This document shows, in pieces, positions 1 through 64,000 of a stretch of 64,000 nt of DNA (position 1 is its first letter; every line of letters starts with the position of its first letter). Made by a program: the position numbers and the translations under genes. The notes below the pieces were generated by a model, which was not told where the DNA came from, searched no databases, and saw nothing but the letters and a program-made list of their open reading frames with translations. The stretch covers positions 1,178,001 to 1,242,000 of the forward strand of contig CABDVE010000001.1 of NCBI GenBank assembly GCA_901420285.1, written 5' to 3'. Source of the stretch: Stutzerimonas stutzeri. GTDB taxonomy: Bacteria > Pseudomonadota > Gammaproteobacteria > Enterobacterales > Pasteurellaceae.

Positions 1-306
1 ACCGACAAGTTCAGGAGGAAGCGTCGGAGCAGATTGAAAATTTACGTTGTCTCCTTTTGAGGAGGAATGAATGCCGCGAGAAATATGCGTTCCAAAATAA
101 AGCTGTTTTGCTAAAACAAGCGCTGCATTTGGTACCCAAACATCAAAACGATATTTTTCGTCGTACTCGGCAATCTTTTTTAGTAGCGCCTCTTTTTCTG
201 AAAGACTCGCATTCTCTAATTTTTTTCTGTCGGCTCCGGATTTTTTTAGGTTTTGTTCGACAAGAAATTGTTGGATGGCTTTTACTACTGTTACTTTAGT
301 TGTCAT
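1..306 (-). CDS. Unrecognised protein, N-terminal 102 residues only
   Basis: An open frame starts with ATG at 306 and runs off the left edge without a stop. The product begins MTTKVTVVKAIQQFL, has a Lys/Glu-rich helical stretch at residues 25-50, and later carries WVPNAALVLAKQLYFGTH and SSKGDNVNFQ. I do not recognise the family. The soluble, charged look and the CRISPR array next door leave a restriction or other defence function open, but nothing proves it. There is no strong ribosome binding site; GGAT lies about 10 bases upstream. The frame on the other strand at 57-299 looks like a shadow. Confidence 0.5.
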   Translation of the reverse strand, partial: MTTKVTVVKAIQQFLVEQNLKKSGADRKKLENASLSEKEALLKKIAEYDEKYRFDVWVPNAALVLAKQLYFGTHISRGIHSSSKGDNVNFQSAPTLPPELVG

Positions 307-420
307 GGCGTTTATCCATAGTAGTTGGTTTTTATTTATTATAGTATTAATCTTTTAATAAGCAACTAAATAATTGTAAAATTGTGGATGTGTCCACCAA
401 ATTATTTAAATTTGTTATAG

Positions 421-493
421 ATATTTCTACCTATTCGGTAGTGAAAGTTTCAAACCAACAACTATTTTCTAAGCTACTTGTTCAGTAGGCTTG
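421..493 (-). repeat. Two decayed CRISPR repeats beyond the array trailer
   Basis: Within the geneless stretch 307-637 two sequences resemble the array repeat. At 421-447 there is a shortened copy with the palindromic core CTATTCGGTAG. At 466-493 a copy keeps TTTCTAAGCT and about 19 of 28 positions overall. They are not spaced at the 60-bp array period, so they look like remnants of the old end of the array. The rest of 307-637 is AT-rich and holds one CACCGCATTG-type motif at 612-621; I see no gene there. Confidence 0.55.
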
Positions 494-637
494 TGATTAT
501 AGCAATAAACCTGTTTTTCAGATATTAAACATATGCTTTTTATTGCTTTATGTAAGAAATACGGTTGATTTTGAGATGTTTTTATTTGTTTATCCCGTAG
601 TAACGCGAGTTCAATGCGGTGCTAATTCGGTATTCCA

Positions 638-2466
638 TTTCCGAGCTATTTATTCAGTAGTGAAGCTTAAATCTCGATGTCCACAAATGCGTGCACTTTT
701 CTAAGCTGCCTATTCGGCAGTGAAGTCCCTTTCCGTTTAGTTTTCCCAAATGGTCAATTTCTAAGCTGCCTATTCGGCAGTGAAGCTCAACCACCGCAAG
801 CGGTATTTTCGCCTGTCTTTCTAAGCTGCCTATTCGGCAGTGAAGTTTCCGCCCTGCATATGCTACCAACACAGACTTTTCTAAGCTACCTATTCGGCAG
901 TGAAGTTTAGGCTGTTTTCCAATACTTCCACATTACCTTTCTAAGCTGCCTATTCGGCAGTGAAGCGCCGACACTCGATTCATTGCTAAAAAAAGTGTTT
1001 CTAAGCTGCCTATTCGACAGTGAAGCGCGCTTGTGGCGACAGATTCGCGATAAGTGCTTTCTAAGCTGCCTATTCGGCAGTGAAGCCCAATCAGCTAACA
1101 TTTGGTTTGATGTTGCATTTCTAAGCTGCCTATTCGGCAGTGAAGTTTAACGCCTCAATCGCCGCCATCGGGTCTTTGTTTCTAAGCTGCCTATTCGGCA
1201 GTGAAGTTTGCTTTCTTTCGCGGTTACCGGGCGTTCTTTTTCTAAGCTGCTTATTCGGCAGTGAAGAAATCCTCTAATCCAAAGTAACCACAGGACTTTT
1301 TCTAAGCTGCTTATTCGGCAGTGAAGAAATTTAGCGAGTTGGAATTGACGGGGGAGCATTTCTAAGCTGCTTATTCGGCAGTGAAGACTCGCCGTGCGGT
1401 GCATGCCATACCGTTTGCTTTCTAAGCTGCTTATTCGGCAGTGAAGAGATCACTAGAGGAAATTGATATGGCAACCAATTTCTAAGCTGCTTATTCGGCA
1501 GTGAAGTCAAAGCAGCTATTGAACTGCACCGCTACAAATTTCTAAGCTGCCTATTCGGCAGTGAAGTTAGGGGGAAAGTTTATGCAAAAAAGGAAAATTT
1601 TCTAAGCTGCCTATTCGGCAGTGAAGGATTTTAAAGGCTTTAAATGGCACGCCCTAAATTTCTAAGCTGCCTATTCGGCAGTGAAGATGGGGTATAGTTA
1701 TGTTCAGCAAAGACAAAATTTCTAAGCTGCCTATTCGGCAGTGAAGCCGAAAGGGGCATTTATTGTACACCTTAGAAATTTCTAAGCTGCCTATTCGGCA
1801 GTGAAGTTCCGTTCCGACCAAGTCGGCAATAAATCCAATTTCTAAGCTGCCTATTCGGCAGTGAAGCAAAGCAAGGCGCAGGTGATGGGTTTGGACGATT
1901 TCTAAGCTGCCTATTCGGCAGTGAAGCCTTCGATTGCTGAAAGGCGGGTCGCATAAACTTTCTAAGCTGCCTATTCGGCAGTGAAGACAACGGAATACAA
2001 ATACATCGATGCTGCTCATTTCTAAGCTGCCTATTCGGCAGTGAAGTGTCGGATGCCGCCAACTTGAAGTGCGGTCAATTTCTAAGCTGCCTATTCGGCA
2101 GTGAAGGCATGCATTTCCTGTACGAATCCGATGCCGAATTTCTAAGCTGCCTATTCGGCAGTGAAGTGCGTTACGGCATTTCCCGTGATGAATTCATATT
2201 TCTAAGCTGCCTATTCGGCAGTGAAGTGAATTGATTCGTGTCGGCGTCTTTTTGATACTTTCTAAGCTGCCTATTCGGCAGTGAAGAAGAGGGGGCTTCG
2301 GCTTGGTTAAATGCAATGTTTCTAAGCTGCCTATTCGGCAGTGAAGCTCAACCACCGCAAGCGGTGTTTTCGCCATTCTTTCTAAGCTGCCTATTCGGCA
2401 GTGAAGGATTGCCTCCATATTCCAAGATCCGCGATTAATTTCTAAGCTGCCTATTCGGCAGTGAAG
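638..2466 (-). CRISPR. Type I-F CRISPR array, 31 repeats and 30 spacers
   Basis: Twenty-eight-base repeats recur every 60 bases with 32-base spacers; one spacer (1146-1178) has 33. Read on the minus strand the repeat has a CTGCC/GGCAG stem and ends CTTAGAAA, matching the type I-F repeat and its 8-base crRNA 5' handle (CTAAGAAA in the E. coli and Pseudomonas examples). The crRNAs are therefore on the minus strand, and the leader lies at the right end. The leftmost repeat (638-665) has 7 of 28 bases changed, as expected for the trailer end. Single-base variants occur at 878, at 998 and in a block of five repeats from 1239 to 1506. No cas gene is visible: lysS sits just past the leader, so Cas proteins must come from left of the window or elsewhere, or be absent. 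Confidence 0.97.
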
Positions 2467-2610
2467 TAGGCATTTTAATTGAAAATGCGGGGTATACCAA
2501 GCTATAGGCTTATTTAGGAAAGAAAATCCTTTTTTATTGTTATCTTTTAATTTATTGTTTTTAAAGGATAAATTTGGGGTGTGAAAATAAAGGGTAAAAT
2601 TGGATGGAAT
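2467..2610 (-). promoter_or_regulatory. Putative CRISPR leader
   Basis: An AT-rich stretch of about 140 bases abuts the last conserved repeat on the side that is upstream on the crRNA strand. It holds no ORF of note. Its position, base composition and the intact repeats beside it identify it as the leader, where transcription starts and new spacers are added. The exact promoter was not located. Confidence 0.6.
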
Positions 2611-2611
2611 T

Positions 2612-2639
2612 AAAAAGGAAGTCGAATGACTTCCTTTTT
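2612..2639 (-). terminator. Rho-independent terminator after lysS
   Basis: A 12-bp perfect stem AAAAAGGAAGTC / GACTTCCTTTTT with a GAAT loop lies 15 bases past the lysS stop. Its A/T arms supply a U tract in both directions, so it ends the prfB-lysS transcript and insulates the CRISPR leader. Confidence 0.85.
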
Positions 2640-2653
2640 ATCGTGATAAGAAA

Positions 2654-4162
2654 TTACTTCTGGCGCATTGCCGGGAATAAAATCACATCGCGGATAGACG
2701 ATGCATTAGCGTAGAGCATTGCTAAACGGTCGATACCCAAGCCTTCGCCGGCAGTAGGTGGTAAACCGTGTTCCAATGCAACCACGAAGTCTTCGTCTTT
2801 AAACATGGCTTCATCGTCACCCGCTTCTTTTGCGGCAACTTGCGCATCAAAGCGTTCATTTTGGTCTTCTGCGTCGTTTAATTCTGAGAAACCATTACCG
2901 ATTTCACGTCCGCCGATGAAGAGTTCAAAACGGTCGGTGACTTCCGGGTTTTCATCGTTACGACGGGCAAGCGGTGAAATTTCTGCCGGGTGTGCCATTA
3001 AGAAAGTCGGTTGGATTAAATGATGCTCTGCCACTTCTTCAAAGATGGCATTCACAATACTGCCCAAGCCCCAAGATTTTTGCACTTCAATGCCTAAACG
3101 TTTAGCAACGGCTTTCGCGCGATCAATATCGTATAAATCTTCTTTCACAATGCCTTTGTCTGCACCGTATTTGATGGTGGCATCATGTAAGGCGATACGT
3201 TCGAACGGTTTACCGAAATCGAATTCATACTCGCCGTATTTCACGATAGTTGTCCCTAAAATATCGATAGCAAGTTTGCGTAACAATTCTTCGGTGTTAT
3301 CCATTAAATCGTGGTAGTCGGCATAGGCTTGGTAGTATTCAAGCATAGTGAATTCAGGGTTGTGACGAACGGAAACGCCTTCATTACGGAAGTTACGATT
3401 TAATTCAAACACGCGCTCAAAACCGCCGACCACTAAACGTTTTAAGTAAAGTTCCGGCGCGATGCGCAAATACATGTCCACGTCCAACGCGTTGTGGTGT
3501 GTCACGAACGGACGCGCCGCCGCGCCGCCCGGAATGACTTGTAACATTGGGGTTTCCACTTCCATAAAGCCTTTAGAAAGGAAATATTCACGAATACCGG
3601 CAACTACTTTAGAGCGAATCACAAAAGTACGGCGGGATTCTTCGTTGGAAATTAAATCCAAATAACGTTGGCGATAGCGTACTTCTTGGTCGGTCAAACC
3701 GTGGAATTTATCCGGCAACGGACGAAGGGCTTTGGTTAACAGTTGAACTTCGGTGGCTTTCACGGTGAGTTCGTTGGTTTTGGTTTTGAATAAGGTGCCT
3801 TTTACGCCTACGATGTCGCCCAAGTCCCAGTGACCGACGTCATCTTTGTACACGCCTTCAGGCAGATTATCGCGTGCCACATAAAGCTGGATTTTGCCAC
3901 TCATATCTTGAATGGTAATAAACGTAGCTTTACCCATTGCGCGGCGGGTCATAATACGACCGGCGACAGCAACTTCAATGTTTTTTTCTTTTAAGGCTTC
4001 ACTCTCTTCTGCATCGTATTGTGTATGTAAATCTTGTGCTAACGCATCACGACGGAATTGGTTTGGAAATGGGTTACCTTTGGCACGCAATGCGGCTAAT
4101 TTTTCACGACGAACGCGCATTTCGCCGTTCAGGTCTAATTCTTTTACTTCTTGTTCTGACAT
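2654..4162 (-). CDS. lysS: Lysine--tRNA ligase, class II
   Basis: The 502-residue product charges tRNA-Lys in the cytosol. An N-terminal OB-fold anticodon-binding domain covers about residues 55-150. The class II catalytic domain follows, with motif 2 around [20 protein letters not shown] and motif 3 near the C-terminus ([10 protein letters not shown]). Length fits the bacterial LysS family, about 500 residues. It lies 52 bases downstream of prfB on the same strand, the conserved prfB-lysS pair of gammaproteobacteria, and the hairpin at 2612-2639 ends the unit. Confidence 0.97.
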
Positions 4163-4214
4163 TTTTGTTTACCTTGTTTTTAAAATAAAAAATTCTGAGA
4201 AATGTGACCGCACT

Positions 4215-5313
4215 TTAGAGTCCGGCTTTCAAACTTGCTTCAATAAAACGATCTAAGTCACCGTCCAATACGGCTTGAGTATTACGATTTTCTACGCCGG
4301 TGCGCAAATCTTTAATGCGGGAATCGTCCAACACATAAGAACGGATTTGGCTGCCCCAGCCAATATCGGATTTACTTTCTTCCATTGCCTGTTTTTCAGC
4401 ATTTTTCTTCATCATTTCCATTTCAAACAATTTTGCTTTTAACTGTTTCATGGCTTGATCTTTATTTTGATGTTGGGAACGTCCATTTTGACATTGCACC
4501 ACAATACCGCTCGGCATGTGGGTAATACGCACCGCACTTTCGGTTTTGTTGACGTGCTGACCGCCTGCACCGGAGGCTCGATATACGTCGATACGCAAAT
4601 CGGCAGGGTTGATTTCAATATCAATATCGTCATCAATTTCCGGATATACAAAGGCTGCGCTGAAAGATGTATGGCGACGGTTGTTCGAATCGAACGGGCT
4701 TTTACGCACCAAGCGATGAATGCCGGTTTCCGTGCGTAGCCAACCATAAGCATATTCACCACTCACGCGAATGGTGGCGGATTTTAAGCCTGCCACATCG
4801 CCGTCGGAGACTTCTATGAGCTCGGTTTTGAAACCTTTGCTTTCCGCCCAACGTAAATACATACGCAACAACATTTCCGTCCAGTCTTGTGCTTCAGTAC
4901 CGCCGGAGCCCGCCTGCAAATCTACATAGCAATCACAAGCATCGTGTTCGCCGCTGAACATACGGCGGAATTCCAGTTTGGCGAGTTGTTGTTCCAGTTC
5001 GTCTAATTCTGCGACAGCTTCATTGAAGGTGTCTTCGTCTTCCGCTTCTACGGCAAGTTCCAACAAGCCGTCTACATCTTCTAAACCTTGCTCAAGATTT
5101 TTAATCGTGTTTACGACTTGTTCAAGAGAAACTCGTTCTTTGCCGAGCGCCTGCGCTTTCTCTGCGTTGTTCCATACATCAGGCTGTTCCAATTCGGCGT
5201 TGACTTCTTCTAAACGCTCAACTTTGGCATCGAAGTCAAAGATACCCCCGAAGCACGGCAGTGCGGTCGGTTAAATCGGTGATTTTATTTTTGATAGGAT
5301 TGATTTCAAACAT
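4215..5313 (-). CDS. prfB: Peptide chain release factor 2, programmed +1 frameshift
   Basis: RF2 reads UGA and UAA and releases the finished peptide. The gene is in two frames. Codons 1-25 run from ATG at 5313 and end at an in-frame TGA (5238-5236). Shifting +1 there continues into [12 protein letters not shown] and on to the stop at 4215. The slippery context on the minus strand is GGGGGTATCTTTGAC, with the Shine-Dalgarno-like G run and CTT-TGA-C of the classic RF2 autoregulation site. The full product is 365 residues, the same as E. coli RF2. Tripeptide SPF (codon recognition) and GGQ (peptidyl hydrolysis, in GAGGQHVNK) are both present. An annotation from the first internal start (5192) would be wrong. 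Confidence 0.97.
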
Positions 5314-5380
5314 GATAAATACACTCAGTCACAAAGCGTCGGATTATATGTCATTTTACGTATTATTAACAGTGCAATGC

Positions 5381-5408
5381 TTGCAGAAATTACGAATCTC
5401 TTTATAAT
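5381..5408 (+). promoter_or_regulatory. Sigma-70 promoter of dsbC
   Basis: TTGCAG at 5381-5386 and a perfect TATAAT at 5403-5408 are separated by 16 bases, about 40 bases before the dsbC start. Base pairs just after the -10 are GC-rich (CGCCCGG). Confidence 0.7.
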
Positions 5409-5445
5409 TTCGCCCGGTTTTATTTAACAAATTTAGGAACAAAAA

Positions 5446-6129
5446 ATGAAGAAAATTTTAACTGCGTTTTTATTTGTCGCTGCCTCCAATGCGGTGCTCG
5501 CGGACGATGTCGCGATTAAGAACAAATTGCAAGCCCTTGGCGCGCAAAACATTGAAATCAATGCTTCGCCGATTGCCGGTATTAAAACCGTAATAACCGA
5601 TGAGGGAATTCTTTATATTACCGAAGACGGAAAATATGCGCTTCAAGGTAAACTTTATGAATTAACCGCTAAAGGGCCACTTGATGTAAATGGTAAGATG
5701 TTGATAAATAAGCTAAATTCATTTAAAAATGAAATGATTATTTATCCGGCAAAAAATGAAAAACATGTTGTAACCGTGTTTATGGATATAACATGCCATT
5801 ATTGCCATTTATTACATCAGCAAATCAAAGAATATAACGACCTCGGCATTACCGTGCGTTATTTAGCATTTCCGCGGGCGGGTATGAATGCGGAAAGCGC
5901 GAAACAAATGGAAGCGATTTGGACAGCGAAAGATCCGAGTTTTGCCTTGAATGAAGCGGAAAACGGCAATTTGCCGAAGGAAGTGAAAACGCCGAATATC
6001 GTGAAAAAACAATATGAACTTGGCATTCAGTTCGGTGTAAAAGGCACGCCAAGTATTGTCACTTCAAGCGGCGAAGTGATTGGTGGTTACTTAAAACCGG
6101 CCGATTTATTGGCGGCGTTGGAAGGATAA
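5446..6129 (+). CDS. dsbC: Periplasmic disulfide isomerase DsbC
   Basis: The 227-residue protein reshuffles wrong disulfides in the periplasm. A signal peptide ends near residue 19 (SNAVLA before DD). A short N-terminal dimerisation domain (about 20-80) and a thioredoxin-fold domain follow, with the active site CHYC at C117-C120 and the cis-proline loop GTPS near residue 200. Length and order match DsbC. The signal peptide cleavage region is encoded by a copy of the CACCGCATTG-type motif (5487-5496). recJ follows 62 bases on, with a hairpin between. Confidence 0.95.
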   Translation: MKKILTAFLFVAASNAVLADDVAIKNKLQALGAQNIEINASPIAGIKTVITDEGILYITEDGKYALQGKLYELTAKGPLDVNGKMLINKLNSFKNEMIIYPAKNEKHVVTVFMDITCHYCHLLHQQIKEYNDLGITVRYLAFPRAGMNAESAKQMEAIWTAKDPSFALNEAENGNLPKEVKTPNIVKKQYELGIQFGVKGTPSIVTSSGEVIGGYLKPADLLAALEG

Positions 6130-6133
6130 TTTA

Positions 6134-6151
6134 GGTGGGCAATAGCCCACC
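6134..6151 (+). terminator. Hairpin after dsbC
   Basis: A 7-bp stem GGTGGGC / GCCCACC with an AATA loop follows the dsbC stop. The trailing sequence is AT-rich but not a clean T run, so termination may be partial and recJ may receive readthrough. Confidence 0.55.
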
Positions 6152-6191
6152 GATTTATTTATAGCAATTAAATTCTTACTCTATTATTGTC

Positions 6192-7919
6192 GTGAACAAA
6201 CTCATCAAACGTCGCGAAATTCCCGTCGGAGAAGCTGTTTCGGAAGCACCGTTGTTGGATCGTCTTTATCGCGCACGCCACATCAAAAACAGTCAAGAAT
6301 TAGACCGCACTTTAAAATGTATGCTGAACCCGAATAAACTTCATGGCATCGAACGCGCTGTGGAATTATTGTTGGAAGCATACCGGCAACAGCAAAAAAT
6401 CATTATTGTCGGCGATTTTGATGCGGATGGCGCTACCAGCACCGCATTGACGGTGCTCGCATTGCGTCAGCTGGGCTTTAATAATGTGGATTATTTACTA
6501 CCGAATCGCTTTGAACAAGGCTACGGCTTGAGCATTCCGGTGGCGGAAATGGCGCTGGAAAAAGGCGTGCAACTTTTAATGACGGTGGATAATGGCGTAT
6601 CTTCGTTTGACGGCATTGCGTTTTTAAAAGAAAAGGGCGTGCGCGTTTTGGTTACGGATCACCATTTGCCGCCGGATACGTTGCCACCGGCTGATGCGAT
6701 TGTTAATCCGAATTTAAACGACTGCGCTTTTCCGTCGAAATCCTTAGCCGGCGTGGGGGTGGCATTTTATTTAATGTTGGCGGTGCGCGCCGAATTTCGC
6801 AATTTAGGGATTTTCAGCGCAGAAACGCAACCTAATTTCACCGAATTGCTTGATCTCGTCGCGCTTGGCACCGTTGCCGATGTCGTTCCGCTTGATCAAA
6901 ATAACCGCATTTTAATCCATCAAGGTCTACTGCGTATTCGTGCCAAGCGTTGTCGGCCGGGGATTATTGCCTTGGCAGAAGTGGCGAATCGCAATCCGGA
7001 ACAATTTTCTACCGCTGATCTTGGATTTTCTATCGCACCTCGTCTTAATGCGGCGGGACGTTTGGATAATATGTCGCTTGGTGTGGAATTATTACTTGCC
7101 AAGGATATGCAAAGCGCGCGCGAATTAGCGCTCGATCTTGATCAGCTCAATCAAACCCGCAAGGAAATCGAAGCGGGAATGAAATTGGAAGCGCTAAAAA
7201 TTTGCCGGAATTTTACCGGATTTTCTAATGAATTACCGATGGGCATTGCGCTTTATCAGCCGGATTGGCATCAAGGCGTGCTGGGCATTGTATCGTCGCG
7301 TATTAAAGATCAATATCACCGCCCCGTCATTGCGTTTGCGCAAGATGGCGAGGGTGTGCTGAAAGGTTCGGCGCGTTCTATCGAAGGCCTACATATGCGT
7401 GATGTATTAGAGCGCATTTATTCGCAGCAACCGAATATGATTTTAAAATTTGGCGGACATGCGATGGCGGCGGGATTGACAATTCGCGCGGAATGTTTCG
7501 ATGATTTTCGACGCGTTTTTAATCAAACCGTTACCGATTGGTTGGACGAAGAACATTTACAAGGCGTAATTTGGAGCGATGGCGAATTACGCAAAGACGA
7601 ATTTACTCTGGCAACGGCGGAATTGTTAAAAGCCGGTGGGCCTTGGGGACAAGCGTTTCCGGAACCTTGTTTCGACGGAGAATTCAACATTTTAGAGCAA
7701 CGTGCTATCGGGCAAAATCAAAATCACTTAAAAATGTTGGTGGAGCCGAAACGAGGCGGGCCGCTTTTAGATGCCGTCGTCTTTAATATCGACCCGCGAT
7801 TATATCCTGATTTATCCATTAAGCAGGCGCGTTTAGCCTATAAATTGGATATTAACGAATTTCGTGGCAATCGTAGTGTGCAATTATTAGTGGATTATAT
7901 CGAACCCATCGATGGCTAA
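6192..7919 (+). CDS. recJ: Single-stranded-DNA exonuclease RecJ
   Basis: RecJ degrades single-stranded DNA 5' to 3' in recombination and mismatch repair. The 575-residue product starts at GTG. The DHH phosphoesterase motif DFDADGATSTA is at residues 75-85, and VTDHHLP lies near 155. The DHHA1 domain with GGHAMAAG near residue 420 and a C-terminal OB fold complete the family layout. Length fits RecJ. It overlaps the next gene by 8 bases. dsbC next to recJ is a conserved gammaproteobacterial order. Confidence 0.96.
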   Translation: MNKLIKRREIPVGEAVSEAPLLDRLYRARHIKNSQELDRTLKCMLNPNKLHGIERAVELLLEAYRQQQKIIIVGDFDADGATSTALTVLALRQLGFNNVDYLLPNRFEQGYGLSIPVAEMALEKGVQLLMTVDNGVSSFDGIAFLKEKGVRVLVTDHHLPPDTLPPADAIVNPNLNDCAFPSKSLAGVGVAFYLMLAVRAEFRNLGIFSAETQPNFTELLDLVALGTVADVVPLDQNNRILIHQGLLRIRAKRCRPGIIALAEVANRNPEQFSTADLGFSIAPRLNAAGRLDNMSLGVELLLAKDMQSARELALDLDQLNQTRKEIEAGMKLEALKICRNFTGFSNELPMGIALYQPDWHQGVLGIVSSRIKDQYHRPVIAFAQDGEGVLKGSARSIEGLHMRDVLERIYSQQPNMILKFGGHAMAAGLTIRAECFDDFRRVFNQTVTDWLDEEHLQGVIWSDGELRKDEFTLATAELLKAGGPWGQAFPEPCFDGEFNILEQRAIGQNQNHLKMLVEPKRGGPLLDAVVFNIDPRLYPDLSIKQARLAYKLDINEFRGNRSVQLLVDYIEPIDG

Positions 7920-8628
7920 AACAATGACATGGCGGACAGCATTGCCTTGGATTTGCGTCGGTTTACTCTGCGCTTCCAATGCGGTGCTCGCGGAGTCTTC
8001 CGGTAGGGATTTTTCCGCCCGTATTCAACCGCATTTACCGGCGCCGAGTCAAACCCGCTTTAAGGACGGGCGCGATTATTTTTCTTATAAAGAACCCGTC
8101 AGACAGTCGCAGCGCGCGGACAATAAAATTCGCGTGCAATTTTTTTTCGATTACGATTGTCGCGTTTGCTCGTCGGCGCAGGATATTCTGGAACTGTACG
8201 GACAAATGCGCGCCAACAAAATTGCACTGGAACAGTATCCCGTTGCCACGGCAGAAAATCAATTCAGCGCACGTGTTTTTTACACGCTGAAAGCGCTTAA
8301 TGCGGATGAATTATCCGATGCATTGCTATTTGAAACGGCGGAAAAATCTCGCTATGCGGAGCTTTCCTCGCCAGCTAAAATACTTAAATGGGCGGAGCAA
8401 CAAGGTTTTGATAAACAGCTTTTTAGCCAAACGGAAAATTCGCCGGAAGTGAAAGAACGGGTTAAGCACGCCGTCGAATTAACGGAAGAGTATGGTGTAT
8501 TTACCTATCCTTATGTGGTAATCGGTGGGCGATACGTACTGACCGCCAGCACGCTTTATAATGACGATTACAGCGTGGCGGTGTTAGACTATTTAATTAA
8601 TAAATTAGAACAGGAGCATAAAGAATGA
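7912..8628 (+). CDS. DsbA-like periplasmic thiol oxidoreductase
   Basis: The 238-residue product has an N-terminal hydrophobic signal segment ending at SNAVLA (about residue 27) and a thioredoxin fold with CRVC at C83-C86. Later comes a helical insert and a cis-proline site in the YPYVVIGG stretch. This is the DsbA/DsbG superfamily; the CRVC dipeptide is not the CPHC of classical DsbA, so substrate and redox role are unknown. An alternative ATG at 7924 would shorten the N-terminus by four residues. It overlaps recJ by 8 bases and mtnN by ATGA, so the three genes are probably one operon. Confidence 0.8.
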
Positions 8629-9314
8629 AAATTGGCATTGTCGGCGCAATGGCGCAAGAAGTCGAAATTTTAAGTGGTTTAATGACCGACAAAACAGAAA
8701 CACGTGTGGCAAGCGCAGTGATTTTAGAAGGTAAAATTAACGGCAAAGCGGTGGCGTTATTGCAATCCGGTATCGGTAAAGTCGCTGCGGCAATAGGCAC
8801 TGCCGCACTGTTGCAACTGACCAAGCCCGATGCGGTGCTCAATACGGGGTCCGCCGGTGGCGTCGCAAGAGGTTTAAAAGTCGGCGATATTGTGATTTCC
8901 GATGAAACCCGTTATCACGATGTGGATGTCACTGCATTCGGTTATGAAAAAGGCCAATTGCCGGCTAATCCGGCGGCGTTTTTATCGGATAAAAAATTGG
9001 CCGATTTAGCCGAAAAAGTTGCCCAAGAACAAGGCCAATCGGTCAAACGCGGTTTAATTTGTTCCGGCGACAGCTTCATTAATAGCGAACAAAAAATAGC
9101 TCAAATTAAGGCGGATTTCCCGAATGTTACCGCGGTGGAAATGGAAGCAACGGCGATTGCGCAAGTTTGTCATGCCTTTAATGTTCCTTTCGTCGTGGTG
9201 CGTGCGATTTCCGATGCAGGCGATGGAGAGGCAAGTCTTTCATTTGAAGAATTTTTACCGCTCGCCGCGAAACAATCCTCGGCTTTAGTGTTGGGCATGT
9301 TAGAAAAATTGTAA
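8625..9314 (+). CDS. mtnN: 5'-Methylthioadenosine/S-adenosylhomocysteine nucleosidase
   Basis: The 229-residue enzyme cleaves MTA and SAH to adenine plus the thiosugar, clearing products of methylation, polyamine synthesis and AI-2 synthesis. Family motifs are visible: MAQEVEIL at the start, [26 protein letters not shown] and the catalytic Asp in AISDAGDG. Length is standard. The start overlaps the previous stop as ATGA. A strong terminator follows. Confidence 0.96.
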
Positions 9315-9330
9315 TTCGACAATTTTGAGA

Positions 9331-9364
9331 AAAGCGCATTGTTTAGGCAATGCGCTTTTTTTTT
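9331..9364 (+). terminator. Rho-independent terminator after mtnN
   Basis: A perfect 11-bp stem AAAGCGCATTG / CAATGCGCTTT, six-base loop, and a run of more than eight T follow mtnN by 16 bases. Confidence 0.93.
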
Positions 9365-9405
9365 CGGCGGAGATGTGCTTGCGTTAACTTGTTATTAGAC
9401 TGCCG

Positions 9406-9447
9406 AAATAGCACCGCATTGAAACCGCGTTCAATGCGGTGCTATTT
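9406..9447. terminator. 18-bp perfect hairpin made of two opposed CACCGCATTG motifs
   Basis: The arms 9406-9423 and 9430-9447 are exact reverse complements with a six-base loop (ACCGCG). Each arm holds one copy of the dispersed motif (AGCACCGCATTGAA). The A/T ends can act as a terminator tail. It lies between mtnN, which already has its own terminator, and the ABC transporter gene. The rest of 9365-9624 shows only AT-rich upstream sequence. Confidence 0.75.
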
Positions 9448-9624
9448 TGATACATCAGTTTTGTTCGATAAATGCGGAAATTGTTTTGTATTTGGGTTAC
9501 AGAATCTTTTTTGGCGTTTATTTTTATAGAACGGAATGGAATATTATAGCGGGATTAATTATTAGAGCGTTATAAAGGTTTTTCCTAAAATAGCCGCCCA
9601 TATATGACAAAAATAGGAAAATAT

Positions 9625-12000
9625 ATGCTTAACTTCATCAAAAAGGTCGGCCTTGCGTTTGTGGTATTGTTTTATGCTGCGCTATCTCAAGCCGAAAACG
9701 AAAAAACATTGCGCGTGGGAATCGATTTGACTTATGCGCCTTACGCGTATTTAGAGCAAGGCAAAGCAGCGGGTTTCGATCCTGATTTAATGATTTTACT
9801 CGGGCAGAATTTAGGCAAAAAAGTCGAATTTAAGGATACCCGCATTGAAAACATTATTATCGGTTTAAATGCCGGGCATTATGATGTGGTGGCTTCCGCG
9901 TTGTATGTGAATCCGCAGCGTGCTAAACAAGTGGATTTTCTCCCTTATTTGCAAACCGGTGGTGTGCTTGTTGTGCGCGGTAACGATTCTTTTGCGCCGC
10001 AAAAATTGGAGGATTTATGCGGTAAAAGCATTTCTTCAATGAAAGGTGCGGCGTGGATTCCGACGATGGAGAAAATTTCACAAGAATATTGTGCACCAAA
10101 CAATCTTAAGCCACTCGTGGTGAAAGAATATCCGAGCGCGCCGGAGGCTGCACAAGCGCTGTTATCCGGTGGTGTGGATGTGCAATATGAAGATGCCGCT
10201 GTGGCGCAGATGGTGATTGATCAATTAGGTTCGAAATTAAAAATTACCAATAAGACACAACTTTACCCGGTTTTAATCGGCTTGGCTTTCAATAAAGACG
10301 ATGCGAAAGGCAAAGCGGAAATTGCACAGGCGATTAAAGATACGCTTGCTGACGGTTCTTATGAACAATTGTTGAAAAAATACAATCTTGAATTTCCGAA
10401 TGCGGAATTGTTAAAAGCTAATGGATTGGAAAATGCCATTGAACAAGCTATTGCGGTAAATTCCGAAGGAACTTCATCTATTGCGGAAAAAGGATTTAAT
10501 TGGGCTTATTTAGGCGGTTTGTTGCTTAATAGCGATTTCTGGAATGCGGTGCTTACCGTTTTAGAATTAAGTACCTTAACGTGGATTTTTGCTATTTTGT
10601 GGGGCTTTATCCTTGCGTTAGGTTCACAATCAAACAATAAAATTTTTAATAAATTTACCAAAACCTATATTTGGTTGTTCCGTAGTTTGCCGTTATTGGT
10701 TTTATTAATTTTCATCTATAACGTGCCGCAATTTTGGCCAGCGAGTTCCGTGCTGTTATCGAATCCGTTTGTGGCCGGCTTAATTGCTATGGTGTTAAGC
10801 GAATCGGCGTATATTGCGGAAATTCATCGCAGTGCCTTGTCGGCCGTTCCGAAAGGGCAATATGAAGCGGGAAAAGCGTTAGGTATTCGTTTCTGGGGCA
10901 TTCAACGTTTAATCGTGATTCCGCAAGCATTAAAAGTCGCCTTACCGCCGTTAACCAATCAATATATTACGATTGTTAAATTAACTTCGTTGGTTTCGGT
11001 GATTTCATTAACTGAAATTTTGTTGGTCGGTCAACAACTTTATACTCGTAATTTCTTGGTGTTGGAAACTTTGTTGGCGGTGGCGTTTTATTATGTAGTT
11101 ATCGTGACGTTACTGACTTGGTTGTTAAAGAAATTCGAGAATAAACTTGATGTTTCCTTGCGCCAAGCGCATGACGATGTAAATGTTGACGTGAACAAAG
11201 CGGAACTTGCGCCTTATTCGGTGGTTAAGACAGAAAAACAAAATGGCGAAGATGCGTTGAAGGTTGAAGGTTTAAGAAAATCATTCAACCACGTGGAAGT
11301 ATTAAAAGGTATCGATCTTTCATTGAAATGGGGCGAAGTACTGTCGATTATTGGTTCTTCCGGTTCGGGTAAAACAACCTTGATTAGAAGTATCAACGGT
11401 CTGGAAACACTCGATCAAGGCAAGGTTTATCTGGAAGGGGAAGAATTTATTAATGGCAAACACTTCGCTTCAAATGCACAAGATAAAATTGTCGATTTGG
11501 GCATGGTGTTCCAAAGCTATAATTTGTTCCCACATAGAACGGTGTTAGAAAATCTTTTATTAGCACCGGAATATCATGGCAAAGCGGAACATGAAACGCG
11601 TTTATTGGCTTTGGCAATGTTGGATAAAGTCGGGTTATTGGCGCATGCCAATAAATATCCGCATCAATTATCCGGTGGTCAGCAACAACGTGTGGCGATT
11701 GCGCGTGCCTTGGTGATGAAACCGAAAATTATGTTGTTTGATGAGCCAACATCCGCACTCGATCCCGAATTAGTCGGTGAAGTGTTGCTGGTTATGGAAG
11801 AATTGGCGAAAGAAGGCATGACCATGATTATTGTGACCCATGAAATGCAATTTGCATTAAAAATTTCCGACAAAATTGCCTTTATGGATTCCGGTGAGAT
11901 TGCTTTCTTACAAACACCGAACGAACTAAGACAAAATGATGATCCACGCGTACGTCGTTTTATCAATAATGAAATTTTATTAAATGATTTTAGTATTTAA
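9625..12000 (+). CDS. Single-chain amino acid ABC importer: binding protein, permease and ATPase
   Basis: One 791-residue chain carries all three parts of a polar amino acid importer. A signal peptide (to about residue 23) leads into a family 3 solute-binding domain (about 27-255), then a His/Glu/Gln-type permease domain (about 295-505) with an EAA loop ([16 protein letters not shown]), then an ATPase domain (about 545-775). The ATPase has Walker [10 protein letters not shown], signature LSGGQQQR, Walker [13 protein letters not shown] and the switch His in VTHEM. ATG at 9625 is chosen over 9604 because AGGAAAAT precedes it and it starts directly at the signal peptide. It leads a three-gene operon with two hydrolases that suggest a cysteine precursor as cargo. 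That substrate is inference. Confidence 0.9.
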
Positions 12001-12010
12001 GGAGTGAGTT

Positions 12011-12511
12011 ATGTCACAAGATTTTCCTGAATTTGTTGAAATTGGCATTTTGCAGCAACGTAAAATCGAAGCGGAAATTATTAAACCGATCTATGAAATT
12101 ATGAAACGTGAATTTGGCTTGGAAAAAGCTAAATCCATCATTGAAGAAGCCGTCGCCAATGCGGCCGTGGAGGCGGGCAAAGAATATGCCAAACGCGAAC
12201 CGAACGGCACCAGCGTAGAAAGTTTTGTGGCGTTGCAATATTTGTGGGAAAAAGATGATGCCTTACGGATTGATGTGCTGGATAACACCCATGAAAAATA
12301 CAGTTATAACGTACATCGTTGCCGTTATGCGGAAATGTATAAAGAAATGGGGTTAGAAGAAATCGGCTTTCTTTTATCTTGTAATCGCGACAGTAAATTT
12401 ATCGAAGGTTATGCGCCGAATGTGAAATTAACCCGGCCGCATACCGTCATGAACGGCGACGGCTTTTGCGATTTTAGATACCAATTGCAATCTGATGAGA
12501 GCAACTCATGA
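12011..12511 (+). CDS. L-2-amino-thiazoline-4-carboxylate (ATC) hydrolase family protein
   Basis: The 166-residue product looks like the ATC hydrolase family, whose known member opens the thiazoline ring of L-ATC to give N-carbamoyl-L-cysteine. The family-like C-terminal half is visible: a Cys in GFLLSCNRD near residue 127 and the HTVMNGDGFCDFRY ending. No signal peptide, so cytosolic. AAGGAG lies upstream of the ATG, 10 bases after the transporter stop, and the gene overlaps the next by ATGA. The next gene encodes the enzyme type that would take the product to cysteine. Substrate not proven; family call fairly firm. Confidence 0.75.
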   Translation: MSQDFPEFVEIGILQQRKIEAEIIKPIYEIMKREFGLEKAKSIIEEAVANAAVEAGKEYAKREPNGTSVESFVALQYLWEKDDALRIDVLDNTHEKYSYNVHRCRYAEMYKEMGLEEIGFLLSCNRDSKFIEGYAPNVKLTRPHTVMNGDGFCDFRYQLQSDESNS

Positions 12512-13734
12512 TAAAAATTAATCGTGCGCGATTATTGGGATTACTGCATGATTTCGCGCAATTCGGCAAAACTGAAAATAACGGTGTGACGCGTCTTGCT
12601 TTATCCGATGAGGATAAATTGGCGAGAGACTATTTTATTAAGCTGGCAACGCAGGCGGGTTTTTCCGTTAAAGTCGATGCTATCGGCAATATTTTTGTTC
12701 GACGGGAAGGCAAACAAGCTCAATTAGCACCAATTTTGATCGGTTCACATGGGGATTCTCAACCGTTAGGCGGCCGCTATGATGGAATTTATGGCGTGTT
12801 GGCGGGGCTTGAAGTATTACTATCGCTTAATCAGCACCGCATTGAAACCGAACGTCCTGTCGATCTTGTGATGTGGACGAATGAAGAAGGCGCGCGTTTT
12901 GCTCCTGCAATGATGGGCGCGGCGGTTTTTACCGGAAAATTGTCTCTTGACGAAGCGTTTAAGAAACAAGATAAACAGGGCATAAGCGTTAAATCGGAAT
13001 TGGAACGCATCGGTTATTTAGGTAACGATGATTTTTCTAATTATAAACCTCATGCCGCCTTGGAACTTCATATTGAACAAGGGCCGATTCTTGAACGTAA
13101 TCATACGGATATCGGCATTGTGAGCGGTGCATTAGGGCAAAATTGGTATCGAATTCAATTAGACGGGGTGGCCTCTCACGCCGGAACAACACCGATGAAT
13201 CTGCGTCGTGATGCAGGCATTGGTATGGCGGAAGCAATGGTGAAATTCAATGAATTGGGGTTGAGGGAAATAGGAAATCAAGGGCGGGTTACAGTTGGCT
13301 CAATTCAACTTACCCCGAACTCACCGAATGTGATTCCCGGTCGATCTAATTTTAGTTTAGAAGTACGCCATCCTAGCCGGCATTCTTTAGAGCAAATTGA
13401 TCGGGAAATTCGCCAAATTTTAGCTGATGTCGCCGACAAGCATCAATTGGCTGTTCAACTTAATCAAGTAGCAAAGCTGGCGCCCTTGACGTTTAATTCC
13501 GAGTTACTTGAAACGCTCCGACAAACGGCAGATGAACTAGGGTATTGTCGGGAAGATATTGTTTCCGGCGCCGGGCATGATTCTTGCCACTTAAACGACA
13601 AAATGCCGACGGCGATGCTCTTTATTCCTTGTATCGACGGATTAAGCCATAACGAATTGGAAAATATTAAGGATGAGTGGTGCGAGAAGGGCTGTAATAT
13701 GCTTTTCCATGCGGTATTAAAATTAGCGCAATAA
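12508..13734 (+). CDS. N-carbamoyl-L-amino acid hydrolase, M20 family
   Basis: The 408-residue metal hydrolase belongs to the HyuC/AmaB/allantoate amidohydrolase branch of M20. Metal-binding and catalytic motifs are present: GSHGDSQPLGGRYDG near residue 80, TNEEGARFAP near 127, ELHIEQGP near 190, the dimerisation-domain GVASHAGTTPM near 225 and GAGHDSCH near 355. It removes a carbamoyl group from an N-carbamoyl amino acid. With an ATC hydrolase immediately upstream (4-base overlap), N-carbamoyl-L-cysteine is the likely substrate, giving L-cysteine, CO2 and ammonia. Allantoate is the main alternative, but no purine-degradation gene is near. Confidence 0.85.
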   Translation: MIKINRARLLGLLHDFAQFGKTENNGVTRLALSDEDKLARDYFIKLATQAGFSVKVDAIGNIFVRREGKQAQLAPILIGSHGDSQPLGGRYDGIYGVLAGLEVLLSLNQHRIETERPVDLVMWTNEEGARFAPAMMGAAVFTGKLSLDEAFKKQDKQGISVKSELERIGYLGNDDFSNYKPHAALELHIEQGPILERNHTDIGIVSGALGQNWYRIQLDGVASHAGTTPMNLRRDAGIGMAEAMVKFNELGLREIGNQGRVTVGSIQLTPNSPNVIPGRSNFSLEVRHPSRHSLEQIDREIRQILADVADKHQLAVQLNQVAKLAPLTFNSELLETLRQTADELGYCREDIVSGAGHDSCHLNDKMPTAMLFIPCIDGLSHNELENIKDEWCEKGCNMLFHAVLKLAQ

Positions 13735-13746
13735 CTGAATTCTCAC

Positions 13747-13752
13747 TATAAT
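13747..13752 (+). promoter_or_regulatory. -10 element of the cmk promoter
   Basis: A perfect TATAAT is followed by ACGCAGAA and a T run, then GGTGAGG and ATG at 13779. The same AATACGCAGAATTTTTT stretch precedes accD (41402-41418). No clear -35 was found. Confidence 0.5.
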
Positions 13753-13778
13753 ACGCAGAATTTTTTTGGTGAGGACAA

Positions 13779-14453
13779 ATGATGGGAATAATTATTACCG
13801 TAGATGGCCCGAGCGGAGCCGGAAAAGGCACCTTGTGTTATGCCTTGGCGGAAAAATTAGGCTATGCTTTGCTTGATAGCGGAGCAATTTATCGGGTTAC
13901 GGCGCTGGCGGCACTGAAAAATGCGGTGGATTTGACTGACGAATTCGCTTTGGCTGAATTGGCACGTAAGTTAGATATTCAATTTATTCCGCAAGAGGGC
14001 GAGGTGAATGTTTTGTTAAACGGTGAAAATGTTAGCCGTTTAATTCGCACCCAAGAAGTGGCAGAAGCTGCCTCAAAAGTGGCGATTTTTCCGCAAGTTC
14101 GTGCTGTTTTATTGCAAGTTCAACAGGATTTCGCGAAAAATGATGGTTTGATTGCCGACGGACGGGATATGGGAACGGTTGTGTTTCCAAATGCACAAGT
14201 AAAATTGTTTTTAGACGCCAGTGCGGAAGAACGTGCAAAAAGACGTTATAACCAGTTGCAAAATAAGGGAATTAATGGTAACTTTGCGCAGATTTTAGCC
14301 GAGATAAAAGATCGCGATTTTCGTGACAGAAATCGCCAAGTAGCCCCCCTTAAACCGGCTGAAGATGCGTTGTTGCTGGATAGCACCGCATTGAGCATCG
14401 ACCAAGTGATTGCGCAAGCGTTAACTTATATTCGACAGCGCATAGACAATTAA
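13779..14453 (+). CDS. cmk: Cytidylate kinase
   Basis: The 224-residue enzyme phosphorylates CMP and dCMP. The P-loop GPSGAGKGT is at residues 10-18, the NMP-binding region includes LDSGAIYR, and [11 protein letters not shown] is the usual CMP kinase motif. GGTGAGG precedes the first of two adjacent ATG codons. cmk-rpsA-ihfB is the conserved order in enteric and Pasteurellaceae genomes. Confidence 0.96.
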
Positions 14454-14550
14454 AACTTTGTTTGTTCAAGGACGAACGGACGTTTATTATCAACCCCACA
14501 TTTTATGGATTAAATGCGGATGTTATTAACTTTTAAAGAAGATTATTTAT

Positions 14551-16200
14551 ATGTCAGAATCTTTCGCTCAACTTTTTGAAGAATCACTAAAAGGCCTTGA
14601 AACCCGTCAAGGTTCAATCGTTAGTGGTACCGTAGTCTCTATCCAAAAGGGTTTTGTGCTTGTTGATGCGGGCTTAAAATCCGAATCTGCAATTCCGGTT
14701 GCCGAATTCTTAAACGCACAAGGCGAACTTGAAATTCAAGTCGGCGATACTGTAAACGTAGCATTAGACGCAGTTGAAGATGGTTTCGGTGAAACTAAAC
14801 TTTCTCGCGAAAAAGCGGTTCGTCACGAATCTTGGATTGAGTTGGAAAAAGCTTACGAAGATAAAGCGACTGTTGTCGGTTTAGTTAACGGCAAAGTAAA
14901 AGGCGGTTTCACAGTTGAGCTAAACGGCGTTCGTGCATTCTTGCCGGGTTCTTTAGTTGATACTCGTCCGGCTCGTGATGCGGATCACTTATTAGGTAAA
15001 GAATTAGAATTCAAAGTAATTAAATTGGATCAAAAACGTAATAATGTCGTTGTTTCCCGTCGTGCAGTAATTGAATCCGAAAGTAGCCAAGAACGTGAAC
15101 AAGTGTTAGAAAATCTTGTTGAAGGTTCAGAAGTTAAAGGTATCGTTAAAAACTTAACTGACTATGGTGCATTCGTTGATTTAGGTGGTGTTGATGGTTT
15201 ATTACACATTACCGATATGGCTTGGAAGCGTGTTAAGCACCCAAGCGAAATCGTTAACGTTGGCGATGAAGTTACCGTTAAAGTATTGAAATTTGATAAA
15301 GATCGTACTCGTGTATCTTTAGGCTTAAAACAATTAGGTCAAGATCCGTGGGCGGCAATTGCAGAAAACCATCCTGTAAACAGCAAATTAACCGGTAAAG
15401 TAACAAACTTAACTGACTACGGCTGTTTCGTTGAAATTTTAGATGGTGTGGAAGGTTTGGTTCACGTTTCCGAAATGGATTGGACAAACAAAAACATTCA
15501 TCCATCTAAAGTAGTGAGTTTAGGTGATGTAGTTGAAGTGATGGTATTGGAAATCGATGAAGAACGTCGTCGTATTTCTTTAGGTTTAAAACAATGCAAA
15601 CCTAACCCATGGACTCAATTCGCCGAAATGTACAATAAGGGCGATAAAGTTGTCGGTAAAATCAAATCTATCACCGATTTTGGTATCTTCATCGGTTTGG
15701 ATGGTGGTATTGATGGTTTGGTTCACTTATCTGACATTTCTTGGAATGTTCCAGGTGAGGAAGCAGTTCGTAACTACAAAAAAGGTGATGAAGTTTCTGC
15801 AGTAGTATTAGCCGTAGATGCAGTGAAAGAGCGTATTTCTTTAGGTATCAAACAACTTGAAGAAGATCCGTTCAACAATTTCGTAGCGATTAACAAAAAA
15901 GGTGCAGTAGTGTCTGCAACTGTTGTTGAAGCTGATGCGAAAGGTGCCAAAGTTGAATTAGCTGGTGGCGCAGAAGGTTACATTCGAGCAGCTGATTTAA
16001 CTAGCGAAGTTGTTTCCGGTGATGTTGTTGAAGCGAAATACACCGGTGTAGATCGTAAAGCTCGTATCGTTCATTTGTCTGTTCGCGCTAAAGATCAAGC
16101 AGAAGAAGCGGCTGCAATTGCAAATGTAAATAACAAGCAAGAAGATGTTGTTATTCCAAACGCAATGGCTGAAGCTTTTAAAGCGGCTAAAGGTGAATAA
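14551..16200 (+). CDS. rpsA: 30S ribosomal protein S1
   Basis: The 549-residue protein has six S1/OB repeats in tandem, visible as recurring G-x-V-x-x-I/L...GAFVDLGG...GLLHITD...VKVLKFD...RISLGLKQ blocks. It helps mRNA bind the 30S subunit. Codon use is noticeably more biased than that of its neighbours (many GTT, GCA, GGT and AAA), as for a highly expressed gene. Length compares with 557 in E. coli. Confidence 0.98.
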
Positions 16201-16221
16201 TTTATTTATTTATTCTAAGAG

Positions 16222-16246
16222 GGCTGGGGAAACCCAGCCTTATTTT
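16222..16246 (+). terminator. Rho-independent terminator after rpsA
   Basis: A 7-bp stem GGCTGGG / CCCAGCC with a GAAA tetraloop and TTATTTTT follows rpsA by about 20 bases. Confidence 0.92.
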
Positions 16247-16340
16247 TATAAATTTTATTGATAACTTATTCAAAATAATGAATTATCAATAAGATTTATC
16301 ATAAAGCTTGTATATGAGTAGGTAAAAGAGGAGAAATGAG

Positions 16341-16625
16341 ATGACAAAGTCAGAGCTTATCGAAAATTTATCCGCGAAACATCCTTCTTTAGCGATAAAG
16401 GAAATAGAAGGCACTGTAAAAGATATTCTAGAACTCATAGCACAATCATTAGAAGATGCTAATCGCGTGGAAATTCGAGGTTTTGGTAGTTTTTCTCTTC
16501 ATTACCGTCAACCTCGTCTTGGAAGAAATCCGAAAACTGGTGATTCGGTAAAATTAGATGCAAAATGCATACCGCATTTTAAACCGGGTAAAGCGTTAAA
16601 AGAACGAGTGGATGTATTCGCTTAG
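16341..16625 (+). CDS. ihfB: Integration host factor beta subunit
   Basis: The 94-residue HU/IHF family protein bends DNA with the alpha subunit. It has the signature [21 protein letters not shown] with the DNA-intercalating Pro in the arm (RNPKTG) and the usual N-terminal helices. It starts [10 protein letters not shown] after GAGGAG-type spacing. Placement after rpsA is conserved. In this family IHF supports CRISPR adaptation as well as recombination; that link here is general knowledge only. Confidence 0.96.
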
Positions 16626-16647
16626 AACTCACAATAAATGAAATTAC

Positions 16648-16668
16648 GACACTTAGGTGTCTTTTTTT
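16648..16668 (+). terminator. Rho-independent terminator after ihfB
   Basis: A short 5-bp stem GACAC / GTGTC with a TTAG loop and seven following T. Confidence 0.8.
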
Positions 16669-16716
16669 CGTAATGATTTTAATGTAGTAAGACTATATTT
16701 CTTAAAGGGTTTCCAT

Positions 16717-17016
16717 ATGATCAAATATATTTTAGGTTTTATTATTATTTTGGCGATTGTACTTGTCGCAATTACTGTTGGCGCAAATAATGATCAAATT
16801 ATTACGTTTAATTACATTGTCGCCCAAAGCCAATTTCAACTTTCAACATTGGTCGCGATTTTATTTGGATTAGGTTTGATTTTAGGTTGGTTTATTACGG
16901 GCTTTTTCTATTTGAAATTAAAAATTAAAAATATGGCATTAAGTCGGCAAATTAAACGTCAAACCTTGCAGATTAACGAATTAACCACAACACGCGATAA
17001 GGCAAAGGCTGAATAA
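16717..17016 (+). CDS. lapA: LapA, lipopolysaccharide assembly membrane protein
   Basis: The 99-residue product has two transmembrane helices (about 2-22 and 41-63) and a short charged coiled-coil tail, the DUF1049/LapA layout. It works with LapB in regulating LPS synthesis at the inner membrane. ATG at 16717 is used because AAAGGG precedes it and it fits the family; the open frame reaches back to 16657 over the ihfB terminator. The stop shares a base with the lapB start (TAATG). Confidence 0.9.
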   Translation: MIKYILGFIIILAIVLVAITVGANNDQIITFNYIVAQSQFQLSTLVAILFGLGLILGWFITGFFYLKLKIKNMALSRQIKRQTLQINELTTTRDKAKAE

Positions 17017-18206
17017 TGCTTGAGTTACTCTTTCTGCTTTTGCCAATTGCCGCTGCATATGGCTGGTATATGGGGCAACGTAGCGCAAAAAGAGATCAGG
17101 AAGATATTAGTAACAAACTTTCCCGTGACTATGTCACGGGTGTTAATTTTTTACTATCCAATCAAACCGATAAAGCCGTAGATTTGTTTTTGCACATGTT
17201 ACAGAAACAAGAAAACGAAAATGAAATCGAAAGCCGTTCTCAGTTTGAAGCCGAATTAACGCTTGGTAATTTATTCCGTTCACGCGGCGAGGTTGATCGC
17301 GCATTGCGTATTCATCAGGCGTTAGATCGCAGTCCTAATTATACATTCGAACAAAAACTTCTTGCTAAACAGCAGCTTGCTCGTGATTTTATGACGATAG
17401 GTTTTTTGGATCGCGCGGAAAATCTCTATATTTTATTAGTGGATGAACCCGAATTTGCTGAAAATGCTCTACAGCAGCTTTTAGTTATTTATCAAAAAAC
17501 TAAAGAATGGAAAAAAGCCGTTAATATCGCAGAAAAGCTTGCGAAAATTTATCCGCAAGAAAACAATATCGAACTAGCACAGTGTTATTGTGAATATGTT
17601 CAAAGTTTGAACAGCGAAAATACCATCGAAAAGCGTCAAATTTTACAAAAAGCTTTGTTGGTTTCTTCTCGCTGCGTAAGGGCTTCAATATTGCTTGCTG
17701 AGTTAGATATGGAGGAAGAAAATTATCCTCAAGCGATTAAAAACTTAGAAGAAGTGCTTCGACAAAATCCGGATTATATTGGCGAAGTTCTTTCAAGTTT
17801 AAAGCTTTGCTATAAAAAATTAGATCAACTGGATAATTTTGAATTATTTTTAATTCGCGCTGAACAACAAGTTAAAAATGATGAAGTAGATTTAGCATTG
17901 GCAAAATTACTCGAAGAAAAAGATGGCAAAGCCGCGGCGCAGACGAAGCTTTATCAACAGCTGAACAAAAAACCAAGTACCTTAATTTTCCATCGTTTTA
18001 TTCAATATCAAATTGACGATGCGGAAGAGGGGCGCGGAAAAGACAGTTTAATTTTACTTCACAAAATGGTAGGCGAACGTATTAAACAAAGTGCCGCTTA
18101 TCGTTGTTCCAATTGTGGGTATCAAATTCATAAATTACTTTGGAATTGCCCGTCATGTCGTCATTGGGAAACTATCAAACCTTTATCCGCACAAGAGCAT
18201 AATTAA
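17016..18206 (+). CDS. lapB: LapB (YciM), TPR protein controlling LPS synthesis
   Basis: The 396-residue protein has one N-terminal membrane anchor (1-20), a long array of tetratricopeptide repeats (about 60-340) and a C-terminal rubredoxin-like metal site, CSNCGY...CPSCRHW, at about residues 364-385. LapB promotes turnover of LpxC with FtsH. It is coupled to lapA and followed by pyrF, the usual order. Confidence 0.96.
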
Positions 18207-18229
18207 AAAATACACAGAGAGGTAAAATT

Positions 18230-18922
18230 ATGACCAGTAAAGTTATTGTCGCCCTGGATTATGAAACGGAAGCCGAAGCGCTTGTATTAGTTGATCAAAT
18301 CGATCCTGACTTATGTCGCTTAAAGGTCGGTAAAGAAATGTTTACAACGCTGGGTAGCAGCTTTGTGAAACAATTGCACGATCGCAATTTCGATGTTTTT
18401 CTTGATTTAAAATTTCATGATATCCCGAACACCGTGGCGCGAGCAGTGCGTTCAGCTGCCGATTTAGGCGTATGGATGGTGGATGTACATGCCAGCGGTG
18501 GCTTGAAAATGATGGAAGAAGCAAAAAAAATCCTTGAGCCTTATGGTGAAGACGCGCCGCTTTTAATTGCCGTTACCGTTTTAACCAGTATGGAGGATTT
18601 AGATTTGCTTCAAATCGGCATTAATGCCTCGCCGATGGAACAAGTATTGCGTTTAGCGCATTTGACTCAACGAGCAGGATTAGACGGCGTAGTTTGTTCG
18701 CCGCAAGAGGTGGAAATTTTACGCAATAGTTGCGGAAAGGATTTTAAATTAATTACCCCTGGAATACGTCCAATCGGTAGTGATTTTGGTGATCAGCGCC
18801 GAGTAATGACACCGGCTGCCGCATTACGTTCCGGTTCGGATTATTTAGTAATCGGTCGTCCGATAACTCAAGCGGATAATCCAGCTGATGTGCTTCGTGC
18901 TATCAACGCCTCAATTGCATAA
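18230..18922 (+). CDS. pyrF: Orotidine 5'-phosphate decarboxylase
   Basis: The 230-residue TIM-barrel enzyme makes UMP from OMP. The catalytic motif [13 protein letters not shown] lies near residue 60 (Asp-Lys-Asp array), and the phosphate-binding GIRP loop is near 180. GAGAGG precedes the ATG. It sits 23 bases after lapB and 5 bases before a SUI1-family gene, so it is probably co-transcribed with both. Confidence 0.97.
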
Positions 18923-18927
18923 TCATA

Positions 18928-19248
18928 ATGAATGATTCAGTTTTAGTTTATTCCACTGAAAGTGGACGTATTAAACAAGAAAAAGCGATATCGACATGTT
19001 CGAAAGGCGACGGTTTTGTGCGTATTCAAAAGCAAACCAGCGGCAGGAAAGGTGCCGGCGTGTCGTTAATCAGCGGCTTGGATTTAAGTGATGATGAATT
19101 AAAAAAACTCACCACAGAATTAAAAAAACGCTGCGGTTGTGGCGGTTCGCTGAAAGGCGGCAATATTGAAATTCAAGGCGATAAACGCGATTTATTAAAG
19201 CAACTGTTAGAACAAAAAGGCTTTAAGGTGAAACTCGCCGGTGGCTAA
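18928..19248 (+). CDS. yciH: SUI1-family translation factor (YciH type)
   Basis: The 106-residue product matches the bacterial eIF1/SUI1 family: RIQKQTSGRKGAGVSLI in the middle and CGCGGSLKGGNIEIQGD toward the end. Bacterial YciH is implicated in initiation fidelity. It follows pyrF after 5 bases, the conserved pyrF-yciH pair. Confidence 0.93.
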   Translation: MNDSVLVYSTESGRIKQEKAISTCSKGDGFVRIQKQTSGRKGAGVSLISGLDLSDDELKKLTTELKKRCGCGGSLKGGNIEIQGDKRDLLKQLLEQKGFKVKLAGG

Positions 19249-19337
19249 AAATAAATGGATTGGCACTGACCAATCCATTTTCCTTTCTATCTGCATTAAA
19301 AATGCGGTCTATTTTCAAAAATTTTAATGAGGTAATT

Positions 19338-21233
19338 GTGGCACTTATTAATTTAACCAACGGATATCTTTCTTTCAGCGATGCGCCTTTGTTGGATCAT
19401 GCAGAGTTACATATAGAACCTAACGAACGTGTTTGTTTGGTCGGTCGCAACGGCGCAGGCAAATCCACATTGCTTAAAATTATTGCCGGTGATGTCACCA
19501 TGGATGATGGCAAAGTGCAGTATGAAAAAGACTTGGTGGTTTCCCGTTTAGAACAGGATCCGCCACGTCATGCTGAAGGCAATGTATTTGATTATGTGGC
19601 CGAAGGGATTGGACATTTGGCCGATTTGTTAAAGGAATATCATCATATTTCTGTGCAATTGGAGCAAGATTATAGCGAGCAGACATTAAACCAACTTGCC
19701 CAAATTCAAGCAAAATTGGAACATGCCAATGGCTGGCAATTTGAAAATAAAATCAATGAAGTATTACAAAAATTAGAATTAAACCCAAAGACTAAACTCG
19801 CCGATTTATCCGGCGGCTGGTTGCGCAAAGCTGCTTTGGCGCGCGCCTTGGTGTGTAATCCCGATGTATTGTTGTTAGATGAACCAACGAACCATTTAGA
19901 TGTGAATGCTATTGAATGGTTAGAAAATTTCTTGTTAGAGTTTAGTGGCAGCATTGTGTTTATTTCCCACGACCGTTCTTTTATCCGCAAAATGGCCACC
20001 CGCATTGTGGATTTAGATCGCGGTAAATTGGTTTCTTACCCCGGCAACTATGATTTATACCTTACCACCAAAGAAGAAAATTTGCGGGTGGAAGCCTTGC
20101 AAAATGAATTATTCGATAAACGCTTGGCGCAAGAAGAAGTGTGGATTCGCCAAGGCATCAAAGCCCGCCGTACCCGTAATGAAGGGCGTGTGCGCGCGTT
20201 AAAAGCTATGCGTGAAGAACGTCGCCAACGCCGCGAGGTGCTCGGCACGGCAAAATTGCAGTTAGATACGTCCAGCCGCTCCGGCAAAATCGTGTTTGAA
20301 ATGGAAGACGTCAGCTACAACATCAATGACAAACCGCTTCTTAAAAATTTCAGTACTACCATTTTACGTGGCGATAAAATCGCCTTAGTTGGTCCGAATG
20401 GTTGCGGTAAAACCACTTTTATCAAATTGTTGCTCGGTGAAATTCAGCCGACAAGTGGTTCCATTCGTTGCGGCACGAAATTAGACATTGCTTATTTTGA
20501 TCAATACCGCGCAGATCTTGATCCGGAAAAAACCGTTATGGATAACGTCGCCGACGGCAAACAAGACGTAGAAGTCAACGGTATCAAACGCCATGTGTTG
20601 GGCTATTTACAGGATTTCTTGTTCCCACCGAAACGCGCCATGACGCCGGTCAAAGCCCTCTCCGGCGGCGAACGAAACCGTTTGTTATTGGCAAAACTCT
20701 TGTTAAAACCGAATAATTTATTGATTCTCGATGAACCGACTAACGATTTAGACGTGGAAACCTTGGAATTATTGGAAGAAATCCTCACTGATTACCAAGG
20801 CACGTTGCTTATCGTCAGCCACGATCGTCAGTTTATCGATAATACCGCCACGGAATGCTACATCTTTGAAGGCGACGGCGTGCTGAACAAATACGTCGGC
20901 GGCTTTTTTGATGCAAAACAACAACAGGCCAATTATTTTCTCGCTAAATCGACATTGGAAGTGCCGAAGAGCACCGCATTGAAACCCAAGAGTATCAAGC
21001 TTTCTTACAATGAGCAGCGTGAGCTGGAACAATTGCCGCAATTATTGGAAGAATTAGAGAAAAAACTCACTTCTCTGCAAGCCGAAGTTGGCGAATCCGA
21101 TTTTTTTCAGCAATCCCATGACGTGACAAATGCGAAGCTAAAAGAACTGGCGGATACCGAGGTTGAGCTGGAAACCGCTTTTTTACGATGGGAAGAATTG
21201 GAAGAGAAGAAAAATTGGACGGAGAGTAAATAA
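19338..21233 (+). CDS. uup: ABC-F ATPase Uup
   Basis: The 631-residue cytosolic ABC-F protein has two ATPase domains and no membrane segment. The first has GRNGAGKST, LSGGWLRKAALARAL and LLLDEPTNHLD; the second has GPNGCGKTT, LSGGERNRLLLAKLL and LILDEPTNDLD. A C-terminal coiled coil (about 560-631) is typical of Uup, which acts on ribosomes and branched DNA. GTG at 19338 is preferred: GAGG precedes it and it begins the family N-terminus (ALINLTNGYLSF). The open frame upstream to 19260 looks like a non-coding extension. The gene contains a CACCGCATTG motif at 20972. Confidence 0.94.
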   Translation: MALINLTNGYLSFSDAPLLDHAELHIEPNERVCLVGRNGAGKSTLLKIIAGDVTMDDGKVQYEKDLVVSRLEQDPPRHAEGNVFDYVAEGIGHLADLLKEYHHISVQLEQDYSEQTLNQLAQIQAKLEHANGWQFENKINEVLQKLELNPKTKLADLSGGWLRKAALARALVCNPDVLLLDEPTNHLDVNAIEWLENFLLEFSGSIVFISHDRSFIRKMATRIVDLDRGKLVSYPGNYDLYLTTKEENLRVEALQNELFDKRLAQEEVWIRQGIKARRTRNEGRVRALKAMREERRQRREVLGTAKLQLDTSSRSGKIVFEMEDVSYNINDKPLLKNFSTTILRGDKIALVGPNGCGKTTFIKLLLGEIQPTSGSIRCGTKLDIAYFDQYRADLDPEKTVMDNVADGKQDVEVNGIKRHVLGYLQDFLFPPKRAMTPVKALSGGERNRLLLAKLLLKPNNLLILDEPTNDLDVETLELLEEILTDYQGTLLIVSHDRQFIDNTATECYIFEGDGVLNKYVGGFFDAKQQQANYFLAKSTLEVPKSTALKPKSIKLSYNEQRELEQLPQLLEELEKKLTSLQAEVGESDFFQQSHDVTNAKLKELADTEVELETAFLRWEELEEKKNWTESK

Positions 21234-21252
21234 GTTCTTAACAGAGTAGATA

Positions 21253-21289
21253 AAACGCGGCGGGTTTCTTAAATCCACCGCGTTTATTT
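21253..21289. terminator. Bidirectional terminator between uup and hsdR
   Basis: A 15-bp stem with two imperfect pairs (outer arm AAACGCGG / CCGCGTTT, loop CTT) lies between the convergent uup and hsdR genes, with T-rich flanks on the uup side. Confidence 0.75.
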
Positions 21290-24200
21290 TATGCGCTTAA
21301 TTCGTCTGCAATTTCTTCCGCTTGCTTAATCACATAGCTCACGGCTTCTTCCTGTTTATCGGGCGGATATTTGTAGCGTTGCAAGGCGCGTTTTACCAGA
21401 ATGCGCATTTTGGCACGAACGCCTTCTTTGTATTGCCAGTCGATAGTCACGGATTTTCTGAGTGTGTCGGTGATTTCTTTGGCTAGTTTGGAAAGCACTT
21501 CATCGCCCATCAGTTCCCGAGCGCTTTGGTTTCGTGCAAGTGCTTCGTAGAAGGCGAGTTCTTCTTTTTTTAAGCCTAATTTTTCACCGAATGCCAAACG
21601 GGCTTGGAAGTCTTGGCTCATTTTGAAGAGCTCATCCAAAATTTCCACTACACTTAAATTGTGGTTGTGATATTGGTTTAAGGCTTCTTTTAAACGTTGC
21701 TCAAAGTCTTTTTGCAAGGTGAGGTTTGCGCCTGATTTGGCTTTGATTTCACTCGCTAAATAACGCTCCATCGCGCTGACCCATAAATTCTTCGTCGGGC
21801 TGTTTTTGATGGTCTGTAAAAACTCTTCGGAAAGCAGGCTAATTTGTGGCTGCGGTTTTTCCAGCAGATCAAATAAATCAATCACACCTTCGGAATAGAC
21901 GGCTTGATTGACCAATTTTTTCAATAAAATCTGTCTTTCATTTGCGCCTGTACCATTTTGTTCACGCTTCGTGAGAATAGCACGCACGGCATCGTAAAAG
22001 GCAATTTCTTGGTTGTATGGCTCAACTTCAGCCAATGCGCCGCACAACATATAGCCTTTTTTCACTAATCCCGCTGCTTTCAAAAAGGCTTTTTTGCGTG
22101 GCTCGGCTTCTTTTTTATTAAACCAGTGCTGTTCGTGCGCTTTGCCATCAAAAGGCAATTGATCGAGGCTTAAAATATGGTTGGCAGCAAAATGAATCGC
22201 CATCAGTAATTCATGGGGTTCGTCTTTCTCTAAGACTGCTTGAACATCAAAAGTTTTCCCTTCAACCGGCGTTGCAAACAGGCTGCGGACGAACTCTAAA
22301 TGCTCTTTCATTTTAAAGAACACATCAATCACGCTATCGGTCAGCTTGCCCTTACCTTGTGAGTTTGTATATTGCTGAGTGGCTTTTTTGAGCTCGTCAG
22401 CAATGCCTACATAATCCACAATCAAGCCGCCATTTTCTCGACTTTTATTGCGGAATACACGATTAACCCGAGCAATCGCCTGCATCAGGTTGTGTCCTTG
22501 CATCGGCTTGTCGATATACATCGTATTACAGCAAGGTGCATCAAAGCCCGTCAGCCACATATCGCGCACAATCACCACTTTCAGCGAATCGTTCGGGTCT
22601 TTAAAACGGCGTTCCAGCGTTTGTTTTTCCTGTTTACTGTAAACGTGTTTCTGCATTTCTGGCGCATCGGAAGCAGAACCCGTCATCACAATTTTAATCG
22701 CCCCTTCGTTAATATTGTCCGAATGCCATTCTGGGCGCAGTTTGATGATTTCATTGTATAAATCTACGCAAATCTGGCGGCTGGAAACCACCATCATCGC
22801 TTTGCTGTCGACCACTTCATTGCGTTTGGCAAAATGCTGCACAAAATCCGCGGCTAAATCAGCCAGACGGGCTTGCGAACCCAGCAATTTTTCCTGCAAA
22901 CGCAGGGCAGGGGATTGCTCCTCTTCCAGCAGTTCATCAATTTCTTTGAATAGCTCATCGTGTTCTTTTTCGTTTAAGCGGATTTGGCGTGCTTCATACA
23001 CAATAGGCACCGTTGCGCCGTCTTCCACGGCATCTTGCAAGTCATAAATGGACACATAACGCCCGAACACATCTTGCGTGTCCTTATCTTCTAGGCTGAT
23101 CGGCGTACCGGTGAAACCGATAAACGAGGCATTGGGCAGCGCATCGCGTAAATGGCGGGCGTAGCCTGCCTGAAATTTACCGTTATGCAATTTTTGCGTA
23201 AAGCCATATTGGCTGCGGTGTGCCTCATCGCTGATTACAATATAATATTGCTGCGTTCATTTAACACAGGGAAGCGGCTTTCTTCCTCATTTAGGGCGAA
23301 TTTTTGAATCGTAGTAAAAAACACACCGCCCACTTCATTTTGCGCGAGCAGTTGGCGCAGTTGTTCGCGATCTTTTACTTGTTGCGGTGTTTGTTTGATT
23401 AAATCTTTACCTGAAGAAAAGGTTTGGAAGAGCTGACCGTCCAAATCGTTACGGTCGGTGACCACCACAATGGTGGGATTTTTCAATTCAGGCTGCGCAA
23501 GCAGTTTGCCGGCATAAAACAACATAGAAATAGACTTCCCCGAACCCTGCGTATGCCATATCACACCAATTCGGCGCTCGCCTTTTTCTGAAGTTGCTCG
23601 AATGGTAGAAGCCACCGCCTCATTTACGCCGTAATATTGATGGTATGCCGCGATTTTTTTAATGGTTTTACCGCTGGAATCCCGTTCAAATAAGACAAAA
23701 TAACGGATATAGTCCAATAAATCCTCAGGCTGCATTAAGCCATTGAGCAGGCTTTGCAATTCATCGTCAAAATATAAGCGCGCGCTTTTATTTTTTTCAT
23801 CCACCACTTTCCACGGTGTAAAACGTTGGAAATCTGCCGAAAGCGAACCCAAGCGTGCAGCAATGCCGTCTGAAATAATCAGGCCTTGGTTGTAAACAAA
23901 CAGCTCGGCAATTTCATCTTTATAGGTTTCAAACTGATTAAACGCCTGTAACAAATCTGCCGATTCACGCAGCGGATTTTTTAATTCAAACACTACCAAT
24001 GGTAAGCCATTTACAAAGCCGATAATATCGGGAATCCGTTTACCTCCTTTGTGGCTGCGGATTTCCAATTGATTGACGGCGACAAAACGGTTGTTTCCCC
24101 AATGCTCGAAATCCACCAAACGCGCCATCTCGGTTTTTTGCTCACCGTTTAACGTATATTCTACCCGTACACCATCACGCAACAGCTTATAAAACGCCTG

Positions 24201-24452
24201 ATTACGCACCACCAAATCGCCAATATCGCTTTTTGTCGCTGATTTGACCACAGAATCCACCGCACTTTCAGGCAGCTGCGGATTAAGTTTGCGCACCGCC
24301 TCACGTAGTTGCTCAATAAAGACTACGCCGCTCAAATCGCCACGGGCAAACTCGCCTTCATGAACAGGCAAATCTTTACCATAGCGATATTCCCAACCGA
24401 GGGATTGCAGGCGTTGAAGAGTGAGTTGTTCGATGTCGTTTTCGTTGAGCAT
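21289..24452 (-). pseudogene. hsdR: Type I restriction subunit HsdR, frameshifted
   Basis: The N-terminal open frame (24452 to 23235, 405 residues) holds the nuclease domain with a VVFELKNP-type motif and helicase motif I (HTQGSGKS). It ends at TAA 23237-23235. Removing two bases from ATTATATTG (near 23240-23249) restores [16 protein letters not shown], helicase motif II, and joins the second frame that runs to 21289 with GFTGTP and the C-terminal domains. Together they would be about 1,050 residues, normal for HsdR. As read, helicase motifs I and II are in different frames, so restriction should be lost. A sequencing error cannot be excluded. One AAGTGCGGT lies at 24259. Confidence 0.88.
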
Positions 24453-24521
24453 AGGTGTTCCTTTTGCGTATTTGCTGTCTTTGGGGAGCTAGTGGATTAA
24501 TTTCTTCGTTTATTGATACTG

Positions 24522-24702
24522 CCAAATCTCCCCTACCCCTCTTTGCTAAAGAGGGGGATTACTTGAGTAAATTGCCAGTAATTGACTCATGGTTAATCTA
24601 AGAAAATTTCAATTTCTCATCGCATATTAAAGTAGAAAGCCAAAATTTAAATTACCCTCGAGCCAATCCTCTCTTTAGCAAAGAGGAGGAGGGGAGATTT
24701 GG
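24522..24702. repeat. 181-bp element with 32-bp inverted ends (MITE-like)
   Basis: The arms 24522-24553 and 24671-24702 are inverted copies with 30 of 32 bases matching; they carry CCAAATCTCCCCT and CTCTTTGCTAAAGAG. The interior is AT-rich with no ORF. It sits between the hsdR start and the 3' end of the HEPN-like gene. It has the look of a small non-autonomous mobile repeat. Confidence 0.65.
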
Positions 24703-24713
24703 GAGAGATGAAA

Positions 24714-25346
24714 TCAACTTTGCGAGTAATTTTTGCCAGCATTAAAACCATCTTGCCAAATGTTTGTATATTCATCTAGATTTGGCTTTGGTGTATTTTC
24801 CAAGGCCTTATATATTAAATTTATTCCATAATCTGAACAGTTAGGCAGTATAAAATCTTTTTTATAGTCAATAAAAGACATTAGATAGTTGATATATTTA
24901 ATAACGTTATTTATGAATAAAGAAATATCTTCTTTGCTAATTCCAGCCTCTTTAAAAATTATATTTTGATCAAGATTTTCTGTGTGAGCTATTGTTTTAT
25001 CTCTTAATAATTTCAAGCCATTCATTGTCTTTGATAATGAATTTTTATCGTCTTTAATATATGAGGTTAATTCTTCTATTTTTAAACTCTTATAAGTTTG
25101 TATTTTTTCTCTTAAATTTTTTATATTGTGAGTCCCAGTATTATCAATAACAGTACATAAAGTTAATATTGACATGTAAAGATAAGCATGGCGAATAAAT
25201 CCCAATGAAAAATAATACTTTTTGAATAAATAGCCATTGTCAGAATTTCCTTGCAACATAATTTGTTCCCATTCTGAAATATAATGGTTGGCTATTTTTA
25301 ATTTTTCAAATATGCCTTCTGCTATGGTTATAATCTCTTTACTCAT
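24714..25346 (-). CDS. AbiU2/HEPN-like protein inside the restriction locus
   Basis: The 210-residue, all-helical product carries RDKTIAH at residues 115-121, matching the R-x(4-6)-H motif of HEPN ribonucleases, in a context (LKLLRDKTIAHTE) like that of the AbiU2-type abortive infection family. No signal or membrane segment. Its ATG overlaps the hsdS stop (ATGA), so it is translated with the restriction genes, and it is AT-rich compared with them. If active it could be an RNA-cleaving guard of the restriction system. Function is inference; the motif is seen. Confidence 0.55.
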   Translation of the reverse strand: MSKEIITIAEGIFEKLKIANHYISEWEQIMLQGNSDNGYLFKKYYFSLGFIRHAYLYMSILTLCTVIDNTGTHNIKNLREKIQTYKSLKIEELTSYIKDDKNSLSKTMNGLKLLRDKTIAHTENLDQNIIFKEAGISKEDISLFINNVIKYINYLMSFIDYKKDFILPNCSDYGINLIYKALENTPKPNLDEYTNIWQDGFNAGKNYSQS

Positions 25347-26666
25347 AAAATATCTCCATTTAGTAATTTAGGTAATAACAAATCTCTAATTTTAACTAGA
25401 TTAGAATTCTCTCTATCGTTAATGAAAATTTTTGAGAAACTTTCTTTTACATATTTTCCAAATAATGCTGTTAATTCTTCTGGAGGAACAACAATTTCCT
25501 TAATTAAAAAATCAGGGAAATGCCCTTTATATTCCACAAACTCTTGTTTTCCTAACGTAGCAAGATAAAGCCAATACAAATTGCATTCTTTCCCCTTGAA
25601 GGCAAATACATTTTGAATAGCACTAAAATCGTAAGAAATTAAACGCATATAACAAGTGTGATTAGCAAATACAATAATTGGATCTTCAATGCTTGCTTTT
25701 ACGCCTGGTTTATCATTGTGATAACCAATAACACCTGATCTACCTTGATCCAAAATAGGTTACTAAACCTTCTGAAAATGCGGTTTTTGAGCTATATTTT
25801 TTACCTACAGGAATTTTTTGAATAACTTCATCAATTCGCTTAACCTCCCACCCCTTCGGCACCTCCCTCCCATCAACCTCCACCATCTCACACGGAAACG
25901 CTTTGGCGGTTTCGGCTAATTCTGCGTAGCGCTCAGGCTGTGTTTGTAAAAGTGCGGTCAGTTCTTCGGGTGTTTTTCCGCTGATTGCCTGCATGGCTGC
26001 CAGCTCTGCTTGTTCAAGGCTAAGGCCGTCTGAAAGGGCTTGGACTTTGGCACGCACGGGATCGAAATCGACAAACCAGCTTTTAAACAGAGCTTGGGTA
26101 ATTTGTTCCAAGGTTTGGTTGATTTGGATGTTGAGTTGGATTTTGTCATCAAATGCATTAAGTATTTGTGCAATTTTTTTACTTTCTTCAAATGAAATGC
26201 AGGGAACTTCTAATGATAAGATGGTGTTTCCATTAATGTTTACTTGATTAGCACTACCAGTAGAATTATTTACAAAGTATTCTTGGCTAGATTTTTGACT
26301 AAGTAAGTAATAAATATAATCTGAATCTACTTTTTCATTGACAATAACTCTACCAATTCGTTGATTTATAAATGAGATAGGTTCATTTTCTCCAACTCTA
26401 GCAACTCGTCCTACTAATGATGCAGGAGCATTAGGTCCTGAGCCAGTCATAGAAATTAAAATATCTTTTGGTTTAGTTTTCCATTCTTCAGTTTTCTTTG
26501 ATAATTGATCAGATATAAAATCCGTCTCAGAATAATCTATATAACCAAATCGTATATTTTTTATTTTTAATACTTTGAATTTTCCAGTTTTAAGAAAATC
26601 TGTACTTTTATAAGCATACCCACCTTGAATAGTCGCATATTCGGCTAAAGTTGTTATTTTACTCAT
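25343..26666 (-). pseudogene. hsdS: Type I specificity subunit HsdS, frameshifted
   Basis: The first frame (26666-25740) has one target recognition domain, the central conserved region FKSWFVDFDPVRAK and the start of a second domain (VPKGWEVKRI). It stops at TAG just after a short stretch ending YFGSR. The rest of the second domain and the closing LRDLLLPKLLNG-like helix continue in another frame (to 25343) as LDQGRSGVIGYHND. The break is near 25750 on the minus strand at GTAACCTATTTTGGATC; restoring two C would give TPILDQGRSG. Target specificity of the second half site is lost unless the two pieces act together. It overlaps hsdM by 8 bases. Confidence 0.85.
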
Positions 26667-28227
26667 ACCCCAATCCCCCTAAATTCTTCTTAATCTCCGC
26701 TTCCAATTCCGCACTTTTCGCAAATTGTTCCTTTAAAAGAGCGGTCAGATTTTGCATTTTTTCTGCAAATGGTACGCCGTCGTCTTCTTGTTCTGCGGTG
26801 CCGACGTAGCGCCCCGGTGTGAGGACGAAGTCGTTGTCTTTAATTTCTTCTAAAGTCGCGGATTTGCAGAAAGCGGCTTGGTCTTCATAGCCGTCTGATT
26901 GTTGCCAAGCGTGGAGGGTGTTGGCAATTTTGGCGATGTCGTCAGCGGTGAAATCACGCAATACGCGGTCTTTCATATAGCCGATTTGGCGCGCATCGAT
27001 AAACAACACTTCGCCTTTGCGCTTTTTGTTGCGGTTTAAGAACCAAATACAGGCGGGGATTTGGGTGTTGGTGAAGAGCTGGCCGGGCAGGGCGACCATA
27101 CATTCGACCAAGTCGGCATTGATGATGGCTTTGCGGATTTCGCCTTCATTGTTGGTTTGGCTGCTCATGGAGCCGTTGGCAAGCAATAATGCCATTTTGC
27201 CGTTTGGCGAGAGGTGGTAAATCATGTGTTGCAGCCAAGCGAAGTTGGCGTTGCCTTTGGGCGGCGTGCCGTATGCCCAACGTGGATCCTCGGCAAGGGA
27301 TTCGCTCCACCAATCGCTGATATTGAAGGGTGGGTTTGCCATGATGAAATCCATCTTTTTGTCGATGTGTTGCGGCTGGGTGAAGCTGTCGGCGTTGTGT
27401 TTGCCGAAGTCGTAATCAATACCACGAATCGCCATATTCATGGCGGCGAGTTTCCAGGTGGTTGGGTTGAATTCTTGCCCGTAGATGGAAACGTTGTTGA
27501 TGTTACCTTGATGGGCGGTGATAAAGCGTTCGGTTTGTACGAAAAAGCCGCCGCTGCCCATGGCTGGGTCATATACGCGGCCGGAGTATGGCTCGAGCAT
27601 TTCGACAATCAGGGAAACAATGGATTTCGGCGTGAAATATTGCCCGCCGCGTTTGCCTTCGGCTTGGGCAAAGCGACCGAGGAAGTATTCGTAAACGTGG
27701 CCGAGAATGTCTTTTGCGCCTAAATGTACGGGCTCGCCGTTGTAAGTCGGACGGGTAAAGTTGGTATCGGAGAAGAGGATAATCAGTCCGCGCAGGGTGT
27801 TTTCGTTTACGGCATAGCCGCTGATGCGTTGGAGTACGCCTTTGAGTTTTTCGTTGTCTTTTTCAATGGCATCGAAGGCATCGTCAATGAGTTTGGCGAC
27901 GCCGGAAAATTTCCCACCCCAAGGTAATTCAGCCCCAATGTTTAAGATGGAAACGGCTTTAATTTCGTCCCAACGGGCTTGCTGCGGCACCCAGAACACA
28001 TTGTCGGCGGTGTAGTAGTCACGGTTTTCCAGTTCAGCGGTTAAGGCTTCTTGGTATTCTTCTTCGGTGTCGTAAAAAGTGCGGTCAAGATAGAGCGCGT
28101 TTTCAGGATCGGTCAGTTCCGCCTGAATTTTGGCTTGTTGGTGGGTAAAACTGTCAGAAATGTATTTTAAGAAGATCAGACCAAGGACGATGTGTTTATA
28201 GTTGGCGGCGTCAAGCTGTTGACGCAA
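26659..28227 (-). CDS. hsdM: Type I modification methyltransferase HsdM, start uncertain
   Basis: The product methylates adenine within the HsdS target. SAM motif I is seen in DPAMGSGGFFVQ and catalytic motif IV is NPPFN. GGQYFTP is the usual family signature. The first usable start is TTG at 28227, giving 522 residues. Upstream in the same frame the sequence still reads like the family N-terminus (FLNNLDEKLWSSADKL) back to a TGA near 28310, but there is no ATG, GTG or TTG there. The 5' end therefore looks damaged, in keeping with hsdS and hsdR. Confidence 0.8.
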   Translation of the reverse strand: MRQQLDAANYKHIVLGLIFLKYISDSFTHQQAKIQAELTDPENALYLDRTFYDTEEEYQEALTAELENRDYYTADNVFWVPQQARWDEIKAVSILNIGAELPWGGKFSGVAKLIDDAFDAIEKDNEKLKGVLQRISGYAVNENTLRGLIILFSDTNFTRPTYNGEPVHLGAKDILGHVYEYFLGRFAQAEGKRGGQYFTPKSIVSLIVEMLEPYSGRVYDPAMGSGGFFVQTERFITAHQGNINNVSIYGQEFNPTTWKLAAMNMAIRGIDYDFGKHNADSFTQPQHIDKKMDFIMANPPFNISDWWSESLAEDPRWAYGTPPKGNANFAWLQHMIYHLSPNGKMALLLANGSMSSQTNNEGEIRKAIINADLVECMVALPGQLFTNTQIPACIWFLNRNKKRKGEVLFIDARQIGYMKDRVLRDFTADDIAKIANTLHAWQQSDGYEDQAAFCKSATLEEIKDNDFVLTPGRYVGTAEQEDDGVPFAEKMQNLTALLKEQFAKSAELEAEIKKNLGGLGYE

Positions 28228-28456
28228 TTTATCGGCAGATGACCAAAGTTTTTCATCTAAATTATTAAGAAAGGCTTGTTGTATTAAAGAATTATTGACA
28301 CAATCTTGGTGGCTTCTGCATAAAATTCATCCTGTGTAAAGTGAAATTTAAGGAATATTCGAGAAAAGAGCCGTTATTCTATAGAAAAATTTTTAGGCGA
28401 ACAAATGATTGGCTTAAATGGCCAGTTAATTTTTTGAGAAAATGTTAAAAAAACAA

Positions 28457-28482
28457 AACCGAGCGATTGCTCGGTTTTTTGT
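28457..28482. terminator. Terminator after the NSS transporter gene
   Basis: An 8-bp stem AACCGAGC / GCTCGGTT, four-base loop, with T run on the plus strand and an A run on the other side (so T-rich on the minus strand too). It lies just past the transporter stop at 28486. The stretch 28228-28456 otherwise shows only the decayed hsdM 5' region. Confidence 0.85.
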
Positions 28483-28485
28483 GGA

Positions 28486-29859
28486 TTAGAATAGGTTACT
28501 GATGAAAATTACCACAATGATGACCGGTACGACAAATTTTACGTAGTTAAACCAAATTTGGGTAAAGGTGGAATTGGGCGTTGAGGAAAGTTCTTTCTTT
28601 GCTTCGTCTTTTAACACGAAACCGACGAAAATCGCGCAACCCAATGCAGTAAGCATAAACAGAATATTGCCACTAACGTAATCGAAGAAGTCGAAAATGC
28701 TTTTATCGAAAATGGTTATGTCTTTCCACAAATTGTCGCCTAAAATTGACGGTACGTTACCGAGTAAGAAGATGCCGCCGAGCGTTAATGCAATGGCTTT
28801 TCCGCGACGCATACGAAGTTTTTCTTGTAATGCTGTGATGATCACTTCGTAGATAGTGATAGAAGTGGTTAATGCCGCAATTAATAATAAGCCAAAGAAA
28901 ATAATCGCGAAGAATTTACCTGCCCATAAATGTGAGAATACTATCGGTAAACTTTGAAATACCAAGGTTGGGCCGGCGTTTGGTTCAATTCCAAAGGTAA
29001 AGAGCGACGGGAAAATCATAAAGCCGGCAAGCACCGCGATAATGGTGTTGGTAAAGCCGGTGATTACTGCGGTTTGAATCAGATTTTCTTCTTTGTTTAA
29101 GTAGCTTGAAAGCGTAATTAATACGCCGAAACCAAGACTTAAAGCGAAGAACACTTGTCCTAATACGAAAATAAATAGCTGCGGGGTGATTTTGCTGAAA
29201 TCCGGTTTTAAGTAGAAGGTGATGCCTTCCATTGCACCCGGTAAGGTAATGTTACGGATTACCATGCCAATGAGAAAAATAAAGAGCAACGGCATTAAAT
29301 ATTTTACCGAGCGTTCAATCCCGCCGATAATGCCTTTCGCCAAAATAATGTGGTTCACAGCTACGAAAAGAAAGGTATAAAGCATAATTTCAAACGGGCT
29401 GTTGCCGATATGCAGATCGTAGAAATTTTTTGCCACGTCTTTGGTAATTGGTGCGGAAATATCAAGACTGCCGCTGATTAGACTGACGATATAGGAAATT
29501 ACCCAACCGCCGAGCACCATGTAATATGCCATAATACCGAAAGCACCAAGTAAGCCCATATAGCCCAGAATTTTCCAGTATTTAGAAATGCCTTTGCCTT
29601 TATCGTGAATTTTATCGCCGAATGCATCAATAGAATTAACGCGCAAACGGCGCCCAATCACGTTTTCTACCAGAATCATCGGGATACCGATTACGATCAT
29701 GGCAATACAGAACAGCAACACATAAGCGCCGCCGCCGTTTTCACCTACAAGATAAGGGAAGCGCCAAGTCGCGCCGAAACCCACAGTGGCACCGGCGACG
29801 GTCATTACATAAGTCAGGCGGCTCGACCAGGTTTGGCGTTGTGGTTTTGTTGTTGTCAT
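28486..29859 (-). CDS. Sodium-dependent transporter, NSS/SNF family
   Basis: The 457-residue protein has about 11-12 transmembrane helices and the family start WSSRLTYVMTVAGATVGFG, with Gly-rich unwound helix 1 and sodium-site residues. Bacterial members of this size import amino acids such as tryptophan or tyrosine with Na+. Substrate cannot be read from sequence. It is preceded by a 51-base gap after nth on the same strand. Confidence 0.93.
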   Translation of the reverse strand: MTTTKPQRQTWSSRLTYVMTVAGATVGFGATWRFPYLVGENGGGAYVLLFCIAMIVIGIPMILVENVIGRRLRVNSIDAFGDKIHDKGKGISKYWKILGYMGLLGAFGIMAYYMVLGGWVISYIVSLISGSLDISAPITKDVAKNFYDLHIGNSPFEIMLYTFLFVAVNHIILAKGIIGGIERSVKYLMPLLFIFLIGMVIRNITLPGAMEGITFYLKPDFSKITPQLFIFVLGQVFFALSLGFGVLITLSSYLNKEENLIQTAVITGFTNTIIAVLAGFMIFPSLFTFGIEPNAGPTLVFQSLPIVFSHLWAGKFFAIIFFGLLLIAALTTSITIYEVIITALQEKLRMRRGKAIALTLGGIFLLGNVPSILGDNLWKDITIFDKSIFDFFDYVSGNILFMLTALGCAIFVGFVLKDEAKKELSSTPNSTFTQIWFNYVKFVVPVIIVVIFISNLF

Positions 29860-29881
29860 GGTTTTTCCTATTTAAAAGTGC

Positions 29882-29907
29882 GGTCAAAAATAAAACGTTT
29901 TTTGACC
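29882..29907 (-). terminator. Hairpin after nth, next to an uptake sequence
   Basis: GGTCAAAAA and TTTTTTGACC form a stem with a seven-base loop, just past the nth stop. The arm begins inside an AAGTGCGGT copy at 29876-29884. The T-rich arm would end the rsx-nth transcript on the minus strand. Confidence 0.6.
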
Positions 29908-29910
29908 AAA

Positions 29911-30546
29911 TTAATATTCCGTTTTGTATTTATATTCACACAGATCTTCAATAATGCACGAACCGCAATGAGGTTTGCGTGCTACGCAAGTATAGCGACC
30001 GTGTAAAATCAGCCAGTGATGAACGTTCGTTTTAAATTCGTCCGGTACTACTTTGAGCAGCTTTTCTTCAACTTTTACGACGTCTTTGCCCGGTGCGAAG
30101 TTGGTGCGGTTGCAAACGCGGAAAATGTGCGTATCCACCGCGATGGTTGGATGCCCGAATGCGGTGTTCAACACCACATTGGCGGTTTTTCTGCCCACTC
30201 CGGCAAGGGCTTCAAGCGCTTCGCGACTTTCCGGCACCTCACCGTTGTGCTTTTCGATTAAATCGCGGCAGGTTTTGATGATGTTTTCCGCTTTACTATT
30301 AAACAGTCCGATGGTTTTGATGTAGCTTTTTAAGCCGTCTACGCCTAAATTTAAAATGGCTTGCGGCGTATTGGCAACGGGAAACAATTTTTCTGTGGCT
30401 TTGTTGACGCCTTTATCGGTCGCTTGCGCCGATAAAATTACCGCGATTAATAATTCGAAGGGCGAATTATACTGCAATTCAGTGGTAGGGTGGGGATTTT
30501 GATCACGTAATCTTGTGAGTATTTCGATTCTTTTTTGCTTATTCAT
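29911..30546 (-). CDS. nth: Endonuclease III
   Basis: The 211-residue base-excision repair glycosylase/AP lyase removes oxidised pyrimidines. The helix-hairpin-helix LAGVGRKTANVVLN with catalytic Lys is near residue 115-125, the catalytic Asp is in AVDTHIFRV, and the C-terminal iron-sulfur Cys pattern C-x6-C-x2-C-x5-C is intact. Placement after rsxE is conserved. Confidence 0.97.
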   Translation of the reverse strand: MNKQKRIEILTRLRDQNPHPTTELQYNSPFELLIAVILSAQATDKGVNKATEKLFPVANTPQAILNLGVDGLKSYIKTIGLFNSKAENIIKTCRDLIEKHNGEVPESREALEALAGVGRKTANVVLNTAFGHPTIAVDTHIFRVCNRTNFAPGKDVVKVEEKLLKVVPDEFKTNVHHWLILHGRYTCVARKPHCGSCIIEDLCEYKYKTEY

Positions 30547-30555
30547 ATTTTTCTC

Positions 30556-30725
30556 CTACTTTCTTACTTGTACAAGAAAGTAGCAAAGAACACAGGCCTG
30601 ACTAAATCGCTTTTCCGCCCTTGTTATTATTTTTTGACGGAAAATTTTGAACGCGTTGCGCTCAGATATGTAAAATTTTCCTAAAGATGACAAGTCGGTT
30701 GGGCGATTTACAAGGAACCTTGATA
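30556..30725. repeat. Structured intergenic sequence between rsxE and nth
   Basis: The 190-base gap is full of inverted sequence: CTACTTTCTT / AGAAAGTAG around 30556-30584, GGAAAATTTT / AAAATTTTCC at 30639-30682, and separated AAATCGC / GCGATTT blocks. This nested layout looks like a dispersed extragenic palindrome rather than a promoter. No gene seen. Confidence 0.4.
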
Positions 30726-30737
30726 AAGGCGGTTTAA

Positions 30738-31466
30738 CTATTTGTTTCTATTATCGATTCTGTTTTTAATGGCAAGTAACAATCCTAAACCAATAAACGC
30801 ACCGGGCGGCAGGATAAAAAGTAAAAAGCTACTCTCGGTGTGGTAAAGATGGAAAGAGAGAAATTTTGCGCCGTTGCCAAACAAGTTTTCGATACCTTCA
30901 AAAATCGTGCCTTGACCGAGAATTTCACGTAAGGCGCCAAGCAGGGTAAGACTTAATGCCATGCCCAAGCCCATGGAAAAACCGTCCCAAGCGGAATGTA
31001 AAATGTTGTTTTTTGAGGCAAAGGCTTCGGCGCGGCCGATTACGATACAGTTCGTGACGATTAACGGAATGAAAATGCCGAGGGATTGATAAAGCGTATA
31101 AGTGTAAGCGTTCATCAATAATTGTACCAAGGTAACGGTAGTGGCGATGATCATTACGTAAATCGGGATACGGATTTGGTGCGGAATCTGCTTACGAAAC
31201 AAGGAAATGACCGTGTTGGTACAGGTTAAAACTAACAGGGTGGCAAGCCCTAAACCAAGGGCATTAGTCGCTGTACTTGAAACGGCAAGTAACGGACAAA
31301 GCCCGAGTAATTGCACGACGGCTGAGTTATTTTTCCAAATGCCTTGAATAAAAATTTCTTTCCAAAGAGATTTTTCCGCAGATTTGTTGTCCGTTTTGAT
31401 CGTGGAATCAACAACATTGACTTGCGTTTCTTCGAGTTTGACGTTTTCTTCGGTTAAATCTGTCAT
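30738..31466 (-). CDS. rsxE: Electron transport complex subunit RsxE
   Basis: The 242-residue membrane subunit of the Rnf/Rsx complex has six helices and the family NxTVxxLLG-type start ([18 protein letters not shown]). It has a charged N-terminal extension of about 45 residues. The complex moves electrons between NADH and ferredoxin-like partners, coupled to ion transport, and in enterics keeps SoxR reduced. It starts one base after the rsxG stop. Confidence 0.95.
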
Positions 31467-31467
31467 C

Positions 31468-32094
31468 TTATTGCCCTAATTGGTTGGCGAGGGATTCCAA
31501 TGCGGTGCTATTGGCTAACATCACTAATGCTGAACGTTTTACTTGGTTGACAATGGCGCGTGGCGTAATGGTCGCGCCGGAGAATTGGTCGAATTTACCG
31601 CCATCTTTTTTCACCGCCCATTCGCTTAAATTGTCGTTATTAATCGGCTGATTGTTGAAACTTAAAATCCAGTCGGAAATGCGTAATTCAATTTTATCGC
31701 CCAAGCCCGGTGTTTCATGATGTTCAATCACGCGCACCCCCAACACTTCGCCTTGCGGCGTTAAACCGACTAACAAGCGAATATTGCCGGAATAGCCGTC
31801 CGGCGTGGTAGTTTCATAAGCATAAGCGGAAATTTGGCCGTTTTTTTTCGCCAAATAAATTTTTTGAATGCCTTGTAAACGCTCGTCTTGCGGAATCGCC
31901 ACGCTTTCTGCCGGATTATTATCAAAATAATTTTGTGGAATAACCTGCAACAAAAGCTCGCGTTGTTGCGCCGCCATGGCGTCATCAATTTTGCCTTTGG
32001 TCAGAAAGAAAATCCCGCTAGAAATCGCGGTGCAGAGCAGGGCGACCAAGCCTAATAACGCGCCGTAGCGCGACGTAATTTTAATAACGTCCAT
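31468..32094 (-). CDS. rsxG: Electron transport complex subunit RsxG
   Basis: The 208-residue protein has one N-terminal membrane helix (about 12-32) and a periplasmic FMN-binding domain. FSGATITPR near residue 175 holds the Thr that carries covalent FMN. It meets rsxD end to start at 32094. A CACCGCATTG motif lies near its 3' end (31498). Confidence 0.95.
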
Positions 32095-33170
32095 TATTTT
32101 ATTCCTTTAGTTTGATAACCGGCAACGCGCGGACGTGTGTAATGATCGATAAGCGGTACGCAAATGTTACTTAACAAAACAGCAAAAGCGACGCCGTCCG
32201 GAAAGTTGCCGTGATAGCGAATAAGATAGACGAAAAGTCCGACTAAGGCGCCGAACACAATTTTCCCGCGTGGTGTAATGGAAGCCGTAACCGGGTCGGT
32301 AGCGATAAAGAATGCACCGAACATCATAGCGCCGCTGAACATTTGGCTGACTGCGCTTAAATGCGTGCCACCGGCAAGGGCGGTGGTGCTAGCCAAGCAG
32401 AAAAAAGTGAATAACATCGCTACCGGAATTTGCCAGTGAATGGTGCGTTTTAATACAAGGAAAAGTCCGCCCACTAAAAAAGCGAGGTTCACTTGCCACC
32501 AACCTTGCGCAAAATCCGTACCGTTGCCCATAAAGATTGGCATTTTGACTAATTGATAAAAATCGTTAAGTTCGGTATGGCTCTTATAGAAAATTTTTGC
32601 GCTGTCCAATGGCGTGGCTTGTGTAATGCCATCGATGCTGTGCGCCAGCTGCGACAGGGTAAAGCCATCGGTGGTTAAATCGGAAAAAATTAACGATATC
32701 GCATCCGCAAAGCTTGGCGATTTCGGTAATAAATCAAGCGGCGGCATCCACGTGGTCATTTGTAATGGGAACGAAATTAGTAAAATTACATAACCGATCA
32801 TTGCCGGATTAAAAGGATTTTGTCCCAACCCACCGTAAACTTGTTTGCCGAGCAACAGTGCGCACAACGTGCCGATAATAATAATCCAATAAGGCGCATA
32901 AGGCGGAATGGCCATAGCGAGAATTAATCCGGTTAGCAGCGCAGTGAAATCCGCCAAATAAGCAAGTGGCGCTCTTGCGCGTAATTTTATCGCCACAAAT
33001 TCCGCAATTAGCGCAACGACAATTGCCAGCATAGACTGAATCAACACGCCGTAGCCAAAATAGTAAATTTGTGTGAACAGTGCCGGCATCATTGCTAAAA
33101 TCACCCAAAGCATAATGCGCGCCGTTAATTTCCCTGAATGAGTGTGGGGTGAACTGACCATTTTAAACAT
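32094..33170 (-). CDS. rsxD: Electron transport complex subunit RsxD
   Basis: The 358-residue membrane protein has about nine helices and a covalent-FMN Thr region (GITQATPLD near residue 185). The family stretch [12 protein letters not shown] is intact. It is translationally close to rsxC (three bases) and overlaps rsxG by one base. Confidence 0.95.
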
Positions 33171-33173
33171 TGT

Positions 33174-35621
33174 TTATTCCTGCGATTCATCTAATTTTTG
33201 TTGAGTTTGCGCTGCTTTTTTGGCTTTTGCGCGGGCAATTGCAGCGGCAACAGCGGCTTTTTTCGGATCAAGCGTCGTCGGTTTTTCCTCAAATGCAGGC
33301 GTTTTTTCAGCGGCAGCTTCAGCGTTATTGAAAGTTGAATTTAGCACCGCATTGGAGGCTTCTGCCGCTTGGTTTTGTTCAGCTTGAGCTGTTGGGCTTT
33401 GCGCTGCTTTTTTGGCTTTTGCGCGAGCAATTGCAGCGGCAACAGCGGCTTTTTTCGGATCAAGCGTCGTCGGTTTTTCCTCAAATGCAGGCATTTTTTC
33501 AGCGGCAGCTTCAGTGTTATTGAAGGTTGAATTTAGCACCGCATTGGAGGCTTTTGCCGCTTGGTTTTGTTCGGTTTGAGCTGTTGGGCTTTGCGCTGCT
33601 TTTTTGGCTTTTGCGCGGGCAATTGCGGCAGCAACGGCGGCTTTTTTCGGATCAAGCATCGTCGGTTTTTCCTCAAATGCAGGCATTTTTTCAGCTGTAG
33701 CTTCAGTGCTATTGAAGGTTGAATTTAGCACCGCATTGGAGGCTTCTGCCACTTGGTTTTGTTCGGCTTGATCTGTTGGGCTTTGCGCTGCTTTTTTGGC
33801 TTTTGCACGGGCAATTGCGGCGGCAACAGCGGCTTTTTTCGGATCAAGCGTCGTCGGTTTTTCCTCAAATACAGGCATTTTTTCAGCGGCAGCTTCAGCG
33901 TTATTGAAGGTTGAATTTAGCACCGCATTGGAGGCTTCTGCCACTTGGTTTTGTTCTTTTTGACTTTGTGCTTGTTGGCGGGCAAGCCGGCGGGCTTGAC
34001 GTTGCGCCATTAAATCGGTGTTATCCGGTAATAGTTCGCCTTTGGCAGAAGTGATAGTTTTTGCCTGAACCGTTTCATTTAATTCACTGGACTTTCTCGC
34101 TTTTAAGCGTTCGAGTGCGGCTTTCACCGGATCTTCACCTCGGCTTTTCGCCAATTCTTCACGACGCGCTTCGGCTGCCCGTTGAGAGCGTGCTTTGCGT
34201 TCTTGTTCTTCACGTTCCATGCGGGCTTGTTTAGCTTCAAAGCGAATTTTCGCTTCCTCGGCTTTTTTCTGTTTTTCTTTAATTTGCCAAATTTTCGCCT
34301 TTTCTTGGCGGAAATATTGAATTAACGGAATGTGGCTTGGGCAAACATAAGCGCATACGCCGCATTCGATACAATCTTTTAACGCATATTCTTCCGATTT
34401 TTGGTGATCTTCGCTGCGCGCGAACCAATACAGTTGCTGTGGCATAAGATTGACCGGACAGGCATCAGAGCAGCTGGAACAGCGAATACAGGCTTGCTCC
34501 GGCGCCGGTTCGGCATATTCGAGATGATCGGGTGCGAGCAGGCAGTTTACAATTTTTGTCACCGGCGCAGTCAGATTCGGTAATTCCAAGCCCATCATCG
34601 GACCGCCGGCAAACACCGGAAAACCTTCGTCGAATTGATAACCGACGTGGGTGAGTGCATGAAAAATCGGCGTGCCAAGGCGTATCCAATAATTGCCTTT
34701 TTGTTGAATTTTGTTGCCGGTTAGCGTGACCACGCGTTCAATTAGCGGTTCATCATCAATAATTGCTCTTTTTATGGCGAATGCGGTGCCAACATTGTGC
34801 ATCAGCACACCGATGCTTGACGAACGCGCGCCGCTTGGGACTTCCATACCGGTAAGCAGATAAATGAGTTGTTTTGCCGCACCGGACGGATATTTGGTTG
34901 GGATTATGCGTACATCAATGTCATTGGCGTCGCGCAGTGCATTATGGATAGCGTCAATGGCTTGCGGCTTGTTATCTTCGATGGCAATCACGACTTTTTC
35001 CGGACGTAAAATATAACGAAGAATACGACTGCCTTCGATAATTTCAGCCGCGCGTTCCTGCATTAGGCGATCGTCGCAAGTGATGTAAGGTTCGCACTCG
35101 GCGCCATTAATAATCAGCAATTTGGTTTGCTGCCCGGCGGAATGAATTTTGGCCGCTGTAGGGAATACCGCACCGCCCAAACCCGCCACACCGGCGAGGT
35201 AAATTTTTTCGATTAATTGTTGTGGCGACAGCGAGAGAAAATCTTCAATCGGTTGTCGCGCAATCCATTGATCCAGACCGTCCGCTTGCAAATGCACGGT
35301 TGGTTCTTCTAAGCCGGACGGATGAGCGGCGGCATAAGGCGCAATGGCTTTAATCACACCGGAAGTCGGTGCGTGTACCGGCAACATACGTAAGCCGTCG
35401 CCTTGGGTTAAGGGCTGTCCTTTATAAACATAATCGCCGACTTTGACTAACAAATTTCCTGCGCTGCCCGCGTGTTGTTTGAGCGGAATATAAAAATCCG
35501 TGCCAAGCGGCAGCGTTTGTAGCGGTTGATGAGCAGATTGAGATTTCATATCGGGCGGGTGAATGCCGCCTTTGAAGTCCCACAATTTGCCGGAATTAAA
35601 ACGAGATAATACGTCCGTCAT
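33174..35621 (-). CDS. rsxC: Electron transport complex subunit RsxC with long repeat tail
   Basis: The 815-residue protein begins with the NADH/FMN-binding RnfC core (GGIHPPDMK at the start; [15 protein letters not shown]-like [13 protein letters not shown] near 175) and two [4Fe-4S] motifs ([12 protein letters not shown] and [12 protein letters not shown], about 380-430). A charged Lys/Glu/Arg-rich coiled coil follows. The last 260 residues are four near-identical 64-residue repeats ([19 protein letters not shown] cores). Such Ala/Lys tails are known in RsxC, but the repeat number varies. Confidence 0.95.
33183..33955 (-). repeat. Four 192-bp tandem repeats in the rsxC 3' end
   Basis: The 192-bp unit encodes 64 residues and repeats in frame. 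Each copy contains one exact CACCGCATTG, at 33345, 33537, 33729 and 33921, read through as SNAVLNS. The units differ by scattered single bases. The copy number could vary by recombination. Confidence 0.9.
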
Positions 35622-35622
35622 T

Positions 35623-36204
35623 TTATTTCCCCACCACTAATTTTCTCTCGGTTTTGGTAACGTTCACCACAGGAATGACTAATTTTGCGTCGAATTTCCA
35701 ATCCCAACTGTCAATTTCTTTTTTTACCGGGATCATCGAAATACAATCCGTCGGGCAAGGTGCGACACAGAGTTCACAGCCGGTGCAAAGATCCGGAATA
35801 ATTGTGTGCATCATTTTGTTGCTACCGATAATGGCGTCTACCGGACAGGCTTGAATACATTTGGTGCAGCCGATACACATATTTTCATCGATAAATGCCA
35901 CCATTTCAGGCGGCTCTTCGATGCCATCCATCGGCGGCACGTCAACGCCCATAATTTCGGCAATTTTTACCACCGTTGGTCGTCCGCCCGGAACACATTT
36001 TGTGATGATATCGCCATTAACAATAGCTTCAGCATAAGGTTTACAGCCGGGATAACCGCACTGACCGCACTGGCTTTGCGGTAATACGGCATCAATTTTT
36101 TCGGCAAGCGGATCGGCTTTCACTTTCAATTTTAGTGAAGCAAACCCTAAGATTGCCCCAAAAATCAAGGCGAGTAGGGTGATGACGATAAAAAGAGCGG
36201 TCAT
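35623..36204 (-). CDS. rsxB: Electron transport complex subunit RsxB
   Basis: The 193-residue iron-sulfur protein has an N-terminal membrane helix (3-24), a four-Cys motif CGQCGYPGC near 47-55, and two ferredoxin-type motifs [12 protein letters not shown] and [12 protein letters not shown] near 111-155. It lies one base from rsxC. A 26-codon ORF separates it from rsxA. Confidence 0.96.
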
Positions 36205-36206
36205 TA

Positions 36207-36904
<698 letters not shown>

Positions 36905-36978
36905 TTATAAGGACGAGAACAATAAAAAATTTGGGGTAGAAGCGCTTAAATCAAGCGTTAGGCAGGTATTAAAAATAG

Positions 36979-37074
36979 CACCGCATTGAACCTTCCAAAC
37001 GGCACCGCATTGAACCTTCCAAACGGCACCGCATTGAACCTTCCAAACAGCACCGCATTGAACTTTCAAAACGG
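36979..37074. repeat. Four tandem 24-bp repeats carrying the CACCGCATTG motif
   Basis: Between the rsxA start and the norM stop, a 24-bp unit (CACCGCATTGAACCTTCCAA plus ACGG) occurs four times with motifs at 36979, 37003, 37027 and 37051; the last unit differs slightly and a decayed fifth follows to about 37091. The rest of 36866-37139 is ordinary upstream sequence for rsxA. The plus-strand frame across it is an in-frame artefact of the 24-bp period. Confidence 0.93.
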
Positions 37075-37139
37075 TACTGAATTAAACGGGGTTGTTTTAG
37101 TCCGGTCAGTATGGCTTCTGCGTGAAAATAACCTGTCGG

Positions 37140-38543
37140 TTATTTCAATTTTTCCAATCGCGCCATCAGTACATCATCGCTTAAACTTTGAGTTTTGCGC
37201 ATTCGGTAAAACAGTAGTACCGCGGCAAAGGTGAGCGAGACGACAAAGGCGAGCCAAAACCCTTGAGCGCCGATGCTTGGCATCAGTAAATCCGTGCGGG
37301 CGAGGACGTAACCTAACGGAATGCCGATCACCCAATAGGAAAACAGCGTGATGTAGAGAATGACTTTGGTGTCTTTATAACCGCGTAACACGCCGCCAAC
37401 GACCACTTGAACGGTGTCGGAGAACTGGTAAATCGCGGCAAGAAAAAGCAAGGTTGCGGCCATGTTGATTACGATTTCGTCTGTTACAAAAATTGCGGCA
37501 ATTTGGTAACGATAGAAAATGGTGATGAACGCAGTGACAATGGTGAGCGTTAGGCCTAGCAGCAATGCGGCATAAGACAGCTTTTTCGCTTTTTCAGGCG
37601 CGCCCGCACCGAGTGCTTGACCGACTAAAATCGTCGTCGCCATGCCGATGGACATAGGGAACATAAAAATAAACGAGCTGGTATTCAGTGCAATTTGATG
37701 GCTTGCCACAATGTTCGTGCCCAACGGCGAAAGCAATAGGGCGGTAATGGCGAATAGCGCCACTTCACAACAAAGCGCGATGGCAATCGGTAAACCCAAC
37801 TGAAGTAATTTTTTTAAGGTCGCGCCGTTGGGTTTTTCAATAATTTTGCTGAACACCTGCAATTTGCGTTCTTGTCGATTGAAGTAAGAATAACCGATCA
37901 TCATCAAGCACATTGACCAGTTCACGATTGCTGTAGCAATGCCGCAACCTACCGCACCGAAGGCGGGAATCCCCAGTTTGCCGTAAATAAAAATATAGTT
38001 AAGCGGAATGTTCAGCATTAAACCGAGAAAGGTAATCACCATGGCCGGTTTGGTTTTTGCAATGCCGTCGTTTAAGCAGCGGAAATTCATCAGTAATAAA
38101 TAAGCCGGTAAGCCCCAAAGCATAGCGTGCAAATAATCTTGTGCAATATGCGCCATATGCGGTTCCATTTGCATAAAGCGTAGGGCGAAATCGCTGTAAT
38201 AAATCAGTATGCCGAGCGGAATACAGCTCGCCAAAGCAATCCAAATGCCTTGCCGAATTTGGTGTGCAATGCGGTGCTGTTGGCCGGATCCGTTTAAATA
38301 AGATACCGTTGGCGGTAGTGCGAGCAATAAGCCGTGGCCGAATAATACAAGAGGCAGCCAAATGGAGGCGCCGACGGAAATCGCCGCCATATCGGTAGCG
38401 CTCACACGCCCCGCCATGATGGTATCCACCAAGCCCATGGAGTTTTGCGCAATTTGCGCCAATAAAATCGGCAGTGCAATTTTGATGAGTCTTTTAATAT
38501 CGGCGTGATAAGACGACAGTTGGGAGAAAAGACGAAAATTCAT
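37140..38543 (-). CDS. norM: MATE-family multidrug efflux protein NorM
   Basis: The 467-residue inner-membrane antiporter has twelve helices. The family start [29 protein letters not shown] is present. NorM exports cationic drugs with Na+ or H+. ATG at 38543 is preferred to TTG at 38564 because it begins the family N-terminus. It diverges from ribE with about 45 bases between. Confidence 0.94.
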
Positions 38544-38587
38544 AAATTTTGATATACTGTACAAAAATTTTTTATTGAGGAAAATCT

Positions 38588-39199
38588 ATGTTTAGCGGAA
38601 TTGTACAAGGCGTGGCACCGATCCATTCCATTACGGAGAAGGCAGATTTTAGAACACAAGTGGTAAAATTACCACCCGAAATGCGCAAAGGGTTAGCAAT
38701 CGGCGCGTCTGTTGCGAATAACGGTGTTTGTTTAACGGTTACCGAAATTAACGATAATTTGGTCAGTTTTGATTTAATGCAAGAAACCTTGCGGATTACC
38801 AATCTCGGCGCATTACAAGTGGGGGATTTGGTCAATATTGAGCGTGCGATGCAAATGGGTGCGGAAATCGGTGGTCATATTTTATCCGGCCACGTGTATT
38901 GCACGGCGACCATTTCCAACATTATTGTTTCCGAAAATAATCGTCAAATCTGGTTTGAATTGCCGAATACCGAGGTGATGAAATATATTTTAACCAAAGG
39001 TTTTGTTGCGGTGGACGGTATTAGCTTGACTGTCGGTGAAGTACGCGGTAATCAATTTTGTGTTAATTTAATCCCTGAAACCTTGCAACGTACGTTAATG
39101 GGACAACGTAACCTAGGCGACCGGGTGAATATTGAAATCGATTCACAAACTCAAGCAATTGTAGATACGGTGGAGCGTTATTTGGCTAATCGTACTTAA
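38588..39199 (+). CDS. ribE: Riboflavin synthase alpha subunit
   Basis: The 203-residue enzyme makes riboflavin from two 6,7-dimethyl-8-ribityllumazines. It is two repeated barrels; the start MFSGIVQG and the repeat marks GGHILSGHV and [10 protein letters not shown] are present. TTGAGGAAAATCT precedes the ATG. The symbol follows Haemophilus usage; E. coli calls the gene ribC. The divergent norM-ribE pair is seen in Haemophilus. Confidence 0.95.
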
Positions 39200-39276
39200 T
39201 TTAGGTAAAAAATACGGTGGTTTTTTAAAATCTACCAAAACTATGCCGCTATTACACAAAGCTAAAATGACCTCAC

Positions 39277-39320
39277 AAAACAGCACCGCATTGAAGTAAC
39301 TTTCAATGCGGTGCTGTTTT
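39277..39320. terminator. 19-bp perfect hairpin of opposed motifs between convergent genes
   Basis: Arms 39277-39295 and 39302-39320 are exact reverse complements (AAAACAGCACCGCATTGAA on the left), loop GTAACT. The AAAA/TTTT ends suit termination both ways between ribE and the dedA-type gene. Each arm carries the CACCGCATTG motif. Nothing else is seen in 39200-39406. Confidence 0.85.
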
Positions 39321-39406
39321 ATGATTCAAGCTTATACTTCACCGAGAGGGTTTCGTGCATTTGCTATTTAATACCGAAATCTGGCGTGTTTTTATGTGCT
39401 AAAAAA

Positions 39407-40012
39407 CTAGCCTTGTTGTTTTTTCGATTTTTTCCATTTCCAAACCAAAAATAAGCCCAATAGGCCGATAAGCGCATAAATCACCATTTGGCCTTTCTGG
39501 ATTTGTTCATGCAACCAGTGCAAATTTTTTGCACCGAATTCGCCAAGGTAAACCCAAATCGGCACCGAGATAATGGCGGCACAGAAATCAATTAATACGA
39601 AACGGGTATAACTTACCCGACGTGTAATGCCGGAAACCATATAAATCGGGGCGCGCAGACCCGGTAAGAAACGCGCCACGAATAACACGCGGTTGCCATA
39701 TTGAGCGAATTTATCGCGCACCATTTTTAAGCGTTTTAAGGTGACAATTTTTCTCATTGGGCGGAAACGCAAAATGCGTGTACCGTAAATGCGACCGAGC
39801 CAGTACATGCAAGAATCGCCGACAAGTACGCCGATCATACTGACCAATAACATTAAATGGGAATTGACGCTTTCAGGATAAAGTCCGGCGATTACGCCAC
39901 CTGATACGAGCGTGATGTCTTCCGGAATCGGCACGCCGAAGCCGCAGATAATCAAAACGAAAAGTACGGCCCAATAGCCGTAATCAGTAAAAAAACTAAT
40001 CAGAAATTCCAT
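39407..40012 (-). CDS. DedA/SNARE-associated family membrane protein
   Basis: The 201-residue product has the DedA layout: re-entrant segment with PIPEDITLVSGG near residue 28, basic loop with RFLPGLRAPIYMVSGI near 113-128, and C-terminal helices ending in a Lys-rich tail. DedA proteins recycle undecaprenyl phosphate or other lipids; which one cannot be told here. Confidence 0.9.
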   Translation of the reverse strand: MEFLISFFTDYGYWAVLFVLIICGFGVPIPEDITLVSGGVIAGLYPESVNSHLMLLVSMIGVLVGDSCMYWLGRIYGTRILRFRPMRKIVTLKRLKMVRDKFAQYGNRVLFVARFLPGLRAPIYMVSGITRRVSYTRFVLIDFCAAIISVPIWVYLGEFGAKNLHWLHEQIQKGQMVIYALIGLLGLFLVWKWKKSKKQQG

Positions 40013-40097
40013 TTTTTCCCGCTATTTTTAGTGAAATTTATTGCCAAAAATTGCGGATTATTCTAATCGTTTTAAGGGGGATTGCCTAGAAAAAAGT

Positions 40098-40188
40098 TTG
40101 CTTTAATAAAGTCTATCCTTTATAATCCGCGCCCTCAAAGTTGGTCTTTGAGTCTGTTTAGGAAAATTGCTGGGTCGCCTGCAATTTT
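40098..40188 (+). promoter_or_regulatory. rplY promoter and structured leader with attenuator-like hairpin
   Basis: TTGCTT at 40098-40103 and TATAAT at 40121-40126 are 17 bases apart. The leader then folds: CTCAAAG / CTTTGAG (40134-40152) and AAAATTGC / GCAATTTT (40163-40188), the second followed by a T-rich run before the rplY start at 40224. This resembles a ribosomal-protein autoregulatory leader. Confidence 0.65.
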
Positions 40189-40223
40189 TTAATTTTTAAT
40201 CTTACTTAGAAGAGAACATTAAA

Positions 40224-40511
40224 ATGGCATTTAAATTTAACGCTGAAGTTCGTTCCGCGCAAGGTAAGGGTGCGAGCCGCCGCCTGCGTCATAACGGTCA
40301 AATTCCTGCAATCGTTTACGGCGGCAGCGAAGCACCGGTTTCAATCATCTTAAATCACGATGAATTAAACAATGCACAAGCTCAGGATGCTTTCTATTCT
40401 GACATCATCACTTTAGTGATCGAAGGTAAAGAAGTGGCTGTGAAAGTTCAAGCGATGCAACGCCACCCGTTCAAACCAAAATTGGTTCATATTGATTTTA
40501 AACGCGCTTAA
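40224..40511 (+). CDS. rplY: 50S ribosomal protein L25
   Basis: The 95-residue protein binds 5S rRNA. It is the short L25 form (no CTC extension): GKGASRRLR near 15 and [15 protein letters not shown] at the end. AGAAGAG lies upstream of the ATG, and it has a strong promoter and leader of its own. Confidence 0.97.
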
Positions 40512-40579
40512 TTTTTTGCGTTAATAAGAAACACCAAAGATCGTTCTTTGGTGTTTTTTTATGGAAAAAGAGGTGGAAA

Positions 40580-41374
40580 ATGAATATCGCGTTAGGCATT
40601 GAATATAACGGCCAACATTATTTCGGTTGGCAACGACAAGAAAAAGTGCGCAGTGTACAAGAAGAATTGGAAAAGGCGCTTTCCTTTGTGGCAGATGAAA
40701 AAGTTGATGTTTTTTGCGCGGGCAGGACTGATTCCGGTGTACACGGCACAGGACAGGTGGTGCATTTCAAAACTAATGCGGTGCGCTCGGATAAAGCTTG
40801 GGCATTCGGCACTAATGCGAATTTGCCCGATGACATTGCGGTAACTTGGGCAAAGGCGGTGAGTGATGAATTTCATGCCCGTTTTTCTGCTACAGCGCGC
40901 CGTTATCGTTATATTTTATATTGCAACAAATTACGTTCAGCGATTTTGCCGGCGGGCATCACTCATTGCCACTTGGATTTAGATGCCGACAAAATGCAAC
41001 AGGCCGGTCGATTTTTATTGGGTGAGCACGATTTTTCCTCTTTCCGTGCGGCGCAATGCCAATCTAATACTCCTTGGCGCAATGTGCATCATTTAAATGT
41101 GATACGCCTAGGTGGTTATATTATTGTGGATATTCAAGCCAATGCTTTCGTGCATCATATGGTGCGCAATATCGTCGGTAGTTTGATTGAAGTAGGCGCA
41201 GGCAATCAGCCGATTGAATGGATAAAATGGTTGCTTGAACAACGTGATCGCAAATTGGCGGCACCGACGGCAAAACCGGACGGGCTTTATTTAGTGGATG
41301 TGATTTATCCCGAAAAGTTTGAAATTCCCTCACATAAATTAGGGCCGCTTTTCTTACCGGATAATCTTGTCTGA
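40580..41374 (+). CDS. truA: tRNA pseudouridine synthase A
   Basis: The 264-residue enzyme makes pseudouridine at positions 38-40 of tRNA anticodon arms. The catalytic Asp lies in [14 protein letters not shown] near residue 52. [15 protein letters not shown] and the family end are intact. GAGGTGG precedes the ATG. It is followed by accD, as in many gammaproteobacteria. Confidence 0.97.
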
Positions 41375-41439
41375 CTAGCAAGCCGAATCGAATTGTGATT
41401 TAATACGCAGAATTTTTTAGTGGATAAACAGGTAAAAAA

Positions 41440-42330
41440 ATGAGCTGGATTGACCGAATTTTTAGTAAAAACCCGTCTTCTTCAACACGTAAAGCGAACG
41501 TACCGGAAGGGGTTTGGACAAAATGCACTGCATGCGAACAAGTGCTTTATAGCGAAGAATTAAAACGTAATCTTTATGTGTGTCCGAAGTGCGGTCATCA
41601 TATGCGAATCGATGCGCGCGAACGTCTTTTACATTTGTTGGACGAAGGCTCAAGCCACGAAATCGCTGCCGATTTAGAGCCGAAAGATATTTTAAAATTT
41701 AAAGATTTAAAAAAATATAAAGATCGCATTAGCACCGCACAAAAAGAAACCGGCGAAAAAGACGCACTAATTACGATGACCGGCACCCTTTATAATATGC
41801 CAATCGTAGTTGCGGCCTCTAATTTTGCCTTTATGGGCGGTTCAATGGGTTCCGTAGTCGGTGCGAAATTTGTGAAAGCGGCGGAAAAAGCAATGGAATT
41901 AAATTGCCCGTTCGTTTGTTTCTCGGCCAGCGGCGGTGCGCGTATGCAAGAAGCGCTTTTCTCATTGATGCAAATGGCGAAAACCAGTGCGGTGCTCGCA
42001 AGGATGCGCGAAAAAGGTGTGCCGTTTATTTCCGTATTAACCGATCCTACATTGGGCGGTGTTTCCGCCAGTTTCGCCATGTTAGGTGATTTGAATATCG
42101 CCGAACCAAAAGCCTTAATCGGTTTTGCCGGTCCGCGCGTGATTGAACAAACTGTTCGCGAAAAATTACCGGAAGGCTTCCAACGTAGCGAATTCTTATT
42201 AGAAAAAGGCGCGATCGATATGATCGTAAAACGTGGCGATATGCGTCGTACTTTGGCAAGCGTATTAAGCAAATTAACCAATCAACCTTCACCTTTTGCT
42301 GAGTCCGAATTTATTCAACATGAAGCATAA
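41440..42330 (+). CDS. accD: Acetyl-CoA carboxylase carboxyltransferase beta subunit
   Basis: The 296-residue subunit makes malonyl-CoA with AccA, first step of fatty acid synthesis. The N-terminal zinc ribbon has [10 protein letters not shown]...VCPKCGHHM (about 28-50), and the carboxyltransferase core shows SGGARMQE and GPRVIEQT. An AAGTGCGGT uptake site falls inside the zinc ribbon codons (41587-41595). Confidence 0.97.
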
Positions 42331-42331
42331 T

Positions 42332-43636
42332 ATGAATTTAAAAGCCACTTCGCCACTCGCTGAGTGGCTTTCTTATTTGGAAAACAGTCATTTTAAAGCC
42401 ATTGATCTCGGCTTGGAACGAATTAAAAAAGTCGCGGCAAAACTCGATCTTTTAACACCGGCGCCTTATGTCATCACGGTGGGAGGAACCAACGGAAAAG
42501 GCACCACTTGCCGTTTGTTAGAAACAATTTTGCTTAATCACGGCTTACGCGTAGGCGTCTATTCATCGCCGCATTTGTTGCGTTACAACGAACGCGTGCG
42601 TATTCAAAATCAGGATTTACCCGATGAAGTGCATACGGCGTCTTTTGCCTTTATTGAACAAAATAGAACTGAATCGCTCACTTATTTTGAGTTTAGTACA
42701 CTTTCTGCGTTGCATTTATTTAAACAGGCAAATTTAGATGTGGTGATTCTCGAGGTGGGATTGGGTGGCCGTTTAGATGCGACGAATATTGTGGATAGTA
42801 ATCTTGCGGTGATCACCAGTATTGATATTGATCATACGGATTTTCTCGGCGACACGCGCGACGCTATTGCTTTTGAAAAAGCCGGAATTTTCCGTGAAAA
42901 TTGTCCGCTAGTGATTGGTGAACCGAATGTACCAAACAGTATGCTTGCACAAGCAGCACGTTTGCATTGCAAGGTTTCCCGCAGAGATGTGGATTGGTCG
43001 TTCCGACAAAATAACGAAAGTTGGCAATGGCGAAGTAGCAAAAAACGCTTGGAAAATCTTCCATTTTGTCAAATTCCGTTGATGAATGCGGGCACCGCAT
43101 TGGCGGTGCTTGAGCAGCTGCCTTTTGATATTAGCGAACAAACCGTTCGTCAATCTTTGCAAGAAGTGGAACTTGTTGGACGCTTCCAAACGATTAAAGC
43201 GGATAAGCGGGAAAAACTTGCCTCTTTTGTCGCTAAAGATATAAAGACATTGCCTACGGTCATTATTGATGTGGGACACAATCCCCATGCCGCCACCTAT
43301 TTAGCGGAAAAACTCAGCGCATTGAAAGCTCGAACTTCGGGCAAACTCATCGCCGTATGCGGGATGTTGAAAGATAAAGACGCAAGTGGCGTATTTAAGC
43401 AGCTTATGTCGTTAATCGATGAATGGCACTGCGTTACCTTAGACGGTTATCGCGGTCAATGCGGTGCTGATTTGTTAAGTAAACTCGTCAGCGTTTCCCC
43501 AACGGTTAAGGCTGTCGCCGAAAATTCCGTTATCGATGGCATAAAAGCCGCGTTAACCAACGCGTCTTCAAATGATATTGTTTTAGTATTTGGTTCGTTC
43601 CACACGGTTGCAGAATTTTGCCGGGTAGTGGAATAG
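42332..43636 (+). CDS. folC: Dihydrofolate synthase/folylpolyglutamate synthase
   Basis: The 434-residue ligase adds glutamate to dihydropteroate and folates. The P-loop GGTNGKGTTCRLLE lies near 50, SSPHLLRYNERVRI near 75, and a later EVGLGGRLDATN. ATG at 42332, one base after the accD stop, fits family length; ATG at 42320 overlapping accD is possible. The accD-folC order is conserved. It contains two CACCGCATTG motifs (43093, 43457). Confidence 0.95.
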   Translation: MNLKATSPLAEWLSYLENSHFKAIDLGLERIKKVAAKLDLLTPAPYVITVGGTNGKGTTCRLLETILLNHGLRVGVYSSPHLLRYNERVRIQNQDLPDEVHTASFAFIEQNRTESLTYFEFSTLSALHLFKQANLDVVILEVGLGGRLDATNIVDSNLAVITSIDIDHTDFLGDTRDAIAFEKAGIFRENCPLVIGEPNVPNSMLAQAARLHCKVSRRDVDWSFRQNNESWQWRSSKKRLENLPFCQIPLMNAGTALAVLEQLPFDISEQTVRQSLQEVELVGRFQTIKADKREKLASFVAKDIKTLPTVIIDVGHNPHAATYLAEKLSALKARTSGKLIAVCGMLKDKDASGVFKQLMSLIDEWHCVTLDGYRGQCGADLLSKLVSVSPTVKAVAENSVIDGIKAALTNASSNDIVLVFGSFHTVAEFCRVVE

Positions 43637-43674
43637 ATCGAATAGCTTATTGCGAAAAGCAAACTTAATTGCGA

Positions 43675-45813
43675 TTATTTTTCTTGATATTTTTGAAAAT
43701 ATTCGTAAATAGGCGGCAATAGTTGCGCGATTAGATTCAGTTGCTGAAACGGAATCGCAAAAGCGGATTTTTCTTTAATTTGGCTTTCATTCCATTGAAT
43801 TTCTTTTAAGCTTGATTCAATATTTTCTCGCAATTTAGCGAAGACTTCGGGCGAGAGTTTTTCGATATTTTCTAGCGCATAGATAATTTTTTTCGCGGTA
43901 GGATAGAAACCGGCGAGAAACTGCGCAGTTTGTTGGAGTTTCGTCATTCGATAACGGTAAGAACCGAGTGCGGAGATGTAACTCAATAACGAATAATTGA
44001 TTTTTAATAAGTCAAAACCTTCTTGCAGATAAGCTTGATATTTTTGTGGTTCATTATTCATATTGGACAAAGTTGTGCTTAATGCCGCCGCGTATTGATG
44101 CGCATTACGGCGGGCGATACGATATTTCAAATCGTCGCTTTTACCGAATTGTAATTGAGCGATGATATGCAGCAAATATTGCGCATCGCTACGAATAGCT
44201 TGTCGGCTGACTTTGTCCAGTTGCAAATATTTCCAATCAGGCCATAGATAAGACACGGCAAACCAAGATATTGCGGTGCCGACTAAGGTGTCGAGCAGAC
44301 GCGGCAAGAGCGCGGTGGCAGCGCCGAAGCCCATGACGTCGAAACTGATTAACACTTGCAAGGTAATAAAGAATGTGGAAAAGCTGTAATTATTACTACG
44401 GAAGAAGAAAAACAGCGTGCAGGTGAGTACCATTAACCCCAGTTGCATTTCTAATGTTGGATTTAAATAAGGTAAGGATGAGCCGACCAATACGCCTAAA
44501 ATCGTGCCGATAATACGTTGGCGTAAGCGGTTTTTAGTTGCTGAGTAGTTCGGTTGGCAGACGAAAACCGCGGTAAGCAAAATCCAGTAACCAAGATTGA
44601 ATTGGAAAAATTCGACAATCGCGCAGCAAATAAACACCACAATCGAAAGTCGAACTGCATGACGAAAGAGCGGCGACTCAAGCGTGAAATTGCTCAAGAT
44701 GACCGAGATGATATTTTTAAAACCGATGATTTGTTCGGTGTGGATTTGCGCGATTGGGTCATTTTCGCCGCCTTCTTGTTCCAACTGACGAAGTTGCCAG
44801 TTAATGCTTTGCAGATTATCCAGCAACGTTTGAATAACTAATAATTGCTCGCTTTGCGCACAATGCCGGCTGTAAAGTTCAAAAGACTGTATGGTGCCGA
44901 GCATCGCTTTTTCGACCCGTCGATTATGTTGATAAGATCGATTTTCACGCAGTGCGGCTGCGATTTCACGGCACGCTTGGGCTTGCAGTTCAAGTAGGCG
45001 TTGAATGCGGAAAATCAGATCGGTATTTTTTAATTGTTCGGCGATTTGTTTGTAATCAAAATGGCTTGAATTGGCGCGTTCATGAATGTCTTGTGCGGTG
45101 AAATAATAGCGAATCATACGTCGCGTGCGAGGATGGCGATGCTGTCCACGAATACGGTAAAACAATGTCGTGCGCGCAAGATTAAAAGCGCTAACTACGT
45201 TGGTGTTTTTCATCGCAAAGTTGAAATGTTTTTTTTCAATTTCATCGGTTTCGTCAGGATCAAAAAATTCCGATTTCGCATCCAAATATTCGCCCAAGGC
45301 GTAAAAGGCTTTCGCCACGCTTTCTTGTACCGGGCGATTGGGGAAAATCAGATATACGATAAGTGTAACCAAACTGTAAAGCAGCGTACCGATAATGATC
45401 ATCAGCGGATTGACATACCAATTTAGCACCGCATTGGGCGAGTAAGTCAGTGTGGTGTAAACGGCAATAACCAAGGTGCCGAAGGCAATGGTTTTGTAAC
45501 GTTCGCCGATAGCACCAATCATCGTAAACAGGAAAGTGCCCAATGTCATTAAAATCAGGTAAGACAGCGCATGCCCGATATTAAGTTGCACGATGACGGC
45601 AGATAGCGTGAAAGCGATGAGTGTATAAAAAATATTTTTTAATCGACCGGTTAAACGATTATCCAAATCCACCAAACCACCGGCAATAATACCCAACACT
45701 AAAGGCATAGACTGATTGGAAATATCAAACCACCAAATGCCGAAAGCGGCGATGTTCACCGCAATAAAAACGGGAATAGCGGCAATGACTTTTGCGTTTA
45801 ACCAGTGATTCAT
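43675..45813 (-). CDS. yccS: YccS-like FUSC-family inner membrane protein
   Basis: The 712-residue product has two blocks of about six membrane helices (about 10-150 and 390-520) each followed by a soluble helical part, the FUSC/YccS layout known from aromatic acid efflux relatives. The role of YccS itself is not settled. Length compares with about 717 in E. coli. A CACCGCATTG motif is at 45427. Confidence 0.9.
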   Translation of the reverse strand: MNHWLNAKVIAAIPVFIAVNIAAFGIWWFDISNQSMPLVLGIIAGGLVDLDNRLTGRLKNIFYTLIAFTLSAVIVQLNIGHALSYLILMTLGTFLFTMIGAIGERYKTIAFGTLVIAVYTTLTYSPNAVLNWYVNPLMIIIGTLLYSLVTLIVYLIFPNRPVQESVAKAFYALGEYLDAKSEFFDPDETDEIEKKHFNFAMKNTNVVSAFNLARTTLFYRIRGQHRHPRTRRMIRYYFTAQDIHERANSSHFDYKQIAEQLKNTDLIFRIQRLLELQAQACREIAAALRENRSYQHNRRVEKAMLGTIQSFELYSRHCAQSEQLLVIQTLLDNLQSINWQLRQLEQEGGENDPIAQIHTEQIIGFKNIISVILSNFTLESPLFRHAVRLSIVVFICCAIVEFFQFNLGYWILLTAVFVCQPNYSATKNRLRQRIIGTILGVLVGSSLPYLNPTLEMQLGLMVLTCTLFFFFRSNNYSFSTFFITLQVLISFDVMGFGAATALLPRLLDTLVGTAISWFAVSYLWPDWKYLQLDKVSRQAIRSDAQYLLHIIAQLQFGKSDDLKYRIARRNAHQYAAALSTTLSNMNNEPQKYQAYLQEGFDLLKINYSLLSYISALGSYRYRMTKLQQTAQFLAGFYPTAKKIIYALENIEKLSPEVFAKLRENIESSLKEIQWNESQIKEKSAFAIPFQQLNLIAQLLPPIYEYFQKYQEK

Positions 45814-45834
45814 TTTGAGTCCTTAATGAAATAG

Positions 45835-45863
45835 AAAAAGTGAGCGACAAGGCTCACTTTTTT
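45835..45863. terminator. Terminator between the DUF2057 gene and yccS
   Basis: Stem AAAAAGTGAGC / GCTCACTTTTT with a six-base loop lies downstream of the DUF2057 gene on the minus strand and has T runs in both senses. Confidence 0.88.
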
Positions 45864-45928
45864 TGTTCTGCTTTTTGTTCGATAAAGTGCGATTCGAAAT
45901 CTAAAAGACGTTGATGATGCTGATAAGC

Positions 45929-46600
45929 TTATTTGTGGGATTTTGCCCAGTTTAAGAAACGTGCTTGGGTTTCTTTGTCTGCTTGTTGGAACCAATATTG
46001 TAATTGTTGTTCCGCTACGTTTTCACCTTGCACGAGCACTTTACCTTTGGCGGCTTTACCGTTACTTGGTGTCATCGCCATCATTGGTGCGGACGGCATA
46101 TTGGCAGTAGCAAAAGCAGCTACCGATGCAGTTGCGCCGGAGGCATTATAAGTTGCCAAATCGCTTACGATATTCGCTGAAGGAAATAACCCTTCTTGTT
46201 TTAAAATATCGATTTTGGCCGGAATTTCTTGGCCGGATGGGGTTTTGAGAGTAATTGACGGTGAGGTATTGAATTTTTCACCCTCTGCTTTAGAACGAAT
46301 GGTCGGGGCAGAAATAATCACATCGTCCGCACTACCTTGAAAGGTGATGATAATTGGGCTGGATTCAAAGAGAGATTGGTTAGAACCGCTGCTAATGATT
46401 TCTCCCACGCGCACAACGACTTGGTGAGTATCGGTGTCATTGATATTAAACGAATGAGTTTGTTTGAGAAGCGACTTGCTTGCTTTTTGCCCGTCAATGG
46501 CTAAAAAGTCCATATTTGAGGACGTAGAAACCATACCGGCAAAACTTGCGCTACTAAGCAATAATGTTGCGATACCGAATGTAACGGCGCGTAATTTCAT
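45929..46600 (-). CDS. DUF2057 (UPF0319/YccT-type) secreted protein
   Basis: The 223-residue product has a signal peptide (about 1-21, ending SASFAG) and the DUF2057 body with VVVRVGEIISS and ITFQGSADDVII. E. coli YccT (CsgI) is reported to restrain curli assembly; no curli genes are in view, so the role here is open. AAGGAG precedes the ATG. Its upstream side borders the transposon at 46698. Confidence 0.85.
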   Translation of the reverse strand: MKLRAVTFGIATLLLSSASFAGMVSTSSNMDFLAIDGQKASKSLLKQTHSFNINDTDTHQVVVRVGEIISSGSNQSLFESSPIIITFQGSADDVIISAPTIRSKAEGEKFNTSPSITLKTPSGQEIPAKIDILKQEGLFPSANIVSDLATYNASGATASVAAFATANMPSAPMMAMTPSNGKAAKGKVLVQGENVAEQQLQYWFQQADKETQARFLNWAKSHK

Positions 46601-46689
46601 AATTACTCCTTTTATTTATGAATGAGAATCGTCGCCTATGCTATGCTAATTTTCAGAAAAATAAAATAGTAAAGTGCGGTTAAACCGAA

Positions 46690-46697
46690 AAACTTTT
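46690..46697. repeat. Left 8-bp target site duplication
   Basis: AAACTTTT abuts the left inverted end and is repeated exactly, in the same orientation, at 55999-56006 outside the right end. Eight bases is the duplication size of the IS1595 family. Confidence 0.93.
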
Positions 46698-46723
46698 CGG
46701 TATTATGTAGCAGTTGCACAAAG
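46698..46723 (+). repeat. Left terminal inverted repeat of the transposon
   Basis: Twenty-six bases starting CGGTATTATGTAGC, an exact reverse complement of 55973-55998. The following stretch to the transposase stop (46724-46934) is AT-rich with no gene seen. Confidence 0.95.
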
Positions 46724-46934
46724 TCCGAAAATTGACTAATTTACCGCATAAATTTGAATGCCTTTCCGAATGAAAATTGTGAAAGGTATTTCTTTTACCT
46801 CAAATTCTAACTTCAACCTCGCAACTTTTCACATCAATTTTCCATTTTTTCAAACTCAAGGTGTAGCTATTCCGCTCAACCTTCATTCAGGTAAGCTATT
46901 TCTTTCTATCTAGTCTATTAGCGTCTATTCGGTT

Positions 46935-48071
46935 CTATGCTGCCATCAGAATTTCATCGTATGCAGCTTGTTCTTCAAGTTGCTTAAAGTAGTGTGATGA
47001 AATTTCGTTAGGTGCAAAGGCTTTCATACCGAGAAGCTCACTTTCACGATGATTTCCTTGCCAGTAACCGCCCCACTCTTTGAGCGGCAATACCCACAAG
47101 CAACGTTTGAGGACATCTTCAAAAAGTTTACCGTTAGATTCTCGGCGGTTATCTGAAAAGAATGCCGCTTGATTAGCATAGTGCAAGGCATATTTATTAT
47201 CGGTTTTATGATGTGTACCACGCATTAAGTCACGCATTCTGGCATTAAAGGATTCCGCAAGGTTATTATTTACACCTTTCGCACTATAAGCCTCTTGATG
47301 ATTCACCGACCAACGGGTGTAATGAAAATCAAGACTTTTATAAGCAGGGTTTTCATCACACATAATATCACTGCCTGCTTTGACAAAGCGTTGATTTAAT
47401 GCAAAAACAGTATCAGCATTTTCGGTGTAATCCATTGCGACAATGGTACGGTTTGCTCCCCATACATTGCTATCGTTTGCAGCTCGTTGTGTAATGGCGT
47501 ATAGACAACGTTTAGTCGCTCTAAATTTAGGATATTTGCGACCTTTCTCATCGGCTTTTTGACGTTGTTTATAATTGTTTTTACGGAAATTAGTTGGGCG
47601 CAGGGTAAAGTTGATCAACATTCCATCTTCGTGAACTTCGCCTGACAATGGACTTAAATCGCGCGTTTTAAATAAAGCTTCGCGAACTTTCCCACAAAGT
47701 ACAAATGCCGTTTTGTAGTTCAAATTAAGATGACGACTAACATCAATCGTACTAATGCCTTTTGAGCTATTTACCATCATTAAAATGACAGCAAGGATAT
47801 CGACTAAATCAACTTTATGAAAGGCAAAGGCTGTATTTGTCGTAATATAAAAATGGCGTTTGCAATGTTTACAACACCAACGTTTACGAGAAGCAAGGAA
47901 ATAGGCTTCGTGACGAATGCCGCAATACGGACAACACACATCACGAACATTCTCAGGGTTGCCCCAACGGTGAGTTTTTAAAAGGTGAAAAGCATCTTCT
48001 TCTGTAAGGCGTAAAATATCTTTTAAATTAATGTTTTTTGATTTGCTTGAAAGTAAATAATGTTGAGCCAT
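46935..48071 (-). CDS. IS1595-family transposase, left copy
   Basis: The 378-residue product has an N-terminal zinc ribbon (CPYCGIRHEAY...CCKHCKRHF, about 45-75), a helix-turn-helix region near 100-130 and a DDE-type catalytic core with EVHEDGML, IMCDENPAY and NNNLAESFNARMR. ATG at 48071 is chosen since AAGGAA lies 8 bases upstream and it aligns with the start of the right-hand transposase (MAQHYLLSSKSKN against MTQHFLLSSKART); the frame itself extends to 48095. Its start region lies in a large inverted repeat. Confidence 0.92.
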   Translation of the reverse strand: MAQHYLLSSKSKNINLKDILRLTEEDAFHLLKTHRWGNPENVRDVCCPYCGIRHEAYFLASRKRWCCKHCKRHFYITTNTAFAFHKVDLVDILAVILMMVNSSKGISTIDVSRHLNLNYKTAFVLCGKVREALFKTRDLSPLSGEVHEDGMLINFTLRPTNFRKNNYKQRQKADEKGRKYPKFRATKRCLYAITQRAANDSNVWGANRTIVAMDYTENADTVFALNQRFVKAGSDIMCDENPAYKSLDFHYTRWSVNHQEAYSAKGVNNNLAESFNARMRDLMRGTHHKTDNKYALHYANQAAFFSDNRRESNGKLFEDVLKRCLWVLPLKEWGGYWQGNHRESELLGMKAFAPNEISSHYFKQLEEQAAYDEILMAA

Positions 48072-48077
48072 TGCGAA

Positions 48078-48204
48078 TTTCCTTGTGTAGTACAAGGTAT
48101 TCGAGACTGACTAAACGCTAGACACAAAAAATCGCCCACCTGAAAATCTCAAGTCGGCTCAAAGCGTTTATGCCTCGAATACCGTTAAGTACACCACAAG
48201 GAAA
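48078..48204 (-). promoter_or_regulatory. Long imperfect hairpin covering the left transposase RBS
   Basis: The arm 48078-48119 (with TTTCCTTGTG, GGTATTCGAG, TAAACGCT) pairs with 48161-48204 read backwards, with a few bulges and a loop of about 40 bases. On the transposase mRNA the AAGGAA ribosome binding site (48084-48079) would be buried. A shorter hairpin CCACAAG / CTTGTGG followed by ATTTTTT (48194-48218) is a plus-strand terminator overlapping the distal arm. Confidence 0.6.
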
Positions 48205-48218
48205 CTTGTGGATTTTTT

Positions 48219-48472
48219 AATAAAATGGCGACAAACTTAAAATAGAGTCTTGATATATACAAGGTTCTACGCCTATTGGTTCATCTTGCTTCCAGTAAGG
48301 AAATGCTAGGCTTAAAATAATGGTTCGTTGGCAAATTATAGTCCTTCTTGGTGGAAGTATTCCACTAAGAGCGAGTTTTTAATATATCCCTAACCTGATA
48401 TTTAGTCAAATAAAAAGCAACTCATTGTTAGGGTGGTTAAATTAGAAAATAAAGACTATTATAATAATATAA
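48219..48472. other. Geneless stretch with possible structured RNA
   Basis: Between the transposase leader and the defence operon there is no ORF. On the plus strand GCCTA...TAGGC (48270-48310) brackets a TTCC/GGAA stem, and TCTTGGTGGAA / TTCCACTAAGA (48346-48370) is a near-perfect hairpin followed by GCGAGTTTTT, like a terminator. This could be the terminator of the operon or a small RNA with its own terminator. The last 30 bases are AT repeats. Confidence 0.4.
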
Positions 48473-49948
48473 TTATATATATCCTTTATCTTGTAATATT
48501 TTCAATATATTCGTTTTTAATGTATCAATTAAACTTTTATAACCTTTAAAAGGATAATAAAGTTCATTTCGATAGTCAGATTTAGGAGATTCAGTACTTT
48601 TCTCCTCATTTAAAATCAAAATATAATCTTTTCCTTTGCCTTTAGCAAAGCCAAGCTCATACAAGACGTTAGAATTATTATTAGTAATGTCAGCGATAAA
48701 TATCGAGCATTCTTCTATTTTTCTAAAAATATCTTGAATCAAGTCCATTGAAACACCTGAATGTGTCATAATGGGGTAAGGGGTTATATTCACTTTGTGT
48801 TCTTCTCTAATAGATTTTGAGACTTCTTCTAGAGCTTTGTTATAATCATTTACCATGCTGTCACAGTAATAAGGCATAGCAACAAATATCTTAAATTCAG
48901 TTTTATATGCTTTTTCAAATACTTCAATAAGGCTTTGCGTATCAATATCTTTTACTTCATATAGCTTCTTATTTTTAATCCATCTAATAAATTGTCGTAA
49001 TACAATTCCATCTTCTTTTATTCCTAAAAAAGAAATAGCAATCAATATATTTTCAGAGAGGTTATTTTTTATATCCTCATTTTCAATTAGATATGTGTTT
49101 GCTCGAGATAAGCCTATTTTGACATTTTTCACCATTACATTATTTTCACTAAATAATGTAATTAATAATTTGCATAATTTTTTTAAAAATGAAGCATAAC
49201 AATTTGAGGTTCTACAAAATTGTTCTATTTCTGAAATTGAATCTTTATCAATACTTTCATATAAATTCTTAGCAAATAAAAATTCCGTTCCAAATGTCTT
49301 CTCAATTTCATCATCGGTAAACTGATTTTTAGAAAAAATAGCTGTTAAATTCTCTTCTGATGTTAATGGTAATCCTCGAGAATTAATATAATGAAAAAGA
49401 ACTCTTTGCTGTTTAGCATTTGCAGGTAAGTTTGTACTTAGTGTTTGAAAATGATTAGGTTCATATCCTGCATCTTCTTCAGAAAAGAAAATTAAGCAAA
49501 ATGGTGCTTGATAATCTTTTTCATCTAATTTTTTTTCTATAGCATTTAATCTATGGTTACCATCAATTCTAAAGAATACTTTTTGAGGAACACTTATCTC
49601 TACTGAAGTTAAATTTAGATCTTTAAATATTTTTTGAGCAGGTTTTGCGTGAGTGATTTTGAGTACTGAAGATTTATTCTTTTGTTTATTCACTTCTAGA
49701 AATGGGGTATTCATAGCTAAAGAAATGCCATCATCATTTTTTAGTGTGTAACCTAGTATTACCTCAGGAAAAAATAAATACTCTCCAAAGTCATAGTAGT
49801 TTTGAATTTCTTTTATATGTTGTTCATTGAGTGCTCGCTGATAAGTATCATTGGCTTGTGATATTTCAGCCAATTCCTTTAAACTTGCATAACCTCGTAA
49901 ACAGGTAAAGTTACCTAAAGATCGTTCTAATATACCTGTTAATATCAT
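48473..49948 (-). CDS. DGQHR/DndB-like protein fused to a deoxyribosyltransferase/TIR-like domain
   Basis: The 491-residue protein has two parts. The N-terminal half has YQRALNEQHIKEIQNYY near residue 36 and RIDGNHRLNAIEK near 130, the pattern of DGQHR/ParB-like proteins that bind DNA or sense modification. The C-terminal 140 residues (from about 351) read KIFVAMPYYCDSM...IFIADITNNNSNVLYELGFAKG, typical of the nucleoside 2-deoxyribosyltransferase-like/TIR-like fold, with the conserved Glu of YELG. Such domains cleave nucleotides or NAD in defence systems. It is the last gene of the operon and starts on the specificity gene's stop (TAATG). Function is inference; both domain patterns are seen. 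Confidence 0.65.
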   Translation of the reverse strand: MILTGILERSLGNFTCLRGYASLKELAEISQANDTYQRALNEQHIKEIQNYYDFGEYLFFPEVILGYTLKNDDGISLAMNTPFLEVNKQKNKSSVLKITHAKPAQKIFKDLNLTSVEISVPQKVFFRIDGNHRLNAIEKKLDEKDYQAPFCLIFFSEEDAGYEPNHFQTLSTNLPANAKQQRVLFHYINSRGLPLTSEENLTAIFSKNQFTDDEIEKTFGTEFLFAKNLYESIDKDSISEIEQFCRTSNCYASFLKKLCKLLITLFSENNVMVKNVKIGLSRANTYLIENEDIKNNLSENILIAISFLGIKEDGIVLRQFIRWIKNKKLYEVKDIDTQSLIEVFEKAYKTEFKIFVAMPYYCDSMVNDYNKALEEVSKSIREEHKVNITPYPIMTHSGVSMDLIQDIFRKIEECSIFIADITNNNSNVLYELGFAKGKGKDYILILNEEKSTESPKSDYRNELYYPFKGYKSLIDTLKTNILKILQDKGYI

Positions 49949-51312
49949 TATGACACTCCTAAAATCATTTTCTCTATATTAGCTTTAGTTTTTATTAGCT
50001 CATTATTAGCAGCAATTTGTAAATCGCTAGCAGTTTGACGAATTTGGCAAATATGGTTAATAATTTTTTTCTGAGTTACTGGAGGGGGAACAGGGATTTC
50101 TAATTGCTCCAAATCACTAGAGTAAACGTGTGGCTGTCCAGCTCCCTTTTGTAATAAGTAAATTTCTTGCTGTTTTAGTTTTAATATTTCAGCTAAAAAT
50201 TTTGTTGAAATTCTATCTTCATTTTGAGAAAAAATCATTGTGCAGTCAGATGCGAAAATCGGATAATCGTGATACCACACGTAACCAGAATATGCACCAC
50301 TAGCACTCACAGTAATCACATTACCGTTATGGTTAGAAATATGATGGTTATAGGGGCTAGTCTGACCGCCTGCAATCACAGGATAATCTCCCTCAATCAC
50401 TTCATCCGACGTAATACTTTGTCCTTTTTGTAAAATAGCTAATTTATTCAACGGCTCATTTTTGTATTTACCACCTTGAATACGGTAATGTTTATTAAAC
50501 TGGCTTTGTGCATCAAATTGCCCACCTGATATTTCATTCATCTGTACGGTAAAAATACGATTTTCTAAACTGTTATCAGTCTGTGGTAATCCAATCTGTA
50601 ATTCATTTAATAAATAATCATTAATACTGTTTAATAAGATTTGGGCTTGTTGGCATGATTGTTTTGCTTTCTCTTTTGCTAATTGATACATATGAACAAT
50701 TTCATCTTGCTTTTGAGATGAAATGTCAGGAACTTTAATACTTGAAAATTCTTGGTAGTTAATATTGTTTTGTGCAGCACCTTTTCCAATAAAATCAATT
50801 TGTGCTCTGACAAAATCCAAATCAAATAATAAACAAAAAAAGTCCTTATTGATATTTTTATCTATAGAAAGTTTGACAAGTGCAGAATTTAAATTGGCTT
50901 CCTTAATATTATTAGGGATAATTGATATTGTGCCTAAATTGTTTTTTGTTCCACTAATAGCAAGAACAATGTCTCCTGGTTTAACTTGGCTACGCAATAA
51001 TTTAGTATTATGAATATGTCTATAGATAAATTTAACATCAGTTAAATCAATAGAATTTTCTTTTAAATTCTGAACTCTTAAGAAGAAAATCTCATTTTCA
51101 TTATCTGTATAAAAACCATCTCTTGGACCATCTCCACGATCCCAAGAGTTAATAATATCAGATAGAGGTTTAAAGCCTTTGTCAGTAAAAGATTTTCTTA
51201 ACTCAATATATTCATTTTTATGAAAAAAAGGATCTAACCTTTCCATGGCACTTTGACTATTAACAATAGAAATAAGGTGTCGTACATTTTCGCTAATGTT
51301 AAAACTCGCCAT
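49948..51312 (-). CDS. Specificity (S) subunit of the transposon restriction-modification system
   Basis: The 454-residue product has two target recognition domains, each followed by a helical spacer (about 200-235 and 420-454), the HsdS layout. Tell-tale stretches are VKPGDIVLAISG, GKGAAQNNINYQEFSSIKVP and, in the second half, SDLEQLEIPVPPPVTQKKI. It overlaps the upstream methyltransferase by 14 bases and the downstream gene by one base, so the three are made together. Unlike the decayed chromosomal hsdS it is intact. Confidence 0.88.
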   Translation of the reverse strand: MASFNISENVRHLISIVNSQSAMERLDPFFHKNEYIELRKSFTDKGFKPLSDIINSWDRGDGPRDGFYTDNENEIFFLRVQNLKENSIDLTDVKFIYRHIHNTKLLRSQVKPGDIVLAISGTKNNLGTISIIPNNIKEANLNSALVKLSIDKNINKDFFCLLFDLDFVRAQIDFIGKGAAQNNINYQEFSSIKVPDISSQKQDEIVHMYQLAKEKAKQSCQQAQILLNSINDYLLNELQIGLPQTDNSLENRIFTVQMNEISGGQFDAQSQFNKHYRIQGGKYKNEPLNKLAILQKGQSITSDEVIEGDYPVIAGGQTSPYNHHISNHNGNVITVSASGAYSGYVWYHDYPIFASDCTMIFSQNEDRISTKFLAEILKLKQQEIYLLQKGAGQPHVYSSDLEQLEIPVPPPVTQKKIINHICQIRQTASDLQIAANNELIKTKANIEKMILGVS

Positions 51313-53461
51313 TGTTCACTCCTTCAATAAAACGTGCCAATTCCAAACTAATGGTATCCAGCTCATTGATAGCTGTATCTTTTCCTGTTGCGTCATAACC
51401 AATATGTTCAGCGATTGCCATAAATATCGGATAATTAGGCAATTGGGTACGTTTTCGGGCAAGATAATCCTCCAGCAGAGCTTCTTTAAGCTCAGTGATT
51501 TTTTCTCCGTATTTGCTGTTAATGTCATTTTTCCATTCTTTGTAAGCGGCGGTTTCTTTAAAGACTTTTAAATCGCCTTCAAAATTTGCACCTGTGGCAT
51601 TTTTTAAGATAGTTTTCTTCTCACTATCCAATGCTTTTAAAGTGGCTTCAAAATTGTGAGCATTTTTGACTACATTTTGAATATCTTTTTTCAGATTACT
51701 GATACGGTCGGTTTCGCTTGGCTCGTATTTACGCAAAAATAGTACACTACTTTTTACGCCTGCTCCTGTAGCTTTAAAAGCGGTTTGCGGTAAGCTAATA
51801 ACGGCAATAATACGAAATTTTTCTTCAATGCTGTCACGCACATATTGCAAACTGCTGTTCGTTAAAATACCGTCTGGAATGACAATCGCTAAATAGCCGT
51901 TTGGTTTTAAAAAATTGTGGCATTGCTCAATAAATAATATTTCGGTTGCTTGGCTATCTCGATTTTTTACATCACTCTTTTTAATATCCAACCAAGAAAC
52001 ATCTTTTAAGCCAAAACCATAATTAGATAAATAGGCTTTTTCGGTTTGCTTAACCGTACTACCAAATGGAGGATTCGTAATGATGAAGTCAAAGTGATTG
52101 TATTTGAAGCCAATATTATTGCTTTGATTTTGTAATTCGATATCGCTTAATAAGCCATCGGCAGAAATAACGTTGGTATGCCCGTCATCATGAATAATCA
52201 TGTTCATTTTGGCAGCACGGCTGATTTGTTCATTAATTTCGATGCCATAAAGTTTTTTTTCTGCAAAATCATGCCAATGGCGATGATGTTCAGGCGTTCC
52301 ATCTTTATAATATTCATCAGCTTCACGGCGAATTTTGTCTAGAGCATGAAGTAAAAAACCTCCGCTACCACAACTGGTATCTAACACAAAACTATCATGC
52401 GTAATAGGTAAAACATCAACAATGAATTTTACTACTCGTCGTGGTGTAAAAAATTGTCCAAATTCTCCCCTAAAAAAAGAACCCATAAAGGTTTCAAAAG
52501 CTCGCCCTTTACTATCTAGATCTGTCTTACTGAGGTTTACATCTTGCAAATAGCCAACAATAGTACGCACGCGTTCAGGCGATAAACGAATATTATCTTT
52601 AAATACTTCTGGATCTTTAGCTCGCCCTTCCTCATATAAGTTGGTAACTCGTTTATAAAGTTCTAGAGTGTTTTTTTGTTTATTAATAATTCCTAATTTT
52701 TTATCACCTTCATCAAAATTTAAAATAATCTGGAAATCATACGGTGCCCCTTTTTTGCGCAATTTTCGTTCATCTAATATTTTACAGAAGATCAATTTAT
52801 CTAATTCATCAAATGCTTCTGAAGGATTTAATTGCCCTCCAGCCCATAAAGCATTATGTGCTTGTTTAAATCGACGTGTTAAATCAATTTCATTTACCGT
52901 TTTTAAATCAAAAAAATGTTGTGTATTCTTTTCTTTTTGAATGTCATTTGCATCTTTTACAAATTTATATGGTGCAAGTTTATTAATGCCATAAGAAGGG
53001 ATATCTGGTATAGGTGAACGAATATCTTTGCTTTTATCAACTAAAAGATATTCATTTTTGATAGATGATGTAACCCAAATATATTTAACGTTATTTGGTA
53101 ATGCATAGGCGTAAGAATAGGCTTGATTGACTGCTTGAATAAATTCAGCTTCGGATACTTCGGCTTTTTTGCATTCCACCAAAATATGTGGCTGTTGGCA
53201 TTCAGCATCACTATAAACCACAATATCTGCTTCTTTAGTGCTTGATCCCATTGTTACCGAAACAAAATTGCGGATTTGTTCTTTTGGATAACCATATTGC
53301 AAAATTAAACGGCAATAAATTTCCGCTTGGACCTGCTCTTCAGGATTAGAAAAATTACGAGAATGATGTTCGAATAGATATTCGATACGGTTCTCAGATG
53401 AAATAGAAATCAGTTTGTGCTTTATACCGAGAGCGATAAAATCAATAATTGATTGACTCAT
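51299..53461 (-). CDS. Nuclease-adenine methyltransferase fusion (type IIG/BcgI-like RM subunit)
   Basis: The 720-residue protein joins an HsdR-N-like nuclease domain to an HsdM-like methyltransferase. The nuclease motif is KEADIVVY...HILVECKKAE (about 75-105; acidic residue, then E-x-K). SAM motif I is DTSCGSGGFLLHAL near 375, and catalytic NPPFG lies near 475. EFGQFFTPRRVVKF is the HsdM signature. No helicase domain exists here or nearby, so cleavage would be near the site, as in BcgI-type enzymes with a separate S subunit, not by translocation. It begins 35 bases after the XRE gene. Confidence 0.85.
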   Translation of the reverse strand: MSQSIIDFIALGIKHKLISISSENRIEYLFEHHSRNFSNPEEQVQAEIYCRLILQYGYPKEQIRNFVSVTMGSSTKEADIVVYSDAECQQPHILVECKKAEVSEAEFIQAVNQAYSYAYALPNNVKYIWVTSSIKNEYLLVDKSKDIRSPIPDIPSYGINKLAPYKFVKDANDIQKEKNTQHFFDLKTVNEIDLTRRFKQAHNALWAGGQLNPSEAFDELDKLIFCKILDERKLRKKGAPYDFQIILNFDEGDKKLGIINKQKNTLELYKRVTNLYEEGRAKDPEVFKDNIRLSPERVRTIVGYLQDVNLSKTDLDSKGRAFETFMGSFFRGEFGQFFTPRRVVKFIVDVLPITHDSFVLDTSCGSGGFLLHALDKIRREADEYYKDGTPEHHRHWHDFAEKKLYGIEINEQISRAAKMNMIIHDDGHTNVISADGLLSDIELQNQSNNIGFKYNHFDFIITNPPFGSTVKQTEKAYLSNYGFGLKDVSWLDIKKSDVKNRDSQATEILFIEQCHNFLKPNGYLAIVIPDGILTNSSLQYVRDSIEEKFRIIAVISLPQTAFKATGAGVKSSVLFLRKYEPSETDRISNLKKDIQNVVKNAHNFEATLKALDSEKKTILKNATGANFEGDLKVFKETAAYKEWKNDINSKYGEKITELKEALLEDYLARKRTQLPNYPIFMAIAEHIGYDATGKDTAINELDTISLELARFIEGVNNGEF

Positions 53462-53496
53462 TTTTTTGATCCTTAAATTAGTTTGTCGAGTATAAT

Positions 53497-53829
53497 TTAT
53501 CGTCTATTTGAAATTTCTTTAAAAGAAATTGAGAAGGCGTCTTTTAGATTTTCAGGCATAGTACGATAGTCTGCAATCAGCTTTTCTTCTTGCTTTGAGA
53601 TAGTATTTTTGGGCATTACAGCTTGAAACATCTCACCTTCACCACTCACGAGCCAATTCAAATTGACTCCCGCTTTAGCAATGCCTGACATTCCTTCTGC
53701 ATTAGGCTCACGTTCACCACCGATATAACCTTGCATCGTACGATAGGCTATTCCTGTTTGTTCTGCGAAGTCCGTAATTTTCCAATTTTTAGCTTCACAA
53801 ACTTGTTTTAATCTTTCTGATATGCACAT
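53497..53829 (-). CDS. XRE-family regulator of the defence operon
   Basis: The 110-residue protein has an N-terminal helix-turn-helix (KITDFAEQTGIAYRTMQGYIGGERE, about 17-42) and a short C-terminal part. It is the first gene of the minus-strand operon, placed like a controller (C) protein of a restriction system, with two dyads in the upstream region. It may delay restriction after entry to a new host. Confidence 0.8.
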   Translation of the reverse strand: MCISERLKQVCEAKNWKITDFAEQTGIAYRTMQGYIGGEREPNAEGMSGIAKAGVNLNWLVSGEGEMFQAVMPKNTISKQEEKLIADYRTMPENLKDAFSISFKEISNRR

Positions 53830-53859
53830 TTGAGCGTTCCATTTTCAATTCACAATTGA

Positions 53860-53916
53860 CAAATATCGCGAATGAGCGTATATTTGTTTTAATTCAAACG
53901 TATTTTATCACGTTTG
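53860..53916. promoter_or_regulatory. Two operator-like dyads in the divergent promoter region
   Basis: CAAACGT and ACGTTTG form a perfect dyad with an eight-base spacer (53895-53916). An imperfect CAAATAT...ATATTTG dyad lies at 53860-53886. Both sit between the XRE gene and the divergent right-hand transposase, so one regulator could control both sides. Confidence 0.6.
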
Positions 53917-53959
53917 AGCATATTTAAAATCTCTATTAACATAAATTTTAAACAAAACG

Positions 53960-54997
53960 ATGACTCAACATTTCTTACTTTCTAGCAAAGCTCGTACGAT
54001 TTCTTCTCGTGAAGTAGCTCAACTTTCCGATGAAGAAGCCTTTGACTTGCTTTGCGAATTGCGTTGGGGAAGTAAAGAAGTGGTCGTTTGTCCGAAATGT
54101 GGTGTGCAGCATAAGGCATATTGGATTGGCACGCGTAAACAATGGCGGTGCAAACATTGCAATCATACATTCAGCGTAACATCAGGAACTATTTTTGCAA
54201 ACCGTAAGTTGTCTTTTCAAACTTATCTCTACGCCATTGTCGAATGGGTTAATGCCGTGAAAGGTATTTCTTCGCTTCAATTGGCAAGAAATACGGGTAT
54301 CAATCCGAGAACCGCATTTGTACTTTTCCACAAATTCCGCAAGGCATTACTGGAAAGTCGTGATATGAAACCCCTTTCAGGTGTAGTTGATATGGACGGT
54401 ACTTATGTTCATCCTGCACCACGTAAAGCAAATAAGAAATCTGACTGCATTGACTATCGTTTAAAGGAAAATCAGAATCCTGATAAACGTTGTGTAATGG
54501 TTGCACGTGAGCATTATTCATCGGAAGAAAAAGCCGGTAATACGTTGCATTGTGGGGCAAAACGTTCTCACGTTTTCGTGGCACATACGGAATCGCAATC
54601 GGTAGTGAAAAGTTTTGCCGATAAATTCATTAAACCTAATACGCAAATCAATACCGATGAAAGCACGGCTTATGATGTTTTATTGCCTTACTATGACTTG
54701 AGAACTGTAAACCATAAAGAAGAATATCGTAGTGACTTAGGCGTAACAAACAATCAGGCAGAAAGTCTATTTAGTCGTTTCAAACGTATGTACTACGGAC
54801 AAGTTCACCGTATCAGCAACGAATACTTACTTAACTATGCTAATGAAATTGCGTACCGCGAGGACAATCGCCGTACCTCAAATAAAGCGCAGTTTATTGA
54901 TGTATTAAGTCGATGCTTGAAAACCACCAACGATAACAATGAATGGTGCGGTTATTGGCAACGAAAAATTATTCATCAAGAAGTGATTTGGCAGTAG
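53960..54997 (+). CDS. IS1595-family transposase, right copy
   Basis: The 345-residue product has a zinc ribbon (CPKCGVQHKAY...CKHCNHTF, about 35-65), the IS1595 helix-turn-helix, and a DDE core with VVDMDGTYVHP, INTDESTAYD and TNNQAESLFSRFKR. It is related to but clearly different from the left transposase, so the two did not arise by recent duplication. It reads toward the right end and is followed after four bases by a passenger gene. Confidence 0.93.
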   Translation: MTQHFLLSSKARTISSREVAQLSDEEAFDLLCELRWGSKEVVVCPKCGVQHKAYWIGTRKQWRCKHCNHTFSVTSGTIFANRKLSFQTYLYAIVEWVNAVKGISSLQLARNTGINPRTAFVLFHKFRKALLESRDMKPLSGVVDMDGTYVHPAPRKANKKSDCIDYRLKENQNPDKRCVMVAREHYSSEEKAGNTLHCGAKRSHVFVAHTESQSVVKSFADKFIKPNTQINTDESTAYDVLLPYYDLRTVNHKEEYRSDLGVTNNQAESLFSRFKRMYYGQVHRISNEYLLNYANEIAYREDNRRTSNKAQFIDVLSRCLKTTNDNNEWCGYWQRKIIHQEVIWQ

Positions 54998-55001
54998 ATA
55001 T

Positions 55002-55424
55002 ATGGCATATAACCTAGATAAGAAACTCAAAGAGTTTGAGTTTGAACGTAAACAGGTATTACATCATCTTGCATTACTTGATGCGAACATTGCCACATTA
55101 AAACGTGCTATTGAGCTTACTCAACAGGAAAGTGATGTAGCCCTTTATAATACAGACAACTTTGTGTACCGTTCCAAATATAAGCTCTTTAAAGGGAAAA
55201 TTCGTAAATACATCGTACAAATGATGCGAGAAGCACCCAATAAAGGCTTCACCATTGCCGAACTCACGCAACGCATTTTTGAGATCGAACAAAAGCCTGA
55301 TACACCATCTGAAAAGCATCTTGATTCCGTTCGCAAACAACTGAATGAGTTTTATCAAAGAGACTGGATCACCCGAACACAAATCAGCCAAAAGGAAGTA
55401 TATTGGCAATGGAAACAAAAATAG
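55002..55424 (+). CDS. Coiled-coil plus winged-helix passenger protein
   Basis: The 140-residue product starts with a coiled coil (about 5-45, heptads of KLKEFEFERKQVLHHLALL) and ends with a winged-helix-like domain (about 65-135; RKYIVQMMREAPNKGFTIAEL...WITRTQIS). I do not recognise the family. It starts 4 bases after the transposase stop, so it is co-translated. It may assist or regulate transposition. Confidence 0.6.
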   Translation: MAYNLDKKLKEFEFERKQVLHHLALLDANIATLKRAIELTQQESDVALYNTDNFVYRSKYKLFKGKIRKYIVQMMREAPNKGFTIAELTQRIFEIEQKPDTPSEKHLDSVRKQLNEFYQRDWITRTQISQKEVYWQWKQK

Positions 55425-55444
55425 CGGTATTTCTACCGCTATTT
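55419..55444. terminator. Bidirectional terminator between the two passenger genes
   Basis: AAATAGCGGTA and TACCGCTATTT form an 11-bp perfect stem with a TTTC loop between the convergent genes; it overlaps the stop of the first. Confidence 0.85.
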
Positions 55445-55445
55445 A

Positions 55446-55910
55446 CTATCCTTGCTCAAGTGTTCTCAATCGCCAATGTTGTGAGTTATCTATTAAGCAT
55501 TTTTCCACTAACGATTTATACTTTAAATAGTTTAATGTACAAGCAATCGTTTGTGATTGTTTATACGGTATAACTTCTTCAATCTCTTGCCCATCTAACT
55601 TCATCGCCTGATATGTAATCTCCTTTACACTTAACCATTTTGAAGGCTCTTGTTTTAGTACCTGAGCAATCAACTGTTGAGGTGAAGTTTGGAAGCGAAG
55701 ATTTCTAAATTTGGGGTTTGACGGTAAAGGCGGTTCTTCCCGACCTTTTGTGTGATTTAATGCCACACGATAGTCTGAAATCTTCCGATCAAGATCTTTT
55801 AATTCTTTATGGAGTTGCTTGATTTTCGTTGCAATTTCTTTCTTTTCGGTTTCAATTTCTTCAATCGCTTCTTCAAGCGCATTTTCCAAAGTTGATTTTT
55901 GTTTTGTCAT
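55446..55910 (-). CDS. Second coiled-coil plus winged-helix passenger protein
   Basis: The 154-residue product has an N-terminal coiled coil (about 5-50, EEAIEEIETEKKEIATKIKQ) and a C-terminal winged-helix-like part (about 75-150; WLSVKEITYQAMKL...IACTLNYLKYKSLVEKCL). Same build as the gene at 55002 but low sequence identity and opposite strand. Its start is within 65 bases of the right inverted end, so its promoter must be in or next to that end. Family unknown. Confidence 0.6.
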   Translation of the reverse strand: MTKQKSTLENALEEAIEEIETEKKEIATKIKQLHKELKDLDRKISDYRVALNHTKGREEPPLPSNPKFRNLRFQTSPQQLIAQVLKQEPSKWLSVKEITYQAMKLDGQEIEEVIPYKQSQTIACTLNYLKYKSLVEKCLIDNSQHWRLRTLEQG

Positions 55911-55972
55911 TGACTATTCTTACCTTTCGTACATAAAAGATAAGAAAATGTAGCAGAAACAACGAATTAAAT

Positions 55973-55998
55973 CTTTGTGCAACTGCTACATAATACCG
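55973..55998 (-). repeat. Right terminal inverted repeat of the transposon
   Basis: Exact reverse complement of the left 26-bp end; reading inward it begins CGGTATTATGTAGC. Confidence 0.95.
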
Positions 55999-56006
55999 AA
56001 ACTTTT
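55999..56006. repeat. Right 8-bp target site duplication
   Basis: AAACTTTT, same orientation as the left copy at 46690-46697. It runs into AACCGCACTT, one arm of the interrupted uptake-sequence hairpin. Confidence 0.93.
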
Positions 56007-56034
56007 AACCGCACTTTAGATTTATTGAGCCCGT

Positions 56035-56706
56035 TTATTTTTCATTTAGCACTCGTGGAAATAGAATATTATTTTCTAAATGGATGTGATGCATTAAATC
56101 GTCAATAAAAGCGTTAATGCCACTGTAAAGAGCGCGCCAACTAAAACATGCGCCTGCCGGCGGAGTGAGATGGTTAGTAAGCGATTTTAATACTTCCACA
56201 TCTTGCCCGGCTTCGTCGTGTTCCATTTCCATTACGCGAATCGGCATTGCTGCCACTGCATAATTGCCTGCTTTGATCATTGGGAACAAAATTTGTTCTT
56301 CTTTCATCATGTGTTGACTTAATTCCGCATAGATTTTTTCTAATTGCGCCGCCGTGCCGATAGGGCAATCATCGCGATCCGCATGGACGCTTTCTACTTT
56401 TTCAGCCAGCGTGATGAGTTCGGGCAATTGCTCGCGGTGGCGGTCATGAAAACGCGGAATAATGTAATCAATAATTTCTGCATAAGACGCGTTCGTCCAA
56501 TCTTTTTCCGTATTTTCATTTTTATGTTTAACCAATTCCGCTAAACGGCTTTCAATTTCAGCGAGATTAAGATTTTTTTGTTGCGCCGCAACTTCTAAAA
56601 GCACTGAACCACCGCAGCAAAAGTCCAAATCGTACTCACGGAAAAGTTTTGTGGAACCAGGGATAGAAACTGCTAATTCGCTAAGTTTTTGTTGAGCAAA
56701 AGACAT
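56035..56706 (-). CDS. ytfE: Iron-sulfur cluster repair protein YtfE (RIC)
   Basis: The 223-residue di-iron protein repairs clusters damaged by nitric oxide or peroxide. The N-terminal ScdA domain has FREYDLDFCCGGS near 22-34, and the hemerythrin-like part has metal His residues (HDRHREQLPEL, HMMKEEQILFP, EHDEAG, HIHLENNILFPR). No membrane or signal segment. Its natural terminator is split by the transposon. Upstream, TTGATTTAGGTCAT (56804-56817, minus strand) has one good FNR half-site, so oxygen control is possible but weak. Confidence 0.95.
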   Translation of the reverse strand: MSFAQQKLSELAVSIPGSTKLFREYDLDFCCGGSVLLEVAAQQKNLNLAEIESRLAELVKHKNENTEKDWTNASYAEIIDYIIPRFHDRHREQLPELITLAEKVESVHADRDDCPIGTAAQLEKIYAELSQHMMKEEQILFPMIKAGNYAVAAMPIRVMEMEHDEAGQDVEVLKSLTNHLTPPAGACFSWRALYSGINAFIDDLMHHIHLENNILFPRVLNEK

Positions 56707-56856
56707 AATTTACACTCCATTTGTTAATTGAACTTATCTGATAAAAATAGTAGGTTATTTTCTTTCGAAAGGAAAGCGGATTACATAATTTCTTAGTGAA
56801 TTTATGACCTAAATCAAGCAAAATACATCCGAATAGGTAGGTAAAAGGATGCAAAT

Positions 56857-57126
56857 ATGACAAAAAAATTTCTTGTTTTCGGACGTGTACAAGGTGTGGG
56901 ATTTCGTTATTTTACTTGGCAAGAAGCGAAAAAATTGGGGCTTAAAGGCTCGGTTCGCAACCGCATTGACGGCTCGGTAGAAGTGATTGCGCAAGGCGAC
57001 GAGACACAAATGGCGGATTTTGAAGAGTGGCTTAATAAAGGGCCTAAAACGGCGAAGGTGGAACGCGTGTTGGTGTTTGAACAGGAGGAAATCAAGATGT
57101 CGAGTTTTTCCATTGTTCGGCGTTGA
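56857..57126 (+). CDS. acyP: Acylphosphatase
   Basis: The 89-residue enzyme hydrolyses acyl phosphates. The signature GRVQGVGFRYFTW (phosphate loop and catalytic Arg) and the catalytic Asn in SVRNRIDGSVEV are present. Length is standard. It diverges from ytfE. Confidence 0.95.
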   Translation: MTKKFLVFGRVQGVGFRYFTWQEAKKLGLKGSVRNRIDGSVEVIAQGDETQMADFEEWLNKGPKTAKVERVLVFEQEEIKMSSFSIVRR

Positions 57127-57156
57127 GATCTTGTTTTAGCACCGCATTGGAGGCTT

Positions 57157-57185
57157 TTGCTAAGCGGTTTGATTTTGCGTAGAAT
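57157..57185 (+). promoter_or_regulatory. Promoter of yqcC-truC
   Basis: TTGCTA at 57157-57162 and TAGAAT at 57180-57185 are 17 bases apart. It lies directly after a CACCGCATTG motif (57140). AAGGAG and the yqcC ATG follow within 30 bases. Confidence 0.6.
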
Positions 57186-57210
57186 GGGCCGATTTTTTAA
57201 GGAGTGCGAT

Positions 57211-57525
57211 ATGCGCAATCAAACTAAATTTCATCTCGAACAGCTTCAAAAAACGATGCAAAGCCTTAATTTGTGGCAAACAATGCCACCGGTGCAAGAA
57301 GCATTTTTGAGCGAACAACCGTTTTTTCTTGATACGATGGAGCCGTACGAATGGTTACAGTGGGTTTTTATTCCGCGTATGAGGGCACTGCTTGAAAGTG
57401 ACGCACCGCTACCGAGCCAAATCGCGATTTCGCCGTATCTTGAAGAAATGTTAAAAGAATTTGATGATTTGGAAAGGTTGCTGGCTCCGCTGTTGGCATT
57501 AGAAGAATTATTGCAAAATCAATGA
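57211..57525 (+). CDS. yqcC: YqcC-family (DUF446) protein
   Basis: The 104-residue, mostly helical protein has the family WL-QWVF-PRM core (EWLQWVFIPRMRALL near 49-63). Function unknown. ATG at 57211 is used because AAGGAG precedes it; the frame opens at 57157. It overlaps truC (ATGA), the conserved yqcC-truC pair. Confidence 0.9.
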   Translation: MRNQTKFHLEQLQKTMQSLNLWQTMPPVQEAFLSEQPFFLDTMEPYEWLQWVFIPRMRALLESDAPLPSQIAISPYLEEMLKEFDDLERLLAPLLALEELLQNQ

Positions 57526-58235
57526 TGCTTGAAATTTTATATCAAGATGAATATTTGGTTGCCGTTAATAAACCGGCGGGCATGCTAGTGCATCGCAGTT
57601 GGTTAGATAGGCATGAAACGCAGTTTGTAATGCAAACTTTACGTGATCAAATCGGCCGCCATGTTTTCCCAATCCATCGGTTGGATCGTCCAACTTCCGG
57701 TGTGTTACTGTTCGCTTTAAGTGGCGAAACAGCGAATTTAATGTGTCGGCAATTCGAACAAAAAATCGTGCAAAAAATCTATTTGGCTGTGGTGCGCGGT
57801 CATTTGCAAGGGGCGGGGCGAATTGATTATCCGTTGAAAATTCAATTGGATAAGATCGCCGATAAGTTTGCGCAAGAAGATAAAGCGCCGCAAGAAGCAA
57901 TAACGGATTATACATGTTTAAACATCGCGGAAATGCCTTACGCTGCAGGGCGTTATGCGACTGCGCGTTATTCTTTGCTGCGATTAATTCCTCAAACGGG
58001 GCGTAAGCACCAGTTGCGTCGTCATTGCAAACATATTTTTCATCCGATTTTGGGTGATACACAATATGGTGATTTGCAGCAAAATCGTGCATTAACGCAA
58101 AATGTCGATGTGAAACGTTTATTTTTGCACGCGGAAACACTGCGTTTTGTTCATCCTATTTCGCAACGAGAAATCAATATTTTCGCGCCATTAGATGAAC
58201 AATGGCAAAAATTAATTTCAAAATTTGGTTGGTAA
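57522..58235 (+). CDS. truC: tRNA pseudouridine(65) synthase
   Basis: The 237-residue RluA-family enzyme has the catalytic [14 protein letters not shown] near residue 52-65 and lacks an S4 domain, as TruC does. It modifies U65 in tRNA-Ile and tRNA-Asp. Two adjacent ATG codons (57522, 57525) are possible starts. Confidence 0.95.
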
Positions 58236-58237
58236 AA

Positions 58238-58417
58238 ATGTTAGATATTCAATTAACCCATGAAGAACAACAAAAAGCGGTAGAAAGAATTCAACAATTA
58301 ATGGCGCAAGGCGTAAATAGTGGCGAGGCGATTCAGATCGTGGCGAGGGAACTACGCGAATTACATGATAAATCCGATAAAACTAAAATATTTTGTGATC
58401 TTCATAACACTTTTTAA
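58238..58417 (+). CDS. yoaH: YoaH-family (UPF0181) small protein
   Basis: The 59-residue product matches the YoaH pattern: [20 protein letters not shown] and [13 protein letters not shown]. Function unknown. ATG at 58238, two bases after truC, is used rather than the upstream frame opening at 58202. Confidence 0.85.
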
Positions 58418-58529
58418 TATTACTCATTGCATCAAAAAACAAAATATTTAAATATAGCGCTTATTGAGGTGATAAGGCATGAGTCTTATTAGTTTTATGA
58501 TTGTATAGGCGAAGCCTAAGAGGTCTATT

Positions 58530-58739
58530 ATGGAAATTGGTGTTGTTAAGTGGTTCAATAATGCAAAAGGATTTGGGTTTATTTCCGCAGAAGGCGTGGA
58601 TGCTGATATTTTCGCACATTATTCTGTAATTGAAATGGACGGTTATCGTTCATTAAAAGCGGGGCAAAAAGTGCAGTTTGAAGTTATTCACGGCGATAAA
58701 GGATCTCACGCCACAAAAATTATTCCGGTTGCGGAATAG
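58530..58739 (+). CDS. cspD: Cold-shock-like protein CspD
   Basis: The 69-residue single-domain protein has RNP1 (KGFGFI) and RNP2 (DIFAHYS). The D-type spacing with IEMDGYRSLKAGQKV points to CspD, which slows replication in stationary phase in E. coli, rather than a general Csp. GAGGTC precedes the ATG. Confidence 0.93.
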   Translation: MEIGVVKWFNNAKGFGFISAEGVDADIFAHYSVIEMDGYRSLKAGQKVQFEVIHGDKGSHATKIIPVAE

Positions 58740-58826
58740 GTGAGCGCACAAATAAAATCGCGTTCTTAAATTTTCTTTTTCTCTATTTAGTTAATGCAAA
58801 GGCAAGGTTTTTATATCTTGCCTTTT

Positions 58827-59273
58827 TTACTTTAATAAATTTTTTAAACTATTTTTCATTGCCGACATTTGGCTTTCATACAGCGCTTTGCTTTCGCGCT
58901 CATCAATCATATAACTAATGGTTTCTGAAAGGGTCATATTCATTTTGTGTGAATATTTTGCAAGACGTTTCCATACCGCGTATTCCAAATCGATGGATTT
59001 CTTTTTGGTAGATTGCTTTTCCGCGTTAAAAAAGCGTTTTCGGCGTGCGCGAATTGCTTGATCAAGTTTAATCGGTAAAGCTAACGAAAGATGTCGTTTA
59101 ATCCAGCTTTCAATCTTTTCCGGATAATTTTGACTTTCCAGCAACTCGGTAATCACCGATTCTTGCAGGCTTTTTTCTTCATATCGCGTAATATTTTCTC
59201 CTTCGCGATATTTGCGAATAAGGTAAATCCATTTCCAATTCGCTTCTTGATTTTCGAGTTTTTGGTATTTCAT
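58827..59273 (-). CDS. matP: Macrodomain Ter protein MatP
   Basis: The 148-residue protein organises the replication terminus by binding matS sites. Its N-terminal helices (KYQKLENQEANWKWIYLIRK) and ribbon-helix-helix part (LEYAVWKRLAKYSHKMNMTLSETI) are intact. It diverges from lonH, the conserved matP-ycbZ-fabA order. Confidence 0.95.
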   Translation of the reverse strand: MKYQKLENQEANWKWIYLIRKYREGENITRYEEKSLQESVITELLESQNYPEKIESWIKRHLSLALPIKLDQAIRARRKRFFNAEKQSTKKKSIDLEYAVWKRLAKYSHKMNMTLSETISYMIDERESKALYESQMSAMKNSLKNLLK

Positions 59274-59400
59274 AGTGGTATTGTTTAGTGACGTGGTAAC
59301 TCGCGTAATATACGCGTTTTAATGATGTTTTTCCAGTTGATTTTAATAATACGGATAAATATGAGATAATGCGCCCATTTTTATTAATGAGATACCACCT

Positions 59401-61164
59401 GTGAGTTCATCTTTCTTTCAAGAACGTGCCTTTGATTGGAACGAGCTTCAACCCCAACTAGCCGTTACCGAACAACCAATACAACCCCTCGATTTTTGGG
59501 CATTACAACCGAACGCTAAAAACGCACTTGCATTATTTTTACGCAATCCAAACCGTTCGCTGATGGTATTGAAAGCGGATGATCAAGCAGAATACGCCGC
59601 ATTATTAATGTCTCTTATTCATCAAATACAACCAAAAGAACGCACGATTTTTGGCGTAAACTATTTGGTGGAACAAGGCGATTCTTTTTCTTTCCCGCAT
59701 ATTGAAATCGAACCGGCGCAGTCTTTAGCTGATAATTTTGTCACTTCAGGGGAAGTGCTTAGCGCATTGTATTGCGATCAATTTCAATTGTTTGGCAATG
59801 TAAAAATGCACCCGCGTTCGCAAGATATTCAACTTACGCCGGGCTTGATTCATCGTGCCAACGGCGGCGTGTTGATTTTGAGTGCAGCTACATTACTTGC
59901 GCAATTCGATTTATGGCAGCGTCTCAAATACATTTTACAAAGCCGTCGATTTGATTGGCATTCTTCTCATCCATTTAAAGCTTTACCGTGCGAAATCCCG
60001 AGTTATCCGCTTGAAACTAAAGTGATCGTACTGGGCAACCGCACGGAACTGGCAACTTTAGGCGAGTTAGAAGAAGATTTATACAGTTTTGCTGATTATG
60101 CAGAAATCGAAAGTTATTTGCCCGTTGCAGATGTTAATGAACAAAAAAATTGGGCGGGTTTCGTTCGAGAAGTGGCGCAAGAACTGCGGCTTAGCCTAGA
60201 TTTTTCGGCCTTCAATAAACTTTATCAACTTTTGGTACGTGAAAGTGAAAGTCGCTTTTTGATTAGTGCGTCACCCGCCAAATTAAAAAATATGCTGCTT
60301 AATGCAGCGATACTGGGACAAAAAAATCGCCTAATAGCGGATGATTTCGAACAGTTTTTTCAACAACAAACGGCTCAGTATGGTTTTTTAAAAGAACAAA
60401 CTTACGCGGATATTTTAAACGAGCAAGTTTATGTGGCGACGGAAGGCGAGATTGTCGGACAAATTAACGGACTATCGGTGATTGAATATCCCGGCACGCC
60501 GGTTGCCTTCGGTGAACCATCGCGCATCAGTTGTATCGTGCAATTTGGCGACGGTGAAGTGGTGGATGTCGAACGTAAAAACGAGCTTGCCGGTAATCTT
60601 CACAGCAAAGGTATGATGATTGCGCAGGCTTGTTTATCGAATATTTTAGATTTGCCGTCACAACTGCCTTTTTCTGCTTCACTAGTCTTCGAACAATCTT
60701 ACGGCGAAATCGACGGCGATAGCGCTTCTTTAGCAATTTTCTGCGTACTCGTCAGTGCACTGGCAGATTTGCCTTTACCGCAACATATCGCAATAACAGG
60801 CGCTATTGACCAATTCGGCTTGGTGCATGCAGTAGGCGGTGTGAATGATAAAATCGAAGGCTTTTTCAGCATTTGCCAACGTCGCGGTCTAACGGGCAAG
60901 CAAGGCGTGATTATTCCCGCAACCACGATTCAACAACTCAGTCTTTCCGATGAAGTGGTCGAAGCGGTTAAAAACGGTGAATTTTTCATTTTTCCGGTAG
61001 AAGATATTTATCAAACGTGCGAATTGATTTTTCAACGAGATTTATTGGAAGAAGAGGGCTTTTACGATGAAAGCAAAACGCCAATCGCACGCTTGATTCA
61101 GCACCGCATTGAAAGTCGGTCGGAACCGCCAAAGAAAGGTCTGTTAGATTTCTTTCGATTTTAA
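59401..61164 (+). CDS. lonH: Lon-like protease LonH/YcbZ
   Basis: The 587-residue protein has a degenerate AAA-like front (no clear Walker A) and a C-terminal S16 protease domain with catalytic Ser in GDSASLAIF near residue 442 and Lys in VNDKIEGF near 485. Substrate unknown. It starts at GTG (59401). A CACCGCATTG motif is at 61102 (QHRIES). Confidence 0.92.
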   Translation: MSSSFFQERAFDWNELQPQLAVTEQPIQPLDFWALQPNAKNALALFLRNPNRSLMVLKADDQAEYAALLMSLIHQIQPKERTIFGVNYLVEQGDSFSFPHIEIEPAQSLADNFVTSGEVLSALYCDQFQLFGNVKMHPRSQDIQLTPGLIHRANGGVLILSAATLLAQFDLWQRLKYILQSRRFDWHSSHPFKALPCEIPSYPLETKVIVLGNRTELATLGELEEDLYSFADYAEIESYLPVADVNEQKNWAGFVREVAQELRLSLDFSAFNKLYQLLVRESESRFLISASPAKLKNMLLNAAILGQKNRLIADDFEQFFQQQTAQYGFLKEQTYADILNEQVYVATEGEIVGQINGLSVIEYPGTPVAFGEPSRISCIVQFGDGEVVDVERKNELAGNLHSKGMMIAQACLSNILDLPSQLPFSASLVFEQSYGEIDGDSASLAIFCVLVSALADLPLPQHIAITGAIDQFGLVHAVGGVNDKIEGFFSICQRRGLTGKQGVIIPATTIQQLSLSDEVVEAVKNGEFFIFPVEDIYQTCELIFQRDLLEEEGFYDESKTPIARLIQHRIESRSEPPKKGLLDFFRF

Positions 61165-61173
61165 TTTTGCAAG

Positions 61174-61199
61174 AGCGAACAAATAGTTCGCTTTTGTTT
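61174..61199 (+). terminator. Terminator after lonH
   Basis: AGCGAAC / GTTCGCT, loop AAATA, then TTTGTTTTTT. Confidence 0.88.
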
Positions 61200-61344
61200 T
61201 TTATCAAGTCCTCTTTTTTATTTCAATGGACTGATCGGACAAGTTCAGCGAACAAATGTTTGCCGTTTACAGTTTTTATTATTCCTTTTAGAATGCACGC
61301 CTGTCAGTAATAAGCTGAATAAAACAGAGAAAAAAGGAAGGAAA

Positions 61345-61878
61345 ATGCAAAACACTTGTACACCAAATAAAAAAGAAAGCTACAGCTACGAGGATTTACT
61401 CGCTTCCGGTCGCGGTGAATTATTTGGTGCCGAAGGTCCGCAACTCCCCGCGCCGACCATGTTAATGATGGATCGTATCGTAAAAATGACTGAAGACGGT
61501 GGCGCGTTTAATAAAGGTTACATTGAAGCGGAATTGGATATTCATCCTGATTTACCGTTTTTCGGATGTCATTTTATCGGTGATCCGGTGATGCCGGGTT
61601 GTTTAGGCTTGGATGCAATGTGGCAACTGGTTGGCTTCTTCCTCGGTTGGGTCGGCGGTAAAGGGAAAGGCCGCGCACTTGGCGTTGGCGAAGTGAAATT
61701 TACCGGTCAAATTTTACCTTCTGCCAAGAAAGTGATTTATCGCATTAACATGAAACGTGTAATTAATCGTAAATTGGTAATGGGCATGGCGGATGGCGAA
61801 GTGGAAGTAGATGGCCGCGTGATCTATACTGCGACGGATCTTAAGGTTGGATTGTTCCAAGATACGTCGAGTTTTTAA
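61345..61878 (+). CDS. fabA: 3-Hydroxydecanoyl-ACP dehydratase/isomerase
   Basis: The 177-residue enzyme makes the cis-3 bond that starts unsaturated fatty acid synthesis. The active-site His lies in [19 protein letters not shown] near residue 75, the catalytic Asp in the same stretch (LGLDAM). GAAGGA precedes the ATG. Confidence 0.97.
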
Positions 61879-61897
61879 GATTTTAATGATTGATGAG

Positions 61898-61930
61898 AAG
61901 CCTTAGTTAGAGATAGCTAAGGCTTTTTGT
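61898..61930 (+). terminator. Terminator after fabA
   Basis: AAGCCTTAG / CTAAGGCTT with a ten-base loop, then a T run (TTTTGTTTT). Confidence 0.9.
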
Positions 61931-62054
61931 TTTATTACATTGGGTTGCGTCCGATGAGTTACTTACTCTTCTTTTTCGATCTCTTCTTTTTTTGATACTA
62001 AGAAAATAGAAGAATTTAATTTATTATCACTAAAGGCCAAGCAATAAAATAAAC

Positions 62055-62534
62055 TTATTCTTCATCAACCACATCCATAAATTCCGCCCCCAGCAATTTA
62101 GCCAGATCTTTCGGAGCTAATTCCACACTCAAACCTCGTTTTCCACCGGATACATAAATCGTCTCGAATTCCAATGCGGTGCTGTTTATGAAGGTCTTTA
62201 AATGTTTTTTCTGGCCTAGCGGGCTGATTCCGCCCACTAAATAACCGGTGCTTTTTTGTGCGCTCTCTTTATCTGCCATTTCCACTTTTTTTGCGCCGAC
62301 AGATTTGGCGGCTTTTTTCAAGCTGAGCATATTGGATGTCGGCAACACGAAACAGGCGAGTTTTTTCTGGTCGCCATTTTCCGCGACAAGTAAGGTTTTA
62401 AAAGAACGATGGGGATCGATGCCTAATTTTTCCGCCGCTTCGTCACCGAAATGCGTGTTATGCGGATCATGATCGTAAGTATGCGGAATAAAAGGAACTT
62501 TTTGTTTTTTAAGTAAATCAATTGCGGGTGTCAT
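62055..62534 (-). CDS. ybaK: Cys-tRNA(Pro) deacylase YbaK
   Basis: The 159-residue enzyme frees cysteine from mischarged tRNA-Pro. The YbaK family marks are visible: [20 protein letters not shown] near 27-46 and the catalytic Lys region [15 protein letters not shown] near 62-76, with [14 protein letters not shown]. It diverges from usg. Confidence 0.95.
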
Positions 62535-62592
62535 TTAATTTCCTATCGGTATTTTGTAGAATAATGCGTTTTATTTTACAGCGGAGAAAAAA

Positions 62593-63552
62593 ATGGACGC
62601 AAGTCTAAATATTGCCATTGCAGCGGAGTTTGAATTGGCAGAAAAAATCGTCGAAAGCCTTGAACAAAGCGAATTAAATATCGGTACGCTAGCGATCGTC
62701 GAAATTTACCCTTTTGAAGAAGAACAGGGCGTTCGTTTTAACAATCAAAGCGTGATGCAATATTCTTTGCAAGAAATGGATTGGTCAAGGGTCAATTATT
62801 TATTGTTTGCAGGCGATATCAAATCTGCCCCTCATATTGCTGCCGCGGCAGAAAACGGTTGTGTGGTGATCGATATGAAAGGTGTATGCGCCGTACTTTC
62901 CGATGTTCCGACAGTGGTGCCGGGCATAAATGAAGCAGATTTAGTGGAATTGAGACAGCGTAATATCGTGAGTTTGCCGGATCCGCAAGTCAGTCAGCTT
63001 GCTTTGGCGATTTATCCGGTGTTGCAAAGTGCGAATATCGGTGAGGTTTTTGTTACTTCCTTGCTGCCGGCTTCTTATCAAAACGGGGAAATCGTGAATC
63101 GGCTTGCCGGTCAAACCGCGCGTTTGCTTAACGGTATTCCGTTAGACGAAGGCGAAACACGCTTAGCCTTTGACGTGCAGCCACAAAATGTGCGGGCTTT
63201 GCCGCAGCAACTGCAAAAGATTTTTCCTCAATTGAATGCGGTGCTGTTTCACGCAGTGAATGTTCCGGTGTTTTACGGGTTAGCTCAGAAAGTGACAATA
63301 GTTTCCGATTATGCAATCGATTTTAAACCGCAAGATAACGATAACGCGTTTTTACAGTATCATGAAGATCTTGTGACGCCGGTGACGAATGGTGAAATCG
63401 AAAGTGTGGAAGGGAGGGCAAAATTACATGTTAGCCAGATGAGTGCGTTGGAAAACGGCATGGAATTTTGGACGGTCGCCGACGAACAACGTTTTAACTT
63501 GGCATCGCTTTCGGTGAAATTATTGGAAGCGATTTATCGCAAAGGTTATTAA
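62593..63552 (+). CDS. usg: Usg, aspartate-semialdehyde dehydrogenase-like protein
   Basis: The 319-residue product has the aspartate-semialdehyde dehydrogenase fold but lacks the NADP loop (GxxGxxG) and the catalytic Cys of real dehydrogenases, as in E. coli Usg. Role unknown; it may be a structural relative. A near copy of the CACCGCATTG motif lies at 63236-63245. Confidence 0.88.
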   Translation: MDASLNIAIAAEFELAEKIVESLEQSELNIGTLAIVEIYPFEEEQGVRFNNQSVMQYSLQEMDWSRVNYLLFAGDIKSAPHIAAAAENGCVVIDMKGVCAVLSDVPTVVPGINEADLVELRQRNIVSLPDPQVSQLALAIYPVLQSANIGEVFVTSLLPASYQNGEIVNRLAGQTARLLNGIPLDEGETRLAFDVQPQNVRALPQQLQKIFPQLNAVLFHAVNVPVFYGLAQKVTIVSDYAIDFKPQDNDNAFLQYHEDLVTPVTNGEIESVEGRAKLHVSQMSALENGMEFWTVADEQRFNLASLSVKLLEAIYRKGY

Positions 63553-63582
63553 TTTAGGGCTATTAATTTTTAAGGAATCATT

Positions 63583-64000
63583 ATGTTAGAACGACTTTTT
63601 AAATTGCATGCAAAAGGCTCTACCACCAAGACAGAAATTATTGCGGGTATTACGACCTTTTTTACCATGGTTTACATTGTTTTTGTCAACCCGTCCGTAT
63701 TGGGAGACGCGGGTATGGATAAGCAAGTCGTCTTCGTCACCACTTGCTTGATTGCCGGACTCGGTACTATCGCCATGGGGCTGTTCAGTAATTTGCCGAT
63801 TGCTTTAGCGCCGGCCATGGGCTTAAACGCATTTTTTGCTTATGTGGTGGTGGGCAAGCTCGGTTATTCGTGGCAAATCGGTATGGGCACAATTTTTTGG
63901 GGCTCAGTTGGCTTATTCGTATTAACGTTGTTCCAAATTCGTTATTGGTTAATGGCGTCCATTCCGTTGGCGTTACGCGTAGGTATCGGCGCGGGAATCG
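63583..64000 (+). CDS. NCS2-type purine permease, N-terminal part
   Basis: The first 139 codons are in the window. The product has the AzgA/GhxP-type start (KTEIIAGITTFFTMVYIVFVNP) and several membrane helices, including the substrate-site region LAPAMGLNAFFAY. It imports adenine, guanine or hypoxanthine with H+; which one needs the rest. TAAGGAAT precedes the ATG. Confidence 0.9.
   Translation, partial: MLERLFKLHAKGSTTKTEIIAGITTFFTMVYIVFVNPSVLGDAGMDKQVVFVTTCLIAGLGTIAMGLFSNLPIALAPAMGLNAFFAYVVVGKLGYSWQIGMGTIFWGSVGLFVLTLFQIRYWLMASIPLALRVGIGAGI

Follow-up and report, generated by a model that had tools for sequence, protein, structure and literature searches.

Uptake signals (USS) of the Pasteurellaceae have been regarded as falling into two dialects that each span a subclade, the Hin-type (AAGTGCGGT, Haemophilus influenzae and relatives) and the Apl-type (ACAAGCGGT) (PMC1626085, PMC12616744). 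According to PMC1626085, dialects occur in the family, uptake favours the cell's own dialect, and other diverged specificities are allowed as possible. Each of the 150 source genomes in PMC12616744 is overrepresented in one of the two dialects, with 31 copies per Mb as the lowest accepted value. For H. ducreyi, AAGCGGT was proposed as a USS variant from abundance alone (PMC1852404). The Neisseriaceae DUS form eight dialects around a fixed core, which act as barriers to interspecies transformation (PMC3630211), and DUS are described as contiguous signals of up to about 13 bases (PMC12616744).

We analyzed a 64,000-nucleotide stretch of DNA (the window) from a rodent-associated species of the Rodentibacter group. 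Judged from sequence, CAATGCGGTG is very likely the core of a USS dialect private to this one species, nested among Hin-type relatives. The species has largely replaced the relatives' tag with a different one, probably through a recent change of the DNA recognized as 'self'.

Abundance of the new motif in the window and across genomes

CACCGCATTG and CAATGCGGTG are one motif, each the reverse complement of the other, and all strands below are those on which CACCGCATTG reads. An earlier note on this DNA had reported 28 exact copies of the motif and 11 of the Hin-type signal, sharing TGCGGT and lying on both strands within and between genes. Recounting returned 28 copies spread over 612-62181 on both strands, where 100 dinucleotide shuffles of the window gave a mean of 0.17 and a largest value of 2, and 11 copies of AAGTGCGGT (shuffle mean 0.43). 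The TGCGGT core is present in both motifs and is visible in CAATGCGGTG. With window ORFs of at least 150 aa as the dividing line, 18 of the 28 copies are coding and 10 lie outside. Eight sit in two clusters, one with 24-bp spacing (36979-37060) and one in a 192-bp repeat (33345-33930). The features of the window are as follows.

612-621, minus: new motif, not within an ORF of at least 150 aa
5487-5496, minus: new motif, signal peptide (ASNAVLA) of a DsbC-like protein, longer by one codon than in all 13 congeners
6440-6449, plus: new motif, recJ (STAL), gap-free alignment with congeners
7977-7986, minus: new motif, signal peptide (ASNAVLA) of a thioredoxin-fold-like protein; 7 of 13 congeners are one codon longer nearby
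9412-9421 plus and 9432-9441 minus: inverted new-motif pair, hairpin downstream of an mtn-like gene
12835-12844, plus: new motif, hydantoinase/carbamoylase-like gene
14384-14393, plus: new motif, cmk-like gene
20972-20981, plus: new motif, ABC-F (uup-like) gene
31498-31507, minus: new motif, rsxG-like gene
33345, 33537, 33729 and 33921 (33345-33930), plus: four new motifs 192 bp apart, repeats of an rsxC-like gene
36827-36836, minus: new motif, rsxA-like gene
36979, 37003, 37027 and 37051 (36979-37060), plus: tandem array of four new motifs, 24-bp period; three in strain G129
38267-38276, minus: new motif, MATE-transporter-like gene
39284-39293 plus and 39304-39313 minus: inverted new-motif pair, hairpin between convergent ribE-like and dedA-like genes
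43093-43102, plus: new motif, folC-like gene
43457-43466, minus: new motif, folC-like gene
45427-45436, plus: new motif, yccS-like gene
57140-57149, plus: new motif, not within an ORF of at least 150 aa
61102-61111, plus: new motif, Lon-like protease gene
62172-62181, minus: new motif, ybaK-like gene
2067-2075, plus: Hin-type signal
4207-4215, minus: Hin-type signal
4531-4539, minus: Hin-type signal
6304-6312, minus: Hin-type signal, recJ, relict; same site occupied in 10 of 13 congeners
24259-24267, minus: Hin-type signal, type I restriction region
25950-25958, plus: Hin-type signal, type I restriction region
28077-28085, plus: Hin-type signal, type I restriction region
29876-29884, plus: Hin-type signal, between two ORFs
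41587-41595, plus: Hin-type signal, accD-like gene
46672-46680, plus: Hin-type signal, between two ORFs
56008-56016, minus: Hin-type signal, between two ORFs

The abundance extends well beyond the window, contrary to the near-chance genome counts that would have spoken against the earlier note's reading. The species' own genome (1.93 Mb) holds 1164 copies, about one per 1.7 kb, against 4 for the reversed-pattern control, and a second strain (G129) holds 1176. These counts on both strands are of the order of hundreds to thousands above chance expected of a Pasteurellaceae USS, with a modest strand difference (531/633 in the own genome, 628/548 in the second strain). The comparison with related species that the earlier note had called for gave 0-38 copies, chance level, in each of the other 138 family genomes searched. 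Similarly, CAATGCGGTGC occurs 1090 times here and no more than 20 times in any of 393 further genomes searched from the order. The Hin-type signal has 357 copies here versus 1270-1816 in 13 congeners, about a fourfold deficit. In a 444 kb sample of the genome, the commonest USS-like 9-mers were AATGCGGTG (270), ATGCGGTGC (263) and CAATGCGGT (261), ahead of AAGTGCGGT (99), so the Hin-type 9-mer is not the commonest, unlike in a Hin-type dialect. The Apl-type ACAAGCGGT was not enriched in the own genome (42 copies versus 50 for the reversed control). High counts in both strains and chance counts elsewhere in the family support the suggestion that this lineage has a diverged uptake dialect, as do the TGCGGT core and the evidence below on perfect copies, substitution origin of the examined coding copies, and open competence genes.

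Motif structure and origin of the copies

The full motif is roughly YCAATGCGGTGCT(V)WWW...TTCR, with the C of TTCR 24 bp after the first C. The two described types of Pasteurellaceae USS have the consensus ANNNGCGGT, with an inner GCGG core, and two downstream AT-rich segments. Here the GCGG core is retained within CAATGCGGTG, the first base is C, the first AT tract is weaker than in the Hin-type, and TTCR occupies the place of the second. The motif in the earlier note was shorter, and the longer bipartite form had been missed. Its flank, AGCACCGCATTGAA, is roughly right; AG commonly precedes the motif, and A or G usually comes next. Within inverted pairs, the C at +24 is less pronounced (27 of 52).

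A high proportion of perfect copies is typical for USS (PMC1626085). In the 444 kb sample, the 12-mer CAATGCGGTGCT had 181 perfect and 85 one-mismatch copies, where a fourth-order Markov model expects 0.49 copies. The 11-mer version had 214 and 93, and the 9-mer CAATGCGGT taken alone 261 and 296. The Hin-type signal had 99 and 197 in the same sample, versus 163/156 in congeners and 159/135 in Haemophilus. Perfect copies of the 12-mer and 11-mer thus outnumber one-mismatch copies, where a USS is expected to show them at least about equally common.

Tandem arrays of the motif have a period of exactly 24 bp, the same as the TTCR offset. We tentatively suggest that the recognition architecture was swapped, from a 9-mer with two AT tracts to a bipartite, base-specific YCAATGCGGTGCT plus TTCR at a fixed 24-bp offset. 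If true, the receptor complex would now make two base-specific contacts with DNA, some 24 bp from each other, and uptake specificity could be remade over the divergence of a single species from its genus, cutting off relatives' DNA.

Close inverted pairs of the new motif are nearly all in the -+ arrangement (31, with 2 +-), versus 34 -+ and 39 +- in Hin-type relatives. For H. influenzae, 25 -+ and 50 +- are given under other distance limits (PMC1852404). Each of the pairs at 9412/9432 (-31.7 kcal/mol) and 39284/39304 (-33.6 kcal/mol) yields a long hairpin when folded, and none of 200 shuffles was as stable as either. A simple terminator scan of 36800-39500 found 3 sites (shuffle mean 3.6) and did not list the 39284/39304 pair, probably because its T run is paired within the stem. 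Paired copies have probably been co-opted as transcription terminators.

The fate of the old signals was followed at sites carrying the Hin-type signal in three or more congeners. The table had 16 rows, two of which were the same sites in overlapping frames, leaving 14 ancestral coding sites. Two were intact, 12 had decayed, and in-place conversion from the old to the new signal was found at none. The earlier idea of a motif in the course of replacing the other is thus right as to the end result, but replacement seems to have proceeded by turnover. At one recC new-motif site, outside the set shared by three or more congeners, 25 of 70 aligned sequences from Hin-type genera have the Hin-type signal, so conversion may have occurred at sites beyond the 14. 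The remaining Hin-type copies retain Hin-type AT tracts, and several lie at sites common to relatives. The two strains compared are ~98% identical in three regions, in which two Hin-type copies are missing from G129. A comparison of the strains as proof of selective upkeep was dropped, since too few sites differ.

Alternative explanations and the competence machinery

Long palindromes and 24-bp tandem arrays, one of which lacks a unit in G129, could also point to a REP/MITE-like dispersed insertion repeat, multiplied by copying, in place of an uptake signal. The coding copies make this extremely improbable. The recJ copy aligns without gaps against 13 congeners, and of two recC copies, one shows no indel among 71 aligned sequences and the other shows indels in 4 of 70 (the second strain among the sequences), such that aligned codons are replaced with few or no gaps. 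In this small sample the recJ and recC copies fit mutation, as expected of a USS, instead of copying. Two of the three new-motif sites of the recJ region fall in signal peptides and come with a length difference of one codon; for one other-frame alignment, indels appeared in 8 of 28. The examined coding copies arose via substitution, two of them with these one-codon length differences. Moreover, nearly two-thirds of the window copies (18/28) lie within ORFs, and isolated copies are conserved only at particular flank bases and not as a copied unit. The spread of the motif (20 of 20 sampled stretches, 0.25-0.75 per kb) and its modest strand difference in the own genome would suit a chromosome-maintenance or regulatory site, whether Chi-, KOPS- or SlmA-like or a transcription-factor site. 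This reading is very improbable: orientation tracks GC skew only weakly (r = -0.32 across 20 stretches, no significance test), copies close together frequently form inverted or tandem arrangements, and the motif has the TGCGGT core of a USS and occurs in bulk only in a species whose USS is depleted relative to congeners. To our knowledge, sites of these kinds are rarely species-private.

Another possibility is that the dialect is already a relic, formerly used by a species that has since lost competence; some family members indeed show none of four signals clearly. This is unlikely given the state of the genes and the motif. Matches to ComEC, TfoX/Sxy and the secretin have no internal stop, and comNOPQ and one pilA are present in the own genome, as expected for a USS-bearing Pasteurellaceae genome. 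Perfect 12-mers exceed one-mismatch copies about twofold, unlike the Hin-type signal here, and in the three regions compared between the strains, point mutations set them apart at just two copies of the new 10-mer, which G129 has and G000 lacks.

Under the preferred reading of a species-private dialect, the lineage's pilus-based uptake machinery would have shifted its DNA preference. Kin DNA with chance matches to the new preference would have been taken up and recombined more often, so that matching sequences would have accumulated, and the old Hin-type signals would have decayed as leftovers. Receptor candidates were compared in 72 Hin-type sequences each for ComN, ComO, ComP and ComQ (both own strains included, G080 excluded) and 73 for RecC. 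Own-to-congener over congener-to-congener distance was 1.64, 1.99, 1.74, 1.27 and 1.47, respectively, and own-to-Haemophilus over congener-to-Haemophilus distance was 1.04, 0.97, 1.17, 1.01 and 1.09. PilA, compared across 15 genus genomes, gave 0.208 versus 0.160, a ratio of 1.30. ComN, the published candidate and predicted receptor, is not clearly faster than RecC. Five of its residues are private and lie at variable columns (M8, V64, E74, N113, S140), and it carries E123A at a conserved column, a change also found in congener G128. No pilin among those compared stood out on both measures, save ComP slightly, and therefore no receptor claim is made.

Significance and comparison with known uptake signals

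A species dialect differing from that of 13 congeners provides a close before-and-after comparison. This allows tests of the USS-specificity protein, of genome rewriting after a switch and of genetic isolation by dialect. A count limited to the two known 9-mers can mislead, because the Hin-type leftovers here, about 185 per Mb (357 in 1.93 Mb), well exceed the lowest accepted value in PMC12616744. Literature matches to CAATGCGGT included no DNA-uptake title among those listed, and none of the titles matching three further strings was on uptake. The genome of another genus (G085) has a further dialect, AAACCGCGGTCAAA, with 845 copies of CCGCGGTCA.

The new motif resembles the Hin-type USS, the signal of all 13 congeners, in A.TGCGGT, in a density of about one copy per 1.7 kb, in lying on both strands within and between genes, and in close inverted pairs that make hairpins. 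In contrast to the Hin-type, positions 1 and 3 of its 9-mer are C and A, not A and G, the CA that follows the core is replaced by GC(T), and the 5' A run is lost. The weaker first AT tract, TTCR in place of the second, the 24-bp tandem arrays and the nearly uniform -+ pairs also set it apart. Like the Neisseriaceae DUS, it is a within-family dialect around a fixed core, but the DUS core is CTG and DUS are contiguous, whereas the new motif is bipartite. With the Apl-type it shares GCGGT; AAGCGGT of H. ducreyi is contained in the Apl-type core, and the new motif, from a Hin-type genus, has a different sequence. The Apl-type marks a subclade, whereas the new dialect is found in one species.

Abundance and apparent maintenance of the motif

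The window carried 28 exact copies of the new motif, CACCGCATTG (reverse complement CAATGCGGTG), and 11 of the classical Hin-type uptake signal (USS), AAGTGCGGT, with means of 0.17 and 0.43 in dinucleotide shuffles of the window. The earlier note's count, in which the new motif outnumbered the canonical one, was thus reproduced. Eighteen of the 28 copies lay inside open reading frames of 150 aa or longer, and the other 10 lay outside; gene names for window frames were assigned by eye. Eight copies fell in two local clusters:

36979-37060, tandem array of four new motifs, 24-bp period
33174-35621, rsxC-like gene, repeat in which four units hold a single new-motif copy apiece

At its C terminus the rsxC-like protein contains 64-aa repeats, and the four copies lie in four of these at a 192-bp period.

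The window's genome, G000 (1,931,086 bases), held 1164 copies (531 + 633) against 4 for the reversed-pattern control. Near-chance counts beyond the window, which the earlier note had set as refutation, were not observed. A second strain of the same species, G129, held 1176. The search covered 140 family genomes in all, and counts in the remaining 138 ranged from 0 to 38. CAATGCGGTGC occurred 1090 times in G000 and at most 20 times in any other of 394 genomes of the order searched. The Hin-type signal reached 357 copies in G000 (control 42) and 334 in G129, and 1270-1816 in every one of 13 congeners from the Rodentibacter group. The second described type, Apl (ACAAGCGGT), was at chance level in G000, with 42 copies vs 50 in the control.

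De novo word counts covered 444 kb of G000 (the window, stretch L004, and 18 more stretches). The commonest word at each length listed was part of CAATGCGGTGCT. Among 9-mers, AATGCGGTG occurred 270 times, CAATGCGGT 261 times (22.9 expected under a 4th-order Markov model), and AAGTGCGGT 99 times (13.4 expected). Under the same model, the new-motif 12-mer was observed 181 times with 0.49 expected, and CAATGCGGTG 224 times with 7.1 expected. Perfect and one-mismatch copies numbered 181/85 for the 12-mer and 261/296 for CAATGCGGT. For AAGTGCGGT, they numbered 99/197 in G000, 163/156 in congeners, and 159/135 in Haemophilus. These ratios suggest that the new motif is being maintained and that the Hin-type signal in G000 is a decaying leftover. 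Surviving Hin-type copies in G000 retain the Hin-type AT tracts.

Anatomy and pairing

The consensus is bipartite: TYCAATGCGGTGCT is followed by a position where T hardly ever occurs and by a few AT-rich bases, and then comes TTCR, whose C lies 24 bp past the first C (+24). Compared with the Hin type, the motif has lost the 5' A run, and TTCR stands in place of the second AT tract. Among isolated copies (88 of 214 CAATGCGGTGC copies, those without TGCGG or CCGCA within 60 bp), 59 had C at +24. Outside stop-free frames of at least 450 bases (n = 22), C stood at +24 in 20, a purine followed in 21, and position +12 was non-T in all 22. Across reading-frame classes, C at +24 was found in 15/22, 14/28, 9/12, and 1/4 isolated copies and is therefore not bound to one codon phase. 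It was weaker in inverted pairs (27/52). Tandem arrays repeat at the same distance of 24 bp, counted 12 times in the 444 kb, so the CA of a following copy lands on the CR position. Isolated copies had A (0.42) and G (0.41) about equally at R and so are not simply array remnants.

New-motif neighbors at most 50 bp apart in the 444 kb were oriented -+ in 31 cases, +- in 2, ++ in 9, and -- in 7. Pairs of AAGTGCGGT in 70 stretches of Hin-type relatives were +- in 39, -+ in 34, and ++ in 2; Kingsford et al., using their own distance limit, gave +- 50, -+ 25, ++ 1, and -- 0 for H. influenzae (PMC1852404). Inverted pairs of the new motif are almost all -+. This preference fits the anatomy: the motif's T-rich side has become its 3' flank (GCTATTTT), so a -+ pair gives an A-stem-T hairpin. 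Two inverted pairs in the window fold at -31.7 and -33.6 kcal/mol. The first lies 3' of an mtn-like gene, and the second, absent from the output of a simple terminator scan, lies between convergent ribE-like and dedA-like genes. Paired copies are predicted to terminate transcription.

Origin and apparent turnover of copies

The recJ copy (window 6440) reads AGC ACC GCA TTG where the 13 congeners have, e.g., AGT ACG GCA TTA, in a gapless alignment. Two recC copies likewise stand in place of other codons, with indels in 0/71 and 4/70 aligned sequences, G129 included. The copies at 5487 and 7977 each encode SNAVLA and fall at the end of a signal peptide; G000 is one codon longer than 13/13 congeners at the former and one codon shorter nearby than 7/13 at the latter. 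Uptake signals may therefore shape signal-peptide sequence. Fourteen distinct coding sites carry a Hin-type signal in at least three congeners; in G000, 2 of them were intact and 12 had decayed, and none had been converted into the new motif. Over three regions (97.7-98.0% identity to G000), G129 lacked two Hin-type copies and one array unit and had two new-motif copies of its own.

A type I restriction region (21289-28227; hsdM-, hsdS-, and hsdR-like frames, by eye) contains three Hin-type signals but lacks the new motif, which would fit an origin in a Hin-type donor. The region's hsdR-like part appears as two frames, 23235-24452 and 21289-23190. A second hsdM/hsdS-like pair, flanked by two IS1595-like transposase frames (46935-54997, by eye), lies in a stretch with no exact new-motif copy (45437-57139).

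Competence genes and other signal types

Matches to ComEC, TfoX/Sxy, and the secretin had no internal stop in G000 and G129; one pilA was present, and comNOPQ lay upstream of recC. Of 140 family genomes, 120 were examined (2 of the other 20 had no recC match), and 115 of these 120 had ComNOPQ in their recC stretch. The five misses comprised the four genomes of group g17 and G124, whose contig is short. Upstream of recC, the g17 sequence extends 6.8-7.2 kb from the match in three genomes and only 0.9 kb in the fourth, so a loss of ComNOPQ is no more than suggested. Hin-type counts in g17 were 62, 29, 40, and 114 vs controls of 57, 39, 35, and 50, and Apl-type counts were close to control; neither known signal was strongly enriched in these four genomes. 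ComN is the predicted receptor (PMC12616744). It showed no clear acceleration relative to RecC on either of two ratios (1.64 vs 1.47 and 1.04 vs 1.09). G080 (L019), grouped with H. parainfluenzae-type genomes, has a diverged ComN and 205 Hin-type signals vs 1276-1481 in the group's other ten, possibly through signal loss or competence loss.

G085, which alone represented its genus (not Rodentibacter) in the search, held 845 copies of CCGCGGTCA (control 1; at most 33 in the other 139 genomes). The consensus, AAACCGCGGTCAAA, is followed by AT-rich stretches resembling the Hin-type ones (15 copies, 41.6 kb; stretches L120, L201, and L202). Its core, ACCGCGGT, is a palindrome. Hin-type and Apl-type signals in G085 were near control (48 vs 56 and 37 vs 36). 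From its sequence, AAACCGCGGTCAAA is a further predicted uptake dialect.

Two USS types have been named, and a survey of their two 9-mers reported all 150 source genomes to be overrepresented in one or the other (PMC12616744). Our literature search, outside which most subscription papers lay, found no paper joining uptake signal sequence with Rodentibacter, and no title or abstract opening among the matches listed reports such a dialect. On the sequence criteria tested, the new motif is a species-private uptake-signal dialect with a predicted role in uptake. It differs in layout from both described types, Hin and Apl.
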